This document shows positions 1-64,000 of a DNA stretch of 64,000 nt, piece by piece. The notes beneath the pieces were generated by a model. That model worked only from the letters and a program-made list of their open reading frames with translations. It ran no database searches and had not been told where the DNA came from. Position numbers and translations under genes: made by a program. The DNA is from Halobaculum halobium (lineage in GTDB: Archaea > Halobacteriota > Halobacteria > Halobacteriales > Haloferacaceae). Positions within the stretch are counted from its first letter, which is position 1; each line of letters begins with the position of its first letter. Where the stretch lies: NCBI RefSeq assembly GCF_030127145.1, contig NZ_CP126159.1, forward strand, positions 372,001 through 436,000, in the 5' to 3' direction.

Positions 1-68
1 CGGTGTGTGAACGCCACTGCGAATGCGAGTGGTGTTGAGCGGTCTCGTCGGTCAGACTACTCCTCGGG

Positions 69-527
69 TCAGGAGCGGTCGGGGTCGCCGGGACCCTCCC
101 GTCGTGAGACCGTGAGCACCGGGACGTGTGAGGAGCGGACGACCTTCTCGGTTACACTCCCCACCAGATACCGGTCGAGTCCGCTGCGACCGTGGGTCGC
201 CATGACGATGGCGTCTACGTCGGCCTCCTCGGCGTAGGCGGTGATCTCCGAGACCGGCGTTCCCTCGCGGATCGTGCGGTCGGCGTCGATGTCGTCGGGG
301 ATCGCGGCCGAGACGCGTTTGACCGCCTCCTCGGCGCGCTCGCGCTCGGCGTCGACCCACGCTTCCGCGGCGACACCCGCCGACGGGCTCTCGAATCGGT
401 TTCGGGTATCGACCACCGAAAGCACGTGCACGGTCGCGTCGAACGCCCGCGCGAGGGCGTTGGCGTGCTCGATGGCGGCGTCGGTGCCGTCGCTGCCGTC
501 GGTCGGCACGAGCAGGTCGTCGTACAT
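69..527 (-). CDS. Universal stress protein (UspA family)
   Basis: A 152-residue single-domain UspA protein, the usual length for the family. The N-terminus MYDDLLVPTDGSDG gives the first beta strand and the Asp of the nucleotide pocket. Near residues 112-127 the ATP-binding signature G-x2-G-x9-G-S is visible (GRSGLDRYLVGSVTEKV), so an ATP-binding subtype is likely. Members are soluble cytoplasmic dimers linked to stress survival; the specific role cannot be read from sequence. It lies just downstream of and co-directional with the TauE-like permease gene (about 90 nt apart), so they may share a transcript. Haloarchaea often pair UspA genes with transporters. Confidence 0.93.
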   Translation of the reverse strand: MYDDLLVPTDGSDGTDAAIEHANALARAFDATVHVLSVVDTRNRFESPSAGVAAEAWVDAERERAEEAVKRVSAAIPDDIDADRTIREGTPVSEITAYAEEADVDAIVMATHGRSGLDRYLVGSVTEKVVRSSHVPVLTVSRREGPGDPDRS

Positions 528-617
528 GGTTACATGTTTCTCCGGCGGACGGAAAAGCGGCGGTGACTCGGGATTCCGACCGGGGGACCGCCCCGGTCGC
601 GGGTGGACCCCCGCCGA

Positions 618-1724
618 TCAGGCGACCCCGGTCGCCATGCCGAACAGCGCCACCGAGATCACCGCAAAGAGGATCCCGACGCCCGTCTTGATCGTTTTGG
701 TGTCGACCGCAGTGGAGACGTACGGAGCGATCTGGCCGCCGATCACCGTCGCGGGGACGGTGAACACGACCATGTTCCACGGCACGTTCTGCAGGTCGAG
801 CGCGTGGCCCACGTCGACGAACGCGCCGCCGAAGACGTGAACGAGCGACGCGATGACTGCGGTCACGGCCACGACGATGTGGTTCGTCCCGATGGCGACC
901 CGGACCGGAACGTTCGTGCGCAGCATCGAGATGATCCCCAACTCGCCGATCCCGAAGCCTGCCAGTCCTTGGAATGCGCCGCCGACGCTGTAGTTACCGA
1001 ACCGTTCGAGGTAGCCGGCGCGGTCGTAGGTGTACTCGTTGCCGTCGTTGTCGACGCGTGTGACGGTCCCGTCGGCGTCCGTCTCGACGCCGGCCGGGCC
1101 GGGTTTGTCGTCGTCGTCGGGGAGATCGTGACCGCCGCCGTCGGCGACCGCCTCGGCGTCGGCTCCGGCCTCCATCTCCTCTTGAGCGTCGTCGGCGTGG
1201 TCGCCATGTCCGAGGTCGGCCCGGAACAGCAGATACGACGCCGCCGCCAGCGCGATCCCCAGCAGTCCGTAGAAGACCGTCTCGGGGATGACGAACGACG
1301 CCAGCGCACCTCCGACGACGAACGGGAGCCCGCCGACCACGAGCGAGACCGCGAGCCGACGGTCCACGAGCCCGTAGCGGACGAACGCCAGCGCCGAACT
1401 GGAGAGGCCGAACGACTCGCTGACGAGCCCCACGAGCACGATCTCGGAGGGAGAAAGCGGCTGTGCGACCAGTGGGAACAGGAAGATGAGGAACGGCACA
1501 AACAGCGCGGAGCCGCTGATCCCGACCGTGTTCACGATCGTCGCCCCGAGCATGAACACCGGGAGGAGCCACCAGTACTCAAACCAGTAGTTCGCGCCGG
1601 CGTCCGCGGGCGTCGGCGCCCCGGTGTACACTCCGAGGACGAACAGCACGGGCGCGGTCAGTACGAACAGGTGTTGGTACCTGAGAAACGTCTCGACGAG
1701 TTCGTCGGTCGTGGACGAAGTCAT
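618..1724 (-). CDS. TauE/SafE-family membrane permease (DUF81)
   Basis: Integral membrane protein of about 368 residues with repeated hydrophobic helices and a glycine-rich loop (GISGSALFVPFLIF), typical of TauE/SafE anion exporters proposed to move sulfite, sulfoacetate or similar oxyanions. A long hydrophilic acidic loop near the middle (Glu/Asp/Gly-rich, roughly residues 185-235) separates two transmembrane halves. I chose the ATG at 1724 (MTSSTTDELVETF); an in-frame ATG at 1754 would add ten residues. The substrate is not predictable. The downstream UspA gene on the same strand may be co-transcribed. Confidence 0.88.
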   Translation of the reverse strand: MTSSTTDELVETFLRYQHLFVLTAPVLFVLGVYTGAPTPADAGANYWFEYWWLLPVFMLGATIVNTVGISGSALFVPFLIFLFPLVAQPLSPSEIVLVGLVSESFGLSSSALAFVRYGLVDRRLAVSLVVGGLPFVVGGALASFVIPETVFYGLLGIALAAASYLLFRADLGHGDHADDAQEEMEAGADAEAVADGGGHDLPDDDDKPGPAGVETDADGTVTRVDNDGNEYTYDRAGYLERFGNYSVGGAFQGLAGFGIGELGIISMLRTNVPVRVAIGTNHIVVAVTAVIASLVHVFGGAFVDVGHALDLQNVPWNMVVFTVPATVIGGQIAPYVSTAVDTKTIKTGVGILFAVISVALFGMATGVA

Positions 1725-2165
1725 TGTGAGAGGTGAGGAAAGCGACGGCGTCACCTGCGCTGGTGGGCCGCGTGAATGGTGTTCGTCGTACCAACGCTCG
1801 GGGGGCAGCCACTAATAAACGCTAAGATTTCGACCCGCTCCGAACCATGTGACCACTGCACGCGGTCGGCCGTAGTCCCACGATTTCGCGCCGGTCACAA
1901 ACGATCGAGCGTGACGATCGTGTCGCCGCGGGGCAGTACGCACCGGTCGGTGCCTCCGCTCGCTGTGAACGGCCGAGGGGTTCCGGTTCGGCGGGGGGCG
2001 GCGAGGACCCGTCTGAGGCGCGGTCGTGCACACTCTGCCGCGAGCGTGTGACAGACTCCGTTGACTCGCCACCGTCCACTCGTCGGCGCTGTCGCCCCGC
2101 TCGTGTCTCTCCTCAACAACCCTTGACCGGTCATGCGATTGATCGGACCCGAGACCCGAGCCGTC
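1725..2165. other. Intergenic region, no convincing gene
   Basis: About 440 bases between the TauE-like gene and the 3' end of the ABC exporter, both on the minus strand. Short ORFs here lack haloarchaeal codon bias and recognisable domains. A TATA-like TTTATTAG on the minus strand near 1813-1820 could promote the permease gene. I see no RNA gene or clear terminator. Confidence 0.5.
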
Positions 2166-4007
2166 TCAGCCGCCAGCACCGAGAGTTGCCCCGGACGGCT
2201 GCTCCATTTGGGCGGCGTACAGGTCCGCGTACGCGCCCTCGTCGGTGACGAGTTCTGCGTGAGTGCCGGACTCGACGATTGCGCCGTCTTCCATCACGTG
2301 GATCGCGTCCGCATCGGTGACCGTCGAGAGGCGGTGAGCGATCCCGACGACTGCGTAGTCGCGGTCGAGCCGTTCGATCCCCGCGTGCACCTCCGCTTCG
2401 AGGTGGCTGTCGAGCTCGCTCGTCGCCTCGTCGAGAACCACCACGTCGGCGTCGGTCACCAGGGCGCGGGCGATGGCGACGCGCTGGCGCTGCCCGCCCG
2501 AGAGCCTGACGCCGTCGTCGCCGAGCACCGTGTCGTACCCGTCGGGCAAGTCGTCGAGGAACTCGGTGACGCGCGCGATCCGGCACGCCTCCGCGACCGT
2601 CGCGTCGGAGGCATCCCGGTTTCCGACGGTCAGATTGTACCGCAGCGTCTCGTTGAACAGGTGCGGTGTCTGGCCCACAACCGCGACGCGGTCGCGCCAT
2701 TCGTCGACGGAGAACCGCTCGATCGGGACGCCGTCGGCGCTGATATCACCCTCGTTCGGCCGGTAGAGCCCGGCCAGGAGCGACGCGATCGTCGACTTCC
2801 CGGCGCCGGAGGGGCCGACGAAGGCGACGAACTCGCCGCGCTCGACGGCGAAAGAGACGTCCCGGAGCACTGTCCCGTCTCCCGTCGAGTAGCCGAAGCC
2901 GACCCCGCGGAACTCGACGCGCTCGACCGGCGAGTCGACGGATTCGTCGCCCCAATCCTCACGGTCTCCCCGGAGTCGGGCGAGAAACGCACGCGTCCGG
3001 ACGAGGTGCGGCAGGTCGTTGTCGATGTCGTACGCGAGCCCGTTGAGCGAACTGAGCCGGGGCGCCAGCCGGAACATCGCGAACAGAAAGACCCCGAGGC
3101 CTGCCAACGAGAGCGATGCGACCCGCGCGCCGAGGTATATCAGCCCGAACACCGTCGCGGCGGCGAAGAACTGGTTCAGGTTCGCGAGCGCTGTCTGGTC
3201 GCGCTGCTTCCGGATGGACGCCCGCGTGTGGCGGTCAACCGCCTCCCGGAACTCCGCGCGGAGTTCGCTCTCCAAGCCAAACAACTTCACCTCTCGGATC
3301 CCTTGGATCCCCGCCTGGAGAACCGACTGGACGCGCTCGTTGGCCCGGGCGATGCGGTCGCCGACGCCGTAGCCGGACTCGAAGGCGTACCGGCTGACGA
3401 ACATGAACGAGATCAGGACGACGCCGGTCGCGGCCATCAGTCGCGGTGCTAAGAGGAACGCGATGAACCCGTAAGCCGCACACACGAGCGTCGTCTTGAC
3501 CGCGCGAACGATCCGCGTGATCGCGCGGCTGGCATAGCTCGTTTGAGTTAGCACGGCGTTCAGCAGTTCGTCCGAGCCGTGCTCGTCGAAGTATGCCGTC
3601 CGTGCGTCGAGCGCCGCGTCGTAGCTCTCGACCCGGAGGTGCCGCCTGTACCCCGCGTTGAGTATCGCCGCCAGCCAGGCGACGCACACACCGAGGGCGT
3701 ACCGAACCGCGAGGACGCCACCGACGCCGGCGACGATGTACTCGAGGGTGAACGGAATCCCGAGGAGTGCGTACGCATCGAGGAACAGCCGCGTCGCCCC
3801 CGACGGGTCGCCGCCTCCATCCTGGAGGACGGTGACGATCGGGAGGATGAAGCCGAGGCCGATCCCCTCCATCGCCCCCACGAGGACGCTCAGTGCGACG
3901 ATCCCGACGGCGAGGGACGGTCGGTATTCGATTACCTCGCGGATCGCTGCGAGCTTCTCGCGATTCGATACGGCGTCGTGGTCCTCGGGCGGAGTCGAGT
4001 CGGTCAT
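2166..4007 (-). CDS. ABC exporter, fused permease and ATPase (MsbA-like)
   Basis: 613-residue half-transporter with the permease N-terminal (about five or six transmembrane helices in residues 30-330) and a complete nucleotide-binding domain at the C-terminus. Walker A GPSGAGKS is near residue 395, the signature LSGGQ near 500, Walker B VVVLDEATSELD near 520, and the switch His in IAHRLSTV follows. It should work as a homodimer exporting a lipid-linked, peptide or other amphipathic substrate. It is divergent from an asparagine-synthetase-like gene starting about 230 nt away, so the two may share a regulatory region. The substrate is unknown; export of a glycan or a modified peptide are both possible. 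Confidence 0.93.
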   Translation of the reverse strand: MTDSTPPEDHDAVSNREKLAAIREVIEYRPSLAVGIVALSVLVGAMEGIGLGFILPIVTVLQDGGGDPSGATRLFLDAYALLGIPFTLEYIVAGVGGVLAVRYALGVCVAWLAAILNAGYRRHLRVESYDAALDARTAYFDEHGSDELLNAVLTQTSYASRAITRIVRAVKTTLVCAAYGFIAFLLAPRLMAATGVVLISFMFVSRYAFESGYGVGDRIARANERVQSVLQAGIQGIREVKLFGLESELRAEFREAVDRHTRASIRKQRDQTALANLNQFFAAATVFGLIYLGARVASLSLAGLGVFLFAMFRLAPRLSSLNGLAYDIDNDLPHLVRTRAFLARLRGDREDWGDESVDSPVERVEFRGVGFGYSTGDGTVLRDVSFAVERGEFVAFVGPSGAGKSTIASLLAGLYRPNEGDISADGVPIERFSVDEWRDRVAVVGQTPHLFNETLRYNLTVGNRDASDATVAEACRIARVTEFLDDLPDGYDTVLGDDGVRLSGGQRQRVAIARALVTDADVVVLDEATSELDSHLEAEVHAGIERLDRDYAVVGIAHRLSTVTDADAIHVMEDGAIVESGTHAELVTDEGAYADLYAAQMEQPSGATLGAGG

Positions 4008-4239
4008 GAGGGGATCTGGTCCGTCGCCGGTGTGGTTCTCATCGGTGTCTCCGGATGGCTGACGGGCGGGGGTCGATCGCCCGCGTCATCTATCCGCGAT
4101 GGGTACCCTCTGTCGGTTAATTAGTCGGCGACTGACGCGGAGCGAGTGACCAGCACGCTCGGTCATCGTCCGCGCGGAGCGGGCCCTGATCGGGTTACCA
4201 GACGCGTACTTATGTGACGACTCCGACACCGCGCAGCCG

Positions 4240-6192
4240 ATGGTCGGAGCATGCGGCGTCATCGGCGGCGAGCACCCGATCGACGGGCTGTCGGACACGC
4301 TCGTTCGAACGGGCGACGAGCGGATAGACCGATACGAGGACGACAAGATCCGTCTCCGTAGCGTCAGACACCGAAGTCGTTCGGGCGAGAATCCCGGCCG
4401 ACCGGCCGGGGATGACGCCCTCATTTGGGTGTGGGGAAACGTCCTCGGCGAGGAAGTCGACGGGACTCACCGTCCGCGGCCGCTCGACGAGCCGGCGCCG
4501 GCGTACTGCGCGCGGTTGTTCGAGGAACATGGACTCGGGTTCGTCGAGCGCCTGAACGGTGACTTCTTCGGGGTCGTGTACGACCGCGAGCGGGCGACCG
4601 TCTCGCTGTTCACCGACCGCCTGGGAACGAGGCCGCTGTACGTCACGGAGGCGGACGACGGGGGGATCGTGTTCTCCTCGCACGTCCAGTCGCTGGACCG
4701 CTACCCCGCGGTCTCGTTGGCGTTTGACGACGAGTACGTCGCAGAGCATCTCTCCTGGCGGGGCGGGCCGCTGGGGGTGAAGACGCCGTTCGAGGGCGTC
4801 GAAGCGCTCCAGCCGGGCACGGTCACGACGTACGACCTCGGAGACGACTCCGTCGAGCGGGACACCTACTGGCGCCCGCGGCCCTCCACAGCCGGGGAGT
4901 TTGACGGCTTCGACGAGTTCATCGGAGAGTTCGTCGAGCGGTTCCGCGCGGCGACGGCCGCGCTGACGCGTGACCGCTCGAAGGAGTACGGGATTCTCCT
5001 GAGCGGGGGAAGCGACGCCCGCCTGGTGCTCGCGGCGCTTCCGGACGACCTCGACGTCACGGCCTTCCACATGGCCGACTGGATGAGCAAGGAGGCTCGG
5101 GTCGCCGAACGAATCGCGCTGGAGAAGGGGATCGAGTTCCGGTTCCTCCGACGGGGGCCGGACTACAACGCCCGGGTGCTCGACCGCTCGCCGGAGTACT
5201 GGAACTTCCAGCAGCTGTTCAACCAGGCCTGGGCCGAGGGCTTCATCGAGGAGATCCGTTCGGAAGTCGACGTACTCCTGACCGGTCACTTCATGGACAC
5301 GATGTACAAGGGGCTGTTCGTCCCCGTCAGGCACGTCGACCTCGGACCGCTCGGTGTCAGAGAACTGCCCTTCGAGCTGCCGATCACGTCCGTCGAGGCG
5401 TACCACGAGGAGCTGGGGCCACGCGTTCCGGGGTACCTCGACACGGACGTGGACCTCGCGGCCGTCGCCCGCCGCAACGTCCGGCGCACTGCGGACGACG
5501 TCGAGGCGTACGGCGTCCGGTACGACTCCTTCCGTGATTTCGTGCACGGACGACTCCACTACCCTGCGACGACCGACCCGCTGTTCAGGCAGTGTCTCCG
5601 CGAGGGGCTGGAGCTACGGATCCCCACGCTGGACCGGAGGATGATCGACCTCTGGGACGCGATGCCGACGCGGTACAAGACGCGCCGAACCGTCGTCAAC
5701 GCGGCCGTCGGGGAACTCGATGCCGACCTCGCGGCGATCCCGCACGCGGACAGCGGCGTGGCGGTCGATCGTTCGCGGTTCACCCACCTCCTCGGACACG
5801 TCCCGATGAACAAGCTGGCGGAGCTCTCGCCGTTCGATGCGGTCCCGGCGACGCACCTGAACCACCACCCGTGGGGGAACCAGTCGGAACTGGTCCGCGA
5901 ACGGGACTACGTCGAGAACGCCCTCGACGATTCGGAGGAGTTGATTCGGGCGCTCCCCTTCCTCGACCACGACGAGGTGCGCGAGTGTTACGAGATGCAC
6001 CTCGACGGAACGAACATGACGAGGTACCTCTACCGGCTCGTCACGTTCCTGAAGGCGCCGGTGACCGCCAGGATCGCGGGGCTAGATGACGGCGAAGACG
6101 ACGAGCCAGTCAAGGATGAGGTCGCCGTGGACACCGTCGCTCGCGACGGGCGGTCGAGCGGTCGTGTGCCGGGCGACGCGGACGACGACTGA
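4240..6192 (+). CDS. Asparagine-synthetase-like protein (degenerate class II glutaminase + PP-loop)
   Basis: 650 residues with the two-domain layout of AsnB. Residues 1-190 resemble a class II glutamine amidotransferase (NGDFFGVVYDRE, DRLGTRPLYV). Residues about 230-520 are the synthetase domain with an ATP-pyrophosphatase loop SGGSDARL near 255. The catalytic Cys normally at position 2 is at position 5 (MVGACGVIGG), and the usual NGEIYN segment is not recognisable. Glutamine hydrolysis therefore needs removal of four residues, or has been lost. The start fits a leaderless mRNA, with a weak TATA (ACTTATG) about 27 nt upstream. Such proteins occur in glycan, lasso-peptide and antibiotic pathways as well as asparagine synthesis. 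The neighbouring divergent exporter suggests a secreted product, which is inference. Confidence 0.82.
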   Translation: MVGACGVIGGEHPIDGLSDTLVRTGDERIDRYEDDKIRLRSVRHRSRSGENPGRPAGDDALIWVWGNVLGEEVDGTHRPRPLDEPAPAYCARLFEEHGLGFVERLNGDFFGVVYDRERATVSLFTDRLGTRPLYVTEADDGGIVFSSHVQSLDRYPAVSLAFDDEYVAEHLSWRGGPLGVKTPFEGVEALQPGTVTTYDLGDDSVERDTYWRPRPSTAGEFDGFDEFIGEFVERFRAATAALTRDRSKEYGILLSGGSDARLVLAALPDDLDVTAFHMADWMSKEARVAERIALEKGIEFRFLRRGPDYNARVLDRSPEYWNFQQLFNQAWAEGFIEEIRSEVDVLLTGHFMDTMYKGLFVPVRHVDLGPLGVRELPFELPITSVEAYHEELGPRVPGYLDTDVDLAAVARRNVRRTADDVEAYGVRYDSFRDFVHGRLHYPATTDPLFRQCLREGLELRIPTLDRRMIDLWDAMPTRYKTRRTVVNAAVGELDADLAAIPHADSGVAVDRSRFTHLLGHVPMNKLAELSPFDAVPATHLNHHPWGNQSELVRERDYVENALDDSEELIRALPFLDHDEVRECYEMHLDGTNMTRYLYRLVTFLKAPVTARIAGLDDGEDDEPVKDEVAVDTVARDGRSSGRVPGDADDD

Positions 6193-6930
6193 GTCGGACA
6201 GTCTACGGCTATTTTACGCCAGTCAGTCGCCTGTCGAGGAGACTTCAGACCTAGTGACGTCCGAGCTGTCCGTTCAGTCGGCGACGCTCAGAGTGTCTGT
6301 TCGGTCGGCGAGTCGGATCGGATCGGCGCGGACGAGTCGTCGCTCGAAAAACCGGATATCTGAGTGACGGACACGCGCGAACGCGTTTGGGGCCAGGTCG
6401 TCGGGGGACCAGTTCGCAGGTGCGTCATCGAACCATGGTTGCCTGCGAAACGTGGAGCGGGATGGATGAGGAGCGGTCCCGTCCCGAAGGGGTGTCTGGT
6501 AGTCAGGTGTCGATGCTAGTCCTGGGGCGACCTCAGGTCGCTTTTCCGCCGTCGCCGTTCGAGTCGTCGTTGTGGTTGTCGGACATTGATCTCACCTCCA
6601 CTGACACCTCCGGCAGGAGACGCTATTGGAATTCGTCTGCTAACCCGGTTTGCGGACTCCCATCCCCTCCCGTTGGACGGTAACTAACCGGCTAACCTGC
6701 GAGACGGACCTGATGGAGTCGACAGCACCGGGCGGCGGTGGTTGCTGCGCACGTCCGACGTGCATCGGTCGGTCCCGACGGGTCGGAACCGCGGTCAGAT
6801 TCTTGTGCGGTGACCGCGAACCGCCAGACGGTGACGATGTGTCCAAGACGAGTTCCGACGCGCTCGGCCGATCGAGGCCGTCGACTCGGGAGCAGGACCG
6901 GCAGACGCTCCGGTCGACGACAATTCGAGG
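6193..6930. other. Intergenic region with only a candidate micro-ORF
   Basis: About 740 bases between the asparagine-synthetase-like gene and the acetate-CoA ligase gene. Longer ORFs crossing it have poor codon bias and no recognisable domain. The only supported element is the minus-strand 17-codon ORF at 6533-6586. No tRNA fold or insertion-sequence end was found by eye. Confidence 0.5.
6533..6586 (-). CDS. Candidate 17-residue microprotein with strong ribosome-binding site
   Basis: On the minus strand ATG at 6586 opens a short frame (MSDNHNDDSNGDGGKAT) closed by TGA at 6533. It is preceded by GGAGGTGA (6592-6599) five nt before the ATG, a near-perfect complement of the 16S 3' end and the best Shine-Dalgarno site noticed in the window. 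The peptide is Asp/Asn/Gly-rich with no hydrophobic segment. It could be a real microprotein, a leader peptide, or the remnant of a longer gene. Function unknown. Confidence 0.35.
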   Translation of the reverse strand: MSDNHNDDSNGDGGKAT

Positions 6931-6936
6931 GTGGCA

Positions 6937-9090
6937 ATGAGCGGTGATCGAGAGCCGGCCGCGTCCCTCGCCGGCGACGGTGGTGAGGCGTTGACGGGGC
7001 TGTTCGCCCCGGGTCGCGTCGCCGTCGTCGGCGCCACTGACCGCGAGGGGTCGGTCGGCCGGGCGGTGACAGAGAACCTCTTGGCTGAGTTCGATGGTGA
7101 GGTCGTGCCGGTGAACCCGAGCCGCGACGAAGTACTGGGGCTGTCGTGCGTCGGAGCAGTCGCGGACGCCGACGCGGACATGGCGGTCGTCGCAGTCCCG
7201 CCGGGAGCCGTCATCGACGTCGTCCGCGAGTGCGGCGAATCGGGCGTCCGGAACGTCGTCGTGCTCACTGCGGGCTTCGGCGAAACGGGAGCCGAAGGCG
7301 CCGACCGCGAGCAGGAGCTCCGGTCGGTCGCCACCGAGTACGGGATCAACCTCGTCGGGCCGAACAGCCTCGGCGTGATGTCGAGCCCACGTGGGCTCAA
7401 CGCCACGTTCGGGCCCGACGCCCCGCCCGCGGGCGGCGTTTCGTTCATGAGTCAGTCGGGGGCGTTCGTCACGGCGGTCGTCGACTGGGCGAAAGACGAG
7501 GGCATCGGGTTCAAAGACATCGTCTCGCTCGGTAATAAGGCAGTCCTCGACGAGACTGACTTCGTTCGCGCGTGGGGGGACGACCCCGACACGGACGTCG
7601 TCGTCGGCTACTTGGAGAGCATCGACGACGGTCGCGCGTTCGTCGACGCCGCCCGCGAGGCGACCGACGACACGCCCGTCACGGTCGTCAAGTCGGGCCG
7701 CACCGACGCCGGCGCACAAGCCGCCTCCAGCCACACCGGCGCCATCGCCGGCTCCGACCGTGCGTACGAGGCGGGGCTCGATGCCGCGGGTGTGCTTCGT
7801 GCGGAGTCGGTCCAGGAACTGTTCGATTCCGCCCGCGCACTCGCCGGCGGCAACGTTCCCGACTCCGACGGCGTCGCCGTCGTGACGAACGCCGGCGGGC
7901 CGGGCGTGATGGCGACCGACGCCGTCGGCGACGCCGAGCGGCTCCGGCTCGCGAGCTTCGGCGACAAGACGATCGACCGCCTCGGTGAGGCGCTGCCCGA
8001 CGAGGCGAACGTGTACAATCCCGTCGACGTGATCGGTGACGCGAGCGTCGACCGCTTCCGAGAGGCGCTCGACATCGCGCTGCAGGACCCGGACGTCGGC
8101 TCCGTCGTCGTGATCACCGCGCCGACCGCGACGCTGGACTTCGGCGAACTGGGCGAGATGATCGCCGACGCCGCCGACGAGCACGGCGTCCCGATGGCCG
8201 CCTGCCTGATGGGGGGACAGCGACTCGCCGACGCCGGCGACGTGCTGCGCGAGCGCGGCGTTCCGTCGTACTTCGACCCGGCGCGCGCGGTCGGCGGCCT
8301 CGAGTCGCTCGCGGAGTACCGCGAGGTCCGGGGTCGCTCCTACCCCGAACCCGAGCCGATCGACGCCGATCGCGAGCGGGTCCGCGAGATCCTCTCGTCG
8401 GTGACCGAGCGGTCGGACAACCGCCTCGGCGTCGAGGCGATGGAGATCTTCGACGCCTACGGCATCCCGACCCCCGAGGGCGCCGTCGTCGACGACCCCG
8501 CAGAGGCTGCGCGGATCGCCGAGGGGATCGGCGAGGAGGTGGTTATGAAGATCGTCTCGCCGGACATCCTCCACAAGTCCGACATCGGCGGCGTCAAGGT
8601 CGGCGTCCCGGTCGAGGAGGTCGCCGACGCCTACGAGGACCTGGTGTCGCGGGCACGAAACTACCAGCCCGACGCGACGATCCTGGGCGTGCAGGTGCAG
8701 GAGATGATCGACCTGGACGGCGCCGTCGAGACGATCGTCGGCAGCCACACCGACCCGCAGTTCGGCCCGTTGGTCATGTTCGGGCTCGGCGGCGTGTTCG
8801 TCGAGATCATGGAGGACACGACCTTCCGGCTCGCGCCCGTCGGGCGCGACGAGGCCGCAGAGATGACCGAGGAGATCGATGCCGCGCCCCTGTTGCGGGG
8901 CGCCCGCGGTCGAGAAGCGGTCGACGTCGATTCGATCGTCGACGCCGTCAGGCGCGTCTCGCAGCTGGTCGCCGACTTCCCGAGCATCGTGGAACTGGAC
9001 GTGAACCCACTGGTCGCGACGCCCGACGGGGTCCGGGCCGTCGACCTGCGACTCACTGTCGACCCCGAGGAGCTGGAGTCCCAGTCATGA
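6937..9090 (+). CDS. Acetate-CoA ligase (ADP-forming), fused alpha-beta
   Basis: About 717 residues, the full length of fused alpha-beta ADP-forming acyl-CoA synthetases. It converts an acyl-CoA, ADP and phosphate to the free acid, CoA and ATP (reversible), the main acetate-forming energy step in archaea. Residues 20-130 form a CoA-binding Rossmann domain (VAVVGATDREGSVG). The active-site His lies in SSHTGAIAGSD near residue 265. The C-terminal ATP-grasp beta domain starts around residue 490 (MKIVSPDILHKSDIGGV). I prefer ATG 6937; an in-frame GTG two codons upstream (6931) is possible. The stop overlaps the next start (ATGA), so translation is probably coupled to the phosphotransacetylase-like gene. 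Confidence 0.95.
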   Translation: MSGDREPAASLAGDGGEALTGLFAPGRVAVVGATDREGSVGRAVTENLLAEFDGEVVPVNPSRDEVLGLSCVGAVADADADMAVVAVPPGAVIDVVRECGESGVRNVVVLTAGFGETGAEGADREQELRSVATEYGINLVGPNSLGVMSSPRGLNATFGPDAPPAGGVSFMSQSGAFVTAVVDWAKDEGIGFKDIVSLGNKAVLDETDFVRAWGDDPDTDVVVGYLESIDDGRAFVDAAREATDDTPVTVVKSGRTDAGAQAASSHTGAIAGSDRAYEAGLDAAGVLRAESVQELFDSARALAGGNVPDSDGVAVVTNAGGPGVMATDAVGDAERLRLASFGDKTIDRLGEALPDEANVYNPVDVIGDASVDRFREALDIALQDPDVGSVVVITAPTATLDFGELGEMIADAADEHGVPMAACLMGGQRLADAGDVLRERGVPSYFDPARAVGGLESLAEYREVRGRSYPEPEPIDADRERVREILSSVTERSDNRLGVEAMEIFDAYGIPTPEGAVVDDPAEAARIAEGIGEEVVMKIVSPDILHKSDIGGVKVGVPVEEVADAYEDLVSRARNYQPDATILGVQVQEMIDLDGAVETIVGSHTDPQFGPLVMFGLGGVFVEIMEDTTFRLAPVGRDEAAEMTEEIDAAPLLRGARGREAVDVDSIVDAVRRVSQLVADFPSIVELDVNPLVATPDGVRAVDLRLTVDPEELESQS

Positions 9091-10151
9091 ACCCGTTACT
9101 CGTCACATCGACCGCTGAGAGCACCGGCAAGACGGCAGTCACCCTCGCGCTTGCGCGAATCTCCGCCGACCGCGGACGCGAGGTCGGCTACATGAAACCG
9201 AAGGGAACGCGCCTCCAGAGCGTCGTCGGCAAGACGCTCGACGAGGACCCCATGCTCGCGCGCGAACTGCTCGGCACCGACGCCGAGATGCACGAGATGG
9301 AGCCGATCGTCTACTCGCCCACGTTCATCGAAGGGGCCATCCGCGGCCGCGAGAACGCCGACGAACTCCGCGAGCGCATCGCGGAAGCGTACGACGACCT
9401 CGCCGAGGACGCCGACGCAATGTTCGTCGAGGGCGGCGGCAACGTCCGCACCGGCGGCGTCGTCGACCTCACCGACCCCGAGGTGGCCGAGGTCCTCGAC
9501 GCCGACGTGCTGCTGGTCAGCGACTACGAGGAGCCCGGCGACGTGGATGACTTACTGGCGGCCGTCAACGACGTGGGCGACCGCCTCGCAGGCGTCCTGT
9601 TCAACCGCGTCGACGACGCCGTGTACGACGACGTCGACCAGGACGTGATCCCGTTTCTCAGGAACCGCGGTGTCGACACGATCGGCGCGCTTCCGCGGAG
9701 CCCGGAACTCGCCGGCGTGACGGTGTCCGCGCTCGCGGACGAACTCGGCGCGGAAGTGCTCGTCGAGGGCGACTCCGATGCGCTCGTCCAGCGGTTCACC
9801 GTCGGCGCGATGGGCGCCGAAGAGGCGCTGCGTCACTTCCGGCGCGCCCGCGACGCCGCGGTTATCACCGGCGGCGACCGGAGCGACATCGCCACGGCCG
9901 CCGTCGAGGCCAACAGCGTCCGGTGTCTCGTCCTCACCGGCGGGCATCGGCCCTCTGGATCCGTGCTCGGGAAGGCGAAGGAGGCCGGTTTGCCGGTCTT
10001 GTCAGTGGCTGGTGATACACTCACCACCGTCGACCGCGCGGAAGACGTGGTTCGGAGCGGTCGGACCCGCGACGGGCGGACGGTCGAAGTGATGCGCGAA
10101 TTGCTGGAGACGCATGCGGATGTCGATGCGGTCCTCGGGACGGACGACTGA
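9087..10151 (+). CDS. Phosphotransacetylase-like protein (BioD-type P-loop + DRTGG domain)
   Basis: 354 residues. The N-terminus has a BioD/CobQ-like P-loop (TSTAESTGKTAVTLALA, residues 5-21), and the C-terminal half from about 215 resembles a DRTGG domain (ITGGDRSDIATAAVEAN). This combination matches the N-terminal, non-catalytic half of long bacterial phosphotransacetylases; the catalytic PTA_PTB domain is absent. Its 4-nt overlap with the acetate-CoA ligase gene points to acetate/acetyl-CoA metabolism, as a nucleotide-binding regulator or partner of the ligase. That role is inferred from context. Confidence 0.85.
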   Translation: MNPLLVTSTAESTGKTAVTLALARISADRGREVGYMKPKGTRLQSVVGKTLDEDPMLARELLGTDAEMHEMEPIVYSPTFIEGAIRGRENADELRERIAEAYDDLAEDADAMFVEGGGNVRTGGVVDLTDPEVAEVLDADVLLVSDYEEPGDVDDLLAAVNDVGDRLAGVLFNRVDDAVYDDVDQDVIPFLRNRGVDTIGALPRSPELAGVTVSALADELGAEVLVEGDSDALVQRFTVGAMGAEEALRHFRRARDAAVITGGDRSDIATAAVEANSVRCLVLTGGHRPSGSVLGKAKEAGLPVLSVAGDTLTTVDRAEDVVRSGRTRDGRTVEVMRELLETHADVDAVLGTDD

Positions 10152-10260
10152 GCCGGGCGGAACCTGCGGTTCGCGCGCGCGGACATCTGACCGGGGGACT
10201 CACCCGGCACCGAAGGAACGCGTTCGACCGCTTCCGTCGACCCCGTCCGTGAGTCCGACC

Positions 10261-10578
10261 CTACTCGACGACCAGTTGCGGCTCGCCGCGCTCGGTAATC
10301 GACCCTGCGCCGGTCCGCGTGACCACCACCCGTCCGTTGCTCCCGACGAAGACCTCACAGCCCGCCCAGGTGAACTCCACCTCGATGGCCGTCGGGTGCG
10401 CCCCCGCCTCGGCGCTCTCACAGAGCCGTTCGAGCGCGTCTGCGTCGACAGCGTCGTACAGCGGCGGCTCAAGTTCTGTCGGGGCGACGCCTCGGGCGTC
10501 GGCCACGGCGAAGATGACGGTTTCACTGACGGACTGTTCCTCGGTCGTACGGACGACAGTGCCTGCCTCGTATTCCAT
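10261..10578 (-). CDS. HalOD1 output-domain protein
   Basis: 105-residue stand-alone protein of the haloarchaeal HalOD1 type. It shows the family pattern SETVIFAVADARGVAPTELE, then PPLYDAVDADALERLC, and a C-terminal beta segment GRVVVTRTGAG. HalOD1 modules are proposed outputs of haloarchaeal signalling; the biochemical role is not established. A TATA-like element about 26 nt before the ATG suggests leaderless transcription. It lies downstream of the large PAS/GAF regulator on the same strand, so a functional link is possible. Confidence 0.85.
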   Translation of the reverse strand: MEYEAGTVVRTTEEQSVSETVIFAVADARGVAPTELEPPLYDAVDADALERLCESAEAGAHPTAIEVEFTWAGCEVFVGSNGRVVVTRTGAGSITERGEPQLVVE

Positions 10579-10601
10579 GACTACCCCGACGGAGTGGACG
10601 G

Positions 10602-10607
10602 TAAAAG
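10602..10607 (-). promoter_or_regulatory. TATA-like box for the HalOD1 gene
   Basis: On the minus strand CTTTTA lies about 26 nt upstream of the ATG at 10578, the spacing expected for an archaeal promoter driving a leaderless mRNA. Seen by eye only. Confidence 0.4.
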
Positions 10608-10648
10608 AGCGTCTAGCTAGGTGTATAGCCCCGTGCGGTCGTGGCGGG

Positions 10649-10664
10649 TACGTGTATTCACGTA
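10649..10664. other. Perfect inverted repeat TACGTG-tatt-CACGTA
   Basis: Six-base arms around a 4-base loop, lying between the end of the PAS/GAF regulator gene and the HalOD1 gene, both read on the minus strand. It could be a terminator hairpin for the first or an operator for the second. No T-run follows it. Confidence 0.4.
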
Positions 10665-10686
10665 GGGGAGACGTGCTCGCGTATTG

Positions 10687-13212
10687 TCACTCGACCGAGG
10701 CGGAGCCACCGTCGAGGAGCATGGTGAGGAGTTTGCGCTGAGACGCGCGGAGATGGCGATTGACCGTCGGCTGTGAGACGTCCAGCGAGTCGGCGACTTC
10801 CTGTCCAGTGCTCTCGCGGGGCCACTCGAAGAACCCCCGGAGAAATGCGACGCGCAGCACCTCGAGTTGTCGCTCCGTCAGGCGCTTCTCGAACGCACCG
10901 CGCAGTTCGGTCGGGGTCCGCGCGGGTCGGTCCCGGTCCGTCTTCGACACCAGTTCGGCGTCGTCGAAGCGCGACCGGACGAATTCCACGAATCCTCCGG
11001 GGTCTGCCTCGTCAGGAATCTCCACCTCGACGCGGATCTCCTCGGCAGTGACCCGGACCGAGCGGACCTTCGCGCCGCGCTCGACGATAGGGGACAGGGC
11101 GGTTGGCCCTTGCACGACCGCTTCGAAGAGCGTGCTGTCCTCGCGATGGGCGACGAGTTCCACTTGATCGACGGCAACGGACCCCTCGAACGCCGCTTGG
11201 AACTCGTCGGGGTCTACCGACCGAGCGAGGACGTACAGCCGCGTCGTGCCGCCCGTCTCCGGCACGACTCCCTCGACCTCGATCGGCCCGCCCGCTTCCC
11301 GGGAGAATCGCTGGAGGACGTCGTTTTCACCGTCGAGGCGAAAGCCAAGTTCGGTCCTGGTGTCCGCCAGGAGCGCGCGCTTCGTCGTCACCGCCTCGAT
11401 CGCGTTCGCGATCGTTTCGCCGAGCTCTGAGAACACGGACTCCATCCCCTCGAACGCACCAGCATCGGTCCCGTAGACGGTAAGGACGCCGTGGGTGATA
11501 TCATCGTGCTCGAGCGGGACGGCGAGGACGGACCGGTACTCACGCGAGAGAGCCGCCTTGCGCCACCGCTCGCCTCCGAGGTCGCTCCCTACGTCCGACA
11601 CGGTCGTTAACTCTCCGTCCATCGCCGCGCGAGCGGACGGCTCTACGGGCCCGTCGAGCGACAGGTCGAGATCGTCGAGGTACTGGGCTCCATCTCCGGA
11701 CCATCCTCGCGGACGCACCACGTCGTCGTTCGGGTCGGACTCGCCGACCCAGGCGAACGCGATCCGGTCGGCGTCGACGAGGCGGTCGCAGACCGCACTG
11801 TCGATCTCGTCGGTCGACTCGGCCTCGACGAGGGCTTGGTCGATCTCTCTGATGATCGCGTTCACTCTGTCGAGGCGGCGCAGCTGCCTGTTCTGTCGTT
11901 CGAGCCGCCTATCCCGGTCGCGAATGGTCTCCTCTCGGTCGAGCCGAGACAGCGCTTCCTCCGCGCTGGCGGCCAGGAGGCCAACGAGCGTCTCTCGTTC
12001 CTCGTCGATGGCGCGAGGGTCTGCGGTGGCAACCACGAACACGCCGTGGTCGCCCAGCGGAACGCACAGTCCGCTGTCGATCGGCAGGTCGGCCCCCGAT
12101 CCCACGCCGTGGCCCCCATCTCCGCCGCCGTCGCAGTCGATCAGCGCCTCTTGGTCGTCGATGAACACGCGCCACGGGACGCCACCGGCGTCCGGCTCAA
12201 CCGTGGGCCAGTCGTGCGTGACAGCGAGATCCCCTGCCGAGGAGGCGCTGGGCCGGAGGACGTTCTCTGCCGGGTCGAACAGGTAGATTGCGGCGCCGTC
12301 CAGTTCGATGACGTCAGTCGCGGTCTCTGCGATGAGTTCGGCGACCTTCGACTCCGTGTCCGCTGTCAGCAGCTCCCGCGTCGAGTTGTGCAACGCGGTG
12401 AGCGTTTCCTCGTAGCGCTTCCGGTCTGAGATGTCGCGAACGACGCCCAGCTGTCCGTACCGGCCGTCAGCGAAGGGGTACAACGAGAACTTCGTCTCGA
12501 TGGGAATGGTACCGCCGTCCTTCGTCGCGATCGACGAGACGATCGTCCGCGTCTCGTCACCGGTCTCCAGCAGTTCCGCGCTCAACTCAGCCGCCTTCTG
12601 CAACAGGTCCTCAGTGGCAAGCAGCGATGCGTGCGATCCGATCAGCTCCTCTCGCGAGAACCCCGTCATCGAGACGACGGCCTCGTTGACGTTCACGACG
12701 GTGAAGTTTTCGTCGAGAACGTAGATCCCGTCGTCGGTCGTCTCGACGATCCGCTCGTACTTTTCCAGTTCACGTTTGCGTTCGCGGCGTCGGGAGACAT
12801 CGCGCACGGTCCCGACGAGGAACTCGTCGCCCCGGCGTTCGAGTGCGGTCAGCGAGACCGAGAGCCACCGGCGTTCGGCGTCGCCGTCGATCACCGGCAC
12901 GTCGAACGTATTTCCGTCGAGCGCCTCGGCGGTGCCCCAACTGAAGAAGTCGACGAGCCGTCGGTACTTCGGGAACGCCTCCGGAACGTACGTCGACAGC
13001 GATTCCCCGACGACGTCGGCCGCCGAATCACCCACGAGGCGCTCCACGTCCGGGCTGGCGTAAGCGACGGTCCCCTCCTCGTCGACCAGGACGACGGTGT
13101 CGTCGATAGCCTCCACGATCGTTCGGAAGAACGGTTCGTCGGCGTTTCGGACGCGACTCCAGTCAGGGGAATCCCCGTTTTCGCTTCGGCCGGCGAAATC
13201 GCCGTCAGTCAT
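10687..13212 (-). CDS. PAS-PAS-GAF-GAF sensor / bacterio-opsin-activator-type HTH regulator
   Basis: 841 residues from the ATG at 13212 (MTDGDFAGRSENG); an upstream in-frame start at 13239 is less likely. Two PAS domains occupy about residues 20-265 (VVLVDEEGTVAYASPDVERL; GIYVLDENFTVVNVNEAV), followed by two GAF-like domains (about 270-430 and 455-600). A BAT linker domain comes next. The C-terminal HTH_10 helix-turn-helix (LTERQLEVLRVAFLRGFFEWP ... DVSQPTVNRHLR) occupies about 775-840. The architecture matches Bat and its paralogues, sensor-regulators that respond to light, oxygen or redox and act directly on DNA. The co-directional terpene-synthase-like gene sits 75 nt upstream, so this protein may regulate it. 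Confidence 0.93.
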   Translation of the reverse strand: MTDGDFAGRSENGDSPDWSRVRNADEPFFRTIVEAIDDTVVLVDEEGTVAYASPDVERLVGDSAADVVGESLSTYVPEAFPKYRRLVDFFSWGTAEALDGNTFDVPVIDGDAERRWLSVSLTALERRGDEFLVGTVRDVSRRRERKRELEKYERIVETTDDGIYVLDENFTVVNVNEAVVSMTGFSREELIGSHASLLATEDLLQKAAELSAELLETGDETRTIVSSIATKDGGTIPIETKFSLYPFADGRYGQLGVVRDISDRKRYEETLTALHNSTRELLTADTESKVAELIAETATDVIELDGAAIYLFDPAENVLRPSASSAGDLAVTHDWPTVEPDAGGVPWRVFIDDQEALIDCDGGGDGGHGVGSGADLPIDSGLCVPLGDHGVFVVATADPRAIDEERETLVGLLAASAEEALSRLDREETIRDRDRRLERQNRQLRRLDRVNAIIREIDQALVEAESTDEIDSAVCDRLVDADRIAFAWVGESDPNDDVVRPRGWSGDGAQYLDDLDLSLDGPVEPSARAAMDGELTTVSDVGSDLGGERWRKAALSREYRSVLAVPLEHDDITHGVLTVYGTDAGAFEGMESVFSELGETIANAIEAVTTKRALLADTRTELGFRLDGENDVLQRFSREAGGPIEVEGVVPETGGTTRLYVLARSVDPDEFQAAFEGSVAVDQVELVAHREDSTLFEAVVQGPTALSPIVERGAKVRSVRVTAEEIRVEVEIPDEADPGGFVEFVRSRFDDAELVSKTDRDRPARTPTELRGAFEKRLTERQLEVLRVAFLRGFFEWPRESTGQEVADSLDVSQPTVNRHLRASQRKLLTMLLDGGSASVE

Positions 13213-13286
13213 TACGTGAACCGATTCGGGTCGGTTCAAAAACGTATTCTCGCGTTGGTGCCCGCTTGGTTACCGAGATGCGTCCG

Positions 13287-14270
13287 TCACTTGTACCCCT
13301 CGCTGGCCATGTGGTGGTTCATCACCGTCTCCATCCCGTTGACGAGCGCGCCGAGGTCGACGCTCTCGGCTTCAAGATCGCGATTCTCGACGTGTCGGCG
13401 GAGCCGCTCCCACTCGGAGAGGAACCGCTCTTCGATCCGGTAGGCTCTGATCCGGTCGGTGACCGACGCGTCGTCGCCTCCGGCCGCTTCTAATTCCTCC
13501 AGCGTGATGAGGTCGTTCTGGAGCGCATACACCACGATCCCGGCCGTGTAGTCTCCCTCGTTGATCTCGCGCTCCCACGTGGTGAGCCAATTACCGATGC
13601 GGGCCATCTTCTGGAGGTCCCACAGCTGTTCGCGAACCACACCTAAGTCCGCCGACTCGAACGACGGCGAGTACATGAGGTCGAGGTCCGCGTACGGGAA
13701 CATCACCATGTTGTGCGAGTCGTAGTGCTGGGCCCCGTTGAGATTCGCCATCGAAACGTTGTCGTTGAGGATCCGGGAGTAGTCCATCGCGTTGAGCGAC
13801 TGGCGGAGGTCGTACCGGAACACGTCTTCGAACTCTTCGAATCGAGGCGCCTCGGCGATCATCCCTTCGAACTCGTTCCAGAGTTGGCGGGCGAACGCGA
13901 CGGCCTCCGCGTCCGCGTCACGACACGGCTCAGCCGTCGACTCGTCGGCCCAGACGATAGAGCGGTAAATCTGTTCAAAAGCGCGCGAGTCCTCGTTACA
14001 CTCGGCGAGGTCGTCAAGGAAGGTGATAAACACGGTAAATATCGTCTTACGTGTGCGCACCTCGCTCGCGTGGCGCTGCGGAACCGACGACAGCGTGAAG
14101 GACGGAAGCAGGCGGTAAATCCACTTCCAGACGAACCGGTCGCGCTCGCCCCCGGCCGCCTCGTACGCCTCCACGACGTCGAGGACGCGTTCCGGGAGCG
14201 TGACCGCTGCGATAGACTCAGCATACTGCCGGCCTGATGAGGGCGCGGACAACATCGGTCGCGAGGACAT
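13287..14270 (-). CDS. Class I terpene-synthase-like protein
   Basis: 327 residues, the usual size of a single-domain class I terpene cyclase. The aspartate-rich metal motif DDLAE (D86, D87, E90) follows the hydrophobic helix TIFTVFITFL. An NSE-type second metal motif is visible as N227-x3-T231-x3-E235 (NWLTTWERE), preceded by the typical QKMARIG. The 141-residue spacing between the motifs agrees with microbial sesquiterpene cyclases. The expected reaction is ionisation of an isoprenyl diphosphate with three Mg ions, then cyclisation; substrate and product are unknown. Upstream is a 540-nt gap, and downstream is a bacterio-opsin-activator-type regulator. The call rests on motifs and spacing only. 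Confidence 0.72.
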   Translation of the reverse strand: MSSRPMLSAPSSGRQYAESIAAVTLPERVLDVVEAYEAAGGERDRFVWKWIYRLLPSFTLSSVPQRHASEVRTRKTIFTVFITFLDDLAECNEDSRAFEQIYRSIVWADESTAEPCRDADAEAVAFARQLWNEFEGMIAEAPRFEEFEDVFRYDLRQSLNAMDYSRILNDNVSMANLNGAQHYDSHNMVMFPYADLDLMYSPSFESADLGVVREQLWDLQKMARIGNWLTTWEREINEGDYTAGIVVYALQNDLITLEELEAAGGDDASVTDRIRAYRIEERFLSEWERLRRHVENRDLEAESVDLGALVNGMETVMNHHMASEGYK

Positions 14271-14814
14271 TATCGCACCCCACTCGGTCGCAAGACGCGT
14301 TCGACGCTCGCCGTTCGGCCGGTTCGTCTGTCGTCAGTCCTCGATGTGACTCGCTGGAGTGTGGCCGCGAATCCGAAGCCGTGCTGGCTCACTCTCCTCG
14401 AACTAGCTCCCCCTTCTCCAACCGTTATTAGCCCCATACCTCCGAAAGGAGACCTTACCAGAATGAATGTTTCTCCGGATTTACGACGAGTAGTTACCAG
14501 CTGGACACAGAATATCACTCGACGGTTCAGGAGGAATATGGGCGATCGATCCCGATATACAGTACCCCTACCCGGGTATAATCAAGTCTTACTTGGGTAC
14601 TGTGGGGGGTGTCATCGGGTCGGCCCACGTCACTCGCGTCCTCACCACCTCCAGCCGCTGAGATTCGCGACCCTCCGGACGACCGGTCGCGTCGGAACGC
14701 GCGCTCCTCTGGACCGACCGTACGGCGCTCGGACATCCCCGACTCGGTGGAAAGTCAGGGTCGGCTATCACGGTGTGCCAATCGAACGGTCAAAAACTGT
14801 GAAAGGGGACGTCG
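14271..14814. other. Intergenic region containing an inverted-repeat element
   Basis: About 540 bases upstream of the terpene-synthase-like gene and downstream of DoxX, without a credible coding frame. It contains locally A/T-richer sequence and the inverted repeat at 14560-14602. It probably carries the promoter of the terpene-synthase-like gene. Confidence 0.5.
14560..14602. promoter_or_regulatory. Inverted repeat CAGTACCC ... GGGTACTG with nested palindrome
   Basis: CAGTACCC (14560-14567) is matched exactly by GGGTACTG (14595-14602). Between them lies the perfect palindrome TACCCGGGTA (14569-14578) and an A/T-rich segment. Related TACCC/GGGTA units recur within about 40 bases, as expected of a repressor or activator binding region. 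Confidence 0.4.
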
Positions 14815-15369
14815 TCAGCCGAGCAGGTACCGCATCCACGGGTACCGCTCGATGAGTGTCTCTCCGCCGAGGTCGTACCCCTCGATGTACTGGTCGATGC
14901 CGATGATCCGTCCGGCGCCGAACGCGGCGACCGAGAGGAACACGAGCATGTACGCGAAGTCGCCGTTGATGTACCCGTGGGAGATGTCCCAGTTGCCGAG
15001 GTAGAACAACAGCATCATGAACGCGCCAAAGAACGCCGCCAGCCGGGTGAATCCGCCGACGATCACGCCGAGCCCGATGAGCACCTCTCCCCACGGCACG
15101 GCCACGTTGACGAAGTCGACGAACCAGCCCGTACTCCCCATCGTAACGAATAGATCGGCGACGGGGCTCCCGTTCGCAGGCGGCGCGTTCTGGAGGTAGC
15201 CAGCGGCGCTGAAGCTGCCCGATAGCACCTTGTCGAGGCCGCTCTGGAAGAACGCCAGCCCGATCATCAGTCTGAGCGCGAGGATGAACCAAACGCTCAG
15301 CGTATGCAGTTTGCCTTCGGCGGTGAAGCCGCCGATCGTACTTCGGAGTGTGATCTCTTGCGTTGACAT
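14815..15369 (-). CDS. DoxX-family membrane protein
   Basis: 184 residues from the ATG at 15369 (MSTQEITLRSTIGG) with about four transmembrane helices. Typical DoxX features include LRLMIGLAFFQSGLDKVLSG at the first helix and PWGEVLIGLGVIVGGFTRLA in the middle. The family includes thiosulfate:quinone oxidoreductase subunits and many uncharacterised membrane proteins, so a redox role cannot be assigned. The start is fixed by a TATA box at 15393-15400, which puts transcription initiation at or next to the ATG. Longer upstream starts would precede this promoter and are rejected. Confidence 0.9.
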   Translation of the reverse strand: MSTQEITLRSTIGGFTAEGKLHTLSVWFILALRLMIGLAFFQSGLDKVLSGSFSAAGYLQNAPPANGSPVADLFVTMGSTGWFVDFVNVAVPWGEVLIGLGVIVGGFTRLAAFFGAFMMLLFYLGNWDISHGYINGDFAYMLVFLSVAAFGAGRIIGIDQYIEGYDLGGETLIERYPWMRYLLG

Positions 15370-15392
15370 CGCATTTCCGGTATCGACAACAT

Positions 15393-15400
15393 TATTTAAA
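15393..15400 (-). promoter_or_regulatory. TATA box of the DoxX gene (leaderless)
   Basis: TTTAAATA on the minus strand, centred about 27 nt upstream of the ATG at 15369. It closely matches the haloarchaeal TATA consensus and stands out in GC-rich surroundings. Confidence 0.65.
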
Positions 15401-15613
15401 CCTTTTTGCCGGGTCCGTTTCGATCCCGACGAGGACACGTGTCCGATGCCGAGTCACTGACCGAGAGAACGGCTTTGAAGCCGCCGATTCTGTACGGTCT
15501 CCCGCACGCGAGGGCCACTGGACGACCGGCGGGCGGTGGCCGGAGACGGATACGGTTCCCAACCCGCTGGACCCGGGGGTGAAGTTCTTCGCGTCCCGCT
15601 GCGATCGGGGTGT

Positions 15614-16291
15614 ATGGACCACGACATTACGTCCCGTCCGTCGTTCGCCCTGCTGACCGTCTCGCTTGACAGCGGGGAGGCGGTCCGCGCGGAGTCGGGC
15701 GCGATGGTGAGCCACGACCGCGGTGTCGACATTGAGACCAACGCGACCGGCGGCTTCCTGAAATCGGTTCGGCGCGCGTTTGGCGGCGAGAGCTTCTTCC
15801 AGAACACCTTCACCGCGACGGAAGCCGGCGACGTGCAGTTCGCGCCGCCGCTTCCGGGCGACATCGACCACTTCGAACTGCGCGGGGAGACGGTGTATGT
15901 GCAGTCCGGGTCGTACCTCGCGGGCGGCGCAGCGCTCGACGTCGACACGGATTTCGGCGGCGCTCGGACGTTCTTCGGCGGCGAGGGGTTGTTTCTCCTG
16001 CGCGTCTCTGGCGACGGTCCGCTGTTCGTGTCGAGCTACGGCGCCATCGAAGCGGTCGATCTCGACGACCGGGACTCCTTCATCGTCGACACGGGCCACG
16101 TCGTCGCCTTCGAGGAGACGGCCGAGTTCACGGTTCGCCGCGTCGGCGGGTTACGGTCGACGCTCGCGAGCGGCGAAGGGCTCGTGTGCGAGTTCACCGG
16201 ATCGGGGACCGTCTGGCTCCAGTCCCGCAGCCAGGACGCGTTCCTCTCGTGGCTCCTGCCGAAGCTCCCGACGCGGTCGTCTTCGGCCTGA
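15614..16291 (+). CDS. AIM24 / TIGR00266-family protein
   Basis: 225 residues starting MDHDITSRPSFALL. The all-beta AIM24 fold is recognisable from repeated Gly-rich strand segments (ESGAMVSHDRGVDIET, GGESFFQNTFTA, GETVYVQSGSYLAGG, GEGLFLLRVSGDGPLFVSSYG). Bacterial and archaeal members are soluble proteins of unknown function named after a yeast mitochondrial protein. The gene is divergent from doxX (245 nt apart) and about 100 nt before the TIGR00341 gene. No catalytic residues are known for the family. Confidence 0.9.
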   Translation: MDHDITSRPSFALLTVSLDSGEAVRAESGAMVSHDRGVDIETNATGGFLKSVRRAFGGESFFQNTFTATEAGDVQFAPPLPGDIDHFELRGETVYVQSGSYLAGGAALDVDTDFGGARTFFGGEGLFLLRVSGDGPLFVSSYGAIEAVDLDDRDSFIVDTGHVVAFEETAEFTVRRVGGLRSTLASGEGLVCEFTGSGTVWLQSRSQDAFLSWLLPKLPTRSSSA

Positions 16292-16387
16292 CGGGCGGTG
16301 ACTCGCGTTTGGGAGGACACTTGACGCGTCACAGGACCGTGGGAACCCCCGCCCGAGCTAACCACTGCGGGACGCGAAGCCGTCGAC

Positions 16388-17728
16388 ATGCGACTGATTC
16401 GGACGCTCGTGTCCGTTGACGCCGTCAGCGACGTGGAAGCGGTTCTCGACGGGTATGACATCGACCACGTCGTCGTCAGCGAAGCGAGCGACCGCAAGGC
16501 GAGCGTGCTCGTGGAGTTCCCCGTCCCCCCGCAAGCCGTCGAGACCGTGCTCGACGAACTCCGTGAGATCGAGGCCAGCGAGGACGCGTACACGGTCGTC
16601 ACCAGCGCGGAATCGGTGTTCGCACCCCACGTTGACGAGCTGGAGGCGCGGTTCGTCACGGGCACGGAGGAAGACGACGCGATCGCCACCGAAGAAGTAC
16701 GCGCGACCGCGCTGGACTTGACACCGAGTCCGGCGACGTACTACTCGATGACGGCCCTGAGCGCGCTCGTCGCGACGGCGGGACTGCTGCTCGACTCTCC
16801 GGCGGTCGTCGTCGGGTCGATGGTCATCGCGCCGTTTGTGGGCTCTGCACTCACCGCCAGCGTAGGAACCGTCCTCGACGAGCGCGACATGCTGTGGGAA
16901 GGGCTGAAAACGCAACTGCTCGGACTCGTGCTCGCGATCGCAGCGGCGACCGCCTTCAGCGCCGGGCTGCGATACGCGACGGTGATTCCGCCGGCGTTGG
17001 ACGTGACGACAACCCAGCAGATCGCCAGCCGGATCTCTCCCGGCCTGCTCTCGCTCGTTGTCGGGGCCTGCGCGGGCGCCGCCGGCGCGTTCGGTCTCGC
17101 CACGGGGGTGTCGGTCGCGCTCGTCGGGGTGATGGTTGCCGCCGCGTTGGTGCCCGCGGCCGCCGCCGTCGGCATCGGCATCGCGTGGAACGTCCCCGGC
17201 GTCGCGCTGGGCGCGTTTCTGCTGCTCGTGTTGAACGTCGTCGCGATCCACCTGTCGGCGGCGGCGGTGCTGTGGTACCTCGGCTACCGCCCCGACCGGT
17301 CGACCGCAGGCGGCGACACCGCCGTCGGTAGCACTCCTCGATACGCCTCGGCGGCGATACTCGGCGTCGTTCTCGCCGCGACGCTCTTGGCCAGCGGCGG
17401 GCTCGTGGGCGCGCAGATCGGCTTCGAGCGCCAGGCCAACGACGCCGCCGGCGACGCGCTCGACGCCGAGGCGTACGCCGACCTGGAACTCGTCTCAGTC
17501 TCGTCGGCGTTCCGGCTTCGCGGCCCGATAGCGAGCGGCGACGTACAGCGGGTGACGGTCGTCGTCGCGCGGCCCGCAGACCAACCGTATCCGGCGTTGA
17601 GTCGGACGATCGCCGACCGACTCGAACGCGATACCGACAGAGAGGTGGCGGTCACCGTCGAGTTTGTCGAACGCCAGACGACCACGCCCGAACCGTCGAC
17701 GGCGGTCGACTCGGCGGGGTCGGGGTGA
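16388..17728 (+). CDS. TIGR00341 / DUF389 membrane protein
   Basis: 446 residues with a soluble ferredoxin-like N-terminal region (residues 1-110, starting MRLIRTLVSVD). A block of hydrophobic helices follows from about 117 to 340, beginning YYSMTALSALVATAGLLLDS and including VVVGSMVIAPFVGSALTA, the DUF389 hallmark. A soluble tail follows. Function is unknown; a channel or transporter role has been suggested for the family. It ends immediately before the histidine-kinase reading frame, so the two are probably co-transcribed. Confidence 0.9.
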   Translation: MRLIRTLVSVDAVSDVEAVLDGYDIDHVVVSEASDRKASVLVEFPVPPQAVETVLDELREIEASEDAYTVVTSAESVFAPHVDELEARFVTGTEEDDAIATEEVRATALDLTPSPATYYSMTALSALVATAGLLLDSPAVVVGSMVIAPFVGSALTASVGTVLDERDMLWEGLKTQLLGLVLAIAAATAFSAGLRYATVIPPALDVTTTQQIASRISPGLLSLVVGACAGAAGAFGLATGVSVALVGVMVAAALVPAAAAVGIGIAWNVPGVALGAFLLLVLNVVAIHLSAAAVLWYLGYRPDRSTAGGDTAVGSTPRYASAAILGVVLAATLLASGGLVGAQIGFERQANDAAGDALDAEAYADLELVSVSSAFRLRGPIASGDVQRVTVVVARPADQPYPALSRTIADRLERDTDREVAVTVEFVERQTTTPEPSTAVDSAGSG

Positions 17729-17766
17729 CGCCCAGTATTAACACGATCGCCGCAGAACGGTCACCG

Positions 17767-18972
17767 ATGAGCGACGATCCGGAGGCCGGCGACCACTTCG
17801 CCGCCCTCTACCGGCTCGCGAGCGCCGACGGGATTCGCCTCGGCGAGAAGATCAATCGAGCGATCGCCGTGGGATGTGAGCGCCTCAGCGTCCCCAACGG
17901 CGTGCTCTCGTACACCGCCGACGGCGAGTACGAGGTGATCGAGTCGACGATCGAGGACGGCGTGTACGCGCCCGGCGGTCGAAGCGACCTCTCAAAGACG
18001 TGGTGTCGCCACGTGATCGCGACCCAAGAACTGCACTCGTTCGCCGACGTCGAAGAGACGGAGTACGCCGACGACGTGGCGCGCGACGCGACCGGGCTCT
18101 CCTGTTACATCGGCGCGCCCGTCGTCGTCGACAACGAGCCGTACGGGACACTGTGTTTCTCGGGTGCGTCCCCGCGGGAGGCCGAGTTCACTGAGACCGA
18201 GCGGGGCTTCGTTCGGCTTCTCGCGCAGTGGGTGTCGTACGAACTCGAACGCGACCGCCACCACCGCGAACTGCGCGAGCAGAACGAACGCCTCGACGAG
18301 TTCGTCGGCATCGTCGCACACGACCTTCGCAACCCTCTCGGGACGGTGCAGGGATACACCGATCTGGCGCTGTCGGGGGCGGAGGGACCCCAGGCCGACC
18401 ACCTGCGACGGATCGAGCGGGCGGCCGACCGGATGGAACGGCTCGTCGACGACCTCCTGCGGCTCGCCCGGGACGGCGGCGACGTCGGCGAACGGACCGC
18501 CGTCGAGGTGGCCGCGGTCGCCCGCGACGCGTGGTCGTTCTTCGAGGACGGCGAGGCGACCTTGGCGATCGACAGCGACGCGACCGTGTACGCGAACCGC
18601 TCGCGCCTCCAACAGCTGTTCGAGAACCTCTTCAGAAACGCCGTCGAACACTGTGGCCCGACGGTGACGGTCACCGTCCGGGACACGGACGACGGGTTCG
18701 CCGTGGAAGATGACGGCCCCGGCCTGCCCAAAGAAATCGAGGCGACGCTGTTCACTTCGTCGTTCGATCGAGACGCCGGACTAGGTCTCGGTCTCCTGAT
18801 CGTCGAGCGCGTCGTCAGCGGTCACGAGTGGGACGCGTCAGTCCACAGCGACGACGAGGGAACGACGTTCGTGTTCGAGGGGGTCGAGCGCGCCAGGCAC
18901 GCCCGCGCGGCCGCCGGCGGGGGCGACGAACGAATCACCGGGCGGCCGGACAGCGGCGGCGGTCCGAGTTAG
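17767..18972 (+). CDS. GAF-domain sensor histidine kinase
   Basis: 401 residues from the ATG at 17767. Residues about 10-165 form a GAF domain (SCYIGAPVVVDNEPYGTLCF). The HisKA H-box is FVGIVAHDLRNPLG with the phospho-accepting His near 184. The HATPase_c domain shows the N-box NLFRNAVEHC, the G1 box DDGPGLP, and a G2-like GLGLGLLIVE. No transmembrane segment is seen, so it is probably a cytoplasmic kinase sensing a small ligand, redox or light. No response regulator is encoded next to it. Its stop codon overlaps that of the convergent formamidase gene by 4 nt. Confidence 0.92.
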   Translation: MSDDPEAGDHFAALYRLASADGIRLGEKINRAIAVGCERLSVPNGVLSYTADGEYEVIESTIEDGVYAPGGRSDLSKTWCRHVIATQELHSFADVEETEYADDVARDATGLSCYIGAPVVVDNEPYGTLCFSGASPREAEFTETERGFVRLLAQWVSYELERDRHHRELREQNERLDEFVGIVAHDLRNPLGTVQGYTDLALSGAEGPQADHLRRIERAADRMERLVDDLLRLARDGGDVGERTAVEVAAVARDAWSFFEDGEATLAIDSDATVYANRSRLQQLFENLFRNAVEHCGPTVTVTVRDTDDGFAVEDDGPGLPKEIEATLFTSSFDRDAGLGLGLLIVERVVSGHEWDASVHSDDEGTTFVFEGVERARHARAAAGGGDERITGRPDSGGGPS

Positions 18973-19880
18973 AACGGATCGGAGAGGTACTCGTCCGGGA
19001 TCGCGTTGCGTGCAGTGACCAGCGGATCGACGACCTGGCTGATCTCCAGACCACCGACGAGACTGCTGAACAGATACGCGTCAGTGGCGGAGTAGCCGTG
19101 TTCGTGACGCAGGAGGTCGATGATGTCCTCGTTCGCCATCGCGACCGCCGATTCGAGCGTCTCGGCGCTGGCGATCGTCTTCCACGCCGAGCCCGTGTGA
19201 ACGAGCGGTCGCTCCAGCGACACCGGTGGATCCGACACCACCGAGACAGTCACGTCGACATCGGTGCCAATCTCGGCGCCGGTACCGCACATTTCGCCGT
19301 CGGCCATCGCCGCCTTCGAGTCGCCCATCGCCAGCAGTCCGCCCTCTTGGAACACCGGGAAGTACGCGGTCGTGCCGGTCGTCATGTCGGTGGTGTCGAG
19401 GTTCCCGCCGTGATCGTGCGGCGTCAGCGTCGAGACCGGTTCATCGGCCGTCGCGACGCCGATCGTTCCGATGACGGGGTCGATCGGAACCGTCTGCTCG
19501 CCGAACGACAGCGACTCCCCGTCGTCGCTCACCTCGGTGATTCGGGTCGCGGGGTGGTCGATGTCCTCGCGGTCCTGCAGGAGGCCGAACCCCGGCGCGG
19601 TGACGACGCGGCCGCGGTCCTCGTTCACTCGGACGTCTTCGATCTCGACCCGGAGGACGTCGCCCGGTTCGGCGCCCTCGACGGCCACCGGCCCGGTTGC
19701 AGCGTTGACCTCTTCCGGGATCGCCTCCAGCAGGTCGTCGTCGGTCTGTATGGCGCCGTTCAGGCTGTCGATCGTCTCGAACGTCAACCGCTCGCCGTCG
19801 TCGGCGGTGTAGACCGGCTCCATCTCGGGAGCGAACTCGTACACGTGTCCGTCGGTGTGTGACACCACAGTTCGTGTCAT
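18969..19880 (-). CDS. Acetamidase/formamidase-family hydrolase
   Basis: 303 residues from the ATG at 19880 (MTRTVVSHTDGHVYEF); the much longer open frame upstream is Arg-rich read-through. Family features include PHDHGGNLDTTDM, AYFPVFQEGGLLAMGDSKAA and DGEMCGTGAEI, resembling the FmdA/AmdA metal-dependent amide-hydrolase fold. Expected chemistry is amide hydrolysis to acid plus ammonia, but homologues with unknown substrates are common. It is divergent from the MmgE/PrpD gene (about 155 nt) and could belong to that catabolic block. Confidence 0.9.
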   Translation of the reverse strand: MTRTVVSHTDGHVYEFAPEMEPVYTADDGERLTFETIDSLNGAIQTDDDLLEAIPEEVNAATGPVAVEGAEPGDVLRVEIEDVRVNEDRGRVVTAPGFGLLQDREDIDHPATRITEVSDDGESLSFGEQTVPIDPVIGTIGVATADEPVSTLTPHDHGGNLDTTDMTTGTTAYFPVFQEGGLLAMGDSKAAMADGEMCGTGAEIGTDVDVTVSVVSDPPVSLERPLVHTGSAWKTIASAETLESAVAMANEDIIDLLRHEHGYSATDAYLFSSLVGGLEISQVVDPLVTARNAIPDEYLSDPF

Positions 19881-20036
19881 TTGTGAGCATACTGCGTCGG
19901 GTTTCGCAATAAACGGTCGGCCTCCGGCGGATCCCGCTGGATCGGCTCCTGACGACAACGGCACGGTCCGCGACCGCGGACGGGCAGCTTCGCCGACACA
20001 CCGACGGTTAATACGTCGCGTCGGAGAGGGACCAGC

Positions 20037-21428
20037 ATGAGCCACATACCCGAGCGGCGACTCGCGGCGTTCGTCGCCGAAACGGCATACGACGACCTCT
20101 CCGAGGAGGTCCCGGAGACGGTCACTCGCGCGGTCGTCGACACCGTCGGCGTCACCCTCGCGGGCGCCGTCGAGGGCGCGGGCGAGACGACCGGGAGGTC
20201 CGCGGGTATCGATCCAGACGACGCTGACGCGGCGACGCTGCTGGGAACCGCCGGCGCCGGCGACGCCGCGGCCACGGCGCTGCGCGTGGGCACCGCCGCT
20301 CACGCGCTCGATTACGACGACCTGTCGTGGGCACTCGACGGCCACCCCAGCGTGACGCTCGTCCCGCCGCTGTTCGCGCTCGCCGGTGAAACTGGCGCGT
20401 CGGGCCACGACCTGATCACCGCATTCGCCGTCGGCTTCGAGGTCGAGTGCGCGATCGCGGGGCCGATCAGTCCGGCCCACTACGAGGCCGGCTGGCACGC
20501 CACCGCGACGTTCGGCGCGTTCGGTGCCAGCGCCGCCGCGGCATCGCTGCTCGGGTTAGACGCAGAGGCGACAGAGCGGGCGCTGTCGATCGCCGCCTCG
20601 ACGCCGGCGGGGACGAAGCGAAACTTCGGCTCGATGACGAAGCCGCTGCACGCGGGGTTGTGCTGTCGATCGGGCGTCACCGCGGCGACGCTGGCGCGCG
20701 ATGGCCTCACTGCGACCCGGACCGCGGTCTCCGGCGAGCAGGGATTCTGGGACCTGTACGACCCTCGAACTGACGACAAATCCGACGGCAGTACGCACCG
20801 CGAGCGCTTCGCGTTCGATCCCGACGGCGACTGGGCCATCGAAACCGAGGGGATCCACGCGAAAGCGTACCCGTGCTGCTACTTCACCCACACCAGCATC
20901 GCGGCGACGGCGGATATCGTCGAGGACGGCGTTTCACCCGACGACATCGAGCGGATCGAGGTTCGCGCGGCCGGCGGCGCCGGCGACGCGCTCGCGTACT
21001 CCGACCCGGAGACCGGGCTGCAGGCGAAGTTCTCGATGGAGCACGCCGTCGCCTGCGCGGCCGTCCGCGACCGCGTCGATCTGTCGGCGTTCGAGACCGA
21101 GGCGCTCGCCGACCCCGCAGTCGACGCCGTCCGCGAGCGCGTCGACTTCTCCGTCGACGACTCGCTCCCGTACGACTCTCACGAGGCGACCGTGCGTATC
21201 GAGACCGTCGACGGGACAGTCGAGGAGCGACAGCGGACGGACCCGCCTGGCGTTCACACCGACCCGCTGTCTCCTGAGCGGCGTCGCGAGAAGTTCACAG
21301 AGTGCGCCGAGCGGGCGGTGTCCGCGGCGGAAGCCGAACGCCTGTATGAGCGGCTGTCGAACCTGCCGAAACTGGACGACGTGGCGGCGACAGTCGCTGG
21401 TGCGGAGTCGGTGAGGGACCTGCCGTAA
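20037..21428 (+). CDS. MmgE/PrpD-family protein
   Basis: 463 residues covering the whole MmgE/PrpD fold. The N-terminal helical domain includes HALDYDDLSWALDGHPS and ends with the HATATFGAFGA segment; the smaller C-terminal domain begins around residue 270 (HAKAYPCCYFTHTSI). Characterised relatives are 2-methylcitrate dehydratase, cis-aconitate decarboxylase and iminodisuccinate epimerase, so the substrate is probably a di- or tricarboxylate. It leads a plus-strand series of acyl-CoA dehydrogenase, MaoC and CoA-transferase genes. That context suggests breakdown of a branched or unsaturated dicarboxylate. Confidence 0.92.
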   Translation: MSHIPERRLAAFVAETAYDDLSEEVPETVTRAVVDTVGVTLAGAVEGAGETTGRSAGIDPDDADAATLLGTAGAGDAAATALRVGTAAHALDYDDLSWALDGHPSVTLVPPLFALAGETGASGHDLITAFAVGFEVECAIAGPISPAHYEAGWHATATFGAFGASAAAASLLGLDAEATERALSIAASTPAGTKRNFGSMTKPLHAGLCCRSGVTAATLARDGLTATRTAVSGEQGFWDLYDPRTDDKSDGSTHRERFAFDPDGDWAIETEGIHAKAYPCCYFTHTSIAATADIVEDGVSPDDIERIEVRAAGGAGDALAYSDPETGLQAKFSMEHAVACAAVRDRVDLSAFETEALADPAVDAVRERVDFSVDDSLPYDSHEATVRIETVDGTVEERQRTDPPGVHTDPLSPERRREKFTECAERAVSAAEAERLYERLSNLPKLDDVAATVAGAESVRDLP

Positions 21429-21472
21429 CCGGACGGTTTATCGCCTCGCTATCGGGACTCTTGATCACCAGA

Positions 21473-22672
21473 ATGGTAGCTACCGACACGGTCCAGTTGA
21501 CCGACCGGCAACGCGAAGTCCGCGACGCCGTCGGTGACATCTGCGACGAGTTCGACGCAGCGTACTGGCGTGAACACGACGCCGAGGGCCAGTACCCACA
21601 CGAGTTCGTGAACGCCCTCGCCGAGGAGGGGTGGCTCGGCGTGCTCCTGCCCGAAGAGTACGGCGGGAAGGGGTACGGCACCGAGGAAGCGGTTGCGATG
21701 ATGTACACGATCGCCCGCAGCGGCGCCGGCTTCAGCGGCGCCCAGACCGTCCACGCAGCGATCTACAACTCCGCGCCGCTCGTGAATTACGGCGGTGAAG
21801 AACTGAAGGCAGATCTACTCCCGCGCGTCGCCAGCGGCGATGCGTGGATCCAGTGTTTCAGCCTCACGGAGCCGAAGGCCGGTTCCGAGTCGACCGCCAT
21901 CGAGACCGAGGCCGTTCGCGACGGCGACGAGTACGTGATCAACGGCGAGAAGCTGTGGACCTCCCGTATCGACGTGAGCGACTACCTCGTGCTCGCTGCG
22001 CGGACGACCCCGCGAGAGGCGGTCGACAAAAAGACCGAGGGCGTCTCGCTGTTCCTCGTCGACATCGAACGCGGACACGACGACGACAGCATCCACCTGG
22101 AGGAGATCGACAAGACCGCGAGCGGCGTCGTCAGCTCTTTCCGGGTCACCTACGACGATCTCCGCGTCCCTGCCGACCGACTGATCGGCGTTGAGGACGA
22201 GGGGTTCTATCAGGTGCTCGACGGGCTCAACGAGGAGCGCCTCGTCATCGCGGCCGAGACCGTCGGCCTCGGTGAACTCGCCGTCAAGAAGGGCGTCGAC
22301 TACGCGAACGATCGCGAGGTGTTCGGCCGGGCGATCGGGCAGAACCAAGCGATTCAACACCCGCTCGCGGCCGGGCACGCCCGCCTCCAAGCGGCCAAGC
22401 AGTTCACGTTCGCAGCCGCCAAGCGGACCGGCGACGAGGACCGCAAGGCTATCGGCGCGTGGGCGAACACCGCGAAGTACCTCGCGGCGGAGGCCGCGTT
22501 CGAGGCAGCCGACGCCGCCGTACAGGCCCACGGCGGTCGTGGCGTCGACCGAGCGTACGACGTGGAGCGATACCTCCGGGAGGCGCGGCTCACCCGCCTC
22601 GTCCCCGTCACGCAGGAACTGGCGCTGAACTACCTCGGGGAGAACGTGCTGGAGCTCCCGCGGTCGTACTGA
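21473..22672 (+). CDS. Acyl-CoA dehydrogenase
   Basis: 399 residues from the ATG at 21473 (a TTG at 21461 is a weaker option). N-terminal helical domain, middle beta domain (CFSLTEPKAGSE, NGEKLWTSRIDVSDY) and C-terminal helical domain (AVQAHGGRGVDRAYDVERYL) give a complete FAD-dependent acyl-CoA dehydrogenase fold. The usual catalytic Glu of the short/medium-chain enzymes, in IYEGT, is not present: the matching segment reads LVPVT. The base may lie elsewhere in the fold, as in some other subfamilies. It probably oxidises an acyl-CoA made by the nearby CoA-transferase, passing electrons to ETF. Confidence 0.92.
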   Translation: MVATDTVQLTDRQREVRDAVGDICDEFDAAYWREHDAEGQYPHEFVNALAEEGWLGVLLPEEYGGKGYGTEEAVAMMYTIARSGAGFSGAQTVHAAIYNSAPLVNYGGEELKADLLPRVASGDAWIQCFSLTEPKAGSESTAIETEAVRDGDEYVINGEKLWTSRIDVSDYLVLAARTTPREAVDKKTEGVSLFLVDIERGHDDDSIHLEEIDKTASGVVSSFRVTYDDLRVPADRLIGVEDEGFYQVLDGLNEERLVIAAETVGLGELAVKKGVDYANDREVFGRAIGQNQAIQHPLAAGHARLQAAKQFTFAAAKRTGDEDRKAIGAWANTAKYLAAEAAFEAADAAVQAHGGRGVDRAYDVERYLREARLTRLVPVTQELALNYLGENVLELPRSY

Positions 22673-22735
22673 CTGACCAACACGCTACCGCGCACACACA
22701 GACACCACAACAACTCACACTCACCATTCCACACC

Positions 22736-23317
22736 ATGACTGACAACGACACCGACGACGGAACGGACGACATCGAGCGGCGACTGGTCGAGGGCTGGCA
22801 GGGCCGCTACTACGAGGACTTCGAGGTCGGCGACGTGTACAAACACCCGTACGGCCGGACGGTGACCGAGACGGACAACGTCTGGTTCACCAACCTCACG
22901 ATGAACCTGAACCCGATGCACTTCAACGAGGCGTACGCCGCCGAGACGGAGTTCGGCGAGCGCCTCGTCGACGGCACCTTCGTCATCGCGTTGGCCGTCG
23001 GGCTGAGCGTCATCGACGTGAGCGCGAACGCGACCGCCAACCTCGGCTACGACGACATCCGCCATCACGCGCCGGTCTATCACGGCGACACGATCTTCGC
23101 GGAGAGCGAGGTGCTCCACAAGCGCGAGAGCGAGTCGCGCGACCACGTCGGCATGGTCACCACCGAGCTTCGCGCGTACAACCAAGACGACGAGCTGGTC
23201 CTCTCGCTTGAGCGCACGCCGATGGTGCTCAAGCGAGAGTTCGCCGAGCCGTCCGCCGCGGCGCCGACCGGATGGCCCGAGGGGATCGGCACGCAGCCGG
23301 AGGACCTCGAGGAGTGA
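22736..23317 (+). CDS. MaoC-family hot-dog-fold hydratase
   Basis: 193 residues with a MaoC-like hot-dog fold. YYEDFEVGDVYKHPYGRTVT begins the domain, and NLNPMHFNEAYA corresponds to the R-specific hydratase motif region with its conserved Asn-Pro and His. Expected activity is reversible hydration of an enoyl-CoA; haloarchaeal relatives include mesaconyl-CoA-type hydratases. It lies 63 nt after the acyl-CoA dehydrogenase gene, and its TGA overlaps the GTG start of the CoA-transferase gene. Translational coupling and a shared pathway are likely. Confidence 0.9.
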   Translation: MTDNDTDDGTDDIERRLVEGWQGRYYEDFEVGDVYKHPYGRTVTETDNVWFTNLTMNLNPMHFNEAYAAETEFGERLVDGTFVIALAVGLSVIDVSANATANLGYDDIRHHAPVYHGDTIFAESEVLHKRESESRDHVGMVTTELRAYNQDDELVLSLERTPMVLKREFAEPSAAAPTGWPEGIGTQPEDLEE

Positions 23318-24837
23318 CCCGCGAGACGGATCCCGCGGCACGCGTTCCCGACAGCCGGATCCACGGCGACCTCGCAGTCGTCGGCGCCGCCGAGGCCGCA
23401 ACGCGAATCCCCGACGACGCAACGATGCTCGTCAGCGGCTTCGGCAGCGTCGGCTACCCCAAGGCCGTCCCGAAGGCGCTGGCCGACGCGGCCGCCGTGG
23501 GCGGAGACGACGAGGGCGAGGACGCTGGGCGCGATCTGTCGCTGTCGGTCGTCAGCGGCGGCAGCGTCGGCGAGGAGATCGACGAGGCGCTCGTCGAGGC
23601 CGACGCGATCGATCGCCGATATCCGTTCCAGGCGCGCGAGGCGATCAACGCCGCGATCAACGACGGCCGCGTCGCGTTCGCCGACCGCCACATCTCCTCG
23701 CTGGGCGACGACGTGCGCTTCGGCGGCATGGTCGAGACCGACGGCAGTGTCGCCGTCGTCGAGGCGGTCGCCGTCGGCCCAGACTGGCTGATCCCGTCCA
23801 CGTCCGTGGGGCTAACAGACGCCTTCGTCGAGGCGGCCGATTCACTGATCGTGGAGGTCAACCACGACCAGCCTCTGTCGCTCGCGGCGTTCCACGACGT
23901 GTACCGAACGGGGACACCGCCCGAACGGGAGCCGATCCCACTGACATCCCCCGACGAGCGCATCGGCGGCCCGCGGATCGAGTTCGAACCTGAGAAACTC
24001 GCCGCAGTCGTCGAGACGACCGGCCGCGACGCCCCCTACGAGTTCCGCGACCCGACCGATGTTGACCTGGAGATCGCCGACCGCCTCGGCGACTTCTTGG
24101 AACGGGAGGTCGAACGCTCGTCGCTGTACGACGACTCGATGCGGATCCAATTTGGCGTGGGGAGCCTCGGCAACGCGCTGATGGGCGCGCTCGGCGACGC
24201 CGATCTGGGCGACCGTGACCTGATCTACTACGGCGAGGTGTTACAGGACGGCCTGCTCGACCTGCTGGATACGGGGGAACTCCGCTCCGCGAGCGCCACG
24301 TCGCTGGCGCTGTCGACTGAGGGGCAAGAACGGCTGTTCGAGGACGCCGAGCGCTACGCTGAGGACGTGGTTATCCGGACCGGCAACGTGTCGAACGGCC
24401 CTGCGCTGATCGATCGCTTCGGCGTCGTCGCGGTTAACAGCGCCGTCGAGGTCGACCTGTACGGCCACGTCAATTCCACCAATCTCGGCGGGTCGCGGAT
24501 GATCAGCGGCGTCGGCGGCAGCGGCGACTTCACGCGCAACGCCCCGCTGTCGGTCGTCGCGCTCGGGTCGACAGCCGCCGGCGGCGACATCTCGAAGATC
24601 GTTCCGAAGGCGTCGCACGTCGATCACACCGAACACGACGTGGACGTGGTGATCACCGAACACGGCGTCGCCGACCTCCGCGGTACCTCCCCGCGCGAAC
24701 GCGCCGAGGCGCTCGTCGAGTGTGCTCACCCCGACTACCGCGAGGACCTGCGCGCGTACCTCGACCGCGCTGGCGAGGGCGGCGGCCACGAACCCGTCGA
24801 CCTCGACACCGCCTTCGACTGGACCGACCGGGCCTGA
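23314..24837 (+). CDS. Acetyl-CoA hydrolase/transferase-family CoA-transferase
   Basis: About 507 residues from the GTG at 23314, which overlaps the preceding stop (GTGA); longer starts would run inside the MaoC gene. It shows the two-domain class I CoA-transferase layout. GEVLQDGLLDLL near residue 307 matches the HTEM-type segment with the catalytic Glu that forms the CoA thioester, and ITEHGVADLRG lies near the C-terminus. Relatives include 4-hydroxybutyrate, succinyl and propionyl CoA-transferases. In context it probably activates the carboxylate taken up by the neighbouring TRAP system. Confidence 0.9.
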   Translation: MTRETDPAARVPDSRIHGDLAVVGAAEAATRIPDDATMLVSGFGSVGYPKAVPKALADAAAVGGDDEGEDAGRDLSLSVVSGGSVGEEIDEALVEADAIDRRYPFQAREAINAAINDGRVAFADRHISSLGDDVRFGGMVETDGSVAVVEAVAVGPDWLIPSTSVGLTDAFVEAADSLIVEVNHDQPLSLAAFHDVYRTGTPPEREPIPLTSPDERIGGPRIEFEPEKLAAVVETTGRDAPYEFRDPTDVDLEIADRLGDFLEREVERSSLYDDSMRIQFGVGSLGNALMGALGDADLGDRDLIYYGEVLQDGLLDLLDTGELRSASATSLALSTEGQERLFEDAERYAEDVVIRTGNVSNGPALIDRFGVVAVNSAVEVDLYGHVNSTNLGGSRMISGVGGSGDFTRNAPLSVVALGSTAAGGDISKIVPKASHVDHTEHDVDVVITEHGVADLRGTSPRERAEALVECAHPDYREDLRAYLDRAGEGGGHEPVDLDTAFDWTDRA

Positions 24838-24856
24838 GACGGGTCGCTCGCCCGTC
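24838..24856 (+). terminator. Hairpin GACGGG/CCCGTC directly after the CoA-transferase stop
   Basis: A 6-bp stem with a 7-base loop starting immediately after the TGA at 24835-24837. It lies between convergent transcripts (the TRAP permease ends at 25034). No long T-run follows, so terminator function is tentative. Confidence 0.35.
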
Positions 24857-25033
24857 TTGGGTGGAGCCTCTGCGTCTCTCCGCGTCTCGTTCGATCGGGT
24901 GGTTTCTCCGCGTCTCCCGCCCGTCAGTGGCAACTGCGCGGTGACGGATGTGGACGAACATCGAGAGAACGAGACGCCGAAAGAAACGAAGCCGCGAAAG
25001 GAACGGTTCGACCGCGCCGCCGAGACGACTCGA

Positions 25034-27151
25034 CTATTCGCGGTCCGGCTGCTCGGTCCCGGGCATGCCGCCGGTCGACAGGCCGAGGTTCTTCTTGATG
25101 ACGCCGACGGGGTTCGGGCGCCCGGCGAACGACTGTAGCACGTACATCGCGATCGCGACCAGCACCGCGGCGGTCTGGACGATCCGCGAGGGGTACACCA
25201 TCGCGAGCACGCCGGTGACGAAGAACGAGATACGCGAGGTAATCGTCACAACGTCGCCGAAGACGAACCGATAGTTGATCCCGTGGATCATCGCGATCGC
25301 GCCGAAGAGCGCGAATCCGCCCGAAATGAACGTCACCTGGTCGAACTGCGCCGAGACGATCTCGGGGTGGTAGACGAACGTGAACGGAAGGATGAACAGC
25401 GGAGCGGAGATCTTGATCGCCTCGAGACAGCTCCGCCAGAAGTTCGCGCCCGCGATCCCGCAGGCGACCGCCACGCACGTCGCGATGGGCGGCGTCAGTC
25501 CCGCCAGAATTGCGGCGTAGAACACGAAGAAGTGCCCGGCGAACTCCGGCAGGAAGAACTGGCTGATGAGCGTCGGCGCGACCAGCAGCGCGACGATGGT
25601 GTACGACGCCGTCGTCGGCATCCCCAGCCCGAGGATGATGCAGATGATCATCGAGAGGATGGCCGCGACCAGTAGGACACCGCCCGACAGGTCGAGCAGC
25701 GTCAGCGAGATGGCCGTCGGCACGCCCGTCGCGGTCAGAATGTCCACGACGCCGTTAATGGCCGCGAGGATGATCGTCACCGGCGCGAGCACGACCACGC
25801 CTTCGCGGGCGCCGTCGAGCGTCTCCCAGCTCGTCCGCTTGAGGGACTCGACGACCGTCTCGTCGGCGTCACCGAGGGCGGAGTGGATCACCGGGAACAG
25901 CATGCCGGTGAGCAACATCGCGCCGGTCGTCCACAGCGCCGCGGTGCCGACGGTCACCTGCTCGACGCCGAGCTTGTAGATGAGCACCGCCAGCGGGATG
26001 CCGTACTTCAGGCTCTCGGAGGCGAACTCCGAGCGCGGCATCTTGTCGCCTAACAGCTTCGAGGCGTCGGTGTCGTCGAGCTGCGGAGCGGCCACGTAGT
26101 GGACCGCGACGAAGATCGTGATCGAGAGGATGGCCGCGGGGATGATCCCCGCGATGATCACGTCGACGTAGGTGACGCCGGTGATCAGCGATGCCATGAT
26201 GAACGCGCCCGCGCCCATGACCGGCGGGAGCACCTGTCCCGCCGTGGAGGCGACCGCCTCGATAGCGCCCGCCGTCTCCGGCTTGACGCCGTTGCGCTTC
26301 ATCAACGGAATCGTGAACGAACCGGTCATCCCGGCGTTAGCCGTCTGACTCCCGTTGACCGAGCCGATGACCGCGCTCGAAAGCACTGCCGTCTGAGCGA
26401 TGCCGGAGTCGATGTACTTCGCCGAACGGAACGCCAGCCGCATGATCAGGTCGAAGGCGCCGTACGCCTTCAAGAATCCCGCATACAGCAGGAACAGCGC
26501 GATCCACGCGGCGACGAGCTGAGTCAGGAATCCGAAGAAGCCGTCGACGCTGATGACGACTGTCCGGAGGATGCGCTCGACGCCGAGCCCGCCGTGTTGG
26601 AGCGGCCCGGGGGCGTACATCCCGAAGTAGCCGTAGCCGAACCCGAGCAGCACCACCGCGACGAACGTGCCACCGAACGACCGCCACGTCAGGTACACCA
26701 TCAGGACCGAGAACACGGCCGCCATGACGTACTCGTGTGGGAGCGCACGGCCCGCGCGTTCGACGTACAGCGCCTGGAAGTTGACGGACATGTAGACCGT
26801 GGTAATGACGACGTCGATCGCCGACAGGGACAAAAGCGCCGCGTCGACGCGGTTACCCGGCCCGTATGCGCTCTTGAGGTCTTCGAGCAGGTGTCCGTTG
26901 CCGCCACCGTCGGAGAGCGCCATCAGCTCCGTGACGATGTACAGGATCAGAATTCCACCGAGGAAGGCGACCCCGAACTGCGCGCGCGGCATCGGGTAAA
27001 ACCGGGTGTACAGCATCACGCCGGCCCAGAATATCACCGAGAGCCCGATCAGGATGTTCCGAAGCGACACGAGCTCTGCGTCCCACGGCTGCTCGCGATC
27101 GAAGCTCACGTCGCCGGTCGCCGCGCCAGCCTCCGCCTCCGCGTCACTCAT
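25034..27151 (-). CDS. TRAP transporter fused permease (DctQ-DctM, TAXI type)
   Basis: 705 residues, strongly hydrophobic. The N-terminal part resembles the four-helix DctQ subunit; the rest is the large DctM subunit with the conserved FLTQLVAAWIALFLLYAGFL and PPVMGAGAFIMASL segments and a C-terminal GLTPPIATCVAVACGIAGA. TAXI-type TRAP systems commonly use one fused permease. It imports an organic anion, driven by Na+ or H+, with the binding protein encoded just upstream. The start is preceded by GGGAGTGA at proper spacing, and a separate TATA-like element lies at 27241-27250. Confidence 0.93.
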   Translation of the reverse strand: MSDAEAEAGAATGDVSFDREQPWDAELVSLRNILIGLSVIFWAGVMLYTRFYPMPRAQFGVAFLGGILILYIVTELMALSDGGGNGHLLEDLKSAYGPGNRVDAALLSLSAIDVVITTVYMSVNFQALYVERAGRALPHEYVMAAVFSVLMVYLTWRSFGGTFVAVVLLGFGYGYFGMYAPGPLQHGGLGVERILRTVVISVDGFFGFLTQLVAAWIALFLLYAGFLKAYGAFDLIMRLAFRSAKYIDSGIAQTAVLSSAVIGSVNGSQTANAGMTGSFTIPLMKRNGVKPETAGAIEAVASTAGQVLPPVMGAGAFIMASLITGVTYVDVIIAGIIPAAILSITIFVAVHYVAAPQLDDTDASKLLGDKMPRSEFASESLKYGIPLAVLIYKLGVEQVTVGTAALWTTGAMLLTGMLFPVIHSALGDADETVVESLKRTSWETLDGAREGVVVLAPVTIILAAINGVVDILTATGVPTAISLTLLDLSGGVLLVAAILSMIICIILGLGMPTTASYTIVALLVAPTLISQFFLPEFAGHFFVFYAAILAGLTPPIATCVAVACGIAGANFWRSCLEAIKISAPLFILPFTFVYHPEIVSAQFDQVTFISGGFALFGAIAMIHGINYRFVFGDVVTITSRISFFVTGVLAMVYPSRIVQTAAVLVAIAMYVLQSFAGRPNPVGVIKKNLGLSTGGMPGTEQPDRE

Positions 27152-27240
27152 ATATTATCACTCCCGATACCTGTAGCCCCGTTGCCAGCTGCTGTTGGAT
27201 ACTTGTACACATTTAATCGTGTGTTAGTGGTTGTCGTACG

Positions 27241-27250
27241 TATAAATTAT
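27241..27250 (-). promoter_or_regulatory. TATA-like element between binding-protein and permease genes
   Basis: ATAATTTATA on the minus strand, downstream of the binding-protein gene and about 95 nt before the permease ATG. It may be an internal promoter, or the A/T tail following the adjacent hairpin. Confidence 0.35.
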
Positions 27251-27266
27251 CGCCCCGTTCGGGGCG
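27251..27266 (-). terminator. Intercistronic hairpin CGCCCC-gttc-GGGGCG
   Basis: A perfect 6-bp GC stem with a tetraloop 8 nt after the binding-protein stop codon, followed on the minus strand by an A/T-rich run. It should partly terminate transcription or protect the upstream mRNA, giving more binding protein than permease, a common stoichiometry device in transporter operons. Confidence 0.55.
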
Positions 27267-27274
27267 GTAGGTAG

Positions 27275-28399
27275 TTACTCCGCGTTCTCGCCGTCCGTCC
27301 AGCTGTCGTCCCAGACGTCGTTCGCCTGGAAGAAGTCAGCCACGCCGGCGTGAACCGGGAGGTCCTCGAGGACGGCCGTCGTCATGGTCTCGGGGTCGGA
27401 GTGGTCGAGCGTGGTCGGGTCGGCCTCACGGATGGCCTCCCAGTGCTCGTTGGCGAGACGCGCGACTTCCTCGGTCGCGCCCGCGGGCACGTCGGGACCG
27501 AACGCCCACTGACCGGCGAGGACCCACGCCGTGGTGGTGTCGGTGATGCCGGTCACGTCCTGCTCCCAGCCGTACGGTTCGAGGCCTTCCTTCTTGATCG
27601 CGCCGCCGACGTTGTCGATCGCCGACGTAAAGTTGTCGTCGACTTCGATGATGTTCAGCCCGCCGCCGGAGCGCACGTCGACCTCCTGCACCCAGCTGGA
27701 GAGGGCGACGCCGTTGGCGCCGTAGATACACATCGCGTCCACGCGACCCTCCTCGACGGCGCCAGCGATGTCGCTGGTGCCGACGTTGAGAATGTCGTTG
27801 TCCTCCCACAGGCCAGCCTCCCGGATGACCTCCTCAGTCAGCAGCCGCGTCCCGAAGCCGGGCTGGATCGGGTAGATCGTGTACCCGCCGTCCTGGAGGT
27901 CGGCCGTCGAGGTGATCCCCGACTCCTCGGTCGCGACCCAGTAGATCTCCAGGTTCGTGAACACGTAGCCCTGGTGAGGGAGGCTGTCGACGGGCTCGTC
28001 CGCGAACGGCCCCTCCTCGTTCAGCGCCTTCGAGAGGGAGTTGTTGTCGACACCCATCGACGAGATGTTGTCGCTGTCGTACTCGTAGAGGTTCGCCGTC
28101 CAGCCGTCCGTGACCTGCACCGAGATGTCCAAGATGTCGCTGTGCTGGCTCGCCGCGCGTGCCAGCGCCTGTCCGGCCTGCTGGGTGGAGCTCCCCGAGG
28201 ACGTTCCCGCGATCGTGAGCTGATAGCTCTCGGACTCGCCGTCTCCGCCGGAATCGCCACCGGAATCGCCACCGGAGTCACCGCCGGAGTCGCCGCCGGA
28301 GTCGTCGCCGCCGCCGCCGGTACAGCCGGCGAGCGTGATTACGCCCATTGTTCCTGCGCCTGCCAGCACGTCACGTCTGTTTATGTCGTCACCAGACAT
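27275..28399 (-). CDS. TAXI-family TRAP substrate-binding lipoprotein
   Basis: 374 residues. The N-terminus has a twin-arginine motif (NRRDVLAGAG) and a lipobox (TLAGC), predicting a Tat-exported, lipid-anchored extracellular protein. A flexible linker of Ser-Gly-Gly-Asp repeats (about residues 32-55) precedes the mature TAXI domain (YQLTIAGTSSGSSTQQAGQA). It should capture an organic anion and pass it to the fused TRAP permease. A TATA-like TTATCAAT about 26 nt before the ATG suggests a leaderless mRNA. The ligand is unknown; neighbouring genes suggest a C4-C6 carboxylate. Confidence 0.93.
   Translation of the reverse strand: MSGDDINRRDVLAGAGTMGVITLAGCTGGGGDDSGGDSGGDSGGDSGGDSGGDGESESYQLTIAGTSSGSSTQQAGQALARAASQHSDILDISVQVTDGWTANLYEYDSDNISSMGVDNNSLSKALNEEGPFADEPVDSLPHQGYVFTNLEIYWVATEESGITSTADLQDGGYTIYPIQPGFGTRLLTEEVIREAGLWEDNDILNVGTSDIAGAVEEGRVDAMCIYGANGVALSSWVQEVDVRSGGGLNIIEVDDNFTSAIDNVGGAIKKEGLEPYGWEQDVTGITDTTTAWVLAGQWAFGPDVPAGATEEVARLANEHWEAIREADPTTLDHSDPETMTTAVLEDLPVHAGVADFFQANDVWDDSWTDGENAE
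28242..28301. repeat. Five 12-bp tandem repeats encoding Ser-Gly-Gly-Asp
   Basis: Five imperfect 12-bp units (of the type TCGCCACCGGAA on the plus strand) inside the binding-protein gene, encoding the linker after the lipobox. Unit number may vary between strains by slippage without changing frame. Confidence 0.75.
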
Positions 28400-28579
28400 G
28401 GGAATTGCTTAACGTACAGTATTGATAACGATGGTGGTTAGGGCATACCCGTCAATTTTTGCGAGGCGATCATGACATTTCGCGCCACATACGATCGAGA
28501 GTATATATGATAATCGATCATGTGGGTACCAGGTGATCCCACCAGCGACCCGCAAAACCGGGGTACTAATTCGTGACAG

Positions 28580-29020
28580 TCACTGGTCGCCAGCGACGAT
28601 CACGGGTCGGTCACCGTCGATAATGACCCGCTGGGTGACGCTGCCGAACAGCGCCTTCCCGGCGGGTGAGCGCTTGCGCGCGGCCAACAAGATCGCGTCA
28701 ACGTCGCGCTCGTCGGCTTCGGCGAGGACCTCTTGGGCGGCATCGCCCGTTCGTTCGGTTACCTCGACGGAGACGCCGAGATCGTCGATAGCGTCCCGGA
28801 CCGTCGTGGCTGTGTCAGGGAGACCCTGTAAGTCGCCGATATCGTCGTTGATCGACTCGATCACCGACCGGCCCGCCTCGTCGGCAGGCGCGTCGACGGT
28901 CTCGTGAACGTGGAGGACCGTAACCTGAAGCTCGTCGCGCCCCGGCAGCGAACGGACCGTCTCGATCTGGTCGGCCGTTCGGTCCTCGTCGTCGTCGACA
29001 GCGAGCAGAACGTGGTACAT
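28580..29020 (-). CDS. Universal stress protein (UspA family)
   Basis: 146 residues from the ATG at 29020 (MYHVLLAVDDDEDRTADQ). It has the UspA fold with a C-terminal nucleotide-binding loop (RKRSPAGKALFGSVTQRVII). A TATA box 30 nt upstream fixes this start over the longer frame. Its closeness to the TRAP and MFS genes resembles the frequent association of UspA proteins with haloarchaeal transporters; a regulatory link is inference. Confidence 0.9.
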   Translation of the reverse strand: MYHVLLAVDDDEDRTADQIETVRSLPGRDELQVTVLHVHETVDAPADEAGRSVIESINDDIGDLQGLPDTATTVRDAIDDLGVSVEVTERTGDAAQEVLAEADERDVDAILLAARKRSPAGKALFGSVTQRVIIDGDRPVIVAGDQ

Positions 29021-29046
29021 GCGACCGACAGTTGAGCGGGGGTCGG

Positions 29047-29053
29047 TATATAA
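29047..29053 (-). promoter_or_regulatory. TATA box of the second UspA gene
   Basis: TTATATA on the minus strand, centred 30 nt before the ATG at 29020, consistent with a leaderless or nearly leaderless transcript. Confidence 0.55.
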
Positions 29054-29115
29054 TTTCGTCGCCCGCCACGAGCCCTCGGTGACGATGGACACCCGTTCCC
29101 GACCCCGATTAGGCG

Positions 29116-30309
29116 TCAGTCAGCCGCCGCGGCGACGGTGTCCGCTGGCGCGTCAGCCGTGATCACCCTGACGACGAATACCGCGCCCACCGTGACAACG
29201 GCCGCGAGCATGAGCCAGCCCGCCTGATAGCCGTACGTGTCCGCGAGGTAGCCGAACGCCGGCGGGGCGAACAGCGCGCCGCTAGTGAGCGCGAGCTGGC
29301 CGCCGCCGGTGGCGCCGCCCATCTCGTCGGCGGAGACGACGGTCGCCATACAGGAGTAGTACACCCCGGTGAAGCCCAACAGGAAGAACCCGAGCGCGAC
29401 GAACGCGACGGTGGTGAGCGTCCGTCCGCCGACGACGCCGACCGCAACGAGCGAGAGCGCGCTCGCGATCGCCTGCGCGAGCAATATCCCGCCGATCCGA
29501 CGAGTCGGATCGCCGGGCAGCGCGTCGCTGAGCCAGCCGGTGAGGACGCGGCCGACGCTCCCCGAAACCTGTACTGCAGCCAGCACGACGCCGCCGAACG
29601 CGACGGAAGCCCCGACGGAGTCGGTGACGTGGATCACGGTGTACCCAGTCGTCGTGAACAGGGCCGCACCGAGACAGAACCCGGCGGCGGTCAACGCGCG
29701 ATACGGGGGGTTCGAACCGAGCTTTCGGAAGTCGGGGTAGCTCGCCTCCCCACCGGGTTCGGTGCCGCGGTAGGCGAACCAGAACAGGACCGCGACGACG
29801 GCCCCGGTTCCGGCGGCGACGTAGAACCCGGCTTCCCAGTAGAGAACGCCGGCGATGCCGGTAACGAGCAGGGCGCTGGCGCCGCTGCCGGCGGTGACGC
29901 CGACCTGTTTCACGCCCATGACGACGTTCTGCCGTCCGGGCGGCGTATTGTCGAACACGGCCTTGTTGGTCCCCGGCATCGCCGTTCCGTACAGCGACCC
30001 AAGGAGGAAGGCGCTCGCGAGCAACGCTGGAAACGACCACGCCTGCGTGACGAGGAACGCCCCCGTCGAGACGCCGATCAGGCCGACGGTGAGCATCCGT
30101 CGCTCGCCGTAGCGGTCGGTGAGCGCCCCGAGCGGGAGCAGGAACACCGCATACCCGAGCGTCACCGACGTGACGACGAGCCCGACGGCGGCGCCAGAGA
30201 GGTCGAACTCCGCGCGGAAGAAGGGCGTCGCGGCGAAGATCGCATAATAACAGACGCTCGCGGCGACCTGCCACGAGAGCACCAGCGAGACGATCCGATA
30301 GAGTCCCAT
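29116..30309 (-). CDS. MFS transporter
   Basis: 397 residues with about twelve hydrophobic helices in two halves. The cytoplasmic loop between helices 2 and 3 carries the MFS signature GALTDRYGERRML. A second, weaker copy in the C-terminal half reads GWLSDALPGDPTRR. It is a secondary carrier, probably for a metabolite or drug. The substrate is unknown; oxalate/formate and organic-acid transporters have a similar overall pattern. Confidence 0.9.
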   Translation of the reverse strand: MGLYRIVSLVLSWQVAASVCYYAIFAATPFFRAEFDLSGAAVGLVVTSVTLGYAVFLLPLGALTDRYGERRMLTVGLIGVSTGAFLVTQAWSFPALLASAFLLGSLYGTAMPGTNKAVFDNTPPGRQNVVMGVKQVGVTAGSGASALLVTGIAGVLYWEAGFYVAAGTGAVVAVLFWFAYRGTEPGGEASYPDFRKLGSNPPYRALTAAGFCLGAALFTTTGYTVIHVTDSVGASVAFGGVVLAAVQVSGSVGRVLTGWLSDALPGDPTRRIGGILLAQAIASALSLVAVGVVGGRTLTTVAFVALGFFLLGFTGVYYSCMATVVSADEMGGATGGGQLALTSGALFAPPAFGYLADTYGYQAGWLMLAAVVTVGAVFVVRVITADAPADTVAAAAD

Positions 30310-30433
30310 CTGCTCGGTCGGTGCTCAGTCACCGGAGTAAAGCGCTCTGGTACCGGTCGGTTCGACGACCGCCCGATCAGCCGAGGGCGCGCCGGAGCGA
30401 AAGAGACTCGGGCCCTCCATCGAGTCGTGACTC

Positions 30434-32695
30434 ATGGGACTGGACGACGACGCGCGCGAGTACCACCGTCGCGACCCGCCGGGGAAACTCGAGGTATCGA
30501 CGACGAAGCCGACGAACACCCAACGCGACCTCTCGCTGGCGTACTCGCCGGGCGTGGCCGCGCCGTGTCGCGACATCGCCGACGCCGAGGACCGGGGCTA
30601 CGAATACACAGCGAAGGGGAATCTGGTCGGCGTCGTCTCCGACGGCTCGGCCGTGCTCGGGCTCGGTGACATCGGTCCGCTCGCCTCCAAACCGGTCATG
30701 GAGGGAAAAGGCGTGCTGTTCAAGCGGTTCGCCGACATCGACGTGTTCGATCTCGAACTCGACGCATCGTCGCTGGACTCGTTTGTCGACCGGGTCGCCG
30801 CGATGGAGCCGACGTTCGGCGGTGTTAACTTGGAGGACATCGCTGCGCCTGCGTGCTTCGCGGCCGAAGACCGCCTCCGCGAGCGGATGGACGTGCCGGT
30901 CTTTCACGACGACCAACACGGCACTGCGATCATCACCGGCGCAGCGCTGCTCAACGCGGCCGACATCGTCGGCAAGGATATCTCTGATCTCGAAGTCGTC
31001 TTCTCCGGCGCGGGCGCGGCCGCCACCGCGACCGCGAAGTTCTACACCTCGCTGGGCGTTCCGGCCGGCCAGATCACGATGTGCGACATCGACGGCGTGA
31101 TCACGCCCGAACGGGCCGCCGAGGCCGACCCCCACGCCCACGTCACGCAGTTCGCGACGCCAGCCGACGCCGCCGGCGGCACCGAACTCTCGGACGCGAT
31201 CGAGGGGGCCGACGTGTTCGTCGGCCTGTCGGTCGGCGGGATCGTCAGCCGGGAGATGGTCCGTTCGATGGCAGACGACCCGGTCATCTTCGCGATGGCG
31301 AACCCCGACCCCGAGATCGCCTACGACGATGCGAAAGCGGCCCGTGAGGACACCGTCGTCGTCGCGACCGGTCGCTCGGACTATCCGAACCAGGTGAACA
31401 ATGTGCTGTGTTTCCCGTTCGTGTTCCGCGGGGCTCTCGACGCTCGCGCGCGCAACATCACAGAAGGGATGAAAGTCGCCGCCGCGGAGGCGCTCGCCGA
31501 ACTCGCGCGCGAGGACGTCCCCGACGCCGTCCGGCGTGCCTACGGCGACCAACCGCTGGAATTCGGCGCCGAGTATGTCATCCCAAAGCCGCTCGACGAG
31601 CGCGTGCTCTTTCGGGTCGCGCCCGCGGTCGCGGAGGCGGCCGTCGACGACGGCGTCGCCCGGCGCGACCTCGACGCCGAGGCGTACGTCCAAGAACTGG
31701 AGGACCGTCTCGGCGGCAGTCGAGAAGCGATGCGCGCCGTGTTGACCGAGGCGAAGCGGGATCCCAAGCGATTGGTGCTGGCGGAAGGTGACGACGAGAC
31801 GGTCGTTCGCGCCGCGTACCAGCTCGTCGATCGCGGTATCGCCGAACCGCTCCTCGTCGGCGATCGCGGCGCCGTCGAGGCGACGCTCAACGAGCTCGGA
31901 CTGGGGTTCTCGCCGGAGATCGTCGACCCCGCCGAGATGGATCTCGATCCGTACGCCGAGTTGGTGTACGAGCGACGCAAGCGGAAGGGGCTCACCCGCC
32001 GCGAAGCACAAGCCCTGCTGTACGAGAACGACGCGCTCGCGAGCGCGCTCGTCGCCGCCGGCGACGCCGACGCGATGCTCACCGGCCGCACGCACCACTA
32101 TCCGAGTGCGCTGCGACGCCCGCTGCAGATCGTCGGCACCGCCGAGGACGCCGAGTACGCCGCCGGGGTGTATATGCTCGCGTTCGACGACCGCGTCGTG
32201 TTCTGCGCGGACGCGACGGTGAATCAAGACCCGGACGCCGACGTGCTCACTGAGGTGACGCGACACACCGCGCAACTGGCGCGCCGGTTCAACGTCGAGC
32301 CGCGCGCGGCGCTGTTGTCGTACTCGGACTTCGGGAGCGTCGACAATGAGGGCACCCGGAAGCCCCGAGAAGCAGCCCGCCGGCTGCGCGAGGACCCCGC
32401 GGTCGACTTCCAGGTCGACGGGGAGCTACAGGCCGACACCGCCGTCGTCGACGATCTCCTCTCGGAGGACTACGAGTTCGCCGACCTCGACGCGCCCGCG
32501 AACGTGCTGGTGTTCCCGAATCTGGAGGCCGGCAACGTCGCCTACAAGCTGTTGCACCGTCTCGGCGGCGCGGCGGTCGTTGGACCGATGCTCGTCGGGA
32601 TGGCCGAACCGGTGCACGTCCTCCAGCGCGGCGACGACGCCGCAGACATCGTCAACCTCGCGGGCGTCGCTGTCGCGACCGCCGGCGACGACTGA
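30434..32695 (+). CDS. maeB: NADP-dependent malic enzyme with C-terminal phosphotransacetylase-like domain (MaeB type)
   Basis: 753 residues, the full MaeB length. Residues 15-410 form the malic-enzyme domain. It includes the early YSPGVAAPC, the metal/substrate region [11 protein letters not shown], and the NAD(P)-binding glycine motif [16 protein letters not shown]. Residues about 430-750 are a PTA_PTB domain that in bacterial MaeB is regulatory and binds acetyl-CoA. It converts malate to pyruvate plus CO2 with NADP reduction, supplying NADPH and pyruvate. No frame problem was seen. It probably balances the C4 products of the nearby carboxylate pathway. Confidence 0.95.
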
Positions 32696-32961
32696 CGAAC
32701 CGCACCGGGGGACCCCGAGCGATCCTCACGGAATCGGCCACGGGGCCCACTCCCGCCTGCCCTCCCACGAAGTCCGGTCCCGTCTGGCCGCCACCGCCAG
32801 AGGTTCTGTCCCAATATCGACGTTCATACACTCTAAGACCGAGTATAAACGCATTCGTCCCAGAATCGGGTCAGTGTGCGGATGAACGCTCGGGGTCAAA
32901 GCTGCAAATGAGACGAACCAAACGTATTTGAACGACCGAAGCGAGGTTCTGGTAGACGCAG

Positions 32962-33480
32962 ATGGACCTGACCAGCAGTCAGCGGGAGATCCTGAACACC
33001 CTCGTCAACGGATACGAGGAGACGGAATCCCCGATGCCGGCCACGAGGATCGCCGAGGTTTGCGACCGGCACGTGGGAACCATCCGGAACCTGATGCAGA
33101 TGATGAAGTCGCTCGGGTTGGTCGAGGGCGTTCCGGGATCCGAGGGCGGGTACGTGCCGACCGAGGCCGCCTTCGAGGCACTGGGCCGTGACCCCGACGA
33201 CGACGACAGCGGCGAGACGCTCGGGCTCGCCCACGACTACGACCGGGTCGACGTGGCCGTCGAGTCGATCGACTTCACGAACGTCCACCACCCGAAGAAG
33301 TGCCGCGCAACGGTGACGTTTCGGGAGTCAGTCACTCGGTTCAGCGTGGGCGATCCGGTGATCGTCGGGCCGACTCCGAAGTCGGGGCTCGTGATCACCG
33401 GGCAGGTCGAAGCGACCGACGAGGGCCGCAACATCCTCCACCTCGATGTTGCACGGATGGAAGCGCCGTTAGAACAGTAG
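32962..33480 (+). CDS. Winged-helix transcriptional regulator with C-terminal beta domain
   Basis: 172 residues. Residues 1-75 form a winged helix (LTSSQREILNTLVNGYEE; RIAEVCDRHVGTIRNLMQMM recognition helix; a GGYVPT wing), similar to Rrf2/TrmB-type DNA-binding domains. After an Asp-rich linker, residues 95-172 form a beta-rich domain (RATVTFRESVTRFSVGDPVI) that may sense a ligand. There is no Cys cluster for Fe-S binding. A TATTTG element about 34 nt upstream may be the promoter. Target genes are unknown. Confidence 0.8.
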   Translation: MDLTSSQREILNTLVNGYEETESPMPATRIAEVCDRHVGTIRNLMQMMKSLGLVEGVPGSEGGYVPTEAAFEALGRDPDDDDSGETLGLAHDYDRVDVAVESIDFTNVHHPKKCRATVTFRESVTRFSVGDPVIVGPTPKSGLVITGQVEATDEGRNILHLDVARMEAPLEQ

Positions 33481-33504
33481 TACCGGGACGACACTCCGTC
33501 GGCG

Positions 33505-35262
33505 CTACGACTGCGGGGCTGAAGTCGACGAGTCGAACTTCAGTTCGAGTTCGTGAAAGTGGCTTCGAGCGTCGCTGCCGGCAGTCGTCGGCGGCCTCAA
33601 ACGGTCCCGTTTCGACGCGACGTGACGAACAGCACACCACCGGATAATCTCCCGGTCTGCGTCGACTGCGTCGCCGGTTCGCTCGATACCAAGGTCCTGA
33701 TCGACGAGACGAACCAGGATTTCATCGAGTAGTTCGGTTCCCGGCTCCCCCGGTACCGCTCCGCTGTCACTGGGGTCGAGGCCCCCCGAACGATCGCGGT
33801 CACGCCGACCGGATCGATCCGAGGGGGAACCGACTGAACACCCGAGCTCGCGGCCGACCGCCGACAGTTCGCTCGCGTATGTGGCACCCAGCGGCCGGAC
33901 ATCGGCCGCCGCATCACCGTACCGGGTCACACGCCCGAGAAGAGCGTCCGTCCGGTTCGTCGTCCCGACGACGAGCCTGTCGTCGGCATTGGCGACGTAA
34001 TATCGGCACGCGGTCCGAATGCGCGAGACGAACTCGCCCAGTTCAGTCGCGCCCGCTCGCTCCGTGGTCCGCGTCGGAAGCGCCGCTTCGAGTTCGGTGA
34101 CGAGTGGTCGGATCGTCACGCGATCCATAGAGATCCCGAGGTCGTCTGCAATCGACTCGGGAGCCGGAGCGGTGAGCCCGGCCGCCTTGTGACACGGGAG
34201 GTGGAGTCCGCGGACCCGTGATGCCCCGAGCGCCTCGACCGCGATCGCAGCGGCGATACCTGACTCTCGTCCTGCTCCGAGGTCGACGATCACGCCATCG
34301 CCGTCGGCCGCGTCGACTTGGGACCGAATGAGATCGCTGGCACGCGCGGCAGTTTTCGACGCTCGACGGTCGCCACCGACAAGCGGACAAGCGGTGTCAC
34401 CTGAGGTTCCGGTAGGCGAGTCAGCGACCTCTCGAGACGGTTCTGGCGGCAGCTGTCGCTTGTGAGCGGTCTGTTGGACTCGATCGAGCAGTCGGGCGAC
34501 AGTTTCGCTGTCGACGCCTGTCGCCTCGTCGATCGGCAACGGCCGAGCGTCTGGATCCGGCCCGACGAGTGCCCCCAGAACACGGTCGAGCGTCGCGTAG
34601 GAGGCACCGAGCTCGGACTCGTCGGTTTGCCCCGCCCAAAATCCAGCGGTCGGTGGCCGTGAGATGATCTCCGTCGGCACGTCGAGGGCGGTCGCGAGCG
34701 CCCGTACTGCCGTCTTGTCGTACTCGCCGAGCGGGTGTAAATCAGCGGCATCGTCTCCGTACTTCGTAAAGTAGCCGAGCAGCCGCTCAGTGCGGTTGCT
34801 CGTTCCGACGACCATGCCGTCGGACGCGTCAGCGACAAGATGCGCACACGCCATCCGCAGGCGCGCCGCCAGATTCCCGGCCGCGACGGCGTCGCCGTCC
34901 GCGGCGATCCGCGGGGCGACGTACCGTTTGAACACGTCTACGGCGGGCTTCAGCGAGACGGTTGCGTAGTCTACGCCAAGCGATTCAGCGAACGAACGGG
35001 CGTCGTTCGTGTGCCGCTCGTCTGTCGTGTCGGTTGGCATGATCAGCGCCGTCACCGAGGAAGCACCGAGCGCCTTGACTGCGAGTGCGGCCGTTGTTGC
35101 CGAGTCGACCCCACCAGAGAGACAGACGACGGCGGTTTCCGCGTCAAGTGCGTCGGCTCGTTCCCGGATCAACCTCGTCGACTCAGAGCGCAGCAGGTCG
35201 GGCTGCCCGAAATCGTGGTTATCATCGTTCAAGGCTCCCGTCTCGGGACGTCCAGTCGCCAT
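33505..35262 (-). CDS. nadE: Double-length NAD synthetase: active N-terminal half, degenerate C-terminal half
   Basis: 585 residues, about twice an archaeal NadE. Residues 30-265 form a complete NAD synthetase domain: PP-loop SGGVDS at 49-54, VVGTSNRTERLLGYFTKYGD, and PPTAGFWAGQTDESELG. It would amidate deamido-NAD with ammonia and ATP. Residues about 290-560 are a second diverged copy that keeps VVGTTNRTDALLGRVTRYGD, but its PP-loop has become GAGRESG. NadE works as a homodimer, so the second half may act as a covalent pseudo-partner. It starts 2 nt after the small upstream gene, so they form an operon. Confidence 0.88.
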   Translation of the reverse strand: MATGRPETGALNDDNHDFGQPDLLRSESTRLIRERADALDAETAVVCLSGGVDSATTAALAVKALGASSVTALIMPTDTTDERHTNDARSFAESLGVDYATVSLKPAVDVFKRYVAPRIAADGDAVAAGNLAARLRMACAHLVADASDGMVVGTSNRTERLLGYFTKYGDDAADLHPLGEYDKTAVRALATALDVPTEIISRPPTAGFWAGQTDESELGASYATLDRVLGALVGPDPDARPLPIDEATGVDSETVARLLDRVQQTAHKRQLPPEPSREVADSPTGTSGDTACPLVGGDRRASKTAARASDLIRSQVDAADGDGVIVDLGAGRESGIAAAIAVEALGASRVRGLHLPCHKAAGLTAPAPESIADDLGISMDRVTIRPLVTELEAALPTRTTERAGATELGEFVSRIRTACRYYVANADDRLVVGTTNRTDALLGRVTRYGDAAADVRPLGATYASELSAVGRELGCSVGSPSDRSGRRDRDRSGGLDPSDSGAVPGEPGTELLDEILVRLVDQDLGIERTGDAVDADREIIRWCAVRHVASKRDRLRPPTTAGSDARSHFHELELKFDSSTSAPQS

Positions 35263-35264
35263 CG

Positions 35265-35489
35265 TCAGTCACCTCCCGTTTCGTCGCCGCGGTTCCCGGA
35301 GTCGACGTGATACGGCTCCGGAGTCGGCTCTTGGGGCGGGACTTCGTGCGCGACGGTCGACTGGATCCAGGCGTCCACCCGGTCGCGATCGTAGATGATC
35401 ACGCTGTCGTCTGCGATCGAGAGATGGCCGTACCTGTTTTCACCGGACGAGTCCATCGGGGGATCTCCGTCGGGCGAGTCTGCACTCAC
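35265..35489 (-). CDS. Small acidic haloarchaeal protein of unknown function
   Basis: 74 residues from a GTG at 35489, chosen because GGGGGTG lies five nt upstream; the frame also allows ATG at 35456. The core segment (YGHLSIADDSVIIYDRDRVD, then AWIQS) is reminiscent of short haloarchaeal conserved hypothetical proteins. There are no Cys residues and no membrane segment. It precedes the NAD synthetase gene by 2 nt and is probably co-translated with it. Confidence 0.7.
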   Translation of the reverse strand: MSADSPDGDPPMDSSGENRYGHLSIADDSVIIYDRDRVDAWIQSTVAHEVPPQEPTPEPYHVDSGNRGDETGGD

Positions 35490-35998
35490 AGCGACACCCC
35501 CTTGGCCGGGCACTCCACTGCACCCATGCGGCAACGGACATCAATAAATCCCACATCTATTTCTATATCTGTACTATAAAACCAAATGATTAGGTTTCTA
35601 CCGGGTACTCCAATATTATTATGCGATAGATCGACCATATCTCCCCACGATTGTCTAACGCTCATACCCCGAACAGGGACATCGCCCCACAAAGTACTTT
35701 CGAGTGATCAGATTGAATATCTCGATAGTAGTTAGTGTCCTAGAACACGATCAGGACGACATGCAGTCAATCGTGGCTTTTTGAGTCAGAATCTGGCCGA
35801 TTGTAGAATTAATTTTAATTGCGCATCGGGTCGTCGGACGCAAGTGTCGTGTCGAGTGACGACGTTCGCTCGCTCGGGCGGAGCCGACTCACGATTCCTG
35901 TTCAGTAAGCGAAACGTACCCGACCCTGGCTGCCATCTCCAACGGAGAAATCGGCGCCGTTTCGGCGTATGATACTAGCAGGATAACACTTAGTACGC
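35490..35998. other. A/T-rich divergent intergenic region, left edge of the tubulin module
   Basis: About 510 bases clearly poorer in G+C than the flanks, between the minus-strand small gene/nadE pair and the plus-strand 381-residue gene. It holds the minus-strand promoter at 35575-35580 and presumably the promoter of the plus-strand cluster. Short ORFs here are low-bias and rejected. No direct repeats or attachment site were noticed. Confidence 0.55.
35575..35580 (-). promoter_or_regulatory. TATA box upstream of the small gene and nadE
   Basis: TTTATA (within GGTTTTATAG) on the minus strand, predicting initiation near 35550 and a leader of about 60 nt that includes the GGGGGTG ribosome-binding site of the gene starting at 35489. 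Confidence 0.5.
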
Positions 35999-37144
35999 AT
36001 GAGTTTTGATAATCTATCAATGCCGCTTCGCCCCGTCGATCGCGACGTTCTGGAAGATATCTCGCAGGACATCTCACAGTCCAACTACGGGTTCCTGTAC
36101 GTCGACCGCGTCCGCGACGACCTGAAAGACCAGTATCAGAGCCGTGAAAAAGACCGACTGAAGGCCCCGAAGTTGTCGACCTCGGACGTGAAAGAGTCGC
36201 TCCGCGACCTCGCCGAGGACGAGAACTACAGCCTGGAGCGGATCCGATCGGGAGTGTTCTACTGGGACCCGTTCGGTAGCGGCACGCGAACGGGGATCAC
36301 AGAGCGCCTCAAGGGCGTGTTCCGTGATCAGATGGTCGTCACGACAGAAGACCTCCGGAAGGCGTTCGATCTGGCACACGAGGACGCCGACTTCTTCGCC
36401 ACGCAGCTGCGACGGCAGAACCTCGTGATGCGAATCGCCGCCGGAAGTCGCGACTACTACTCCGTCGGGTCGCGCCTGAAAGAGGAGACCGGCGAGGACG
36501 ATCTCAAGGGGAAGCTCAAGCGACGCTCGACGCACGGAAAGCTCTCGCACGGTCAGTTGGAGGAGGCGATCTCGGTCGCCGCGACGTCGGACGTGATCGG
36601 CTACCTCCAAGGCGAGGGACTCATCATCGACATGGACGGCGAGTACCTGGTACGGAGCGCGCTCGACGAGTTCGCCGAGAAGCTCGGCGACGACTTGGGC
36701 GACGACGTGGCCCGATCGTTCGACGACGCGGGCAACGTGATGCCGACCGGCGAGTACAGCTCGCTGATCGAATCGGAGATCGAGGTCCGCTCGAACGTCC
36801 TCGCGCACGTCAGATCCAGCGGAGCGGACATCGGCAAGCGCGACGTCATCGAGGCCGTCCAAAGCGAGTACAACGACGACGCTGCCGATCCGCACATCGA
36901 CGTGCTCGATGCCCGCAGCTTGGCGGTCGCCGTCGAGCCGTTCGAGCAGATGGTCGAGGCGCGAGCTGAGGACCTCACCCGTCCGCTGCTCCAAGACCTG
37001 ACGGCCGCGACGGCGGACTCGCTGAAACAGGAGCTCCGCGAGTCCATCGACGACCTGCACCTCACGACGAGCGACGCCGGAAACGCCTACGCCCGCACGC
37101 AGGTTCGCGAGCGCGGCGAGGAACTGATCGACGAGCGATTCTAA
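35999..37144 (+). CDS. Uncharacterised helical protein, first gene of the AAA+ cluster
   Basis: 381 residues, soluble, highly charged and predicted mainly helical. Short basic-and-hydrophobic blocks such as TTEDLRKAFDLAHEDADFFA and SRDYYSVGSRL suggest repeated winged-helix-like units in residues 10-165. Residues 180-235 and the C-terminal 100 residues look like long amphipathic helices. No catalytic motif or known domain is recognised. The ATG at 35999 follows an A/T-rich promoter region, and the next gene starts 32 nt after the stop. It is probably co-transcribed with the coiled-coil protein, the helical protein and the Cdc48-like ATPase, perhaps as adaptors. Confidence 0.85.
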   Translation: MSFDNLSMPLRPVDRDVLEDISQDISQSNYGFLYVDRVRDDLKDQYQSREKDRLKAPKLSTSDVKESLRDLAEDENYSLERIRSGVFYWDPFGSGTRTGITERLKGVFRDQMVVTTEDLRKAFDLAHEDADFFATQLRRQNLVMRIAAGSRDYYSVGSRLKEETGEDDLKGKLKRRSTHGKLSHGQLEEAISVAATSDVIGYLQGEGLIIDMDGEYLVRSALDEFAEKLGDDLGDDVARSFDDAGNVMPTGEYSSLIESEIEVRSNVLAHVRSSGADIGKRDVIEAVQSEYNDDAADPHIDVLDARSLAVAVEPFEQMVEARAEDLTRPLLQDLTAATADSLKQELRESIDDLHLTTSDAGNAYARTQVRERGEELIDERF

Positions 37145-37176
37145 CCACCCGCAGCCACTAGCCCCTACCACATCCA

Positions 37177-38211
37177 ATGCGATACACCACCTTCGACGAA
37201 GACGAGGAGTCCGGAACAGTCGTCGCGCGACCCAAGAGCCAGACCGACTCGGCGGTTCGATTCGAGTTCGGTTTCGCCGAGTGGGCTGACGAAGACAGCG
37301 GCAACTGGGAGGAGTTGCTCGCCCATCTCATGGAAGAGGTGCTCGGCGGCGAAGAGCTCTCCATCGACCAAGACGGCAACGCGGTCATCGACGTCAACGA
37401 AGCCGCACAGACCCTCGCAGAAAGCGACCACGCCCGCAGCGAGGACTCGGCTCGCGCCATCATCGACTACCTCGGGCACAACGACATCGTCTCGATCGAG
37501 AGCTCCACCGTGACGGTCCTCCGTCCGCCACACACCTACGACGAGGACGAGATGGACCGGGCGGTGAAGATGTACAGTAACTGGGCGGCGGCCTTCGACA
37601 CGCTCACAGAGCGGATCGAAACGGCGGTCGGCCGGGTCGAGGAGGCACAAGAGCGACTCACCTCACGGGCCGAGGAGACGACCGACGTGACCGAACACCT
37701 CCAGAACCTTCGAGAAAAGCGCGAGGAGTACAAACAGGAGATGCTGTCGGTCGCCGGCGATCGCGATATCTCAGACCTCGAAGAGGAAGAGCGCCGGAAG
37801 TTCGATCACGCCCGCGAACAGTATTACCACTACGACAACCTCGTCGAGCAGGAGGAGAAACAGGGCGACACGATCCCGAATCCGAACCCCGACCAGATGG
37901 ACCTCGGGGAGATCATCGATCAGCTCGAGTCGACGAAAGACCAGTTCTCGATCGAACAGGAGCGCCTTCGCGATCGGATCCGTACGCAGCAACTGTGGCC
38001 GACCGAGGCCGTCGCGGCATCTGAGCAGTTCACAAACGTGCTCTCGGCGATGGGCAACGTCGTCCCGAAGCAAGAGCGGATGGAAGAGGAGGACCCGCAG
38101 AACTTCCTCGACGACCTCCGCGGCAACTCCGACGAGATGGAAAAGTTGAACGAGTCGTCTCAGGCGATCACCCAAGAGGACGCCGGGACGGAGACGATCA
38201 CGGAGTCGTGA
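37177..38211 (+). CDS. Uncharacterised coiled-coil protein of the AAA+ cluster
   Basis: 344 residues, very acidic and soluble. Residues 1-115 form a compact domain with a winged-helix-like segment (AAQTLAESDHARSEDSARAI). Residues 125-290 have the heptad-rich composition of a long coiled coil (TERIETAVGRVEEAQERLTS; LREKREEYKQEMLSVAGD; LESTKDQFSIEQERLRDRI). There is no transmembrane helix. No family is recognised. Its position between the first helical protein and the AAA+ gene suggests a structural or adaptor role in the same complex. Confidence 0.85.
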   Translation: MRYTTFDEDEESGTVVARPKSQTDSAVRFEFGFAEWADEDSGNWEELLAHLMEEVLGGEELSIDQDGNAVIDVNEAAQTLAESDHARSEDSARAIIDYLGHNDIVSIESSTVTVLRPPHTYDEDEMDRAVKMYSNWAAAFDTLTERIETAVGRVEEAQERLTSRAEETTDVTEHLQNLREKREEYKQEMLSVAGDRDISDLEEEERRKFDHAREQYYHYDNLVEQEEKQGDTIPNPNPDQMDLGEIIDQLESTKDQFSIEQERLRDRIRTQQLWPTEAVAASEQFTNVLSAMGNVVPKQERMEEEDPQNFLDDLRGNSDEMEKLNESSQAITQEDAGTETITES

Positions 38212-38304
38212 CGATGTCGGCCGGGATCCGATCGAGCGGCGACGCGGCCGCGGTGGTGTGCTCGATCCGCCGACCCGCGGCGCGGCGAGGCGGGAGGTAG
38301 CCGC

Positions 38305-38949
38305 GTGACACGTCCCGTTCGCGCAGAACCGTGGGTCGAGCACGTGGCAGCCATCGAGGAGACCAGCGAACGGATCCTTTCGTGGACGTCGCCGCCCGAA
38401 CCACGGGAAGTCTGGGCAGCGATCGCTTCGTTCGACGGGTCGCTGCGCGGACTGGGGACGCTGCTTGCGGACGCGTTACCCCTCCCGGTACCCGCCACAG
38501 TCGACGACGGACGCGTCGCCGCGGCAGTCGAGCAGGTGATCGGAGCGGCAATCGACGGGGAAGAGCCGCCAGCGGAGGCCGTCGAGACCGCGCGAGCAGC
38601 GAATCGGATCTCCGTCGGCGACATGGACACACCGACTGTGCCCCTGGCGACCGTCGGCGAACCGGTCGCGAACTGGTTCGTGCTCGTCCCCGTTCTCACC
38701 GATCGGCTCGAACGAGCCGCGGCGATGGTCGAGCGCGGCGCCGGACGAATGGAGCTGTACAGCCGCGACGACTCCGCGGCCGCGTTGTACGACGTGGCGG
38801 GCGCGCTCCAGGACACCGTCACGACGGTCAGGAACGTCGCCACGCGGACGCTGTGGGTCAACCCGCCCGACGGGTTGATCGACGCCGAGGACAGGCGGGT
38901 TCGCGAGTACGTGACCCGAACGATGAACGCTTACAACCCAGTCGCATGA
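38305..38949 (+). CDS. Uncharacterised helical protein preceding the AAA+ gene
   Basis: 214 residues from a GTG at 38305, supported by GGGAGGT (38292-38298) at normal spacing. Predicted all-helical (AAAVEQVIGAAIDGEEPPAE; ALYDVAGALQDTVTTVRNV), soluble, without a recognised domain. Its TGA overlaps the ATG of the Cdc48-like ATPase (ATGA at 38946-38949), so translation is coupled and a physical partnership is likely. Function unknown. Confidence 0.82.
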   Translation: MTRPVRAEPWVEHVAAIEETSERILSWTSPPEPREVWAAIASFDGSLRGLGTLLADALPLPVPATVDDGRVAAAVEQVIGAAIDGEEPPAEAVETARAANRISVGDMDTPTVPLATVGEPVANWFVLVPVLTDRLERAAAMVERGAGRMELYSRDDSAAALYDVAGALQDTVTTVRNVATRTLWVNPPDGLIDAEDRRVREYVTRTMNAYNPVA

Positions 38950-40576
38950 CGAGTGTCAATCTCACGCCGATCACGAAAGAAGAGCAGCCGACCTCCCACG
39001 TCACCGTGGGAAAGAGTAAAGTCGGGTCGCGGGCGGAGATCGCCCGCGTCCGCCACGCCGGCCGCGAGGCGTTCTTTCGAGTCGACACCGAGGAGGACGG
39101 CTTCGCGTCCACGATCAAGAACAAGGTCTATCTGAACAGTAACGTCGCGACGCTGTTCGGGGGGATCAACCGAACCAACGACTTCTACGTGGACACCGAC
39201 GTGTCGCTCGGGAGCGTCAGAGCCTGCAAGCGCGCGACCATCTACGCCGAGGGAGTAAACGAGGAGGCGTTGACGTCGGCGCTCGCCGAGCGACAGTTCC
39301 TCTTGCACCCCATCCACGAGGTCGTCGATATCGGCGGCGAGCGCGTCGAGTTCGTCGTCGACGAACTGGAGCCGCGCGGGACGACCCTCCGCGTGGACGA
39401 GGACACCGAGTTTGTGTTCCTCGATGAGCCGCCGGCGAGCACGGGCCCGCCGGCGGGCGCCGGGGACGGGACCGACGCCGATGGAGCGCCCGGCGGCGAC
39501 GGGTCCGGCGGGGCGGCGCCGCGGGCGACGAGGAGGAGGCCAACATCGACATCACCCCGCAGAACCCGACGACGAGCTTCGAGGAGGACGTCGCGGGACT
39601 CGAGGAGGTGAAGAACACCGCAGAGATGATGCTGTCGCTGTTCGAGCCCGACGTCCGCGACGAGGTCGTCGAGCGCTACGGGGAGGAGTTCGCCGACCGC
39701 GGCGGCGGCATGATGCTGTACGGCCCCCCCGGTTGCGGGAAGACGCTCGTCTCTGAGGCGATCGCCTACGAGGCGAAGCACAACACCGACATCGAGGACA
39801 GCTACGGCGAGGTTGTCTTCCTCGAGGTCCGCGGCAGCGACGTGGTCTCAAAGTACTCCGGCGAGTCCGAGAAGAACGTCCGCGCAGCCTTCGAACAGGC
39901 ACACGAGGCGGCCGGCGACGGGTTCGCCGTCCTCTTTTTCGACGAGGTGGAGACGCTCATCCCGGACCGCTCGGACGACATCCAACGCCACGAGCGCGCG
40001 CTGACGAACGCGTTCCTGCAGGAGATGAACGACGTGGAGGACAACCTCCTCGTCATCGGCGCGACGAACATGCCGTTCAGCATCGACCCGGCGGCGACCC
40101 GTCGATTCCCGATCCAGCAGTTTATCCCCCAACCCGACGCGGCCGTGATGTCTGAGGTGTGGCGCACGTCGCTCGGGCGTATCAGCGAGGAACTTGGCGA
40201 GGAGGCCATCGCAGAACTTGGCGAGGCGTCGGTCGGATACACCCCCGCGGAGATCGCTGACCGCATACTCGGCTCGGAACTGCAGCGCGAACTCATCGAG
40301 AGCGTCATCGACGGCGACGCGATCACGCCAGACAAGGAGTACCTCATGGAGAAGCTCGAGGAGTCCGAGCCCAAGACCGTCCGGCAGTACGTCTCCTCGA
40401 CGATGAAACAAGCCTCGGAGCTGGAAGGATACCCGGAGATGAAGCGCTACCTCGAGGAACAGGCTCAGCAGATCCGCGAGGAGAACGCCACGAGTGCGAA
40501 CGCGGCCGCGACATCCGACGGCGCCGCAGGCGAAGAGGGATCGGCCGCGTCTGGGAGCGACACGGAGGCCGAGTAG
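38946..40576 (+). CDS. Cdc48-N-domain single-ring AAA+ ATPase (apparent frameshift at about 39510)
   Basis: Read as one gene of about 543 residues. Residues 1-160 resemble the Cdc48/VAT N-terminal double-psi barrel plus its small second domain (CKRATIYAEGVNEEAL; RGTTLRVDEDTEFVFLDEP). After an Ala/Gly/Asp linker comes one AAA+ module: TSFEEDVAGLEEVK, Walker A GPPGCGKT (39724-39747), pore loop VVSKYSGESEKN, Walker B VLFFDEVE, and sensor GATNMPFSIDPAATRRF. Unlike Cdc48 it has only one AAA ring. The N-domain frame and the AAA frame differ; without correction the first ends in an Arg-rich tail at 39611. Adding one G to GGGG at 39510-39513 joins them. Likely an unfoldase or remodeller serving the tubulin module. 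Confidence 0.85.
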
Positions 40577-40578
40577 CC

Positions 40579-43500
40579 GTGGGTGACGCGGGCTCGGACC
40601 CGGATGATTGGGGCAGTGCGTCCGCCGATCCGGAGTCGGACGAGTGGGGAGATCAATCAGACGGCGACTCGAGCGGGCCCGCAGACGCCGGGGCCGAGGG
40701 CGAGTCGAACGCGACTGCGCCGACAGACACAGCGGAGACAGCGGACGAACCGGCCGAGACAGAAGCAACGGAGTCGACGAGGGGATCGGGCGACGACGAC
40801 ACCACGCGCGACGTCAGCAATGAAGTCGGAGCGGACGCCGACGACCCTGAGGTTCCCGAGCGCTACGTTCAGGTGGACGCCTTCGACGTGGCGGAGGTCG
40901 CGGCCGCCGATGCCGGCGCCGGCGCCATCGCGGTCGCGACCGCAGACGGCAGGGTGTCGCTCATCACGTCAGGCGACCGTCGCCGCGTCGCGCGCAAGGA
41001 CGGCGTGATCGACGTCGCCGTCGCCGACAGGGTGTACGTGCTCAGCGGTGCAGAACTGGAGGCGTTCTCGCACGCGGGGAGCCGAGTGTGGGGCGTCGAC
41101 GTTCCGGACGGCCAGTCGGTCGACGCCGACCCCGACGACGACCGGGTGTACGTCCGGACCGGCGACGGAGAGTTCGTCGTCGTCGAAGGACGAACCGGCA
41201 TCGAGGCCGGCCGGTTCGAGCAGCCCCACGCGGATGTCGCCGAATCTCCGGCTGTCGCGGCAGCCGACGGTCGCCTTGCGGTCGCCTCGTGGTCCTTCCT
41301 GACGGTGCTCGATTCGACGGGCGAACAACTCGACGAACAGACGCTATCGGGCGCGGTCACCGACGTCGGGTTGCTTCCCGGACGGGCGGTTGTCTCCTTG
41401 AAAGACGGCCAACTCGTCGGCTACGAGGGTGACGACTGCCTGTGGGAGATCGACGGGGACGTCTCCTGGCTGGCTGACGCCGGCGTCGCAGCGCTTGCGG
41501 CCCGTGTCGCCGGCAGCGACTTCGCGGTCGACGCCGACGGCAACCGCCACCCACTCGACGGAGTGAGCGGTACGCCGATCGCGGCGACGCCGTCGCTGGA
41601 TCTGGTGTGTACGGTCGGCAGCGGGACGGCGACAGTGTACGCCGCCGTCGGCCGAGCCGACGAGTCGGTCACCGTGACCGTCGAATCGGAATCGCTTCGC
41701 CCCGCTGACCCGACGGTGGTGCTCGCGTTCACGAACGAGGGCGACCGCGCAGTCGAGGTCGATGCGACCGTCGACGCCGATGGCGCCAGCGTCGCTTCCT
41801 CGACCGTCTCAGCTACCATCGACGCCGGATCGACCCAGCGGCGGCGCGTCTCGTTGGGACCCTTGTCGGCCGACGAGGTGACCGTCACCGCCGCGGTCGG
41901 CGACGCGTCGACCGAGAAGGTCCTGGAGGTCCAAGAGGAAACGACTGCGCTGCACGTCGAATCGGTCCTCCACGGCGTCGAAGACGGCGTGCTGTCGGCG
42001 GCCATCGACGTGGAAAACGACGGGGATACGAGCGTAACTGGGGTGACCGTCGGCGAGACGACGGTCGGGACACTCGATCCGGGCGAGTCGGAACGGGTCC
42101 CGCTCGAACAGGACCTGCCGAGCGGCGCAGTGACGGTCCGGGCGGACGGCGTTGACCCGCTGGAGACCGAGACGACCGTTCCCGCGACCCCCACGGGGAT
42201 CGACATCGAATCGGCGTCCAAGGGTTTCCTCTCGGTGACGTTGCACAACGACACGCCCGTCGCCGTCGACGATCAAGTCACTGTCGAGGGCGTCCCCGAC
42301 GACGACGGGTCCTTCTCGATGCCGGTGTCGATCCAGGCGAACGGCGCCTACCGCCTCGCGCTCCCAGTCGCGTCCGCCGGCGAGCGCTCCGTTACCGTCG
42401 AAACGAGTGGTGGGCGCGTCTCAGAACGGCTCTCGCTGACTCGGTGTTCGCTGCTTCAGGACGACGCAGACCGAGGCGCCGCGAGTCGAGGGAGTTCCGG
42501 CGGCAGCGCCCACCGCGGAGCTGCCACGTCGCGGTCTCGATCGACTGCCGACCCGCAGTCCCACCGCGGCGACAGCGGGTCCGTCCCGGTGTCCATGGAC
42601 CGGCAGTATCCGTCAGCCGACCCCGGCGAGGCGTCGTGTTCGAAGAGCGGTTGGTGGTGGCGAACGAATCGGCCGAGCCCGTCGAGTTCGAGCTCCGGAC
42701 GGACGACGGCGCGTACGCACAGCGGCTGAAGGTCCGCGCGAACGGGCAGGCAGTCGGCACCAGATACCACGTGCCACTGGAGTCGACGCTGTCGCTCCCC
42801 CGGGTGGAACTCGATCACGGGGGACGAACCGTCTCAGTCCCCGCGACCGATCTTGCGGTCGAGGACGGCGAGTTGGTCGCGATGGTCACCTGGCAGCGGG
42901 CCGACGACGGCGACGGGGGTGAGCTCTCGGTGAACGTCGAGAGCGACGAGGGAACGTGGGAGGTAGAAGAGGCTGTCGTGGGCGGCGAGCCGTCTGCGCC
43001 CATCGATGCGAGGGTGTCTCCCGACTCGCCGGCACACGTCACGGTCGCGACCCCATACACGCTCGATGGTGACGTGGCGAAGGCGTTCGTTCGTGCCCAC
43101 CGGGTCGACGGTGGATCGACAGAGGGTGAGGTCCGCCAGATTAACACCCTCGTCGTGCACGAGTCGACCGTAGACGGGGACAGTGACCGCGTGGACGATC
43201 TGACGGTCGCGGTCGAGCCCGAATCGCGCGTCGAACGCGGGTTCGGTTCGGTGTTTCTCTCGGTCTCGAACGACGGATCGCGGGCAGTGCGCGGCGTCAC
43301 GATCAACGCGGACGGCCCACACGTCGAGAAGGCGATGTACGCCGACGGGGACGACGGCGAGACGGTTGCCCCGGAGTCCTCGATCCGGTACCTCGTCGAC
43401 CTCGAGGGCGTCGATCCGGGCGAGGAGGTCGTCGTCAACGCGGAGATCGCGGCCGGCGAGGCCACCACACGGGCGACCGTCACGGCGAACGCCGACGACG

Positions 43501-43589
43501 AGGCGGCCGTCGCCTCGGACGACTGGACCCTTGACGTCGAGACGGACGAGTCACGGCTACCGTCTCGGCTCTCGACGCAGTACGAGTAG
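40579..43589 (+). CDS. Beta-propeller and Ig-like repeat protein (apparent frameshift at about 42630)
   Basis: Starts at GTG 40579, two nt after the AAA+ stop. The first 95 residues are acidic and disordered. About 95-350 contain short beta repeats of a PQQ/WD-like propeller (AVATADGRVSLITSGDRRRV; VYVRTGDGEFVVVEGRTG). About 355-620 are Ig/CARDB-like units (VVLAFTNEGDRAVEVDATV; AAIDVENDGDTSVTG). The frame runs into low-quality sequence and stops at 42729. A second frame continues the same kind of protein to 43589 (VVFEERLVVANESAEP). Adding one G at about 42630 joins them as ADPGEGVVFEERL, giving about 1,003 residues. No signal peptide or TM segment, so probably a cytoplasmic scaffold. Function unknown. 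Confidence 0.75.
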
Positions 43590-43797
43590 TTCCGAGCTCC
43601 GAGAACGGGTAAGCCACGGTAACGGGGACGGATCACTCTCCAACGCATCCGATCGGCGGACGGTTCGACAGTTCTCAGCCGGTATCGTCGAGTGTCTTGA
43701 ACCAGTTCAGACGGCGTACACTCACACCGTCGAACGATCCTGGGTCGAGTGAAGGCTGCGATTGCGGGTCAGATGTGACGATGCACCCGTGAGTTCC

Positions 43798-46530
43798 TCA
43801 CGTAGACATCTGTGTGAGGAACTCTCCCGTCGTGGCCGCTTCGGCGTCCTGCACGTACGCGTACGTGCGGAAGGCGACGCGCACGAGCACCAACACAACG
43901 ACGAGTCCATAGGCTCCGATCGCTCCGAAGAGCCCGTATCGACTGATCGTCAGGCGTTCTTCGACTGTCGCCGCACGGTCGGCGGCTGTGCTCGCCTCGT
44001 CGGTCGCCCCGGCCCGCTCGAACCCCTCGACCGAGTCGTCGTACCGACTGTTGATCTGGTCGACCTCTTGGAGCACCGTGTCCGTGCGCGCGGGATTGAA
44101 CACGAGCGGATAACCGGCGAGCACGAGGGTCGCGTTCGAACGGTATCCCGCGTACGCGGAGTCAGCCGTCGCACGGTCACTTGCAGCGTCGTCGACGAGC
44201 GACCGGTAACGCGCCGACGCGTCTTCGTAGCTGGACTGATGTCGCCGTTCGGCCTCCTCGTCGCCGGTGTAATCGGCGAGTTGCATTAGCGCCCGGTGTG
44301 CCTCCGCCGACTCGATCGCCGATTCGTTCGCCTCGGCGACACCGGTGTAGTGCTCACGTTGGGTAGATGCGGTGGCCTCGAACGCTGAATCGGCCGCCGC
44401 GACGCCGCCCTGTGCGGTCGACCGAAGCTCGGGCTGCTCCAGCGACCCGGCGTACTGTCGCATCAGGTCCCGGGCGACTGCCGCCCTCGCGAGCGATCGC
44501 TGTGCCTGTGCGTAGCTTCCGTTTTCCTGTGCCGCCCGAGCGGTGTCGATCGAGTCGACGAACAGCAACGTCGCCCGTCCCGCGGCGAGTCCTCGCGAGA
44601 GGTCAGAGCCGGGAACGTCGGCGTCACCGCGGAGGCGCTCCTCCATCGACAGGAGCATGTCGTTCATCGGTCCGGCCGTGTCGGCTTTCCACTGCTCCTC
44701 TGAGTCGTACGCGCCGAGTGGTTCCGTGATACGATCGAAGCTGTACGGCTTCGCCGCCGCGGTCACGGTGACCGTCTGCGTCTCGACGCCGTCACCGGAA
44801 ATTCGGAAGCGCCAGCGATACTGCTGGTACAGTTCCGCCTGCGTATCGAACTGCAACGCGACGACCATCGGCTTGACCTCTCCAGCCTCGACGGTGCCGC
44901 TGGGTCGGCTGACCACCGTGAGCCAGCGGTCCGGTCCGTCCACCTTCTCCACCTGCAGGTTCTCGATCGACTCGAAGCCGAGCCGCTCGGCCACGTCGAT
45001 CGTCTGTGTGCGGTTCTCGGTGATCGTCACGTCGCCGTACGTGACGGAGTCGGCCACCGCTAGGTCGGGTTCCTGTGCGATCGTCACCGTCCGCGTGATC
45101 GTCTGTGTGCCGGCGTCTTCCGTCCGAACGGTTATCTCGACGTCGTACTCGCCCTCCGGCGTGTCGTCGTCGGCCGAGAGCGACAGGGTCGCCGACCCGG
45201 TCGAGAGGCCGTCGACGGTGTTCGGAAGGTCCGAAACGTCGGCTGTGATGTACTGACTTCCGGACGCCATCGTCGCATCGGCGCTCAAGACGTTCATCTC
45301 CAGGTCGCCGGAGTTGACGATGCCGACCTCCTCACTCGCTTGGAACGTCGAGGTCGAAGCTTTGGGTTCGTCGAACGGAATATCCGGGTCGGACGCCTCG
45401 ACGCGTTCGAGGTTCGCGGGGTAGATCACCCGCCCGGTGACGGTGAACGTGTAGCTGGGCGCGTCCTGCGCCTCGGGCGTCACCCGCACGTCCCACTCCA
45501 GGTCCTCGTGTTGGTCCGCGCTGTCGCGGGCGGACATCGTCGCCGAGACGGTGTCGCTGCCGCCCGGGCTCGTGGTGGCGTACTGGAGGTCATCGAAAGA
45601 GACGCTGCCGTCCGTCTCCGCGCCGATGACCTCGACGTCGAGCCCGTCGAGGCCCTCGTTCCCGGCGACCTCCTGGATCTGGAAGTCGACAGTGCTGGAG
45701 GAGCCAACGAGCACGTCGCCGACGTTCACCTCGTCGTCGGGAACCGAGACGATCGGCGGCTTCACCACATCGACGGAGACGGTCACGTCTCGGGTGTTGC
45801 CGAGGTTGTCCTCCAATCTCATCGTGAAGCTGTACGATCCCGCGGACACGTCGTCGTCTGCGGTGACTTGGATCTCCACGTCGCCCTCGTCGTTCGCGTC
45901 GATCGTGCCGGGGATCGACTCGGTGTCGACGGAGAAGCCCGAGGGAACGTTCGAGAACGTCGCATCGGAGATCACCATCGCCCCCTCGCCCGTGTTCGGG
46001 ACGCTCACGTCGAAGGTACTCGACTGCGACTGGCTGTTGGAATCGTCGAAGACCAACGTCGGGTTCCCGGCGTCAGGGAAGCCGAACTCGGGGTACAGTA
46101 CGTCGACGTACACGTCGAGTCCCTCGGAGTGGGACGCGGCACCCGAGATTTGGGCCGTTCCGGAGTACGTCTGCTCGCTGACTTCTCCGGTCACGATCAC
46201 ATCGTACGTGACCTCGTACTCCGCTCCGGCGACGGCGGTCCAGGAGCTGGAACTCCCGCCGCCACCGCCGCCGGCGTCGATCCGATCCCACGAGTCGAAC
46301 TCGAAGACGACGTTCCCGTTCGCTCGGCTGATCTCGTCGGTCGCCTGGACCGTTCCGTTCGAGTCAGCCGTGAACGTGAACGAGAGCTCGTCGGTCACCG
46401 TCTGATCGGTGAGCGCCGCGTCCGTCTCGACGGTCGTAGAGACGCCGAGGGCCGGCGTCGCCGCGCCGAGCGCGACGACGACCGTCAGCAGGACCGCGAG
46501 GAACGGGACTGACCGCGTCCGGCGGCTCAT
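43798..46530 (-). CDS. Secreted Ig-like-domain protein with C-terminal membrane anchor (tubulin operon)
   Basis: 910 residues from the ATG at 46530, which overlaps the previous stop (ATGA). A signal peptide (residues 1-28, FLAVLLTVVVALGAATPALG) leads into an extracellular region of repeated Ig/CARDB-like beta domains to about 580 (TFDVSVPNTGEGAMVISDAT; STFQASEEVGIVNSGDLEMN). An alpha-helical segment spans about 600-860. One transmembrane helix near 870-890 (YGLFGAIGAYGLVVVLVLV) is followed by a short cytoplasmic tail. It is the last gene of the operon. It may link the membrane-bound machine to the S-layer or another surface structure; that is inference. Confidence 0.85.
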   Translation of the reverse strand: MSRRTRSVPFLAVLLTVVVALGAATPALGVSTTVETDAALTDQTVTDELSFTFTADSNGTVQATDEISRANGNVVFEFDSWDRIDAGGGGGGSSSSWTAVAGAEYEVTYDVIVTGEVSEQTYSGTAQISGAASHSEGLDVYVDVLYPEFGFPDAGNPTLVFDDSNSQSQSSTFDVSVPNTGEGAMVISDATFSNVPSGFSVDTESIPGTIDANDEGDVEIQVTADDDVSAGSYSFTMRLEDNLGNTRDVTVSVDVVKPPIVSVPDDEVNVGDVLVGSSSTVDFQIQEVAGNEGLDGLDVEVIGAETDGSVSFDDLQYATTSPGGSDTVSATMSARDSADQHEDLEWDVRVTPEAQDAPSYTFTVTGRVIYPANLERVEASDPDIPFDEPKASTSTFQASEEVGIVNSGDLEMNVLSADATMASGSQYITADVSDLPNTVDGLSTGSATLSLSADDDTPEGEYDVEITVRTEDAGTQTITRTVTIAQEPDLAVADSVTYGDVTITENRTQTIDVAERLGFESIENLQVEKVDGPDRWLTVVSRPSGTVEAGEVKPMVVALQFDTQAELYQQYRWRFRISGDGVETQTVTVTAAAKPYSFDRITEPLGAYDSEEQWKADTAGPMNDMLLSMEERLRGDADVPGSDLSRGLAAGRATLLFVDSIDTARAAQENGSYAQAQRSLARAAVARDLMRQYAGSLEQPELRSTAQGGVAAADSAFEATASTQREHYTGVAEANESAIESAEAHRALMQLADYTGDEEAERRHQSSYEDASARYRSLVDDAASDRATADSAYAGYRSNATLVLAGYPLVFNPARTDTVLQEVDQINSRYDDSVEGFERAGATDEASTAADRAATVEERLTISRYGLFGAIGAYGLVVVLVLVRVAFRTYAYVQDAEAATTGEFLTQMST

Positions 46531-47528
46531 TGGCCCGGCACCTCCACTGGGTCGCGCGGAACGATCTGTCCTACCTTCGAGCCGTCGACATCCTCGGCCC
46601 ACGTCGCGATCCGCCAACCGAACGCGGCCGCGACGAGTCCGACAATGAGGGCGTACACGAGCGACAGTATCGTCGCGGCCACCGACAGCGAGAACAGCGC
46701 GTCGCTGGTCGCGGTCTCGAGCGTGTTCGCACGCTCGCTCTCGGCGTCGAGGCCGTGCTTCTCGGCCAGTTGGACTGCGACGCCAGCGTCGGCTGTCGCA
46801 GAGCGCGCGTCGGTGTAGGTGCCGAATACGCCTGGACCGAGCGTCGTCATGGCAGCGACGGGCGACCCGCACGCGTCGCCGCAGTCGTCGACGAACGCGC
46901 CGGCGGCGGTTATCGACGACTCCATTCGCTCGCGGTCGGACTCGTAGATCGCTCGAATGCGACTCGCCTCGGCGCTGACGGCCGAATATCGGCTGCTCGC
47001 CCCGGCGGCTTCAAACGCCGACGCGGCGCTCTCGAGGTCTTCGAGTTCGTCCGACGTGTCAGTCGCCTCGCGTGATCGCTCATACAACACCTCGCCGCGT
47101 TGGCGGTAGAACCGCTCGAGGCCGAGGCGTGCCAACGTCGCGTAGTTGTCGCCGTCCGCCGCTTCGAGCTGATCGATCGCTTGTGCGGTGGCATCGGCTC
47201 GCTCGAGGCTCTCATCAGTGCTGTCGTTCTGCGCGGCGCGATAGGCCGCGGAGAACTCCTCGAGCACGGTCACGACCGCGGCCATTCGCTCGCGGTCGGC
47301 TTCTGTGAATTCGCCCGTCTGTACGTCTGTGACCGCCTGTCCGCGCATCACCTCGAATTCGCTGTACGTCGACAGCGCCGGCGAGTCCTCGTATTGCCGC
47401 AGCTCCGCGAGGAACTCGTCGGCCGTCTCGGCGTCCGTCTGGGTCGCCCCGACGGGTACCGTGCCGACGACGAGCAGGAGACACACGGCGATCGTTGCGA
47501 TCGGTGGGGTAAGTTGGTCGGATAACAT
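46527..47528 (-). CDS. Membrane-anchored helical protein (tubulin operon)
   Basis: 333 residues. Signal peptide (IATIAVCLLLVVGTVPVGA), then an extracellular all-helical region with a TPR-like look (ESAASAFEAAGASSRYSAVS) and an isolated Cys pair (DDCGDACGSP) that could form a disulfide. One transmembrane helix lies near residues 280-303, with a short cytoplasmic tail. It has the same layout as its neighbour, a secreted domain anchored at the C-terminus. The stop overlaps the next start by 4 nt, so expression is coupled. No known family is recognised. Confidence 0.82.
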   Translation of the reverse strand: MLSDQLTPPIATIAVCLLLVVGTVPVGATQTDAETADEFLAELRQYEDSPALSTYSEFEVMRGQAVTDVQTGEFTEADRERMAAVVTVLEEFSAAYRAAQNDSTDESLERADATAQAIDQLEAADGDNYATLARLGLERFYRQRGEVLYERSREATDTSDELEDLESAASAFEAAGASSRYSAVSAEASRIRAIYESDRERMESSITAAGAFVDDCGDACGSPVAAMTTLGPGVFGTYTDARSATADAGVAVQLAEKHGLDAESERANTLETATSDALFSLSVAATILSLVYALIVGLVAAAFGWRIATWAEDVDGSKVGQIVPRDPVEVPGQ

Positions 47529-47530
47529 GG

Positions 47531-50413
47531 TCAGTACATCGTCCTGTTGAGTCGGTCGAGCAGCCGCGGGTGTTCGAACAGTTCCGTCACCGCCTCGACG
47601 AATCCAGCGACTGCGAAGACGAACGCGGCGTTGCGCACCTCATCGGACTCTCTCGTCTCGCGTTCGTACTCCCGGAGTTCTTCGAGGACGTCGCCGGCGG
47701 GCGAAATGACGTTCACCTCGCTCCGTTGGTCCTCGACGGTCGATTCAGCTTCTGAGAGCCGCGATTTTAATTCCGCTCGCTGGCCCACGCGGTCGGACGC
47801 CACAAGATCGAAGAGGTCGTCGAGGTCGTAGTCCGCCCGCCATTCCTCGGAGACCCCTCGCATGTCGGCGCACGCGCTGAAGAGGTCGACGTTGTGTTTC
47901 GTGTTCATCGCGTTGTCGACCCCCTCGACGCAGCCGCGCCCAGCCGATACCATCGCGTCGACGACCGGGTCGGGATCGATGCTCGTCTCCGCGAACCGGA
48001 TGCCCGACTCAGGGACCCGTTCGGCGGCGTCGGCCAACGAGCGTGCGACGCTGGCGTAGTACCCGTGAACGGCTGAGTCGAGTCGCCCGCTCGGGACGAG
48101 TTCGTCCGCCTCGCTGCGCAACGCCTCGATTGCTTCCCGCTGTGTCGCCGACAACTGGTACTCGAAGGGCACGTCCAGTGTGACGGCCACCGTGTCGTCC
48201 TCTGGGACCGTGACACGCTGTCGTACCTCCTCGAACGGTGCGGCATCGACCGAGCCGACGAGCGTGTACTCGCCCGCCGGAAGGCCGACCGCGTCGCCGC
48301 CCTCGTCCGTCGGGTTCGACTGCTGGAGCCGCTCGCGCAGCCACTCGTCGTCGGTGTCCAGACTAACTTCGACCGCGTCGGTCGGATCGCCGCCGATGGC
48401 GGTTTCGACTCGGAGCGTCCCGGTCTTCCCGACGACGCGCAGTTCAGACGGGAGGTCGTTCGGGTCGGTCACCCGGCGCGTGTCCGGTTCGTATCGGTCG
48501 TGTTCGGCGGTCACTTCTACGGTGGAGGCGGTTACCGGGAGCGTCAGCGACGCCCGCCCGTTCGCGTCGGTCGGCTCGGAGATCCGCTGACCGTCGAACT
48601 CGGCGGTCACGGTCGCACCCTCCACCGGCTCTCCCGTCTCGTCGATGACGCTGACGTGTTTCGTCACGGGTTGGAAGCTGAGCGTCAGTCGTTCGTCGAG
48701 CAGCTCCGCCGTCTCGGTGACGGTGGCCCCGTTGTAGGAGGCGGTGAACTCGTACGGTTCGGCCTTGAGCGTCCACGTGACGATCCCGCCGTCGACGGCC
48801 TCTTCGCGGCCGCCGCCGTTTCGATTCACGCCGCTGGTCGATGCCGACGACTGTCCCGTCGGGCGCGCGGTCAGGTACACCTCCTCGGAGAGCTGCTCGT
48901 TCGCGAACCCGTCGGTGATCCGAACTCGCACGTCTCGCGTCTGCTGTGTGGCCGCGGCCGACCCGCCGGCGCCCGAACCGCCGCCCATCGACTGTCCGAC
49001 GGCGTATCCGACTCCCAACACGAGAAGCACGATCAGCCCAGCACCCAGCCCGAGCGTGAACTGTCCGAAGGGGATGCCTCCCGAGGAGAATGGCAACAGG
49101 GACGACTCGTTTCCGGTAGATCCGTTCGCCGTTCCGTTCGTGTCGGGCGATGGATCGGTAGCCGGCTGGAGCGATGACAGCTCACCGCCGTCGCCGACGC
49201 TGACGGTCGTCGCCGGCGCGTCGGCAAACGCGACGACCATCCGGTAGGAGCCGGCCGGGTTCAGTTCGGATTCGTTCGGGAGCCCGGACAGTGAGAGCGT
49301 CGCGCCGTCGACCGACGCGTCACTCATGACGCTGACCTCACTCGATGTAGCCAGGAGGACGAACGAGACAGCACCACCGCTGAACGGGCCGTCTTCGAGC
49401 GACACGCTACGGTTCCCTTCGTTGACGGTCGCGGTGTTCGGATCAGTGTCGTTGTAGGTCGGAGACACCACAGACGACCCCGCAGTTGTGACGTCGACAG
49501 CGACGCTGTCGGCGCCAGCGAGGTACTCGTTCTCGACGGTCACCGACGTGACGCCGTCTGTCTCGCGTGCGGACGTGGTGGCTGCGTACTCGCCGTCCGG
49601 TCCGGTCGTGGTGAGGTGAACGCCGTATTCAGTGCCGCCGACCAACAGCGGCGACTGGACCGTCACGCGCCCAGGGGACACGAGGACTGTCGCGGGGCGT
49701 GCCGCGTCCGCGAGCGACACGTCCGTATTGCCCGAGAGCGACGGGCCGCCGTCGGTAGCCGCGAGCGTCAGGGTCGCCGGCGGGGTCAGTAGCCCGGTAA
49801 ACGCGTCGTTGCGGTCTATCGTGACAGTACCGTTGTCGAGCGTCGCCGAGAGCGTCGCAGAGCGACCGTCGCCGGCGGCGGTCGCCGCCAGTTGGAACGA
49901 CGACCCGTCGAGCCCGGCGGTGTCGTTCGTCGCCGTCAGGGTGAGCCGTCCGCTGTCGTCGAAGGACGCGCTCGCTGCGGTGTCGAGGTGCCGGAGGTCG
50001 ACGCCCTGTTCGGTGAGATAGTCGGTTCCGTTGCCGCCCTCGGCCGAGACCGTGATCGTAGTGTTCGCGAGCGGGAAGTCGGGGAGGTCACCTGACGCGA
50101 TCCGGTAGCGGTACACGTCGTTCGAGTTCGGATTTTCGGCCGTCGTGGTAACGGTGTCTTCCCCGCCGGACGACTCGAACAGGACGTTCACCGCCGACTC
50201 GTTCCCGACGCGCTCGGCATCGAGTTCGAATCGGAGCGCTCCCGAGTCCGCCTGGCTGAGATCACCGGCCGCCGTCACCGTCCCCGACTCAGTCAGCCCG
50301 TCGGCCGTACTAGCGCCAGGCGCTGCGACCGTTGCCGCGGCCGTCGCCGGCCCGGCGACGAGTCCGATCGCGAGGAGTGCCACGAGCACCGACTGAAGCG
50401 TCTTCGTTCCCAT
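47531..50413 (-). CDS. Large membrane protein with extracellular beta and cytoplasmic carboxypeptidase-regulatory-like domains
   Basis: 960 residues from the ATG at 50413 (MGTKTLQSVLVALLAIGLVA, signal peptide). Residues 30-430 are a secreted, Thr/Ser/Gly-rich beta region. A single TM helix lies near 447-467 (FTLGLGAGLIVLLVLGVGYA). After it come Ig/CNA-B or carboxypeptidase-regulatory-like repeats (KHVSVIDETGEPVEGATVTA; LRVVGKTGTLRVETAIGG) and a helical C-terminus to 960. Having such beta repeats on the cytoplasmic side is unusual. It lies 5 nt from the tubulin-like gene upstream. It may be the transmembrane link between the filaments and the surface. Confidence 0.82.
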   Translation of the reverse strand: MGTKTLQSVLVALLAIGLVAGPATAAATVAAPGASTADGLTESGTVTAAGDLSQADSGALRFELDAERVGNESAVNVLFESSGGEDTVTTTAENPNSNDVYRYRIASGDLPDFPLANTTITVSAEGGNGTDYLTEQGVDLRHLDTAASASFDDSGRLTLTATNDTAGLDGSSFQLAATAAGDGRSATLSATLDNGTVTIDRNDAFTGLLTPPATLTLAATDGGPSLSGNTDVSLADAARPATVLVSPGRVTVQSPLLVGGTEYGVHLTTTGPDGEYAATTSARETDGVTSVTVENEYLAGADSVAVDVTTAGSSVVSPTYNDTDPNTATVNEGNRSVSLEDGPFSGGAVSFVLLATSSEVSVMSDASVDGATLSLSGLPNESELNPAGSYRMVVAFADAPATTVSVGDGGELSSLQPATDPSPDTNGTANGSTGNESSLLPFSSGGIPFGQFTLGLGAGLIVLLVLGVGYAVGQSMGGGSGAGGSAAATQQTRDVRVRITDGFANEQLSEEVYLTARPTGQSSASTSGVNRNGGGREEAVDGGIVTWTLKAEPYEFTASYNGATVTETAELLDERLTLSFQPVTKHVSVIDETGEPVEGATVTAEFDGQRISEPTDANGRASLTLPVTASTVEVTAEHDRYEPDTRRVTDPNDLPSELRVVGKTGTLRVETAIGGDPTDAVEVSLDTDDEWLRERLQQSNPTDEGGDAVGLPAGEYTLVGSVDAAPFEEVRQRVTVPEDDTVAVTLDVPFEYQLSATQREAIEALRSEADELVPSGRLDSAVHGYYASVARSLADAAERVPESGIRFAETSIDPDPVVDAMVSAGRGCVEGVDNAMNTKHNVDLFSACADMRGVSEEWRADYDLDDLFDLVASDRVGQRAELKSRLSEAESTVEDQRSEVNVISPAGDVLEELREYERETRESDEVRNAAFVFAVAGFVEAVTELFEHPRLLDRLNRTMY

Positions 50414-50418
50414 TTCGA

Positions 50419-51617
50419 TCACCTCGCGTTTATCGACACGTAGCGTTCGAGGTTCTCTGACAGGTCGGCGACGTGGGCCTCGGAGATGGCGTCTTCGGGC
50501 GTGTTGCCGAGTTGGCGAGCCGCCTCGACGTTCTGCTTGTGGGTTTCGAAGGCGTCCCGCGAGTGATCGAGCAGCGGGTTCAGATCGAACCCGCCGAGCA
50601 ACACAAGCACGTCGACGTCGTTGCCGCGGGTCTGCTTCGGCGTGAGCGTCGTCATCCCGACGGCGCCGCCGATGTCGTTGTCCCGCTTCCACTCGCCGAA
50701 CGCCGACTGGATCCCCGTCTCCGTGATGTCGCCCGACTCGATGAGCTGTTCGGGCGCACGAACGACTGCGTACGCCGCCCGCGAGGTCGTCACGTCCATC
50801 GGGACGAACGTCTGCTCGGCCGCGCGGTCGAACATCAGTTCGTACTCGAGCATCCGTCCGTTGAGTCCGGTCGCGACGGCGGGCGTGAAGTGGTACGCCC
50901 CGATGTTCGACGGCTGGGCGACGTAGTCCTCAACGTCGATGACGCCGCGGGCCTCGCGCCCGGCGCTGATGAACAGGTCGATCGCGGTGACGATCCGGTC
51001 GTTGACCGCGTCATAGCTTCCTTGGGTCCCGTCACCGTCGAGGTGTGAGTTACTCGCCAGCAACACCATATCGGCGTTCTGCTGACCGTCGCGTCGCATC
51101 AGGAGCCTGGACAGCCCCATCACGGCGTTAAACTGGCGCTGTGCGGGTTCGTCGTAGTACGGCCACGCCGCAAGCGCGACGTGAACGACGCTGTCCATCC
51201 ACGGCCGGAGGTTCGACGCCTCAGATCCGCCCGACAGTTGCTCGATCAGGTACGGGATCGAGCCGTTGCCGGTGCCGCCGCCGAGCGTCGTCATGTGCAT
51301 GAACGCGTCGGCACCCGTCATCCGCTCTTGAATGTCGCCAGTGATGAGGTCGATGTCCTCGCGGGCGCACTCTTCGCCCGCGATGAAGTTGTTGCCAACG
51401 CCGCGCTTCGAGCCAAACACCGTCGTGTACTCGGAGGTATCGTCGAGTGACGCCCGCTCGATGGTGTTCAGGATGTCCGCGCGGTTCGTGTTCAACAGTG
51501 CGATCCTGTCGTCGATTCCGGGATTTTCCTCGCGTGCGAGCAACTCGGCCGCGATCCGGCCGCCGCCCTCCCCCGACGAGATAACCCCCAGCGAGTGAAC
51601 GTGTCCGCCCGGGACAT
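50419..51617 (-). CDS. Tubulin/FtsZ-superfamily protein 3 (apparent frameshift near 51587)
   Basis: About 399 residues if repaired. From the ATG at 51617, which overlaps the previous stop as TGATG, the frame reads MSRADTFTRWG and then loses sense. Adding one G to the GGGGG run (51585-51589) continues it as VISSGEGGGRIAAELLAREE. That is the N-terminal nucleotide-binding loop the family should have. The uninterrupted part contains the tubulin signature GGGTGNGS (51261-51286) and a T7-like D-x-x-D in GVIDVEDY (about 50928-50948). It is the most divergent of the three tubulin-like proteins and probably binds GTP. It is embedded in the membrane-protein operon. Not canonical FtsZ1/FtsZ2 or CetZ. 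Confidence 0.85.
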
Positions 51618-53701
51618 CAGGCGCTCACCCCGGTCTCGTCGGCGTCGACATCCACGTCGAGTTCGCGCAACGTCGTGCGGATGAGGTCATCTGAAGCCGG
51701 TACCGAGAGGAACTTCCGCCGCATTTCGTCGTATGTCATCGTATCGCCGTCACTCAGGTTGTGGGTCGTGATCGTGTCTAGGCGGGACCGGAACTGGTCG
51801 TGGTCGTACACGAGGACGCGCCCGTCGTCAAGCGCCGCCTCGTGGCCCTCCTCCTCGGCCCATAGCACGAGCAGACAGGGGACGTACTCGTCGGCAACCG
51901 GGATGTCCGACTCCGGCGTGAGGTACTCGTCGGCGGCGAATCCGGTCTCCAACTTCGGCGCCACCGTCGGGAGTTGGCTCCGCACGTCCTCGGCGTTCCC
52001 GCCGCAGACGCGTTCACGGAGCCCGACTTCTTCGAGCACGAGTTCGACGGACTCGTCGTCGGCCACTTGGATCGTTTCCGCTTGGTCGGCGAACTCCTCG
52101 GTCGGGGTACTCCCCGACACCGTGTACTCTCCGTAGGGGACATCCTCGAACGTCGATTCCGTGGCCACGTACGTGCTCGCCGTCTCGCGTTCATCGACGC
52201 CGTCGCCCGATAGCTCGATCACCAGTTCGTGTTCGTCCCCGGTCGAGGTCGCCAACTGCGCAGTGACAGTTACGTCGAACGACTCACCGCCGCCGTCGAC
52301 GACGACGGCTGGCACCGACGGATCGAACTCGACCTCCGACTCCCCTTCGGCGTATAGTTCGAGGAACGGGGTCGGATCGCGGACCGGGAGGTCGTCGCCG
52401 GTCACGCGGCCGTCCGTTCGGATCCCCTCGTCGATCCGGTCTTCGACCATATCGTACGAGTCGGCCACCGACGCTTTCGTCTCTGCAGCCTCGACCGCTT
52501 CCGTCAGCTCACCCGCGGCCGCGAGCCACTCCTCGCGGAACGCGTCGAGGTCCTCCGTCTCCCGTAGTCGCGCCTCGAAGTCGGTTGCGACTGCCGGCGG
52601 CGCCGTGTAGAAGCCGACCGGCACGTTCGCCTCGCGGATCACCTCGACGTCGGTTTCGAGCTCCGTTTCCAGCGTCGCGACGACGCTCGTGGCCGCGCGA
52701 CGGACATCCTCACCGACCGCGTCCAGTTCGTCGCTGGCGAGCGCCGAGTCGATGCCCGCGAGCGTCTCGCGCGCCTCTTCAACCGTCCGGAGGTCCTCGT
52801 CGGCCGCGTAGCGGTCGACGTCGACGGAGTCGATCGTCGACAGGAGCTTGTCGATGCTCTCGCGATCGGCGGTGAATGCCGCACTCACCTCAGATTCGGC
52901 GTCACCCTGGGCGTCTGCGATCGCGGCGCTCGCCCCGTCCCAGTCGGCGTCCTCGATACACTCGCGTGCGGTGTCGAGGTGCGACTCGATCCGCGCGGCG
53001 TCGCCGTCGTACTCGTCGACGGTCGCTTCGATGCGGTCGACTGCGTCCTCGAACACTCCCGCGGCTTCCTCGCGTGCCGTCGAGACGGCCCGCTCCGTCT
53101 CCTCGGGAGTCGCGCCGGCGGGCACGTTGTCCGACGTCATCGAGATCGGCACCCCGGTACCGTCGAGGACGGACTCGTTCACCGAGCGCGCCCCCTGCCG
53201 GGCGTGTTCGATCTGCGACCGTCCGAACTCCGCGAACGATTCGTCGCGGTCGTCGGCAAACGCGCTCACGTCCGCTTGGAGCTTGTCGAACTCCTGGACC
53301 CGGCCGGGCGAATCGACCGAGATCGTCGCCGCCGAGACGTCGACCGCGACGCCGGCGTCCGCGAAATCGTCGGCGATCTGGCGTGCCCGCGTTTCGAGTT
53401 CCCCGGGTTCCCATCGGTCATGGGTAGCCGTGAGCCCGTTGTACGTCGTCAACTCGGTTCGAAACGCCTCGGCGGCCGCGCGGGCGGCTTCCTGTACGAA
53501 ATCGCCTTGGCTCGTGTTGTCGCGCGTGAGCACCCCGCGGACGTACAGTCCGATAGACGCGACGACCGCCAGAGGCGCGCCGACGCCGATGACGTACACC
53601 CCGATCTGTGAGCCGAAATAGAGGAACGAAACCAGACCCACGAGTGCGGTCGCGAGAACGATACCACCGATTCCGAGTGCTGCCTTGTACTGTCGCTTCA
53701 T
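51617..53701 (-). CDS. Membrane-anchored coiled-coil protein (tubulin operon)
   Basis: 694 residues. Two transmembrane helices at the N-terminus (about 8-30 and 34-55) are followed by a long soluble region. Residues 65-420 are acidic, helical and coiled-coil-like (TAREEAAGVFEDAVDRIEAT; ESIDKLLSTIDSVDVD). Residues 450-560 form an Ig/PEGA-like beta domain (STFEDVPYGEYTVSGSTPTE), and the last 120 residues look like a winged helix (DTMTYDEMRRKFLSVPASDD). The soluble part is probably cytoplasmic and could recruit the adjacent tubulin-like protein. It overlaps its neighbours at both ends, so the order is functionally tight. Family not recognised. Confidence 0.82.
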   Translation of the reverse strand: MKRQYKAALGIGGIVLATALVGLVSFLYFGSQIGVYVIGVGAPLAVVASIGLYVRGVLTRDNTSQGDFVQEAARAAAEAFRTELTTYNGLTATHDRWEPGELETRARQIADDFADAGVAVDVSAATISVDSPGRVQEFDKLQADVSAFADDRDESFAEFGRSQIEHARQGARSVNESVLDGTGVPISMTSDNVPAGATPEETERAVSTAREEAAGVFEDAVDRIEATVDEYDGDAARIESHLDTARECIEDADWDGASAAIADAQGDAESEVSAAFTADRESIDKLLSTIDSVDVDRYAADEDLRTVEEARETLAGIDSALASDELDAVGEDVRRAATSVVATLETELETDVEVIREANVPVGFYTAPPAVATDFEARLRETEDLDAFREEWLAAAGELTEAVEAAETKASVADSYDMVEDRIDEGIRTDGRVTGDDLPVRDPTPFLELYAEGESEVEFDPSVPAVVVDGGGESFDVTVTAQLATSTGDEHELVIELSGDGVDERETASTYVATESTFEDVPYGEYTVSGSTPTEEFADQAETIQVADDESVELVLEEVGLRERVCGGNAEDVRSQLPTVAPKLETGFAADEYLTPESDIPVADEYVPCLLVLWAEEEGHEAALDDGRVLVYDHDQFRSRLDTITTHNLSDGDTMTYDEMRRKFLSVPASDDLIRTTLRELDVDVDADETGVSA

Positions 53702-54741
53702 AGAATCACCGCCAGGAGGTCACCGCCGCCGAGGACCGCGCCGGCCGCCGCCGTGAGCAGCGCCACCGCGCCGACGGCCAGCGGAACCGCGATCTGCTTC
53801 GGGCTGTACTGGGTTGCCGTCGAGACACCGCGGTCGATCTCGATTTTCTCTAACGTCCGTCGGGCGAGGAAGTATCCCAGGCCCCCGCCGACGACAAGTC
53901 CGCCGACCAGCGAGCCGACGAGGACAAGCCGGACGGTGTTTGCCGCGCGTTCCCCGCGCTGTTCGAGCGCGACGAGATACGCCTGCAGGTTCTCGCGAGT
54001 CGTCTCGCGGGTGGCCGAGCGCGATGTTCTGACGCCGTCGATCACCGTCCGCGCGTCCTCGGCATCGCCCGACTCGGCGGCAGCGAACGTCGCCCGTTCG
54101 AGCTGCTGGCCGGCGGTCGTTAGGTTGGCTTCCTCGATGGTCGCCAGTCGGTCGGCCGGGTCGGTCTCGAGCGCGTTGTCGTCTTCGGCCGCCGCTGCGA
54201 GCGCTGCCGAGGCGTTTCTCATGGCCGAGCGCCGAGTCTCGAAGGTCTCGTTCGCATTCCGGTACGCCTCCAAATCCGACTGAGAGCCGAACTGGAGGGT
54301 AACTGGCTCGCCGTCAACAGTTGTAGTGGTCGCGTACCCCTGCTGGATACCGATCGTCGGTCCGCCAAGGTCTGCCTTCTGCGTGACCGCATCCGCGAGT
54401 GCGACCGAGTCTGCGTCGGCAGTGGCGCGGACGACGACGCTCTCCTCACGCTCCGTCTGAACGTCGATACCCTGTACTGCGCCCGCGTCGAAGCCCCAGG
54501 CCACGTCGTACGGCTCGGGCTCGCCGCTGGAACAGACGTACAGCGTCAGCGTCGTCTCCGGGTACACCGTCGCGTCTCCGACGCGGTCGTCAGTGTCGTA
54601 GTAGGCTACGAGCCGGTTGTCATCAACGCCCGCACACGGTGCGTTCGGGCTCGCGGCCGCCGCGGCGCCGGCAGGTCCGACTGCGAGCGCGACCGCGAGG
54701 AGCGCTACCGTGAGCGCGACGCCAGTTCGCGTGCGGGTCAT
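53698..54741 (-). CDS. Small secreted/membrane protein with two C-terminal TM helices (tubulin operon)
   Basis: 347 residues from the ATG at 54741. Signal peptide (TVALLAVALAVGPAGAAAAA), an extracellular domain with two Cys (PCAGVDD and LYVCSSGE) that may pair, then a helical segment. Two transmembrane helices sit near 275-297 (LVLVGSLVGGLVVGGGLGYF) and 322-345 (VPLAVGAVALLTAAAGAVLG). It overlaps the following gene by 4 nt. No known family; the repeated secreted-plus-anchor layout suggests one envelope-spanning assembly. Confidence 0.8.
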   Translation of the reverse strand: MTRTRTGVALTVALLAVALAVGPAGAAAAASPNAPCAGVDDNRLVAYYDTDDRVGDATVYPETTLTLYVCSSGEPEPYDVAWGFDAGAVQGIDVQTEREESVVVRATADADSVALADAVTQKADLGGPTIGIQQGYATTTTVDGEPVTLQFGSQSDLEAYRNANETFETRRSAMRNASAALAAAAEDDNALETDPADRLATIEEANLTTAGQQLERATFAAAESGDAEDARTVIDGVRTSRSATRETTRENLQAYLVALEQRGERAANTVRLVLVGSLVGGLVVGGGLGYFLARRTLEKIEIDRGVSTATQYSPKQIAVPLAVGAVALLTAAAGAVLGGGDLLAVIL

Positions 54742-54742
54742 C

Positions 54743-55030
54743 TCAGCGCATCCCCCGGTTCCGGTACGCGAACACCGCACCGCCGATGGCGCCGACCCCG
54801 ACGCCGAGGCCGCCGCCGAGAAGCGCCGGCGAGAGGGGAAGCGACGCCATGGATACCGCGGCGTTCGTCTCCTCGTGCTGACTTGTGATCTCGTCGGTGA
54901 GCGTTGCGATCGTCGGAGTGTCATCGGCGGACTCTTGGGCGAGGCCAGGCGCCGCGAACACGCCGCCAAGCAGGATCAGTCCGACCGCGAGAAGCAGTGC
55001 GACGCCGCGCGTACTGTCGACTCCCTTCAC
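54743..55030 (-). CDS. 95-residue signal-plus-TM mini-protein (tubulin operon)
   Basis: 95 residues. An N-terminal signal or first helix (GVALLLAVGLILLGGVFAAP), a short extracellular Thr/Glu-rich stretch, then a glycine-rich transmembrane helix (ALLGGGLGVGVGAIGGAVFA) and a basic tail YRNRGMR. It overlaps the upstream tubulin-like gene by 4 nt and lies 1 nt from the next gene. Glycine-zipper helices of this kind can oligomerise. Function unknown. Confidence 0.78.
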   Translation of the reverse strand: MKGVDSTRGVALLLAVGLILLGGVFAAPGLAQESADDTPTIATLTDEITSQHEETNAAVSMASLPLSPALLGGGLGVGVGAIGGAVFAYRNRGMR

Positions 55031-56190
55031 GGCGTCACCCCCGCCGCGTGCTCGGCTGCGAGGTCTTCGATCTCCGACAGCCGAGAGATGTCCTCACGAG
55101 CGAACGTCAACAGCGTCGTGAACGACGCGAGGTTCCGCTTCGTTAGCGTCATCCCGATGTTGACCTCTGGGCAGTACGAATCGAGCAGTCCCCGGATCAC
55201 CGACACCTGGATCCGGTAGTCATCGTCGACCAGGTACGGCGCCGGCGCTCGAACCTGCCCGATCGCTTTGACCGCGTCCGCTGGACTCACGTCCTCGACG
55301 CTACGCTTCGAGACGGCCAGTCGAGAGAGCGTCGCCCCGTCGACCGATTTGCGCCCGATGAACGGAAGGAGATAGCCGGGGAGCGAGCGCGTCATCGTGA
55401 CCGATCGGCCGAGCGTCGCGTAGCCGACATCACCGTCGTCGAGCGTGAGTGACGTGACCACGTCCTGCAGGTCGATGACAGGTGCGTCGAGATCGTCGTA
55501 CTCGCCGGGGTTGATCCGCTCGAGGATCGGCCCGGAGATGAGGTCGACGATGGCCGAGGCCGCGTAGTCGTTGTACTCGTTGAACCGCCCCTCTGCGGCG
55601 TCCTCGTACGCGAGCCGCTGGTTATCGATGAGGATCACGCCGTCGACGTGCTCCTCGAGACGGTCGAGCCCGTAGATCGCGTTGGTCGCCTGTCGCGTGG
55701 CACTGGGCCCGTCATCGCCCGTCACTTGGCCCGCGGTGTTCGGCAGCACCGCGACGGCGATGATGTCAGTCGAGGACCCGCCGTACTCGCGGATCGCCTC
55801 CGCGAGATGCGGTGCGATCCCGCAGCCGGTGCCCCCACCCAACCCGAGGAACAGGAACGCGAACGGCGGTGAGCCGTCGCCGAACCGCTCTTCGTAGGCG
55901 TCGACCAGCTGCGGCTGCTGGCCGGCGAGTGCGGCGTCAGCCTTCTCCGGGTCCCGGCCGAATCCGCCGGTCACCTCTTCTTCGAACCCAGCCGTCGTGC
56001 CGGGCACGAGTCCGCTCCCCTCTGAGACACCATACCACGCCTCCCGTTCGATATTCGAGAGGTTTTGGAGGTCCCGTATCGTCGAATTGAACGCGATTGG
56101 CGTGGCCAGCTGGGCGACCCGCTGATGACTGAACACCGAATCCACCAGCGAACACCCGGCCTGACCAGCGCCGACAAAGAGATATGGCAT
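55027..56190 (-). CDS. Tubulin/FtsZ-superfamily protein 2
   Basis: 387 residues. The Rossmann-like start MPYLFVGAGQAGCSLVDSVF carries the first nucleotide loop, and the tubulin signature GGGTGCG is at 118-124. The T7-loop equivalent APVIDLQDVVTSL keeps D240 and D243, matching the two acidic residues of NVDFADV in FtsZ that trigger GTP hydrolysis in the neighbouring subunit. The fold is full length but too divergent for FtsZ1, FtsZ2 or CetZ, and there is no FtsZ-type C-terminal tail. Probably a GTP-dependent polymerising protein. An 80-nt gap upstream separates it from the preceding gene. AGGT lies five nt before the ATG. Confidence 0.88.
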   Translation of the reverse strand: MPYLFVGAGQAGCSLVDSVFSHQRVAQLATPIAFNSTIRDLQNLSNIEREAWYGVSEGSGLVPGTTAGFEEEVTGGFGRDPEKADAALAGQQPQLVDAYEERFGDGSPPFAFLFLGLGGGTGCGIAPHLAEAIREYGGSSTDIIAVAVLPNTAGQVTGDDGPSATRQATNAIYGLDRLEEHVDGVILIDNQRLAYEDAAEGRFNEYNDYAASAIVDLISGPILERINPGEYDDLDAPVIDLQDVVTSLTLDDGDVGYATLGRSVTMTRSLPGYLLPFIGRKSVDGATLSRLAVSKRSVEDVSPADAVKAIGQVRAPAPYLVDDDYRIQVSVIRGLLDSYCPEVNIGMTLTKRNLASFTTLLTFAREDISRLSEIEDLAAEHAAGVTP

Positions 56191-56270
56191 TGTCTACCTG
56201 TGTCTGACTTTTGGTAACGTCGACATAACTCTACCGTCACCTGTACACATTGCGATAACTGGAGTCGTGA

Positions 56271-57761
56271 TCACCCGCGGAGTTGTCTGAGCATCACGCT
56301 GTACTCGTTCCGTTCGTACAGCGCCTCGACATGGTCGAGCAGGTCGTCGGTCGCCGTGGCGATCCCCTCAGCACGTGCCCGCTCGCCAGCCATGAGTGAC
56401 TCGCGTGCGCGCTCTTCTAACGACTCCGTCAGCGACACGAAAAACATCGGGATGCTGTGGTTGTGGTCGGTCCGCGAGTCGACGTACCGCGTTCTGATCT
56501 CTTGTCTGCGTTCTTCCAACGCGTCGACAGCTGCACTAGCGTCGTCGGCCACCGTCCCCTCGGGTGCACTATCAGCGGTCGGTCCGTCCGTCTCTGCGGT
56601 GCTATCGGCCGTTCCCGATTCGAGCACCGGGACCAGATCGCGTTCGTAGAAGGCGACCTCCTCACGGATCGCGTACGGGACCACCGTGTTGCTTTCGTCC
56701 GCGCGCTCCAGCATGGCGTCGAGCCGGTCGGCGCGGTTGTCGAGCGCGTCTGCGACGGGGCCGTCGATTCCGGACACTGTCTCCCCGAGTGACTGGACCC
56801 GGGCCGACACGTCGGCGGGGTCGACGTCGACGGTGAGGTTACGCACCGTTGCGGCCTCGTTGAGCGCATCGACGCCCGCACGGAGCGCGTCGGCGACCTG
56901 CTCGGTGTCGTCGCTGGCGACGCCGTCGAGCAGATCCCGCGCCGGCTCGCACTCGGCACGATTGGTACCGCGGACGCGACGCGCCGCCTCCGCACCCGGC
57001 GCGTCAGCGGCGGAATCGGAGTCGGAGTCCGCGGCGGCCTCCGCGAGGTGCTCGATCCGATCGACCAGCGTCGCATCCCGTTCAGGGGTGGGGGAATCGG
57101 TGCGCTCGAGCGCGCGGTCGACGGCGACACGCGCATCCTCGATCTCCGTCGCCGCCGTCTCGTCGCCCCGGTCGCCCGCGGCTTCCGCCAGACGGGCCAC
57201 GTCGGCGGCGAGGTCGTCGTCGACGCCAGTCAGTCGACCGGCAGTCCGATCCGGGTCACCGGGTTCGAGCGCGCGGTCGATATCGTCGGTCGCCTCAAGG
57301 CGCTCAACGGCGGCCGCTATCGCCTCTCGGAGCGCCCCTTCTCCCGTGGCCGACGGCGTCGCGAGCGCATCGAGCAGCGCCGCGGATCGATGCCCCGTCG
57401 GTCGCTTCGATCGCGACACGTCCTCTGCGACGGAGGCGACGACGCCGTCGTCCTCGGATCCGCCCGCGGCGTGACTCTCCGAGGCGGTGCGATCGATGCT
57501 GAGCTGCCCTCGATCGACCAGCGTCGCAAGCTCCCGCGCCTTTGCGGCGGGCGGGGCGTCGTTCTCGACGCGGCCGTCAGGGCCGGCGATATCGGCGGCC
57601 GCCGCCAAGCGGTCCATCGACTCCGCGAGTTCGTCGAGCGTCCGTTTTACGTCGCCCTCGGTCGGGCGGGAGCCGAGACGATCGGCGATCGCCTCGATAT
57701 CCGGGTCGTCGGAGCCGCCGAACAGGCCCATGAACACGGCCGCAATAGGTGGTCCCGACAT
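56271..57761 (-). CDS. Uncharacterised acidic helical protein (tubulin operon)
   Basis: 496 residues, soluble, very acidic, Ala/Asp-rich and almost entirely helical. It starts near MGLFGGSDDPDIEAIADRL; the ATG at 57731 could be the true start, and 57761 is the most upstream one, 3 nt after the previous stop. There is no catalytic motif. The last 150 residues hold the best-defined blocks (YAIREEVAFYERDLVPVLES; EERARESLMAGERARAEG). Lying between two tubulin-like genes, it is a candidate filament-binding or regulatory protein. Family not recognised. Confidence 0.8.
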   Translation of the reverse strand: MSGPPIAAVFMGLFGGSDDPDIEAIADRLGSRPTEGDVKRTLDELAESMDRLAAAADIAGPDGRVENDAPPAAKARELATLVDRGQLSIDRTASESHAAGGSEDDGVVASVAEDVSRSKRPTGHRSAALLDALATPSATGEGALREAIAAAVERLEATDDIDRALEPGDPDRTAGRLTGVDDDLAADVARLAEAAGDRGDETAATEIEDARVAVDRALERTDSPTPERDATLVDRIEHLAEAAADSDSDSAADAPGAEAARRVRGTNRAECEPARDLLDGVASDDTEQVADALRAGVDALNEAATVRNLTVDVDPADVSARVQSLGETVSGIDGPVADALDNRADRLDAMLERADESNTVVPYAIREEVAFYERDLVPVLESGTADSTAETDGPTADSAPEGTVADDASAAVDALEERRQEIRTRYVDSRTDHNHSIPMFFVSLTESLEERARESLMAGERARAEGIATATDDLLDHVEALYERNEYSVMLRQLRG

Positions 57762-57764
57762 GGG

Positions 57765-59387
57765 TCACAGCATGTTGGACCGGCCGAGGCAGTCGAACAG
57801 CGGCTGCACCTCGTTCCACACGTCGCGGATGTCCTCCGCCTGCACGCTCTGGCCCTCGTCCTTCAGGCGCTTGGCGTGCTCGTACATTGACTCCAGCGAC
57901 GGCATTCGGGGGTTCCACAGCGTCCCCCACATGAACACGTCGTCGAGGTACGGGATGACGAGCTGGTTCACCTGCACGTCCACGGTTTCGACGCCCGAAC
58001 GAGTGCCGGCGTCGAGGAACTCCTCGCCGTTGAGGATTTCCTGGAGCGTCCCGTCGGTGACGTACTCGGAGATGTCCGACATCTGCTCCTCCGGCCCGTA
58101 GATCATGAAGTTGCCGCCCCACGCCGTCGAGGGATCGAAGTCCGCGAGCCGGTTTTGCAACAGCGTGTTACGCGCGAGCAGTTCGAGGCTGGACTCCGAG
58201 ATGTCGTCCGAACGGAGGCGTCCCAGCGCGGGCGCGAGCACGACCGCCGGGCGTTCCTCGGGCGCCATGTCGTGCGGGTACTTGTCTTCGACCAACCGGA
58301 AGCTGTCGGCCACGTCGAAGACGCTCCCGCGGATGCTCATCGTCGCATCGCGGTCAGTGAGCTGCGGCGTCGAGGACATGGTAAACGCTTCGAGAAACGC
58401 CACGAGCGGCTTATTGAGGTCCGAGAACTCGGGCGGGTTGTACCGGTCGATTCCCTCGATCCGCGGGTGGATGTCGGTGCTCGCTTGGCGGAGGTGGTCG
58501 TTGTTGAACGGGATGATCGCGTCGGCCGACCGCGAGATGCGCGACAGGCCGATCACGCCGTTCGTCTTCGCGCGGCCGCCGACGGCGGACTGTTGACCCC
58601 CTTCCGACGGGATGACGACCGAGCTGAGAATCGCCTGGTCGATGACGAGGCCCGACTCTTGGACCTCCTCTCGGAGCTTCTCGGCGATGACCGGCGTCGC
58701 GCCGCACCCGGTTCCTTTCGTGACGCTGTGGACGAGCATCACCGCTTGCGCGTCGCGGATGTCCTGACTCGTCATGTCCCAGCGGTCGCGGAAGGGGTTG
58801 CTTCCGTCGGCGAAATCGGCCTCGGCAACCTTCGCGCCGTTGCTCCATCGGTATCCCATCCCGCTGTACCCGTGTTTGCCGAACCCGATGATCGAGTTCG
58901 ACAGCAGGTCGTTTCGGGAGTACTCTTTCAGCTCCTTCGTGTAGTAAGTCTGTTCCAACTCTGCGATGTTGGTGTTGAGCAGGCCGTAGCCCGCGAGCCC
59001 GCCCTGCCAGATTCGGGCGCGGTCCTCGTGGTTGCGCGCGAGCGTGTCGCGGCGCATCAACACGGCGTCGACGATGTTGTTCCCCGCGCCGCCGATCCCG
59101 ATCAGGAACCACTTGCGACCGTACATCTCGCCGTCGTCGTCCATCGATACCGGGCCGAGGTCATCGGCGCCGCCCGGGTCACCCGGAGCGTCACCGCCCG
59201 AGGGATCGGGGCCGTCGGCGTCGGCGACCGCGTCCGCGCCGTCCTCGAACAGGCCCGCGAACCGGTCACCGTAGATGGCTCGGACCGATGGCTGCGCGTC
59301 ACCGTGAGCGTGCAGCAGGTGTTCTTCGATGGTATCTGTCTCCCAGTCCGCCGGTTCGGTGTAACATATCTCGCAAGATTCGGTCAT
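57765..59387 (-). CDS. Tubulin/FtsZ-superfamily protein 1 with N-terminal zinc-finger-like segment
   Basis: 540 residues. Residues 1-30 carry a C5-x2-C8 ... H23 ... H28 arrangement (CEICYTEP; EEHLLHAHGD) resembling a C2H2 zinc finger. An Asp/Gly-rich linker spans 45-90. Residues 92-540 form a tubulin-like domain: WFLIGIGGAGNNIVDAVL near 93-110, the glycine loop KGTGCGAT at 224-231, and a T7-like GSVFDVADSF with D358 and D361. Inserts make it longer than FtsZ. It probably binds GTP and polymerises, with the finger as a docking site. It follows the membrane coiled-coil gene by 22 nt. Confidence 0.88.
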   Translation of the reverse strand: MTESCEICYTEPADWETDTIEEHLLHAHGDAQPSVRAIYGDRFAGLFEDGADAVADADGPDPSGGDAPGDPGGADDLGPVSMDDDGEMYGRKWFLIGIGGAGNNIVDAVLMRRDTLARNHEDRARIWQGGLAGYGLLNTNIAELEQTYYTKELKEYSRNDLLSNSIIGFGKHGYSGMGYRWSNGAKVAEADFADGSNPFRDRWDMTSQDIRDAQAVMLVHSVTKGTGCGATPVIAEKLREEVQESGLVIDQAILSSVVIPSEGGQQSAVGGRAKTNGVIGLSRISRSADAIIPFNNDHLRQASTDIHPRIEGIDRYNPPEFSDLNKPLVAFLEAFTMSSTPQLTDRDATMSIRGSVFDVADSFRLVEDKYPHDMAPEERPAVVLAPALGRLRSDDISESSLELLARNTLLQNRLADFDPSTAWGGNFMIYGPEEQMSDISEYVTDGTLQEILNGEEFLDAGTRSGVETVDVQVNQLVIPYLDDVFMWGTLWNPRMPSLESMYEHAKRLKDEGQSVQAEDIRDVWNEVQPLFDCLGRSNML

Positions 59388-59409
59388 TTTGTATACTCAG
59401 TGGATACGG

Positions 59410-61326
59410 TTACGTGTACTTTTCGCGGAAGCGCCGGTGCGCCGTCGACATGGATCGCTCGATCGACGCCCCGTCCGCGGGCGTGAACTCGATGAACCCG
59501 GGCGGTTCGGGGCTCTGTAAGTCGACGGCCTCGAACAGATCGGACTGCCGCCCGGCGAATCGCTCGACGTTGACGAGCACGTCCGGCGTCGCGACCGCCT
59601 CCGGGAGGTCTTCGAGCCGGAACTGGACGATCCGGTCGTCGCCGTCGGCGGCACGCTCGAACTCGCGGAACGCGTACAACACGCCGTCGACGACCTCCTC
59701 CGGCGAGGCGACGCGAACCGACTCTCGCCCCGAACCGGTCCCGACAGTGTCGGGCTCGTTCGATGGACCGTCGCGATCGCCGGTGTCGCCCGAATCGAGG
59801 TCGTTCACAGCGTCTACTTCGGTTGATGATTCCGACTCGCCTGCGACCGCGTCGTACGTGAACGTGATTCGACCGCCGGCAGCGTCGATAGTCGCGTCGA
59901 CGCCGTCGTACCCGGCCCTGATGGCGGGAAGGATCGCCTCGAGGTATCCGTCGGGTATCTCCGTTGGGATCGAAACGGTGGCGTGACGAGCGTCGATCGT
60001 CGCCTCCAGTGTCGACACCAACTCGGCCGTCGTGACGAGCGTCGCCGCCTGCGTGGCGGCGTCCTCGGCGGTCGACAGCGCGTCTTCGAACTGGCAGTCG
60101 TGCAGGGATTCGCGCGCGCTATCGAGTTTCGATCGGACGTCGCGTGCGCCGACGAGATCGGGGTCGCGTCCGGCGAGCAACACCTCGTCGATCCGATCTC
60201 GGAAGGGAACATCCATCGCTCCGATCTGTTCGTCGAGCGTGTCGAGGCGGGCCTCGGTCGTCGAAATCGCTTCGACGACTGGCGCCTCCCGCTCGCGGAC
60301 GTGCGCTCGGACACGCTGCCGGTGCGCGTCGACCGCCTCGACCGCCGCGGCGACGGCGCCAAACGAGTTGGCTGTCCGCGTCAGCGACTCGAGTTCCTCG
60401 TCGACGTGATCGAGGTGGACTGCGTCCGCACCGCCTGGGATCGACACCTCGCGGTGCTTCGTCGGGAGGTTGACTGTTCGGTAGCGGTCGCCGTATTCGG
60501 AGCTGACGATGAACTCACCGTATTCAGTTCGGATACCGCTGGCGAGCGCCTGCCGGAGGCGCTCGGTGAGCTCTTCGATTCGGGCGTCCGGATCGACGCC
60601 GTCGATCTCCGACTCGACGCCGGCACGGGCTGCCTGGGCCGCCTCGCCGTCGGACATCGACCGGATCTCGGCGATGTCTTCGTCAATCCCGTCCAGGCGA
60701 GCGCGGAACTCATCGGCTCCCTCTCGAACGTCGCGAACGCCGCCGGGAGCGACGTTCGAGAGCGTTTCGAGCCCCTCGAATCGCGTGTCGAAATCGGTGT
60801 TGAACGCGGACCGGCGATTCGCGAGGTCAGCCTCCAGCCGTCCGAGGTCGTCGCCGGTCTCCTCGAGTACTACCTCATTCCACGGGTACGTCCCGACAGC
60901 GACCAACTGTAGCGCGGCCGCGCACACCGGAACAGCGTAGAACGCACCGAGCTGGACGAGCGGGATATCAGCCGAAGTCAGCGGTGCGTACACGCCGAAA
61001 AACAGCGCGAAGAACAACACCGACGAGAGCGTGGCTGCCCCGTAGGCAGCCTCTCTGTGTTCGACGACCAGCATCGCTGCTCCCTGCGCGGCCCACGCAA
61101 GCGCGATAAGCAGGAACAACCCCATTACGACCGCCGAACTGTTCTTGAAAACCACCGCCGCCTCGAACAGCACCGGGATAGACAACACCGGCTCGGCGAT
61201 GGGCGTGAGTCCCGCAGAGCTCGACGTGTAGCCGAACAGCGCCAACAGTGTTTGCACGAGCGCGATCACGAGGGGAACGCCCGCCGCTCCCCAGGCGATC
61301 GTTTGTCCGTGCGCGGTTCTAGGCAT
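59410..61326 (-). CDS. Multi-TM coiled-coil membrane protein, first gene of the tubulin operon
   Basis: 638 residues. About four hydrophobic helices in residues 8-150 (GVPLVIALVQTLLALFGYTS; VMGLFLLIALAWAAQGAAML) are followed by a large cytoplasmic part. Residues 155-445 are helical and coiled-coil-like (GRLEADLANRRSAFNTDF; TTEARLDTLDEQIGAMDV) with an embedded small beta segment (EYGEFIVSSEYGDRYRTV). The C-terminal region (510-638) is acidic. A clear TATA box lies 31 nt upstream, making this the likely first gene of an operon reaching to 43798. A membrane platform for the tubulin-like proteins is the simplest inference. Confidence 0.85.
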   Translation of the reverse strand: MPRTAHGQTIAWGAAGVPLVIALVQTLLALFGYTSSSAGLTPIAEPVLSIPVLFEAAVVFKNSSAVVMGLFLLIALAWAAQGAAMLVVEHREAAYGAATLSSVLFFALFFGVYAPLTSADIPLVQLGAFYAVPVCAAALQLVAVGTYPWNEVVLEETGDDLGRLEADLANRRSAFNTDFDTRFEGLETLSNVAPGGVRDVREGADEFRARLDGIDEDIAEIRSMSDGEAAQAARAGVESEIDGVDPDARIEELTERLRQALASGIRTEYGEFIVSSEYGDRYRTVNLPTKHREVSIPGGADAVHLDHVDEELESLTRTANSFGAVAAAVEAVDAHRQRVRAHVREREAPVVEAISTTEARLDTLDEQIGAMDVPFRDRIDEVLLAGRDPDLVGARDVRSKLDSARESLHDCQFEDALSTAEDAATQAATLVTTAELVSTLEATIDARHATVSIPTEIPDGYLEAILPAIRAGYDGVDATIDAAGGRITFTYDAVAGESESSTEVDAVNDLDSGDTGDRDGPSNEPDTVGTGSGRESVRVASPEEVVDGVLYAFREFERAADGDDRIVQFRLEDLPEAVATPDVLVNVERFAGRQSDLFEAVDLQSPEPPGFIEFTPADGASIERSMSTAHRRFREKYT

Positions 61327-61656
61327 ATACTACCAGCCACACACGGGCACACGTATAAAACAGTTGACCGTATTTTTCGGATCTGAGAGTTGAGAGAAAA
61401 CTGAGTCTCTGCGGAGTGCTCATCGGGAGCGGCCGTTATTGGTCGAAATAGGCGTCTCCTACCAGTCAGACACGGACCGTTGGTTACCGAGACCGAGCCA
61501 ATCATGATCACTGGCCCAGTTTTTCTCGTGACACCTTCTCCGTTCAAAATGGAGCCTGTCCGTGCCGAGTTAGAAGTGCGAGATGCACACTGCTCAGCGG
61601 GAAAGTTGTCGTACGCCAACCGTCGCGCTTTCATTGACCGGTACCAAGGTGCAGGT
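61327..61656. other. A/T-richer divergent promoter region, right edge of the tubulin module
   Basis: 330 bases between the divergent tubulin operon and nosL. It contains the operon TATA box at 61354-61360. No gene, attachment site or repeat of the left-edge sequence was seen. Confidence 0.5.
61354..61360 (-). promoter_or_regulatory. TATA box of the tubulin operon
   Basis: TTTTATA on the minus strand, about 31 nt before the ATG at 61326. It is a good archaeal promoter match and the only strong one found within the 17.5-kb minus-strand series. Confidence 0.6.
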
Positions 61657-62295
61657 ATGGTCTCACGCAACTCGGCGGGCGACGGAGATAACTTGGGTGA
61701 GGAACGAACCCACGAATCTCTTTCCGACGGGAGCGTCTCCCGCCGAACCGTCCTCTCGGGCGCGGTTGCAGCCGGAGTCGTCTCGATTGCTGGCTGTGCG
61801 GGGACAGGGGGCGGTGGCGCCGATTCCGCTCCCGACGCAGTGACACTCTCGGAGGACGCGACGTGCGACGTGTGTGGAATGGTCATATCGAAGCATCCGG
61901 GTCCGAGTAGCGAGGCGTTCTACGAGGACCAGGAACCGAACGGACATGCGAACCCGGCACGCTTCGACAGTACGTGGGAGGCGTTCCAGTTCGACTACGA
62001 GCGCGAAGGCTGGACTCGTACGTCATTTTACGTCACCGACTACTCGGCGGTCGACTATGAAATCCGAACTGACGGTGACCAGCAGCTCATCTCCCGGCAC
62101 GTCGAGGCGTCGACGTTCGTATCCGCCGACTCGGTCACGTTCGTGGCCGATTCGGCTGTCGTCGGGACTATGGGAGCCGATCTCATCGGATTCTCCGAGC
62201 AAGCAGACGCGGAGGCGTTCCGATCGGAATACGGTGGCGAGTTGGTTACTGCTGACGAGGTGACGAAAACTCTGATCGGTCAACTTGGGAAGTAG
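61657..62295 (+). CDS. nosL: NosL-family copper-binding lipoprotein
   Basis: 212 residues from the ATG at 61657. A twin-arginine motif (SRRTVLSGAVAAG) and lipobox (SIAGC) predict Tat export and lipid anchoring. The mature protein carries the NosL hallmark CDVCGM with Cys-x2-Cys-Gly-Met, which binds Cu(I) for delivery to nitrous oxide reductase. The C-terminal half (SVTFVADSAVVGTMGADLIG; FSEQADAEAFRSEYGG) completes the fold. nosD follows 10 nt later. The longer upstream open frame is rejected because the signal sequence starts here. Confidence 0.92.
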   Translation: MVSRNSAGDGDNLGEERTHESLSDGSVSRRTVLSGAVAAGVVSIAGCAGTGGGGADSAPDAVTLSEDATCDVCGMVISKHPGPSSEAFYEDQEPNGHANPARFDSTWEAFQFDYEREGWTRTSFYVTDYSAVDYEIRTDGDQQLISRHVEASTFVSADSVTFVADSAVVGTMGADLIGFSEQADAEAFRSEYGGELVTADEVTKTLIGQLGK

Positions 62296-62305
62296 AGACC
62301 CGTCG

Positions 62306-64000
62306 ATGTACGCACGAGCAGCTGTGATCGCCGTCGCGCTGTCGGCACTGGTGTTGGGCAGTTCTTTCGCCGTCCCTGTCGGCGTCGGCGATTCGGTTGG
62401 TCCGGTGCCGTTCGAGGACACCGTATCTCTCGGAATGACCAGCACCACGCTCAGGGCCGCCGACGCGGAGGGAGTAGCGTTACCGAAGGTAGAAGTGTTC
62501 TACGCGGAGTACGAGTACGTGATCGGGTACTACGGGGTCGAATCGTATCTCGCTGAGCACCGCCGAACCGGCCACGACCGGCAGTTCGGGCAGCCGCTGG
62601 CGGTGTTCGTAACCGATTACGCGGGAACGAACGTCTCGCTCACCGAACGCGGCTATCCCGTCGTAGACACGAACACGGACCCGTCGTTCGTGCGCGCCAG
62701 TGATGCGTACGTCGTAATCGGGAGCGAGGCACGAACCGCGACGGGGTCTCTTGCCATGCCGTTCTCCGATCGTGAGGCCGCCAGCGAGTTCACCGAACGC
62801 TACGGCGGCGAGGTGATCCCCTGGGATGGCGTCGACGAAGCGGTTGAGGCCTCCAACCCGATCACCCGCGAGCGCTACGAAGCGACTGTCGACGAGCGCA
62901 TGCAGTGGGCGGATCGTGCGGTCGAGGCGACACGGCCGCTCCGTGAGCGCCCAGTTACCGTGACGGTGGGCGAGGACGTGCCGACGCTACAGGCGGCGGT
63001 GGAGGCTGCGCCGCCGAACACCACAGTGTTGCTGCCGCCGGGTGAGTACGCAGTCGATGAGGTCATCGTGAACAAGTCGGTCACGATCAGAGGTGCCGGC
63101 GTCGCAACACACATCCGCGGCGACGGTAACGGATCGGTCCTCCACATGAACGCGAGTCACGCGGCCGTGACCGATCTCCGGATCTCGGGCGTCGGCTCGG
63201 TCGGCAGTCCAGAACGGTCCGCCAACACTTCCAGCGATTGGTCGGAATCCGTCGAACTCGCGTACGGCCGCGGAGACGCCGCAATTCGGCTGGACGGTGC
63301 CGACGGCGCGCTCGTGGAGAATATCGTGATCGACACGCCAGCGAGTGGAATTATCTCCAGAGCCGCGGATGGAGCTGTCGTACAGAACATCACGCTCCGT
63401 GGCGCAGCCGCCCCCGAAAACGGGTTTATGGGCGTCGTTGCGATGTACGCGCCGGTTGTCGTTGAGAACAGCAGCTTCCACGGCGGTCGGGACGCCGTCT
63501 ACACCCACCGTGCACACGAGACTGTAATACGGAACAACGAGATGGCCGATGCCCGGTTCGGCGTCCATTTGATGTACACATCGCGGACGCTCGTTGCGAA
63601 CAATGAGATTCACAACGAATCCGTGGGCGTGATCGTCATGACGCGTCCCACCGGAAATCTCGTCGTCGGAAACCGCGTGTCTGCCACGCGCACCGGCATC
63701 AGCACTGTCGGGGCAGACTCATACTACGCGGAGAACGTCCTGACCGACAACAAGTGGGGGATGACTGTATCGGGAACCGGCTCGCTGTACACTCGAAACA
63801 CGATCGTGAACAACACATACGGCCTACGTGGGTCGTCACTGCTACCGACGAATCTCGTGACGCACAATGACGTGGTCGACAATGAATATCCCGTCGACTC
63901 GTATCTGGGCGCGTTGCGCGTGTGGACCGTCGACGGTGAGGGCAACTACTGGGGTCGGCTCCCCGGCGCGGACCGCGACGGCGACGGGACCGTAGAACGG
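62306..64000 (+). CDS. nosD: NosD-family periplasmic copper-site maturation protein, truncated by window end
   Basis: 565 codons are visible, open to the last base. A signal peptide (AVIAVALSALVLGSSFAVPV) is followed by about 170 residues unlike bacterial NosD. These include a segment resembling the NosL C-terminus (MPFSDREAASEFTERYGGEV). From about residue 215 the protein is a right-handed beta-helix of CASH/NosD repeats (TVTVGEDVPTLQAAVEAAPP; TVIRNNEMADARFGVHLMYT; RNTIVNNTYGLRGSS). NosD works with the NosFY ABC transporter and NosL to mature the CuZ centre of nitrous oxide reductase. The remaining nos genes are expected beyond the window. Confidence 0.92.
   Translation, partial: MYARAAVIAVALSALVLGSSFAVPVGVGDSVGPVPFEDTVSLGMTSTTLRAADAEGVALPKVEVFYAEYEYVIGYYGVESYLAEHRRTGHDRQFGQPLAVFVTDYAGTNVSLTERGYPVVDTNTDPSFVRASDAYVVIGSEARTATGSLAMPFSDREAASEFTERYGGEVIPWDGVDEAVEASNPITRERYEATVDERMQWADRAVEATRPLRERPVTVTVGEDVPTLQAAVEAAPPNTTVLLPPGEYAVDEVIVNKSVTIRGAGVATHIRGDGNGSVLHMNASHAAVTDLRISGVGSVGSPERSANTSSDWSESVELAYGRGDAAIRLDGADGALVENIVIDTPASGIISRAADGAVVQNITLRGAAAPENGFMGVVAMYAPVVVENSSFHGGRDAVYTHRAHETVIRNNEMADARFGVHLMYTSRTLVANNEIHNESVGVIVMTRPTGNLVVGNRVSATRTGISTVGADSYYAENVLTDNKWGMTVSGTGSLYTRNTIVNNTYGLRGSSLLPTNLVTHNDVVDNEYPVDSYLGALRVWTVDGEGNYWGRLPGADRDGDGTVER

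Follow-up and report, generated by a model that had tools for sequence, protein, structure and literature searches.

Which enzyme is encoded by the minus-strand open reading frame at positions 13287..14270 of a 64,000-nucleotide stretch of the Halobaculum halobium genome (the window)? Isoprenoid lipids, squalene and carotenoids are familiar archaeal products, and no report of a characterized archaeal class I terpene synthase was found in the literature that we searched, which included few subscription journals; earlier work may exist. The first-pass annotation had proposed that this gene encodes a class I terpene cyclase resembling the microbial sesquiterpene cyclases. We followed this proposal through the motifs, the predicted fold, the relatives and the genomic neighbourhood of the protein.

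The gene and its metal-binding motifs

The reading frame is a real gene that is conserved as a protein. It codes for 327 aa, with the ATG start codon at 14270 and the stop codon at 13287-13289, and this start is consistent with that in Halobaculum litoreum (MSAEPEPSAQSGTASYRERI vs MSSRPMLSAPSSGRQYAESI). Relatives with 47-60% protein identity occur at 22 named genome loci, and among the haloarchaeal matches an internal stop was seen in one weak fragment only.

The two metal-binding motifs on which the proposal was based, D86-D87-x2-E90 and N227-x3-T231-x3-E235, are indeed present in this 327-codon gene, and all six residues were confirmed letter by letter. The first motif, D86-D87-L-A-E90 (DDLAE, residues 86-90; 14001..14015, minus strand), lies at the end of a predicted helix (65-90), and the second, NSE-type motif, N227-W-L-T-T231-W-E-R-E235 (NWLTTWERE, residues 227-235; 13566..13592, minus strand), lies within another (206-237). 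The motifs are separated by 141 residues. As a chance control we used 411 unrelated genes (250 aa or longer, terpene synthases excluded) from the surrounding haloarchaeal loci: none of them had Nxxx[ST]xxxE placed 136-146 residues after DDxx[DE], and two did so when the distance was widened to 120-165 residues. The microbial spacing that had been claimed was borne out as well, as eight of nine Streptomyces clavuligerus terpene synthases taken as a yardstick have a motif separation of 138-143 residues (177 in the ninth).

Fold and family assignment

When the window protein was searched alone, it matched no Pfam or NCBIfam model, and a direct sequence search retrieved no PDB sequence. Its relatives were more informative: 36 of 47 matched PF19086 (Terpene_syn_C_2) at E <= 1, with a best value of 8.4e-8, and nine matched PF03936 weakly at the same threshold. 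A methanogen member of the family reached 20.6 bits with PF19086 (cut-off 23.7). The same model matched nothing in the whole host genome or in 14 control genomes, and a blank result with it is therefore uninformative on the absence of such enzymes. A profile search against the PDB placed Sat1646 (PDB 7e4n), a class I pimarane-type diterpene synthase, at the top (E 0.13); the NSE motif of this enzyme falls on NWxxTWxRE of the archaeal family. In global HH alignments with Streptomyces synthases both motifs were in register, the NSE-type motif with NDxxSxxKE, at a probability of 8-18% and a pairwise E of ~1e-3.

An AlphaFold2 model built from 23 sequences (mean pLDDT 84.2, pTM 0.85) has the alpha-helical class I fold. 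The first-pass annotation had named a fold other than an alpha-bundle as grounds for giving up the assignment, and the prediction went the other way. The 28 best Foldseek rows obtained with this model were all terpene synthases, at E values of only ~1e-3. In VIA-align, where the chance Z for helical bundles reaches ~13, the 50 best entries were all terpene synthases, and solved class I terpene synthases aligned at Z 19.9-21.6 with an rmsd of 3.0-4.3 A over 261-287 residues. These included abietadiene synthase (Z 21.6), Sat1646 (21.4), plant isoprene synthase (20.5) and epi-isozizaene synthase (20.2), as well as taxadiene, biformene and bornyl diphosphate synthases in the same Z range. In the class I fold, the two metal motifs are expected on helices D and H; in the model, E90 is the very last residue of one helix, and residues 206-237 form another. 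The whole model can be aligned with metal-bound terpene synthase structures, and from this structural alignment we infer that the two motifs face one cavity.

We did not adopt the name 'sesquiterpene cyclase', since the substrate is not readable from the sequence and the best PDB sequence match is a diterpene synthase. Plant di-, mono- and sesquiterpene synthases aligned equally well to the model in VIA-align.

Conserved positions and departures from known synthases

Sixteen positions are invariant in the 47 haloarchaeal sequences: R43, W48, W50, V63, D87, D197, R213, R224, N227, W228, T231, W232, R234, E235, D240 and D305. In a set of 17 archaeal sequences that includes methanogens and goes down to 19% identity, R43, W50, V63, D87, P142, D197, N227, T231, W232, E235, D240 and D305 are invariant, and K75, D86, R234 and E238 are kept in at least 90% of the sequences. 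The predicted metal-binding residues are thus among the few unchanging positions of the archaeal family. On the strength of the fold, the PF19086 matches of the relatives and these near-invariant residues, we conclude that the assignment as a class I terpene synthase holds, and that the gene product is very probably a divergent archaeal member of this class, with catalytic activity presumed.

Two features of bacterial synthases were looked for and not found. In bacterial synthases an Arg that precedes the NSE motif by about 46 residues serves as diphosphate sensor. No conserved Arg occupies this place in the archaeal proteins: positions 181 and 182 of the window protein are Q and H, and Arg occurs at position 182 in only 16 of the 47 relatives. 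Residues 300-327 contain no conserved C-terminal RY pair, and the aligned region reads Y/H-H-L-A-S-x-G. Furthermore, the residue that follows the Asn of the NSE motif is Trp, not Asp, across the haloarchaeal family. The lack of the Arg sensor and of the RY pair is compatible with membership of the class, because class I synthases share few sequence features, among them the two metal motifs (PMC10563020). As far as the alignments can tell, this lack marks the archaeal family as a separate branch of the class I synthases.

Compared with bacterial class I synthases (PF19086; Sat1646, epi-isozizaene and selinadiene synthase), the archaeal protein likewise consists of a single alpha-domain of similar length, with DDxxD/E and NSE-type motifs at comparable spacing (138-143 residues there, 141 here) and a fold similarity of Z 20-21. 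However, sequence identity is ~11-15%, the second motif reads NWxxTWxREhxEGD instead of NDxxSxxKE, and the window member is an archaeal protein that escapes detection by Pfam and whose family is often paired with sensors or regulators. With the alpha-domains of plant synthases (abietadiene, taxadiene, bornyl diphosphate and 5-epi-aristolochene synthases; PF03936) it shares the fold (Z 20-21.6), whereas it has no beta or gamma domain and only ~10% identity.

Distribution of the family in archaea

The family is present in 119 of 391 genomes of the haloarchaeal class (116 of 377 good genomes), i.e. in ~30%. Its occurrence is patchy, and only two of ten other genomes listed under the same genus carry the synthase. 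The nearest named relative of the window protein is that of Halobaculum litoreum; in the tree, these two and an uncultured relative group together inside a 23-member clade (support 99). A profile of the 47 sequences retrieved relatives beyond the haloarchaea in the same phylum, namely three groups, two of them close (E ~1e-99 and ~1e-85) and one distant (E ~1e-25). Twelve of these non-haloarchaeal genomes contain mcrA and hence belong to methanogens, and the distant methanogen group retains DDxxD and Nxxx(T)WxxE. Searches of viral contigs yielded no relative of the synthase. The window gene therefore belongs to a large, patchily distributed archaeal family of haloarchaea and mcrA-bearing methanogens, which the first-pass annotation had not described. 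In all five named plasmid records that carry it, the synthase is annotated as 'hypothetical protein'.

Several members deviate from this picture. Fragmented or stop-containing copies were seen in five same-phylum genomes of another family that lack mcrA; such copies, among them those at loci L137 and L138 and in genomes G592, G556 and G478, are possibly decaying genes or the result of poor assemblies. One locus (L081:6884-9284) carries a tandem pair of family synthase genes, a lineage-specific duplication. In a haloarchaeal side clade of four sequences (L084, L088, L089, L091) the first motif is NDLSD instead of DDLAE, and the NSE motif is intact. A gene of the cobalamin adenosyltransferase cluster adjoins the synthase in three of these four (Pfam-checked in one). 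This clade possibly has an altered or different activity.

Regulators and sensors next to the synthase genes

In the window, the synthase gene is followed on the same strand, after 48-75 nt, by a gene for a Bat-like regulator with the domain order PAS-PAS-GAF-GAF-BAT-HTH_10 (10687..13212; 841 aa from the ATG at 13212, with a TTG at 13239 as a possible alternative start). It matches PF15915 (9e-38) and PF04967 (7e-18) in addition to PAS and GAF models. The third gene of this cassette, also on the minus strand, encodes a stand-alone HalOD1 protein (10261..10578, 105 aa; PF18545, 9e-23). From this arrangement, the three genes probably form an operon and are co-transcribed. Upstream of the synthase lie genes for a DoxX family protein (14818-15438, minus strand), an AIM24 family protein (15536-16288, plus strand) and a DUF389 family protein (16388-17725, plus strand), which have no evident tie to terpene synthesis.

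The cassette recurs in the clade of the window protein. A BAT gene is adjacent or close to the synthase in 19 of the 23 members, and HalOD1 is also part of the cassette in 15. In the whole host genome, BAT and HalOD1 have only 9 and 17 matches, respectively. Three arrangements exist: synthase-BAT-HalOD1, BAT-HalOD1-synthase, and BAT divergent from the synthase. This recurrent pairing of a synthase with a BAT regulator and a HalOD1 protein is a finding that goes beyond the first-pass annotation. Upstream of the synthase, we found neither a site similar to the Bat upstream activator sequence with fewer than three mismatches nor a conserved block that could be a shared promoter motif or operator. 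The Halosimplex lineage (L003, L009, L010, L022) is without the BAT-HalOD1 cassette, and several of its members have a gene for an ABC transporter ATPase and/or permease upstream of the synthase.

The neighbouring regulator resembles Bat of Halobacterium salinarum in its set of PAS, GAF and HTH domains. Bat switches on bop when oxygen is low, and crtB1, an isoprenoid gene, belongs to the bat gene cluster (PMC2253796). In contrast to that system, the Bat-like gene here adjoins a terpene synthase, not bop or brp. Short stand-alone HalOD1 proteins (PF18545) are described as key members of haloarchaeal signalling (PMC5847659), and no link to terpene synthases came up in the text consulted; unlike the known proteins of this type, those found here are consistently placed in a terpene synthase cassette.

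Other lineages have other partners. In other clades, either a PAS histidine kinase or HalOD1 together with a FilR1-type winged-helix regulator accompanies the synthase. In all six members of the distant methanogen group, the synthase is immediately preceded on the same strand by a gene for a PAS protein, at a distance of 26-591 nt, and the two of these proteins that were scanned with Pfam both contain HisKA_2 and HATPase domains. On the Halobellus limi plasmid NZ_CP031312.1, an annotated 'bacterio-opsin activator' gene and HalOD1 are divergent from the synthase; on the Halorussus halophilus plasmid, the synthase overlaps a helix-turn-helix gene by 4 nt, with HalOD1 following, and the gene order on the Halorussus vallis plasmid is the same. 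A PAS histidine kinase gene lies downstream of the synthase on the Salinigranum marinum plasmid, and no sensor or regulator was found beside the synthase on the Natrinema thermotolerans plasmid. In both Halorussus species, a tryptophanase gene is located close upstream of the cassette on the opposite strand (L151:5838-7193, L167:2752-4110).

When each lineage below 60% identity is represented by a single sequence, 19 of 38 have a sensor/regulator ORF within 1 kb of the synthase. The first kb held 22 such ORFs per 76 flank-kb, compared with 5 per 239 at 3-7 kb, with models that were seeded from synthase neighbours and thus favour near matches and bias the count upwards. For this reason, more weight rests on the annotated plasmids and on the conserved BAT cassette.

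Alternative explanations

The class I fold is shared by the whole superfamily, and the protein could instead be a prenyl elongase, a squalene/phytoene-type condensing enzyme or a prenyltransferase; human FPP synthase (rank 29) and an archaeal GGPP synthase (rank 43) appeared in the Foldseek results with similar E values. However, elongases are marked by a pair of DDxxD motifs and squalene/phytoene synthases by a pair of DxxxD motifs, whereas the window protein has one Asp-rich motif and one NSE-type motif. The recurrent family matches are to terpene synthase models only, the 50 best VIA-align entries are terpene synthases without exception, and the host genome already encodes separate polyprenyl synthases, which makes this assignment very unlikely. 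We consider it still less credible, indeed barely so, that the protein is a catalytically dead relative which serves the neighbouring sensor as ligand-binding or regulatory partner. Such a role would agree with the frequent pairing with sensors and regulators and with the replacement of the first Asp by Asn in the NDLSD clade, but a non-catalytic binder would have no need of the metal ligands, all of which are kept in the window protein and in nearly all relatives. Within the preferred reading, the enzyme might also release an acyclic volatile similar to isoprene, nerolidol or geranyllinalool. Motifs and fold would be the same in a non-cyclising synthase, plant isoprene synthase is among the good structural matches, and no tailoring genes were found nearby. 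Nothing speaks positively for this sub-case, and cyclising and non-cyclising enzymes are inseparable by sequence; we regard it as a minor though real possibility.

The association with regulators could, in turn, reflect ancestral synteny or simply the abundance of sensor genes in haloarchaea. These organisms have many PAS and HalOD1 genes (9 BAT and 17 HalOD1 matches in the host genome alone), the neighbour-seeded models inflate the count, and about half of the sampled lineages, as well as the Natrinema plasmid copy, have no sensor within 1 kb. Nevertheless, gene order varies among the three arrangements, the types of regulator differ between clades, sensor/regulator ORFs reach about tenfold the density in the first kb that they have at 3-7 kb, even when each lineage below 60% identity is counted once, and the public annotation places sensors or regulators next to the synthase in four of the five named plasmids. 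Coincidental association of this kind is accordingly improbable. A functional link could go as far as a signalling pair, in which the terpenoid made by the synthase is sensed by the adjacent PAS/GAF protein: in haloarchaea a Bat-like one or, in some of them, a PAS histidine kinase, and in methanogens likewise such a kinase. We offer this only as a speculative and rather unlikely idea. If true, it would mean a terpene-based chemical signal or feedback circuit in archaea, with a layout like that of the synthase-receptor pairs of bacterial quorum sensing.

Proposed mechanism, substrate and product

For the terpene synthase that we favour, the mechanism would be as follows. D86/D87/E90 and N227/T231/E235 would bind three Mg2+ ions as a trinuclear cluster where an all-helical pocket opens, and this cluster, together with nearby basic residues, would remove the diphosphate from an isoprenyl diphosphate (GGPP or FPP). 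The resulting allylic cation would rearrange or cyclise and be quenched to a small hydrocarbon or alcohol. Expression would be set by the dedicated neighbours, the Bat-like PAS/GAF/HTH_10 regulator and the HalOD1 protein, in the same transcription unit. By analogy with Bat, the former suggests that the synthase may be under oxygen or redox control.

GGPP and FPP are intermediates of archaeal lipid and squalene synthesis, and both should be available in this organism, since two polyprenyl diphosphate synthases are encoded elsewhere in its genome. We lean slightly towards GGPP as the substrate, a weak preference based on its bulk use in archaeal cells and on its being the substrate of the best sequence match. 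Among the subset of neighbour clusters that we scanned, no conserved prenyltransferase, P450 or other tailoring gene was found by the synthase. As no consistent tailoring enzyme turned up in these neighbourhoods, we expect a plain hydrocarbon or alcohol, probably volatile or membrane-soluble.

With ~30% of the sampled haloarchaeal genomes and also methanogens carrying a family with intact catalytic motifs, archaea may make regulated terpene products that have so far not been looked for. Whether they form cyclic or volatile terpenes, and for what purpose, is directly testable in culturable organisms, e.g. Haloarcula, and the recurrent link to a sensor or regulator offers a handle on the timing of product formation.

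On the Halobellus limi plasmid NZ_CP031312.1, a SAM-dependent methyltransferase gene lies beside the synthase on the opposite strand, and a 'prenyltransferase/squalene oxidase repeat-containing protein', possibly class II cyclase-like, is encoded 1.2 kb away, also on the opposite strand. These two genes, at L152:10102-11262 and L152:8973-9644, could belong to a terpenoid pathway.

Follow-up and report, generated by a model that had tools for sequence, protein, structure and literature searches.

Gene organization of the locus

The minus strand of the window (the whole 64,000-nucleotide stretch analysed, C2:372001-436000) encodes, from position 61326 to position 43798, ten long open reading frames and an eleventh short gene, transcribed in the order P10, P09, P08, P07, P11, P06, P05, P04, P03, P02, P01 (Table 1). 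Three products are predicted tubulin-superfamily GTPases, seven carry transmembrane (TM) or signal segments (P01, P02, P03, P05, P06, P10 and P11), and one, P08, for which neither kind of segment was predicted, is soluble and helical. The first-pass annotation had given eleven packed minus-strand genes in the same three classes; its counts were exact, the eleventh gene being the 95-aa P11, and the membrane-spanning architecture that it proposed is supported by the TM and signal segments. Its "at least four" ATGA-type overlaps were amended: four junctions overlap by coordinates, three by ATGA (P07/P11, P06/P05, P02/P01) and the fourth by TGATG (P05/P04). The extent given to the operon was right for the eleven genes and missed a convergent operon encoding an AAA+ ATPase and a beta-propeller protein, which reaches to 35999. 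A TATA-like TTTTATA lies ca. 30 bases upstream of the P10 ATG, where such an element is expected in a leaderless haloarchaeal promoter.

Table 1. Genes of the tubulin operon (P01–P11) and of the convergent operon (D1–D5); positions are those of the window.
Gene	Position	Strand	Product
P10	59410..61326	-	638 aa; cytoplasmic coiled coil after 4-5 N-terminal TM helices; opens the operon
P09	57765..59387	-	predicted tubulin-superfamily GTPase, 540 aa; N-terminal CxxC...H...H finger; T4 KGTGCG; T7 FDVAD
P08	56271..57761	-	soluble, acidic, helical, 496 aa
P07	55027..56190	-	predicted tubulin-superfamily GTPase, 387 aa; T4 GLGGGTGCG; T7 IDLQD
P11	54743..55030	-	95 aa; signal peptide and C-terminal TM; ATGA-type overlap with P07
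P06	53698..54741	-	347 aa; signal peptide and 2 TM; evolves fastest
P05	51617..53701	-	694 aa; N-terminal 2 TM, large cytoplasmic coiled coil and beta domain
P04	50419..51617	-	predicted tubulin-superfamily GTPase, ca. 399 aa; T1 GEGGG; T4 GGGTGNGS; T7 IDVED; frame slip at ca. 51589
P03	47531..50413	-	960 aa; signal peptide, exoplasmic beta/Ig-like part, central TM, CarboxypepD_reg-type cytoplasmic part
P02	46527..47528	-	333 aa; signal peptide, exoplasmic coiled coil, C-terminal TM
P01	43798..46530	-	910 aa; signal peptide, HYDIN/VesB-type Ig-like repeats, coiled coil, C-terminal TM
D1	40579..43589	+	PQQ-type beta-propeller (PQQ_2) and beta-sandwich, ca. 1000 aa, no TM
D2	38840..40576	+	AAA+ ATPase, ca. 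520-580 aa; ORFs 38331-39611 and 39608-40576; start approximate
D3	38305..38949	+	helical, 214 aa; 19 genomes
D4	37177..38211	+	coiled coil, 344 aa; 19 genomes
D5	35999..37144	+	ca. 374-381 aa; looks winged-helix-like by eye; start probably at 36020; opens the second operon; 19 genomes

The orthologue of P11 is a separate annotated gene in Halobaculum magnesiiphilum; P01 scores 29.1 bits against PF22544; a bPH_2 domain, of membrane-binding type, is present in the Natrinema homologue of P08. The listed ORF starts of P01, P03, P06 and P04 are displaced or need trimming.

Contig C2 comprises 463,690 bases, of which the first 55,333 match the last 55.3 kb (99.93% identity, 29 gap openings); this terminal repeat comes from a circular replicon of ca. 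408 kb whose ends were left unclosed. The cluster met again at C2:14.7-23 kb was rejected as a duplication, being the same DNA within the repeat. Residues 71-515 of D2 are in one frame in the head copy, and the split of D2 in the window copy is therefore an assembly indel; P07 and P09 show the reverse, cut in the head copy and whole in the window copy. Several frameshifts, like the second genomic copy, are thus assembly artefacts. In P04 the T1 loop precedes the listed ORF on its 5' side and is shifted by one base against the frame of the ATG at 51617; the one-base slip falls between that ATG and the T1 loop, near a run of five G at ca. 51589, and occurs in both head and window copies; orthologues read MSRADTFTRWGVISSGEGGG across the same point. 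D1 is read in two frames in the window assembly.

The three GTPases

P09, P07 and P04 all pass the cut-off of Pfam PF00091 (33 bits) with 52.2, 53.7 and 36.7 bits, respectively, and the tubulin-type glycine loops reported for them at first reading were found as T4-type motifs (KGTGCGAT in P09, GLGGGTGCG in P07, TLGGGTGNGS in P04). T1, T4 and T7 are kept in each protein; the T7 D-x-x-D is present in all three, is aligned with FtsZ NLDFAD and CetZ DSSE, and its D is invariant across orthologues. Judged by eye, P09 had at first seemed to lack T7; the alignment shows the motif, and the loss was rejected. By PF00091 and T1/T4/T7 the three proteins are assigned to the tubulin superfamily. The N-terminal CxxC...H...H finger is found in most members of the P09 family.

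For a P04 orthologue, the best Foldseek matches of the AlphaFold2 model (pLDDT 76, pTM 0.82) were CetZ proteins (CetZ2, E 1.5e-17; CetZ1, target TM 0.82); the model of P09, of low confidence (pLDDT 61.7, pTM 0.52), matched CetZ2 4b45 best (E 4e-14), the top matches listed all belonging to the tubulin superfamily, with low TM. A two-domain tubulin fold is thus predicted for the P04 orthologue and, at low TM, for P09. The tubulin fold expected in the first-pass annotation was borne out by Pfam for all three GTPases and by CetZ as the best Foldseek match of the two that were modelled.

The profile check proposed at the same time came out in favour of PF00091 and of neither FtsZ nor Tubulin_2. FtsZ1 and FtsZ2 share the GTPase domain and motifs with the window proteins but stand apart from them in the tree described below, and the TIGR00065 (FtsZ) scores of the three, 26.9, 46.5 and 32.7 bits, do not reach the cut-off of 295.2 bits. 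All three are likewise below the cut-off of PF13809 (Tubulin_2, 27 bits): P07 23.0, P09 14.5, P04 no score. Their lengths (387-540 aa) differ from that of FtsZl1 (ca. 900-1100 aa, with a long C-terminal extension).

A tree of 70 proteins with SH-aLRT support was used for the GTPase phylogeny. P04, P07 and P09 are each monophyletic (SH-aLRT 100, 95 and 99); FtsZ1, FtsZ2 and CetZ group together (SH-aLRT 84), with the three clades outside, and none of them joins the CetZ clade. The deep order of the three is uncertain because their stems are long. CetZ is the best match by predicted fold (4b45 and 4b46 for P04 and P09) and forms a separate clade. TubZ or RepX structures are weakly matched by the profiles of P04 and P07, and the operon is often plasmid-borne; CetZ, however, is the better profile match, and the many membrane partners and the chromosomal position in many genomes are unlike TubZ/RepX. 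The host encodes six PF00091 proteins besides P04, P07 and P09.

Convergent operon

Directly downstream of the tubulin operon and convergent with it, a second operon (35999-43589, plus strand) encodes D1–D5; by comparison of flanks it is kept in ca. 19-21 of 24 loci. D2 is a classical AAA+ ATPase (PF00004, 110 bits). Scores for Cdc48-like and Vps4-like subtypes do not separate; its second region reads RRF, not RPGR, which we take as suggesting a Vps4-like enzyme. D3, D4 and D5 matched no Pfam family, and D5 found no convincing match in the PDB; a weak match of D5 to G6PDH (E 0.0004) was regarded as spurious and rejected.

Homologues of D2 (E ≤ 1e-70) were found in 38 of 391 Halobacteria genomes, exactly those with the full tubulin operon, and in none of the 351 Halobacteria genomes lacking P09. 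In three genomes of one genus D2 is unlinked to or distant from the tubulin operon, yet present. This confinement, which holds even where the genes are unlinked (38/38 vs 0/351), strongly indicates that the two operons function together.

Distribution, synteny and divergence

Stretches of 20 kb around P09 homologues were compared in 39 other Halobacteria genomes, ten genes being scored. Order and strand are identical at 37 of the 39 loci, which confirms the conserved linkage that the first-pass annotation had set as a check, and the arrangement is not due to chance; P06 drops below the detection limit at some of the 37. Neither of the two outcomes named in advance as refuting the first reading, namely no tubulin fold in at least two of the three proteins or no conserved linkage in other genomes, occurred. 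Orthologues of P10 are present at all 39 loci, including the two divergent ones (L084 and L085). These two carry P08, P09, P10 and a D1-like gene (recognized by profile in L084 and as a beta-propeller in L085) and lack the rest of the operon; L084 additionally encodes FtsZl1.

The full tubulin operon occurs in 38/391 Halobacteria genomes, about one in ten. The P09 profile separated true members (E ≤ 1e-158) from other tubulins (E ≥ 1e-11) by a wide gap and returned the same 40 genomes; in a phylum-wide sample its matches were confined to Halobacteria. Carriers include Halobaculum, Halorussus, Halopenitus, Halorubrum, Natrinema, Halobiforma, Haloarchaeobius, Natronomonas, Halovenus, Halomicroarcula and Haloquadratum walsbyi. 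The operon is plasmid-borne in Halobaculum, Halobacterium salinarum R1 and Natrinema, and chromosomal (contigs of 2.9-4.5 Mb) in at least 12 genomes. In H. salinarum R1 the eleven genes lie on plasmid PHS2 (OE_RS12075 to OE_RS12025), two GTPases being annotated as "cell division protein FtsZ" and the P04 orthologue as "hypothetical protein". The NRC-1 gene cetZ5/ftsZ5 (VNG6260G) was considered as a member of the operon and set aside as probably not one, gene numbering placing it near zurM (VNG6262G).

Pairwise identity has a median of 0.55-0.60 in the GTPase families and of 0.26-0.34 in the remaining ones, P06 not counted; for every pair of families, divergence is correlated (r 0.81-0.96). The copies from two families (f1, L083, and f3, L081) pair within all three GTPase clades, which suggests that the unit was transferred between lineages as a whole. 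A viral origin was rejected, P09 having no match in the phage and viral collections searched, viral contigs included.

Kinship with FtsZl1 systems and earlier descriptions

FtsZl1-centred membrane-remodelling systems were predicted by Makarova and Koonin 2010 (PMC2875224); like the window unit, they combine a tubulin-superfamily GTPase with many lineage-specific membrane proteins. The family profiles were run against the neighbourhoods of Tubulin_2 (FtsZl1) genes across the phylum. In two families outside Halobacteria (f16 and f24), FtsZl1 of ca. 900 aa (PF13809 87.6 and 95.9 bits in the two tested, cut-off 27) follows genes for a 146-aa protein and for homologues of P05 and P07, the latter short; homologues of P02 and P01 lie next to them in divergent orientation. 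By hhalign the FtsZl1 neighbours matched P01 (E 9.7e-54, 723 columns), P07 (E 3.8e-46), P02 (E 3.4e-19) and, with a gene of 409-439 aa, P05 (E 2e-12, 366 columns); no homologue of these four was found in control flanks. FtsZl1-side homologues of P07 are of ca. 300 aa, and the six examined by pattern have no recognizable GGGTG-type T4 loop; GTP binding would therefore be dispensable in some relatives. MCR-alpha genes (four in each of both f24 genomes tested, one in 1/3 f16 genomes) suggest Syntropharchaeum-like and ANME-1-like archaea as hosts.

The window unit differs from these systems in having no PF13809 member (best 23.0 vs 27 bits), three separate complete GTPases in place of one of 900-1100 aa with a long C-terminal extension, and the AAA+/beta-propeller operon. 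No vWA domain, protein kinase or P-loop GTPase scored over the Pfam cut-off in the proteins searched from the sixteen genes. Since four partners (P01, P02, P05, P07) are homologous to FtsZl1 neighbours, the unit is an elaborated relative of FtsZl1-type systems, and falls outside them by the scores that define the group.

A CetZ-like group named Halo.Tub was reported from Halobacterota by Santana-Molina et al. 2023 (PMC9871819); its tubulins come in several copies in quasi-tandem, next to coiled-coil proteins. By description it is alike in its host group, its quasi-tandem tubulins and its unknown and coiled-coil neighbours, and it may be one or more of P04, P07 and P09. Its neighbourhoods, unlike those compared here, covered 5 kb on each side, and the part of that text available describes no conserved 11- or 16-gene unit, membrane partners or AAA+ operon. 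The accessible part of a survey of cetZ neighbourhoods (PMC9856176) likewise describes no such operon. No paper on the 11- or 16-gene unit was found in the literature searched, which excludes most subscription journals and all preprints; nor was an established function or parts list for FtsZl1-type systems. The label "undescribed" in the first-pass annotation needs qualifying, four genes being shared with FtsZl1 neighbourhoods and Halo.Tub perhaps overlapping. The unit is real, strongly conserved, larger than first noted and uncharacterized in the literature found.

Interpretation

The unit joins three GTPase families, in each of which T1, T4 and T7 are conserved, to seven proteins that are secreted or membrane-bound and to the obligate AAA+ operon. 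In general form, a horizontally transferred, 16-gene, envelope-spanning, tubulin-based membrane machine is the favoured explanation, and is held at even chances. P04, P07 and P09 would co-assemble at the inner membrane face; P10 and P05 (TM and cytoplasmic coiled coil), and perhaps P08 (bPH domain in one homologue), would anchor the polymer; P01, P02, P03, P06 and P11 would pass the connection through to Ig-like and coiled-coil domains on the exoplasmic side; disassembly or resetting of the polymer would fall to the AAA+ ATPase D2, together with D1 and D3–D5. The output would be local remodelling of the membrane or surface (a bud, vesicle, tubule, contact or surface array) and would fall in the functional class proposed for the FtsZl1-centred systems that share P01, P02, P05 and P07. 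That the machine is cytoskeletal is itself inferred.

Counting for this explanation are the tubulin folds, T7 D-x-x-D in all three GTPases, synteny at 37/39 loci, the conservation of the convergent operon next to the first and the co-occurrence of D2, as well as correlated divergence, the topology of TM and signal segments, homologous partners on the FtsZl1 side outside Halobacteria and carriage by both chromosomes and plasmids. Counting against it is the identity of the GTPases (ca. 0.55-0.60) vs that of the other parts (0.26-0.34); such low identity means that the outward parts could be ligand-binding and not mechanical. The unit encodes no membrane-fission, coat or motor protein of known type; the FtsZl1-side homologues of P07 mostly without T4 and the low confidence of the P09 model also count against.

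The strongest competitor is a transmembrane sensing or conflict system. Its exoplasmic Ig/coiled-coil receptors would recognize a virus, or a cell or surface that is foreign, while GTPases, AAA+ ATPase and beta-propeller would act as a switch-like cytosolic effector, in the way proposed for MoxR-vWA-beta-propeller ternary systems. Patchy distribution (10%), plasmid carriage, fast-evolving membrane parts and the D1 beta-propeller agree with it, and one divergent locus has a MoxR-type AAA matching bpMoxR, the other an Mrr endonuclease. However, PADLOC matched generic AAA only, no toxin, nuclease or protease is recognizable among the 16 conserved genes, and three complete tubulin GTPases would be unusual for a switch; such a system is considered unlikely, though worth keeping in view. 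Slightly less probable again is an accessory cytoskeleton of cell shape or division, parallel to CetZ and FtsZ1/2. CetZ proteins control cell shape in haloarchaea and are the best Foldseek matches, but the three clades are separate from CetZ and FtsZ, the host already has the six other PF00091 proteins, and ca. 90% of Halobacteria do without the unit. Segregation of plasmids by a TubZ-type system, to which the three plasmid-borne cases and TubZ 4xcq among the profile matches of P04 would point, is very improbable in view of the 2.9-4.5 Mb contigs (chromosomes) that carry the operon in at least 12 genomes, the seven membrane or secreted partners and the failure of P09 to match phage or viral collections.

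Within the tubulin-based membrane machine a more specific form is offered tentatively, as a possibility: a hetero-oligomeric, three-component prokaryotic tubulin system that is part of a trans-envelope complex, has an AAA+ enzyme of its own for disassembly and is related to the FtsZl1 systems by descent. It would be a mobile cytoskeletal module, complete in itself, that resembles eukaryotic microtubules plus AAA+ remodelling in its logic but not by descent. If true, three different complete tubulins with dedicated membrane partners in one operon would be a new prokaryotic arrangement. The unit already gives a strictly co-inherited list of 16 parts and shows which of them (P01, P02, P05, P07) are common to FtsZl1 loci; its eleven-gene operon is present in a culturable model strain, H. 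salinarum R1, and the function is therefore directly testable.

Related loci

The two divergent Halobacteria loci L084 and L085 are of a type distinct from the main eleven-gene tubulin operon; the shared genes (P08, soluble helical protein; P09, GTPase; P10, TM and coiled-coil protein; D1-like, beta-propeller protein) are adjoined in L084 by FtsZl1 (Tubulin_2 GTPase, 1144 aa) and an Mrr endonuclease, and in L085 by a MoxR AAA protein. Short tubulin-like proteins (about 300 aa) neighbouring FtsZl1 were found in L236, L243 and other loci of the archaeal families f16/f24; a T1-like N-terminus is retained, no GGGTG-type T4 loop was recognisable by pattern in the six inspected, and they are apparently degenerate partner tubulins. 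P08 may be a membrane adaptor, as is suggested by the bPH_2 domain and zinc ribbon of its homologue in Natrinema sp. SYSU A 869.

Coordinates of the features described
Feature	Locus	Position
Short tubulin-like protein beside FtsZl1	L236	12387-13277
Short tubulin-like protein beside FtsZl1	L243	7016-7915
Divergent P08, P09, P10 and D1-like genes	L084	G081:C4:110920-130820
Divergent P08, P09, P10 and D1-like genes	L085	G031:C9:99190-119090
P08 homologue, Natrinema	L092	19996-21816
CetZ-like protein, H. halobium	L008	C1:885389-885799
Tandem of adjoining CetZ-like genes	L224, L230	G037:C1:2084620-2086373
Beta-helix protein, plus strand		window 62285-64000

CetZ-like genes elsewhere

H. halobium carries three ordinary CetZs in addition to L008 (highly divergent, 63.9 bits, long branch). 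The L224/L230 pair is an alternative candidate for the published CetZ-like Halo.Tub group of Halobacterota (several copies in quasi-tandem).

Replicon ends

Contig C2 is a circular replicon of about 408 kb, left unclosed in the assembly; its ends are redundant (55.3 kb, 99.93% identity; window 36347-64000 and C2:1-55333), and indel errors break reading frames at different places in each copy. The beta-helix protein (NosL and NosD domains) continues past the window end.

Follow-up and report, generated by a model that had tools for sequence, protein, structure and literature searches.

Among archaeal tubulin relatives, a role has been studied for FtsZ1 and FtsZ2, which act in cell division, and for CetZ, which acts in cell shape and motility. 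The catalytic contribution of the T7 loop is described for FtsZ of S. aureus, in which D210 and D213 of the upper subunit's T7 hold the catalytic water over the GTP of the lower subunit (PMC8936486). Alpha/beta tubulin has one silent interface, owing to a Lys in the T7 of beta (PMC13394414). A divergent FtsZ-like gene with membrane-protein neighbours, FtsZl1 (Pfam Tubulin_2), was proposed to belong to a membrane-remodelling system; its product is about 1000 amino acids long, contains a coiled coil and has no recognisable T6-H7 (Makarova and Koonin 2010, PMC2875224). Among Halobacterota, a CetZ-like group called 'Halo.Tub' occurs in several copies arranged in quasi-tandem, with coiled-coil proteins as neighbours (Santana-Molina et al. 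2023, PMC9871819).

We analysed a stretch of 64,000 nucleotides, referred to here as the window, from a haloarchaeon near Halobaculum gomorrense and H. saliterrae. Three tubulin-superfamily genes, designated P1, P2 and P3, are located in one operon with genes for membrane and secreted proteins.

Operon structure and tubulin-superfamily genes

The contig reads as a circular replicon of approximately 408 kb. Positions 45354-64000 of the window are repeated at G000:C2:9000-27643, at an offset of 408,355 bp, and the two copies differ by five 1-base indels only. This repeat of the contig start at the contig end is assembly redundancy of an uncircularised replicon. False frameshifts arise from the redundant copies: P3 is broken in the window and P1 in the other copy. 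In the window, one base is missing from P3 near 51584 and there is no proper start, whereas in the second assembly copy the gene is full-length (399 amino acids, ATG...MSRADTFTRWGVISSGEGGG) and its T1 loop is complete. The ATG of P3 overlaps the TGA of the upstream E694 gene.

The genes from 61326 down to 43798 are co-directional, and nearly all of them overlap or lie a few to about 80 bases apart. They are as follows (TM, transmembrane).

A638, 59410..61326, minus strand: membrane protein; hydropathy predicts about 4-6 TM helices at the N-terminus, followed by a long soluble tail
P2, 57765-59387, minus strand: 540-aa tubulin-superfamily protein; T1 GGAGNN, T4 TKGTGCG, putative T7 pair D358/D361; PF00091 E=1e-13
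B496, 56271..57761, minus strand: soluble protein, mostly helical by inspection, with the C-terminal ~150-230 residues conserved
P1, 55027-56190, minus strand: 387-aa tubulin-superfamily protein; T1 GQAG, T4 GGGTGCG, T6 DNQR, T7 pair D240/D243; PF00091 E=4e-14
C95, 54743..55030, minus strand: small protein predicted to lie in the membrane (signal/TM and a C-terminal TM), overlapping the P1 stop and the next start
D, 53698..54741, minus strand: signal peptide-like sequence at the N-terminus and two TM helices at the C-terminus; start MTRTRTGVAL
E694, 51617..53701, minus strand: N-terminal TM helices, a long middle part and a C-terminal beta domain (CarboxypepD_reg/SpaA-like in orthologs)
P3, 50419-51617, minus strand: 399-aa tubulin-superfamily protein, frameshifted in the window and intact in the redundant copy (L009)
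F, 47531..50413, minus strand: signal peptide, extracellular part, one central TM and a soluble part with CarboxypepD_reg (Ig/transthyretin-like); PF13620 E=8e-9
H333, 46527..47528, minus strand: signal peptide and C-terminal TM
I, 43798..46530, minus strand: signal peptide, long extracellular beta-rich part and C-terminal TM; Ig-like DUF1573/HYDIN-type matches in the Methanoperedens ortholog

Pfam searches of the membrane partners detected little beyond Ig-like domains. A PADLOC scan of ten proteins for a defence system gave zero matches. Viral origin or spread was rejected after scanning viral contigs with the P1 and P3 alignments, in which no relative was detected. Directly upstream of the operon lies a divergent gene on the plus strand (window 61480-62295) that resembles a NosL-type lipoprotein and carries a CDVCGM motif.

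The GTPase domain PF00091 matched all three tubulin-like proteins, with 53.7, 52.2 and 40.5 bits against a cut-off of 33. The whole-chain tubulin fold with H7 and the C-terminal domain was recognised by structural models for P3 and P2 (Z 39.1 and 32.1, respectively) and by profile only for P1. P1, P2 and P3 are members of the tubulin/FtsZ/CetZ superfamily.

Position and conservation of the acidic pair

An earlier note, made from the letters of this DNA, had pointed out D-x-x-D segments at D240/D243 of P1, at D358/D361 of P2 and in VIDVEDY of P3. All of these were read in the ORFs at the following positions.

P1 T7 pair D-L-Q-D, codons 240-243, 55462-55473, minus strand: VIDLQDV; D240 at 55471-55473 and D243 at 55462-55464
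Putative P2 T7 pair D-V-A-D, codons 358-361, 58305-58316, minus strand: VFDVADS; D358 at 58314-58316 and D361 at 58305-58307
P3 T7 pair D-V-E-D, codons 228-231 in full-length numbering, 50926-50937, minus strand: VIDVEDY; D228 at 50935-50937 and D231 at 50926-50928

The P1 profile aligned through T7 with the CetZ1 structure 4b46, with D240/D243 on D215/E218. PDB entries 4b46 and 4b45 are CetZ1 and CetZ2 of Haloferax volcanii, and E218 is the T7 mutant site of CetZ1. The D215/E218 pair of CetZ1, like D210/D213 of S. aureus FtsZ, extends into the nucleotide pocket of the adjoining subunit. In hhalign comparisons with the CetZ family, both P1 (E=3e-24) and P3 (E=6e-19) placed the first Asp on Asp and the second on Glu, and the acid pairs were matched likewise between the P1 and P3 families. 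As judged by profile alignment, the P1 pair is located at T7.

For P3, an AlphaFold model was made on the H. gomorrense ortholog (pLDDT 86.7, pTM 0.90). It aligned with OdinTubulin over 358 residues (VIA Z 39.1) and comprised H7 at 202-218, D228, H8 at 229-238 with high confidence, and strand S7 at 243-253. Because the pair is sited between H7 and H8 in the model, where T7 belongs, and falls on the CetZ acids in hhalign, the P3 pair is the T7 pair. P3 was misaligned with FtsZ alone but aligned with CetZ. When P1, P2, P3, CetZ and FtsZ were aligned together in four MAFFT modes, the five acid pairs shared the same two columns.

The assignment is less direct in P2. Its AlphaFold model had a pLDDT of 66.9 and a pTM of 0.71 and matched CetZ2 over 325 residues (VIA Z 32.1); D358 was placed just ahead of H8 (359-369), as in P3, in a stretch whose pLDDT was about 44-54. 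The expectation that each segment is followed by the next helix was thus borne out in the P3 model with high confidence and in the P2 model at this low local confidence. It is quite improbable that the P2 D-x-x-D is not T7, with the true T7 at 346-349 or lost and the conserved DSFR segment serving another role. Such a reading could draw on the low local pLDDT and on the shift of the motif in profile and pairwise MAFFT alignments with CetZ: the D-x-x-D was put elsewhere when P2 was aligned with CetZ by itself, and likewise in one of the two modes used to align it with FtsZ only. Pairwise hhalign placements of P2 with CetZ, FtsZ and P1 were in conflict, and a direct hmmsearch of P2 against PDB sequences gave an alignment that ended short of T7. 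However, residues 346-349 of P2 are not conserved, and the distance from D361 to strand S7, about 20 residues, leaves room for helix H8, while from 346 it would exceed 30. In addition, the acids fell in one column pair when P2 was aligned with P3, with P3 and CetZ, with P1 and P3, or, in four MAFFT modes, with all five families. D358/D361 is therefore probably T7 of P2, on the basis of the larger alignments, the P3 profile, the spacing and the low-confidence model.

We then compared the relatives of each protein, taken from the 30 of 293 genomes of the order with strong P1 matches and from named genomes (Halobaculum, Halorussus, Halopenitus, Halovenus, Haloquadratum, Halorubrum, Natronomonas, Natrinema, Halobiforma, Halobellus, Haloarchaeobius and Candidatus Methanoperedens). 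Asp was present at both positions in 53 of 54 aligned relatives of P1 (45 distinct sequences), the single exception being D240E, and in every aligned relative of P2 (46/46; 36 distinct) and P3 (53/53; 42 distinct). Among all (i,i+3) residue pairs, the T7 pair was the sole one acidic in every row for P1 and for P3, and one of two such pairs for P2. Relatives down to about 40-45% identity retained the pair, which indicates selection rather than recent descent. The T7 acids are under strong purifying selection, and P1-P3 are therefore no degenerate relatives without T7.

P2 has several peculiarities. Its N-terminus (window 59300-59387) has C2H2-type zinc-finger spacing, C-x2-C-x14-H-x4-H, and C5, C8, H23 and H28 are invariant in the aligned P2 relatives; as read from this motif, P2 is a zinc-finger/tubulin fusion. 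T4 is TKGTGCG in P2 versus GGGTG(S/C/N)G elsewhere (GGGTGCG in P1, GGGTGNG in nearly all P3), with T-K where G-G is expected and K224 invariant in the P2 alignment. The T7 loop of P2 is about 11 residues longer than that of P3.

The earlier note had proposed a T7-type catalytic pair in all three proteins by comparison with FtsZ. This held for P1 and P3 by profile alignment, P3 model topology and the all-family alignments, and is likely on weaker grounds for P2, but the nearest T7 is that of CetZ, not FtsZ. Its contrast between active GTPases and degenerate relatives was upheld as far as the T7 acids are conserved in all three, with the reservation that P2, given its T4 and longer T7 loop, is no plain copy.

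Distribution of the operon and predicted activity

Of 293 genomes of the order, 30 carry the operon, counted by strong P1 matches. The P1/P3 core was also found in Candidatus Methanoperedens with recognisable E, F, H and I partners, a similar two-TM gene replacing D. At two of these loci (L086 and L092), the H and I homologs are on the opposite strand, and at L086 an S-layer protein gene lies beside the cluster. P1 and P3 occurred together in every complete locus seen. A638, P2 and B496 (window 56271-61326) were jointly absent from genome G132, from Halobellus and from Methanoperedens, all of which retain P1, P3 and the membrane genes, and A638 was missing wherever P2 was missing. Two tubulins therefore make up the core, and the third belongs to a module.

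GTP binding and a tubulin fold alone are no proof of polymerisation. P1-P3 are nevertheless likely to be active, polymerising GTPases, and we consider it fairly probable that three ancient tubulin families in one operon, each with a complete GTP-binding core and T7 acids, form head-to-tail GTPase polymers coupled to an envelope apparatus. GTP hydrolysis, filaments, mixed filaments, membrane coupling and the cellular role are what we infer, as follows. P1, P3 and, where present, P2 would bind GTP and stack head to tail. The T7 of each subunit would complete the GTPase site of the subunit below, and GTP hydrolysis would drive turnover of the polymer. Because T7 acids act on the nucleotide of the neighbour and are conserved in all three families, each of P1-P3 may serve as the upper, activating subunit. 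T7 conservation argues for this activating role; GTP hydrolysis by the same protein, or homopolymers, would not follow from it. With acidic T7 loops in all three, the silent alpha/beta-type interface would have no counterpart, and every interface could hydrolyse GTP in any subunit order. The polymer, or a switch, would be linked to the membrane and secreted proteins that the operon encodes and would form the cytoplasmic part of an apparatus that spans the envelope.

A more specific version of this proposal is tentative at best: an envelope-spanning machine driven by a mixed two- or three-tubulin filament, all of whose longitudinal interfaces are catalytic, with the zinc-finger protein P2 as an optional component that docks or caps the P1/P3 polymer. 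Somewhat more plausible, though still short of an even chance, is a division of labour in which P1 and P3 are polymerising GTPases and P2 is a tubulin serving as cap, nucleator or adaptor, whose T7 activates a neighbour, whose own nucleotide site is altered and whose zinc finger docks. P2 alone has TKGTGCG with the invariant K224, the longer T7 loop and the C2H2-type motif, and it is P2 that is lost with A638 and B496 while P1 and P3 stay; however, T1, T3, T6 and T7 of P2 are conserved as in P1 and P3, suggesting that its own site still binds nucleotide. We regard it as unlikely that the proteins are GTP-dependent switches that assemble no further than dimers or small oligomers at a membrane complex, with T7 acids serving dimer-dependent hydrolysis and no filaments. 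The small, fixed gene set with membrane partners is consistent with such switches, but nearly the entire chain, with its full tubulin fold, matches protofilament-forming tubulins and CetZ.

Three further, deeply separate families, encoded alongside surface and membrane proteins in a single operon, point to an unstudied cytoskeletal system of haloarchaea and of Candidatus Methanoperedens, which oxidises methane. Through the conserved T7 acids, it can be tested directly whether these proteins form GTP-hydrolysing filaments, and whether mixed tubulin polymers exist in which every interface is catalytic.

Comparison with known tubulin-like families

In a tree with FtsZ and CetZ, P1, P2 and P3 formed separate clades (SH-aLRT 100 each) with stems of 1.9-2.7 changes per column. 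CetZ formed one group excluding P1-P3 (SH-aLRT 92), in what was a quick tree with long branches. From these sequence relationships, P1-P3 are best described as three anciently separated, non-canonical members of the superfamily, not CetZ in the strict sense. Two other divergent sequences were observed. A further tubulin-like protein of the same genome (L006, G000:C1:885389), with a 485-aa open frame and T7 VLDASEL, falls within the CetZ group on a long branch. At G138:C8:32727-33383, a partial P3-like match scored 94 bits, where the P3 family scores at least 300 and CetZ no more than about 65; it possibly represents another paralog family.

The literature that we searched contained no study of the three families, of the two-module operon or of the T7 conservation. 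'Halo.Tub', compared here by its description, probably includes one or more of the P1-P3 families; in the available portion of PMC9871819, no analysis of T7, operon architecture, membrane partners or three families was found.

P1-P3 share the GTP-binding loops and D-x-x-D at T7 with FtsZ1 and FtsZ2, both of which the same genome encodes at other sites. In the FtsZ T7, N-x-D-F-A-D, an Asn stands two residues before the first Asp; this Asn is absent in P1-P3, which have V, T, D, M or other residues there. Canonical FtsZ was ruled out by this absence and by NCBIfam TIGR00065 scores of 46.5, 32.7 and 28.0 bits against a cut-off of 295.2.

The operon resembles FtsZl1 in that divergent FtsZ-like genes lie beside membrane-protein genes. 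It differs in that P1-P3 have T6-H7-T7, and a vWA protein was not recognised among the scanned operon proteins. FtsZl1/Tubulin_2 was ruled out by PF13809 scores (23.0 and 14.5 bits and no match for one protein, against a cut-off of 27) and by the presence of T6, H7 and T7.

P3 aligns with tubulin and OdinTubulin from end to end, the two C-terminal helices included, and the operon shares with BtubAB and AtubAB the presence of several tubulin genes, although there are three paralogs here, not two. The identity to these tubulins is 16%, and no member here has the interface-silencing Lys. The eukaryote-type alpha/beta asymmetry was not found, the catalytic T7 position being acidic in every row of all three families.

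Among the closest known systems is also CetZ, which is archaeal, has the same fold, is among the top sequence matches for P1 and P3 and is the best Foldseek match for P3 and P2. The T7 of CetZ, V-V-D-S-S-E, and those of P1-P3 share the form V-x-D-x-x-(E/D) without the FtsZ Asn. In the CetZ set, however, T7 reads V-x-D-x-x-E-(I/V/L), with Glu as the second acid, which is Asp in every aligned row of P1-P3. P1-P3 lie outside the sampled CetZ clade and, unlike CetZ, are encoded as a set of three in an operon with membrane proteins; P2, in addition, has a zinc finger and TKGTGCG.
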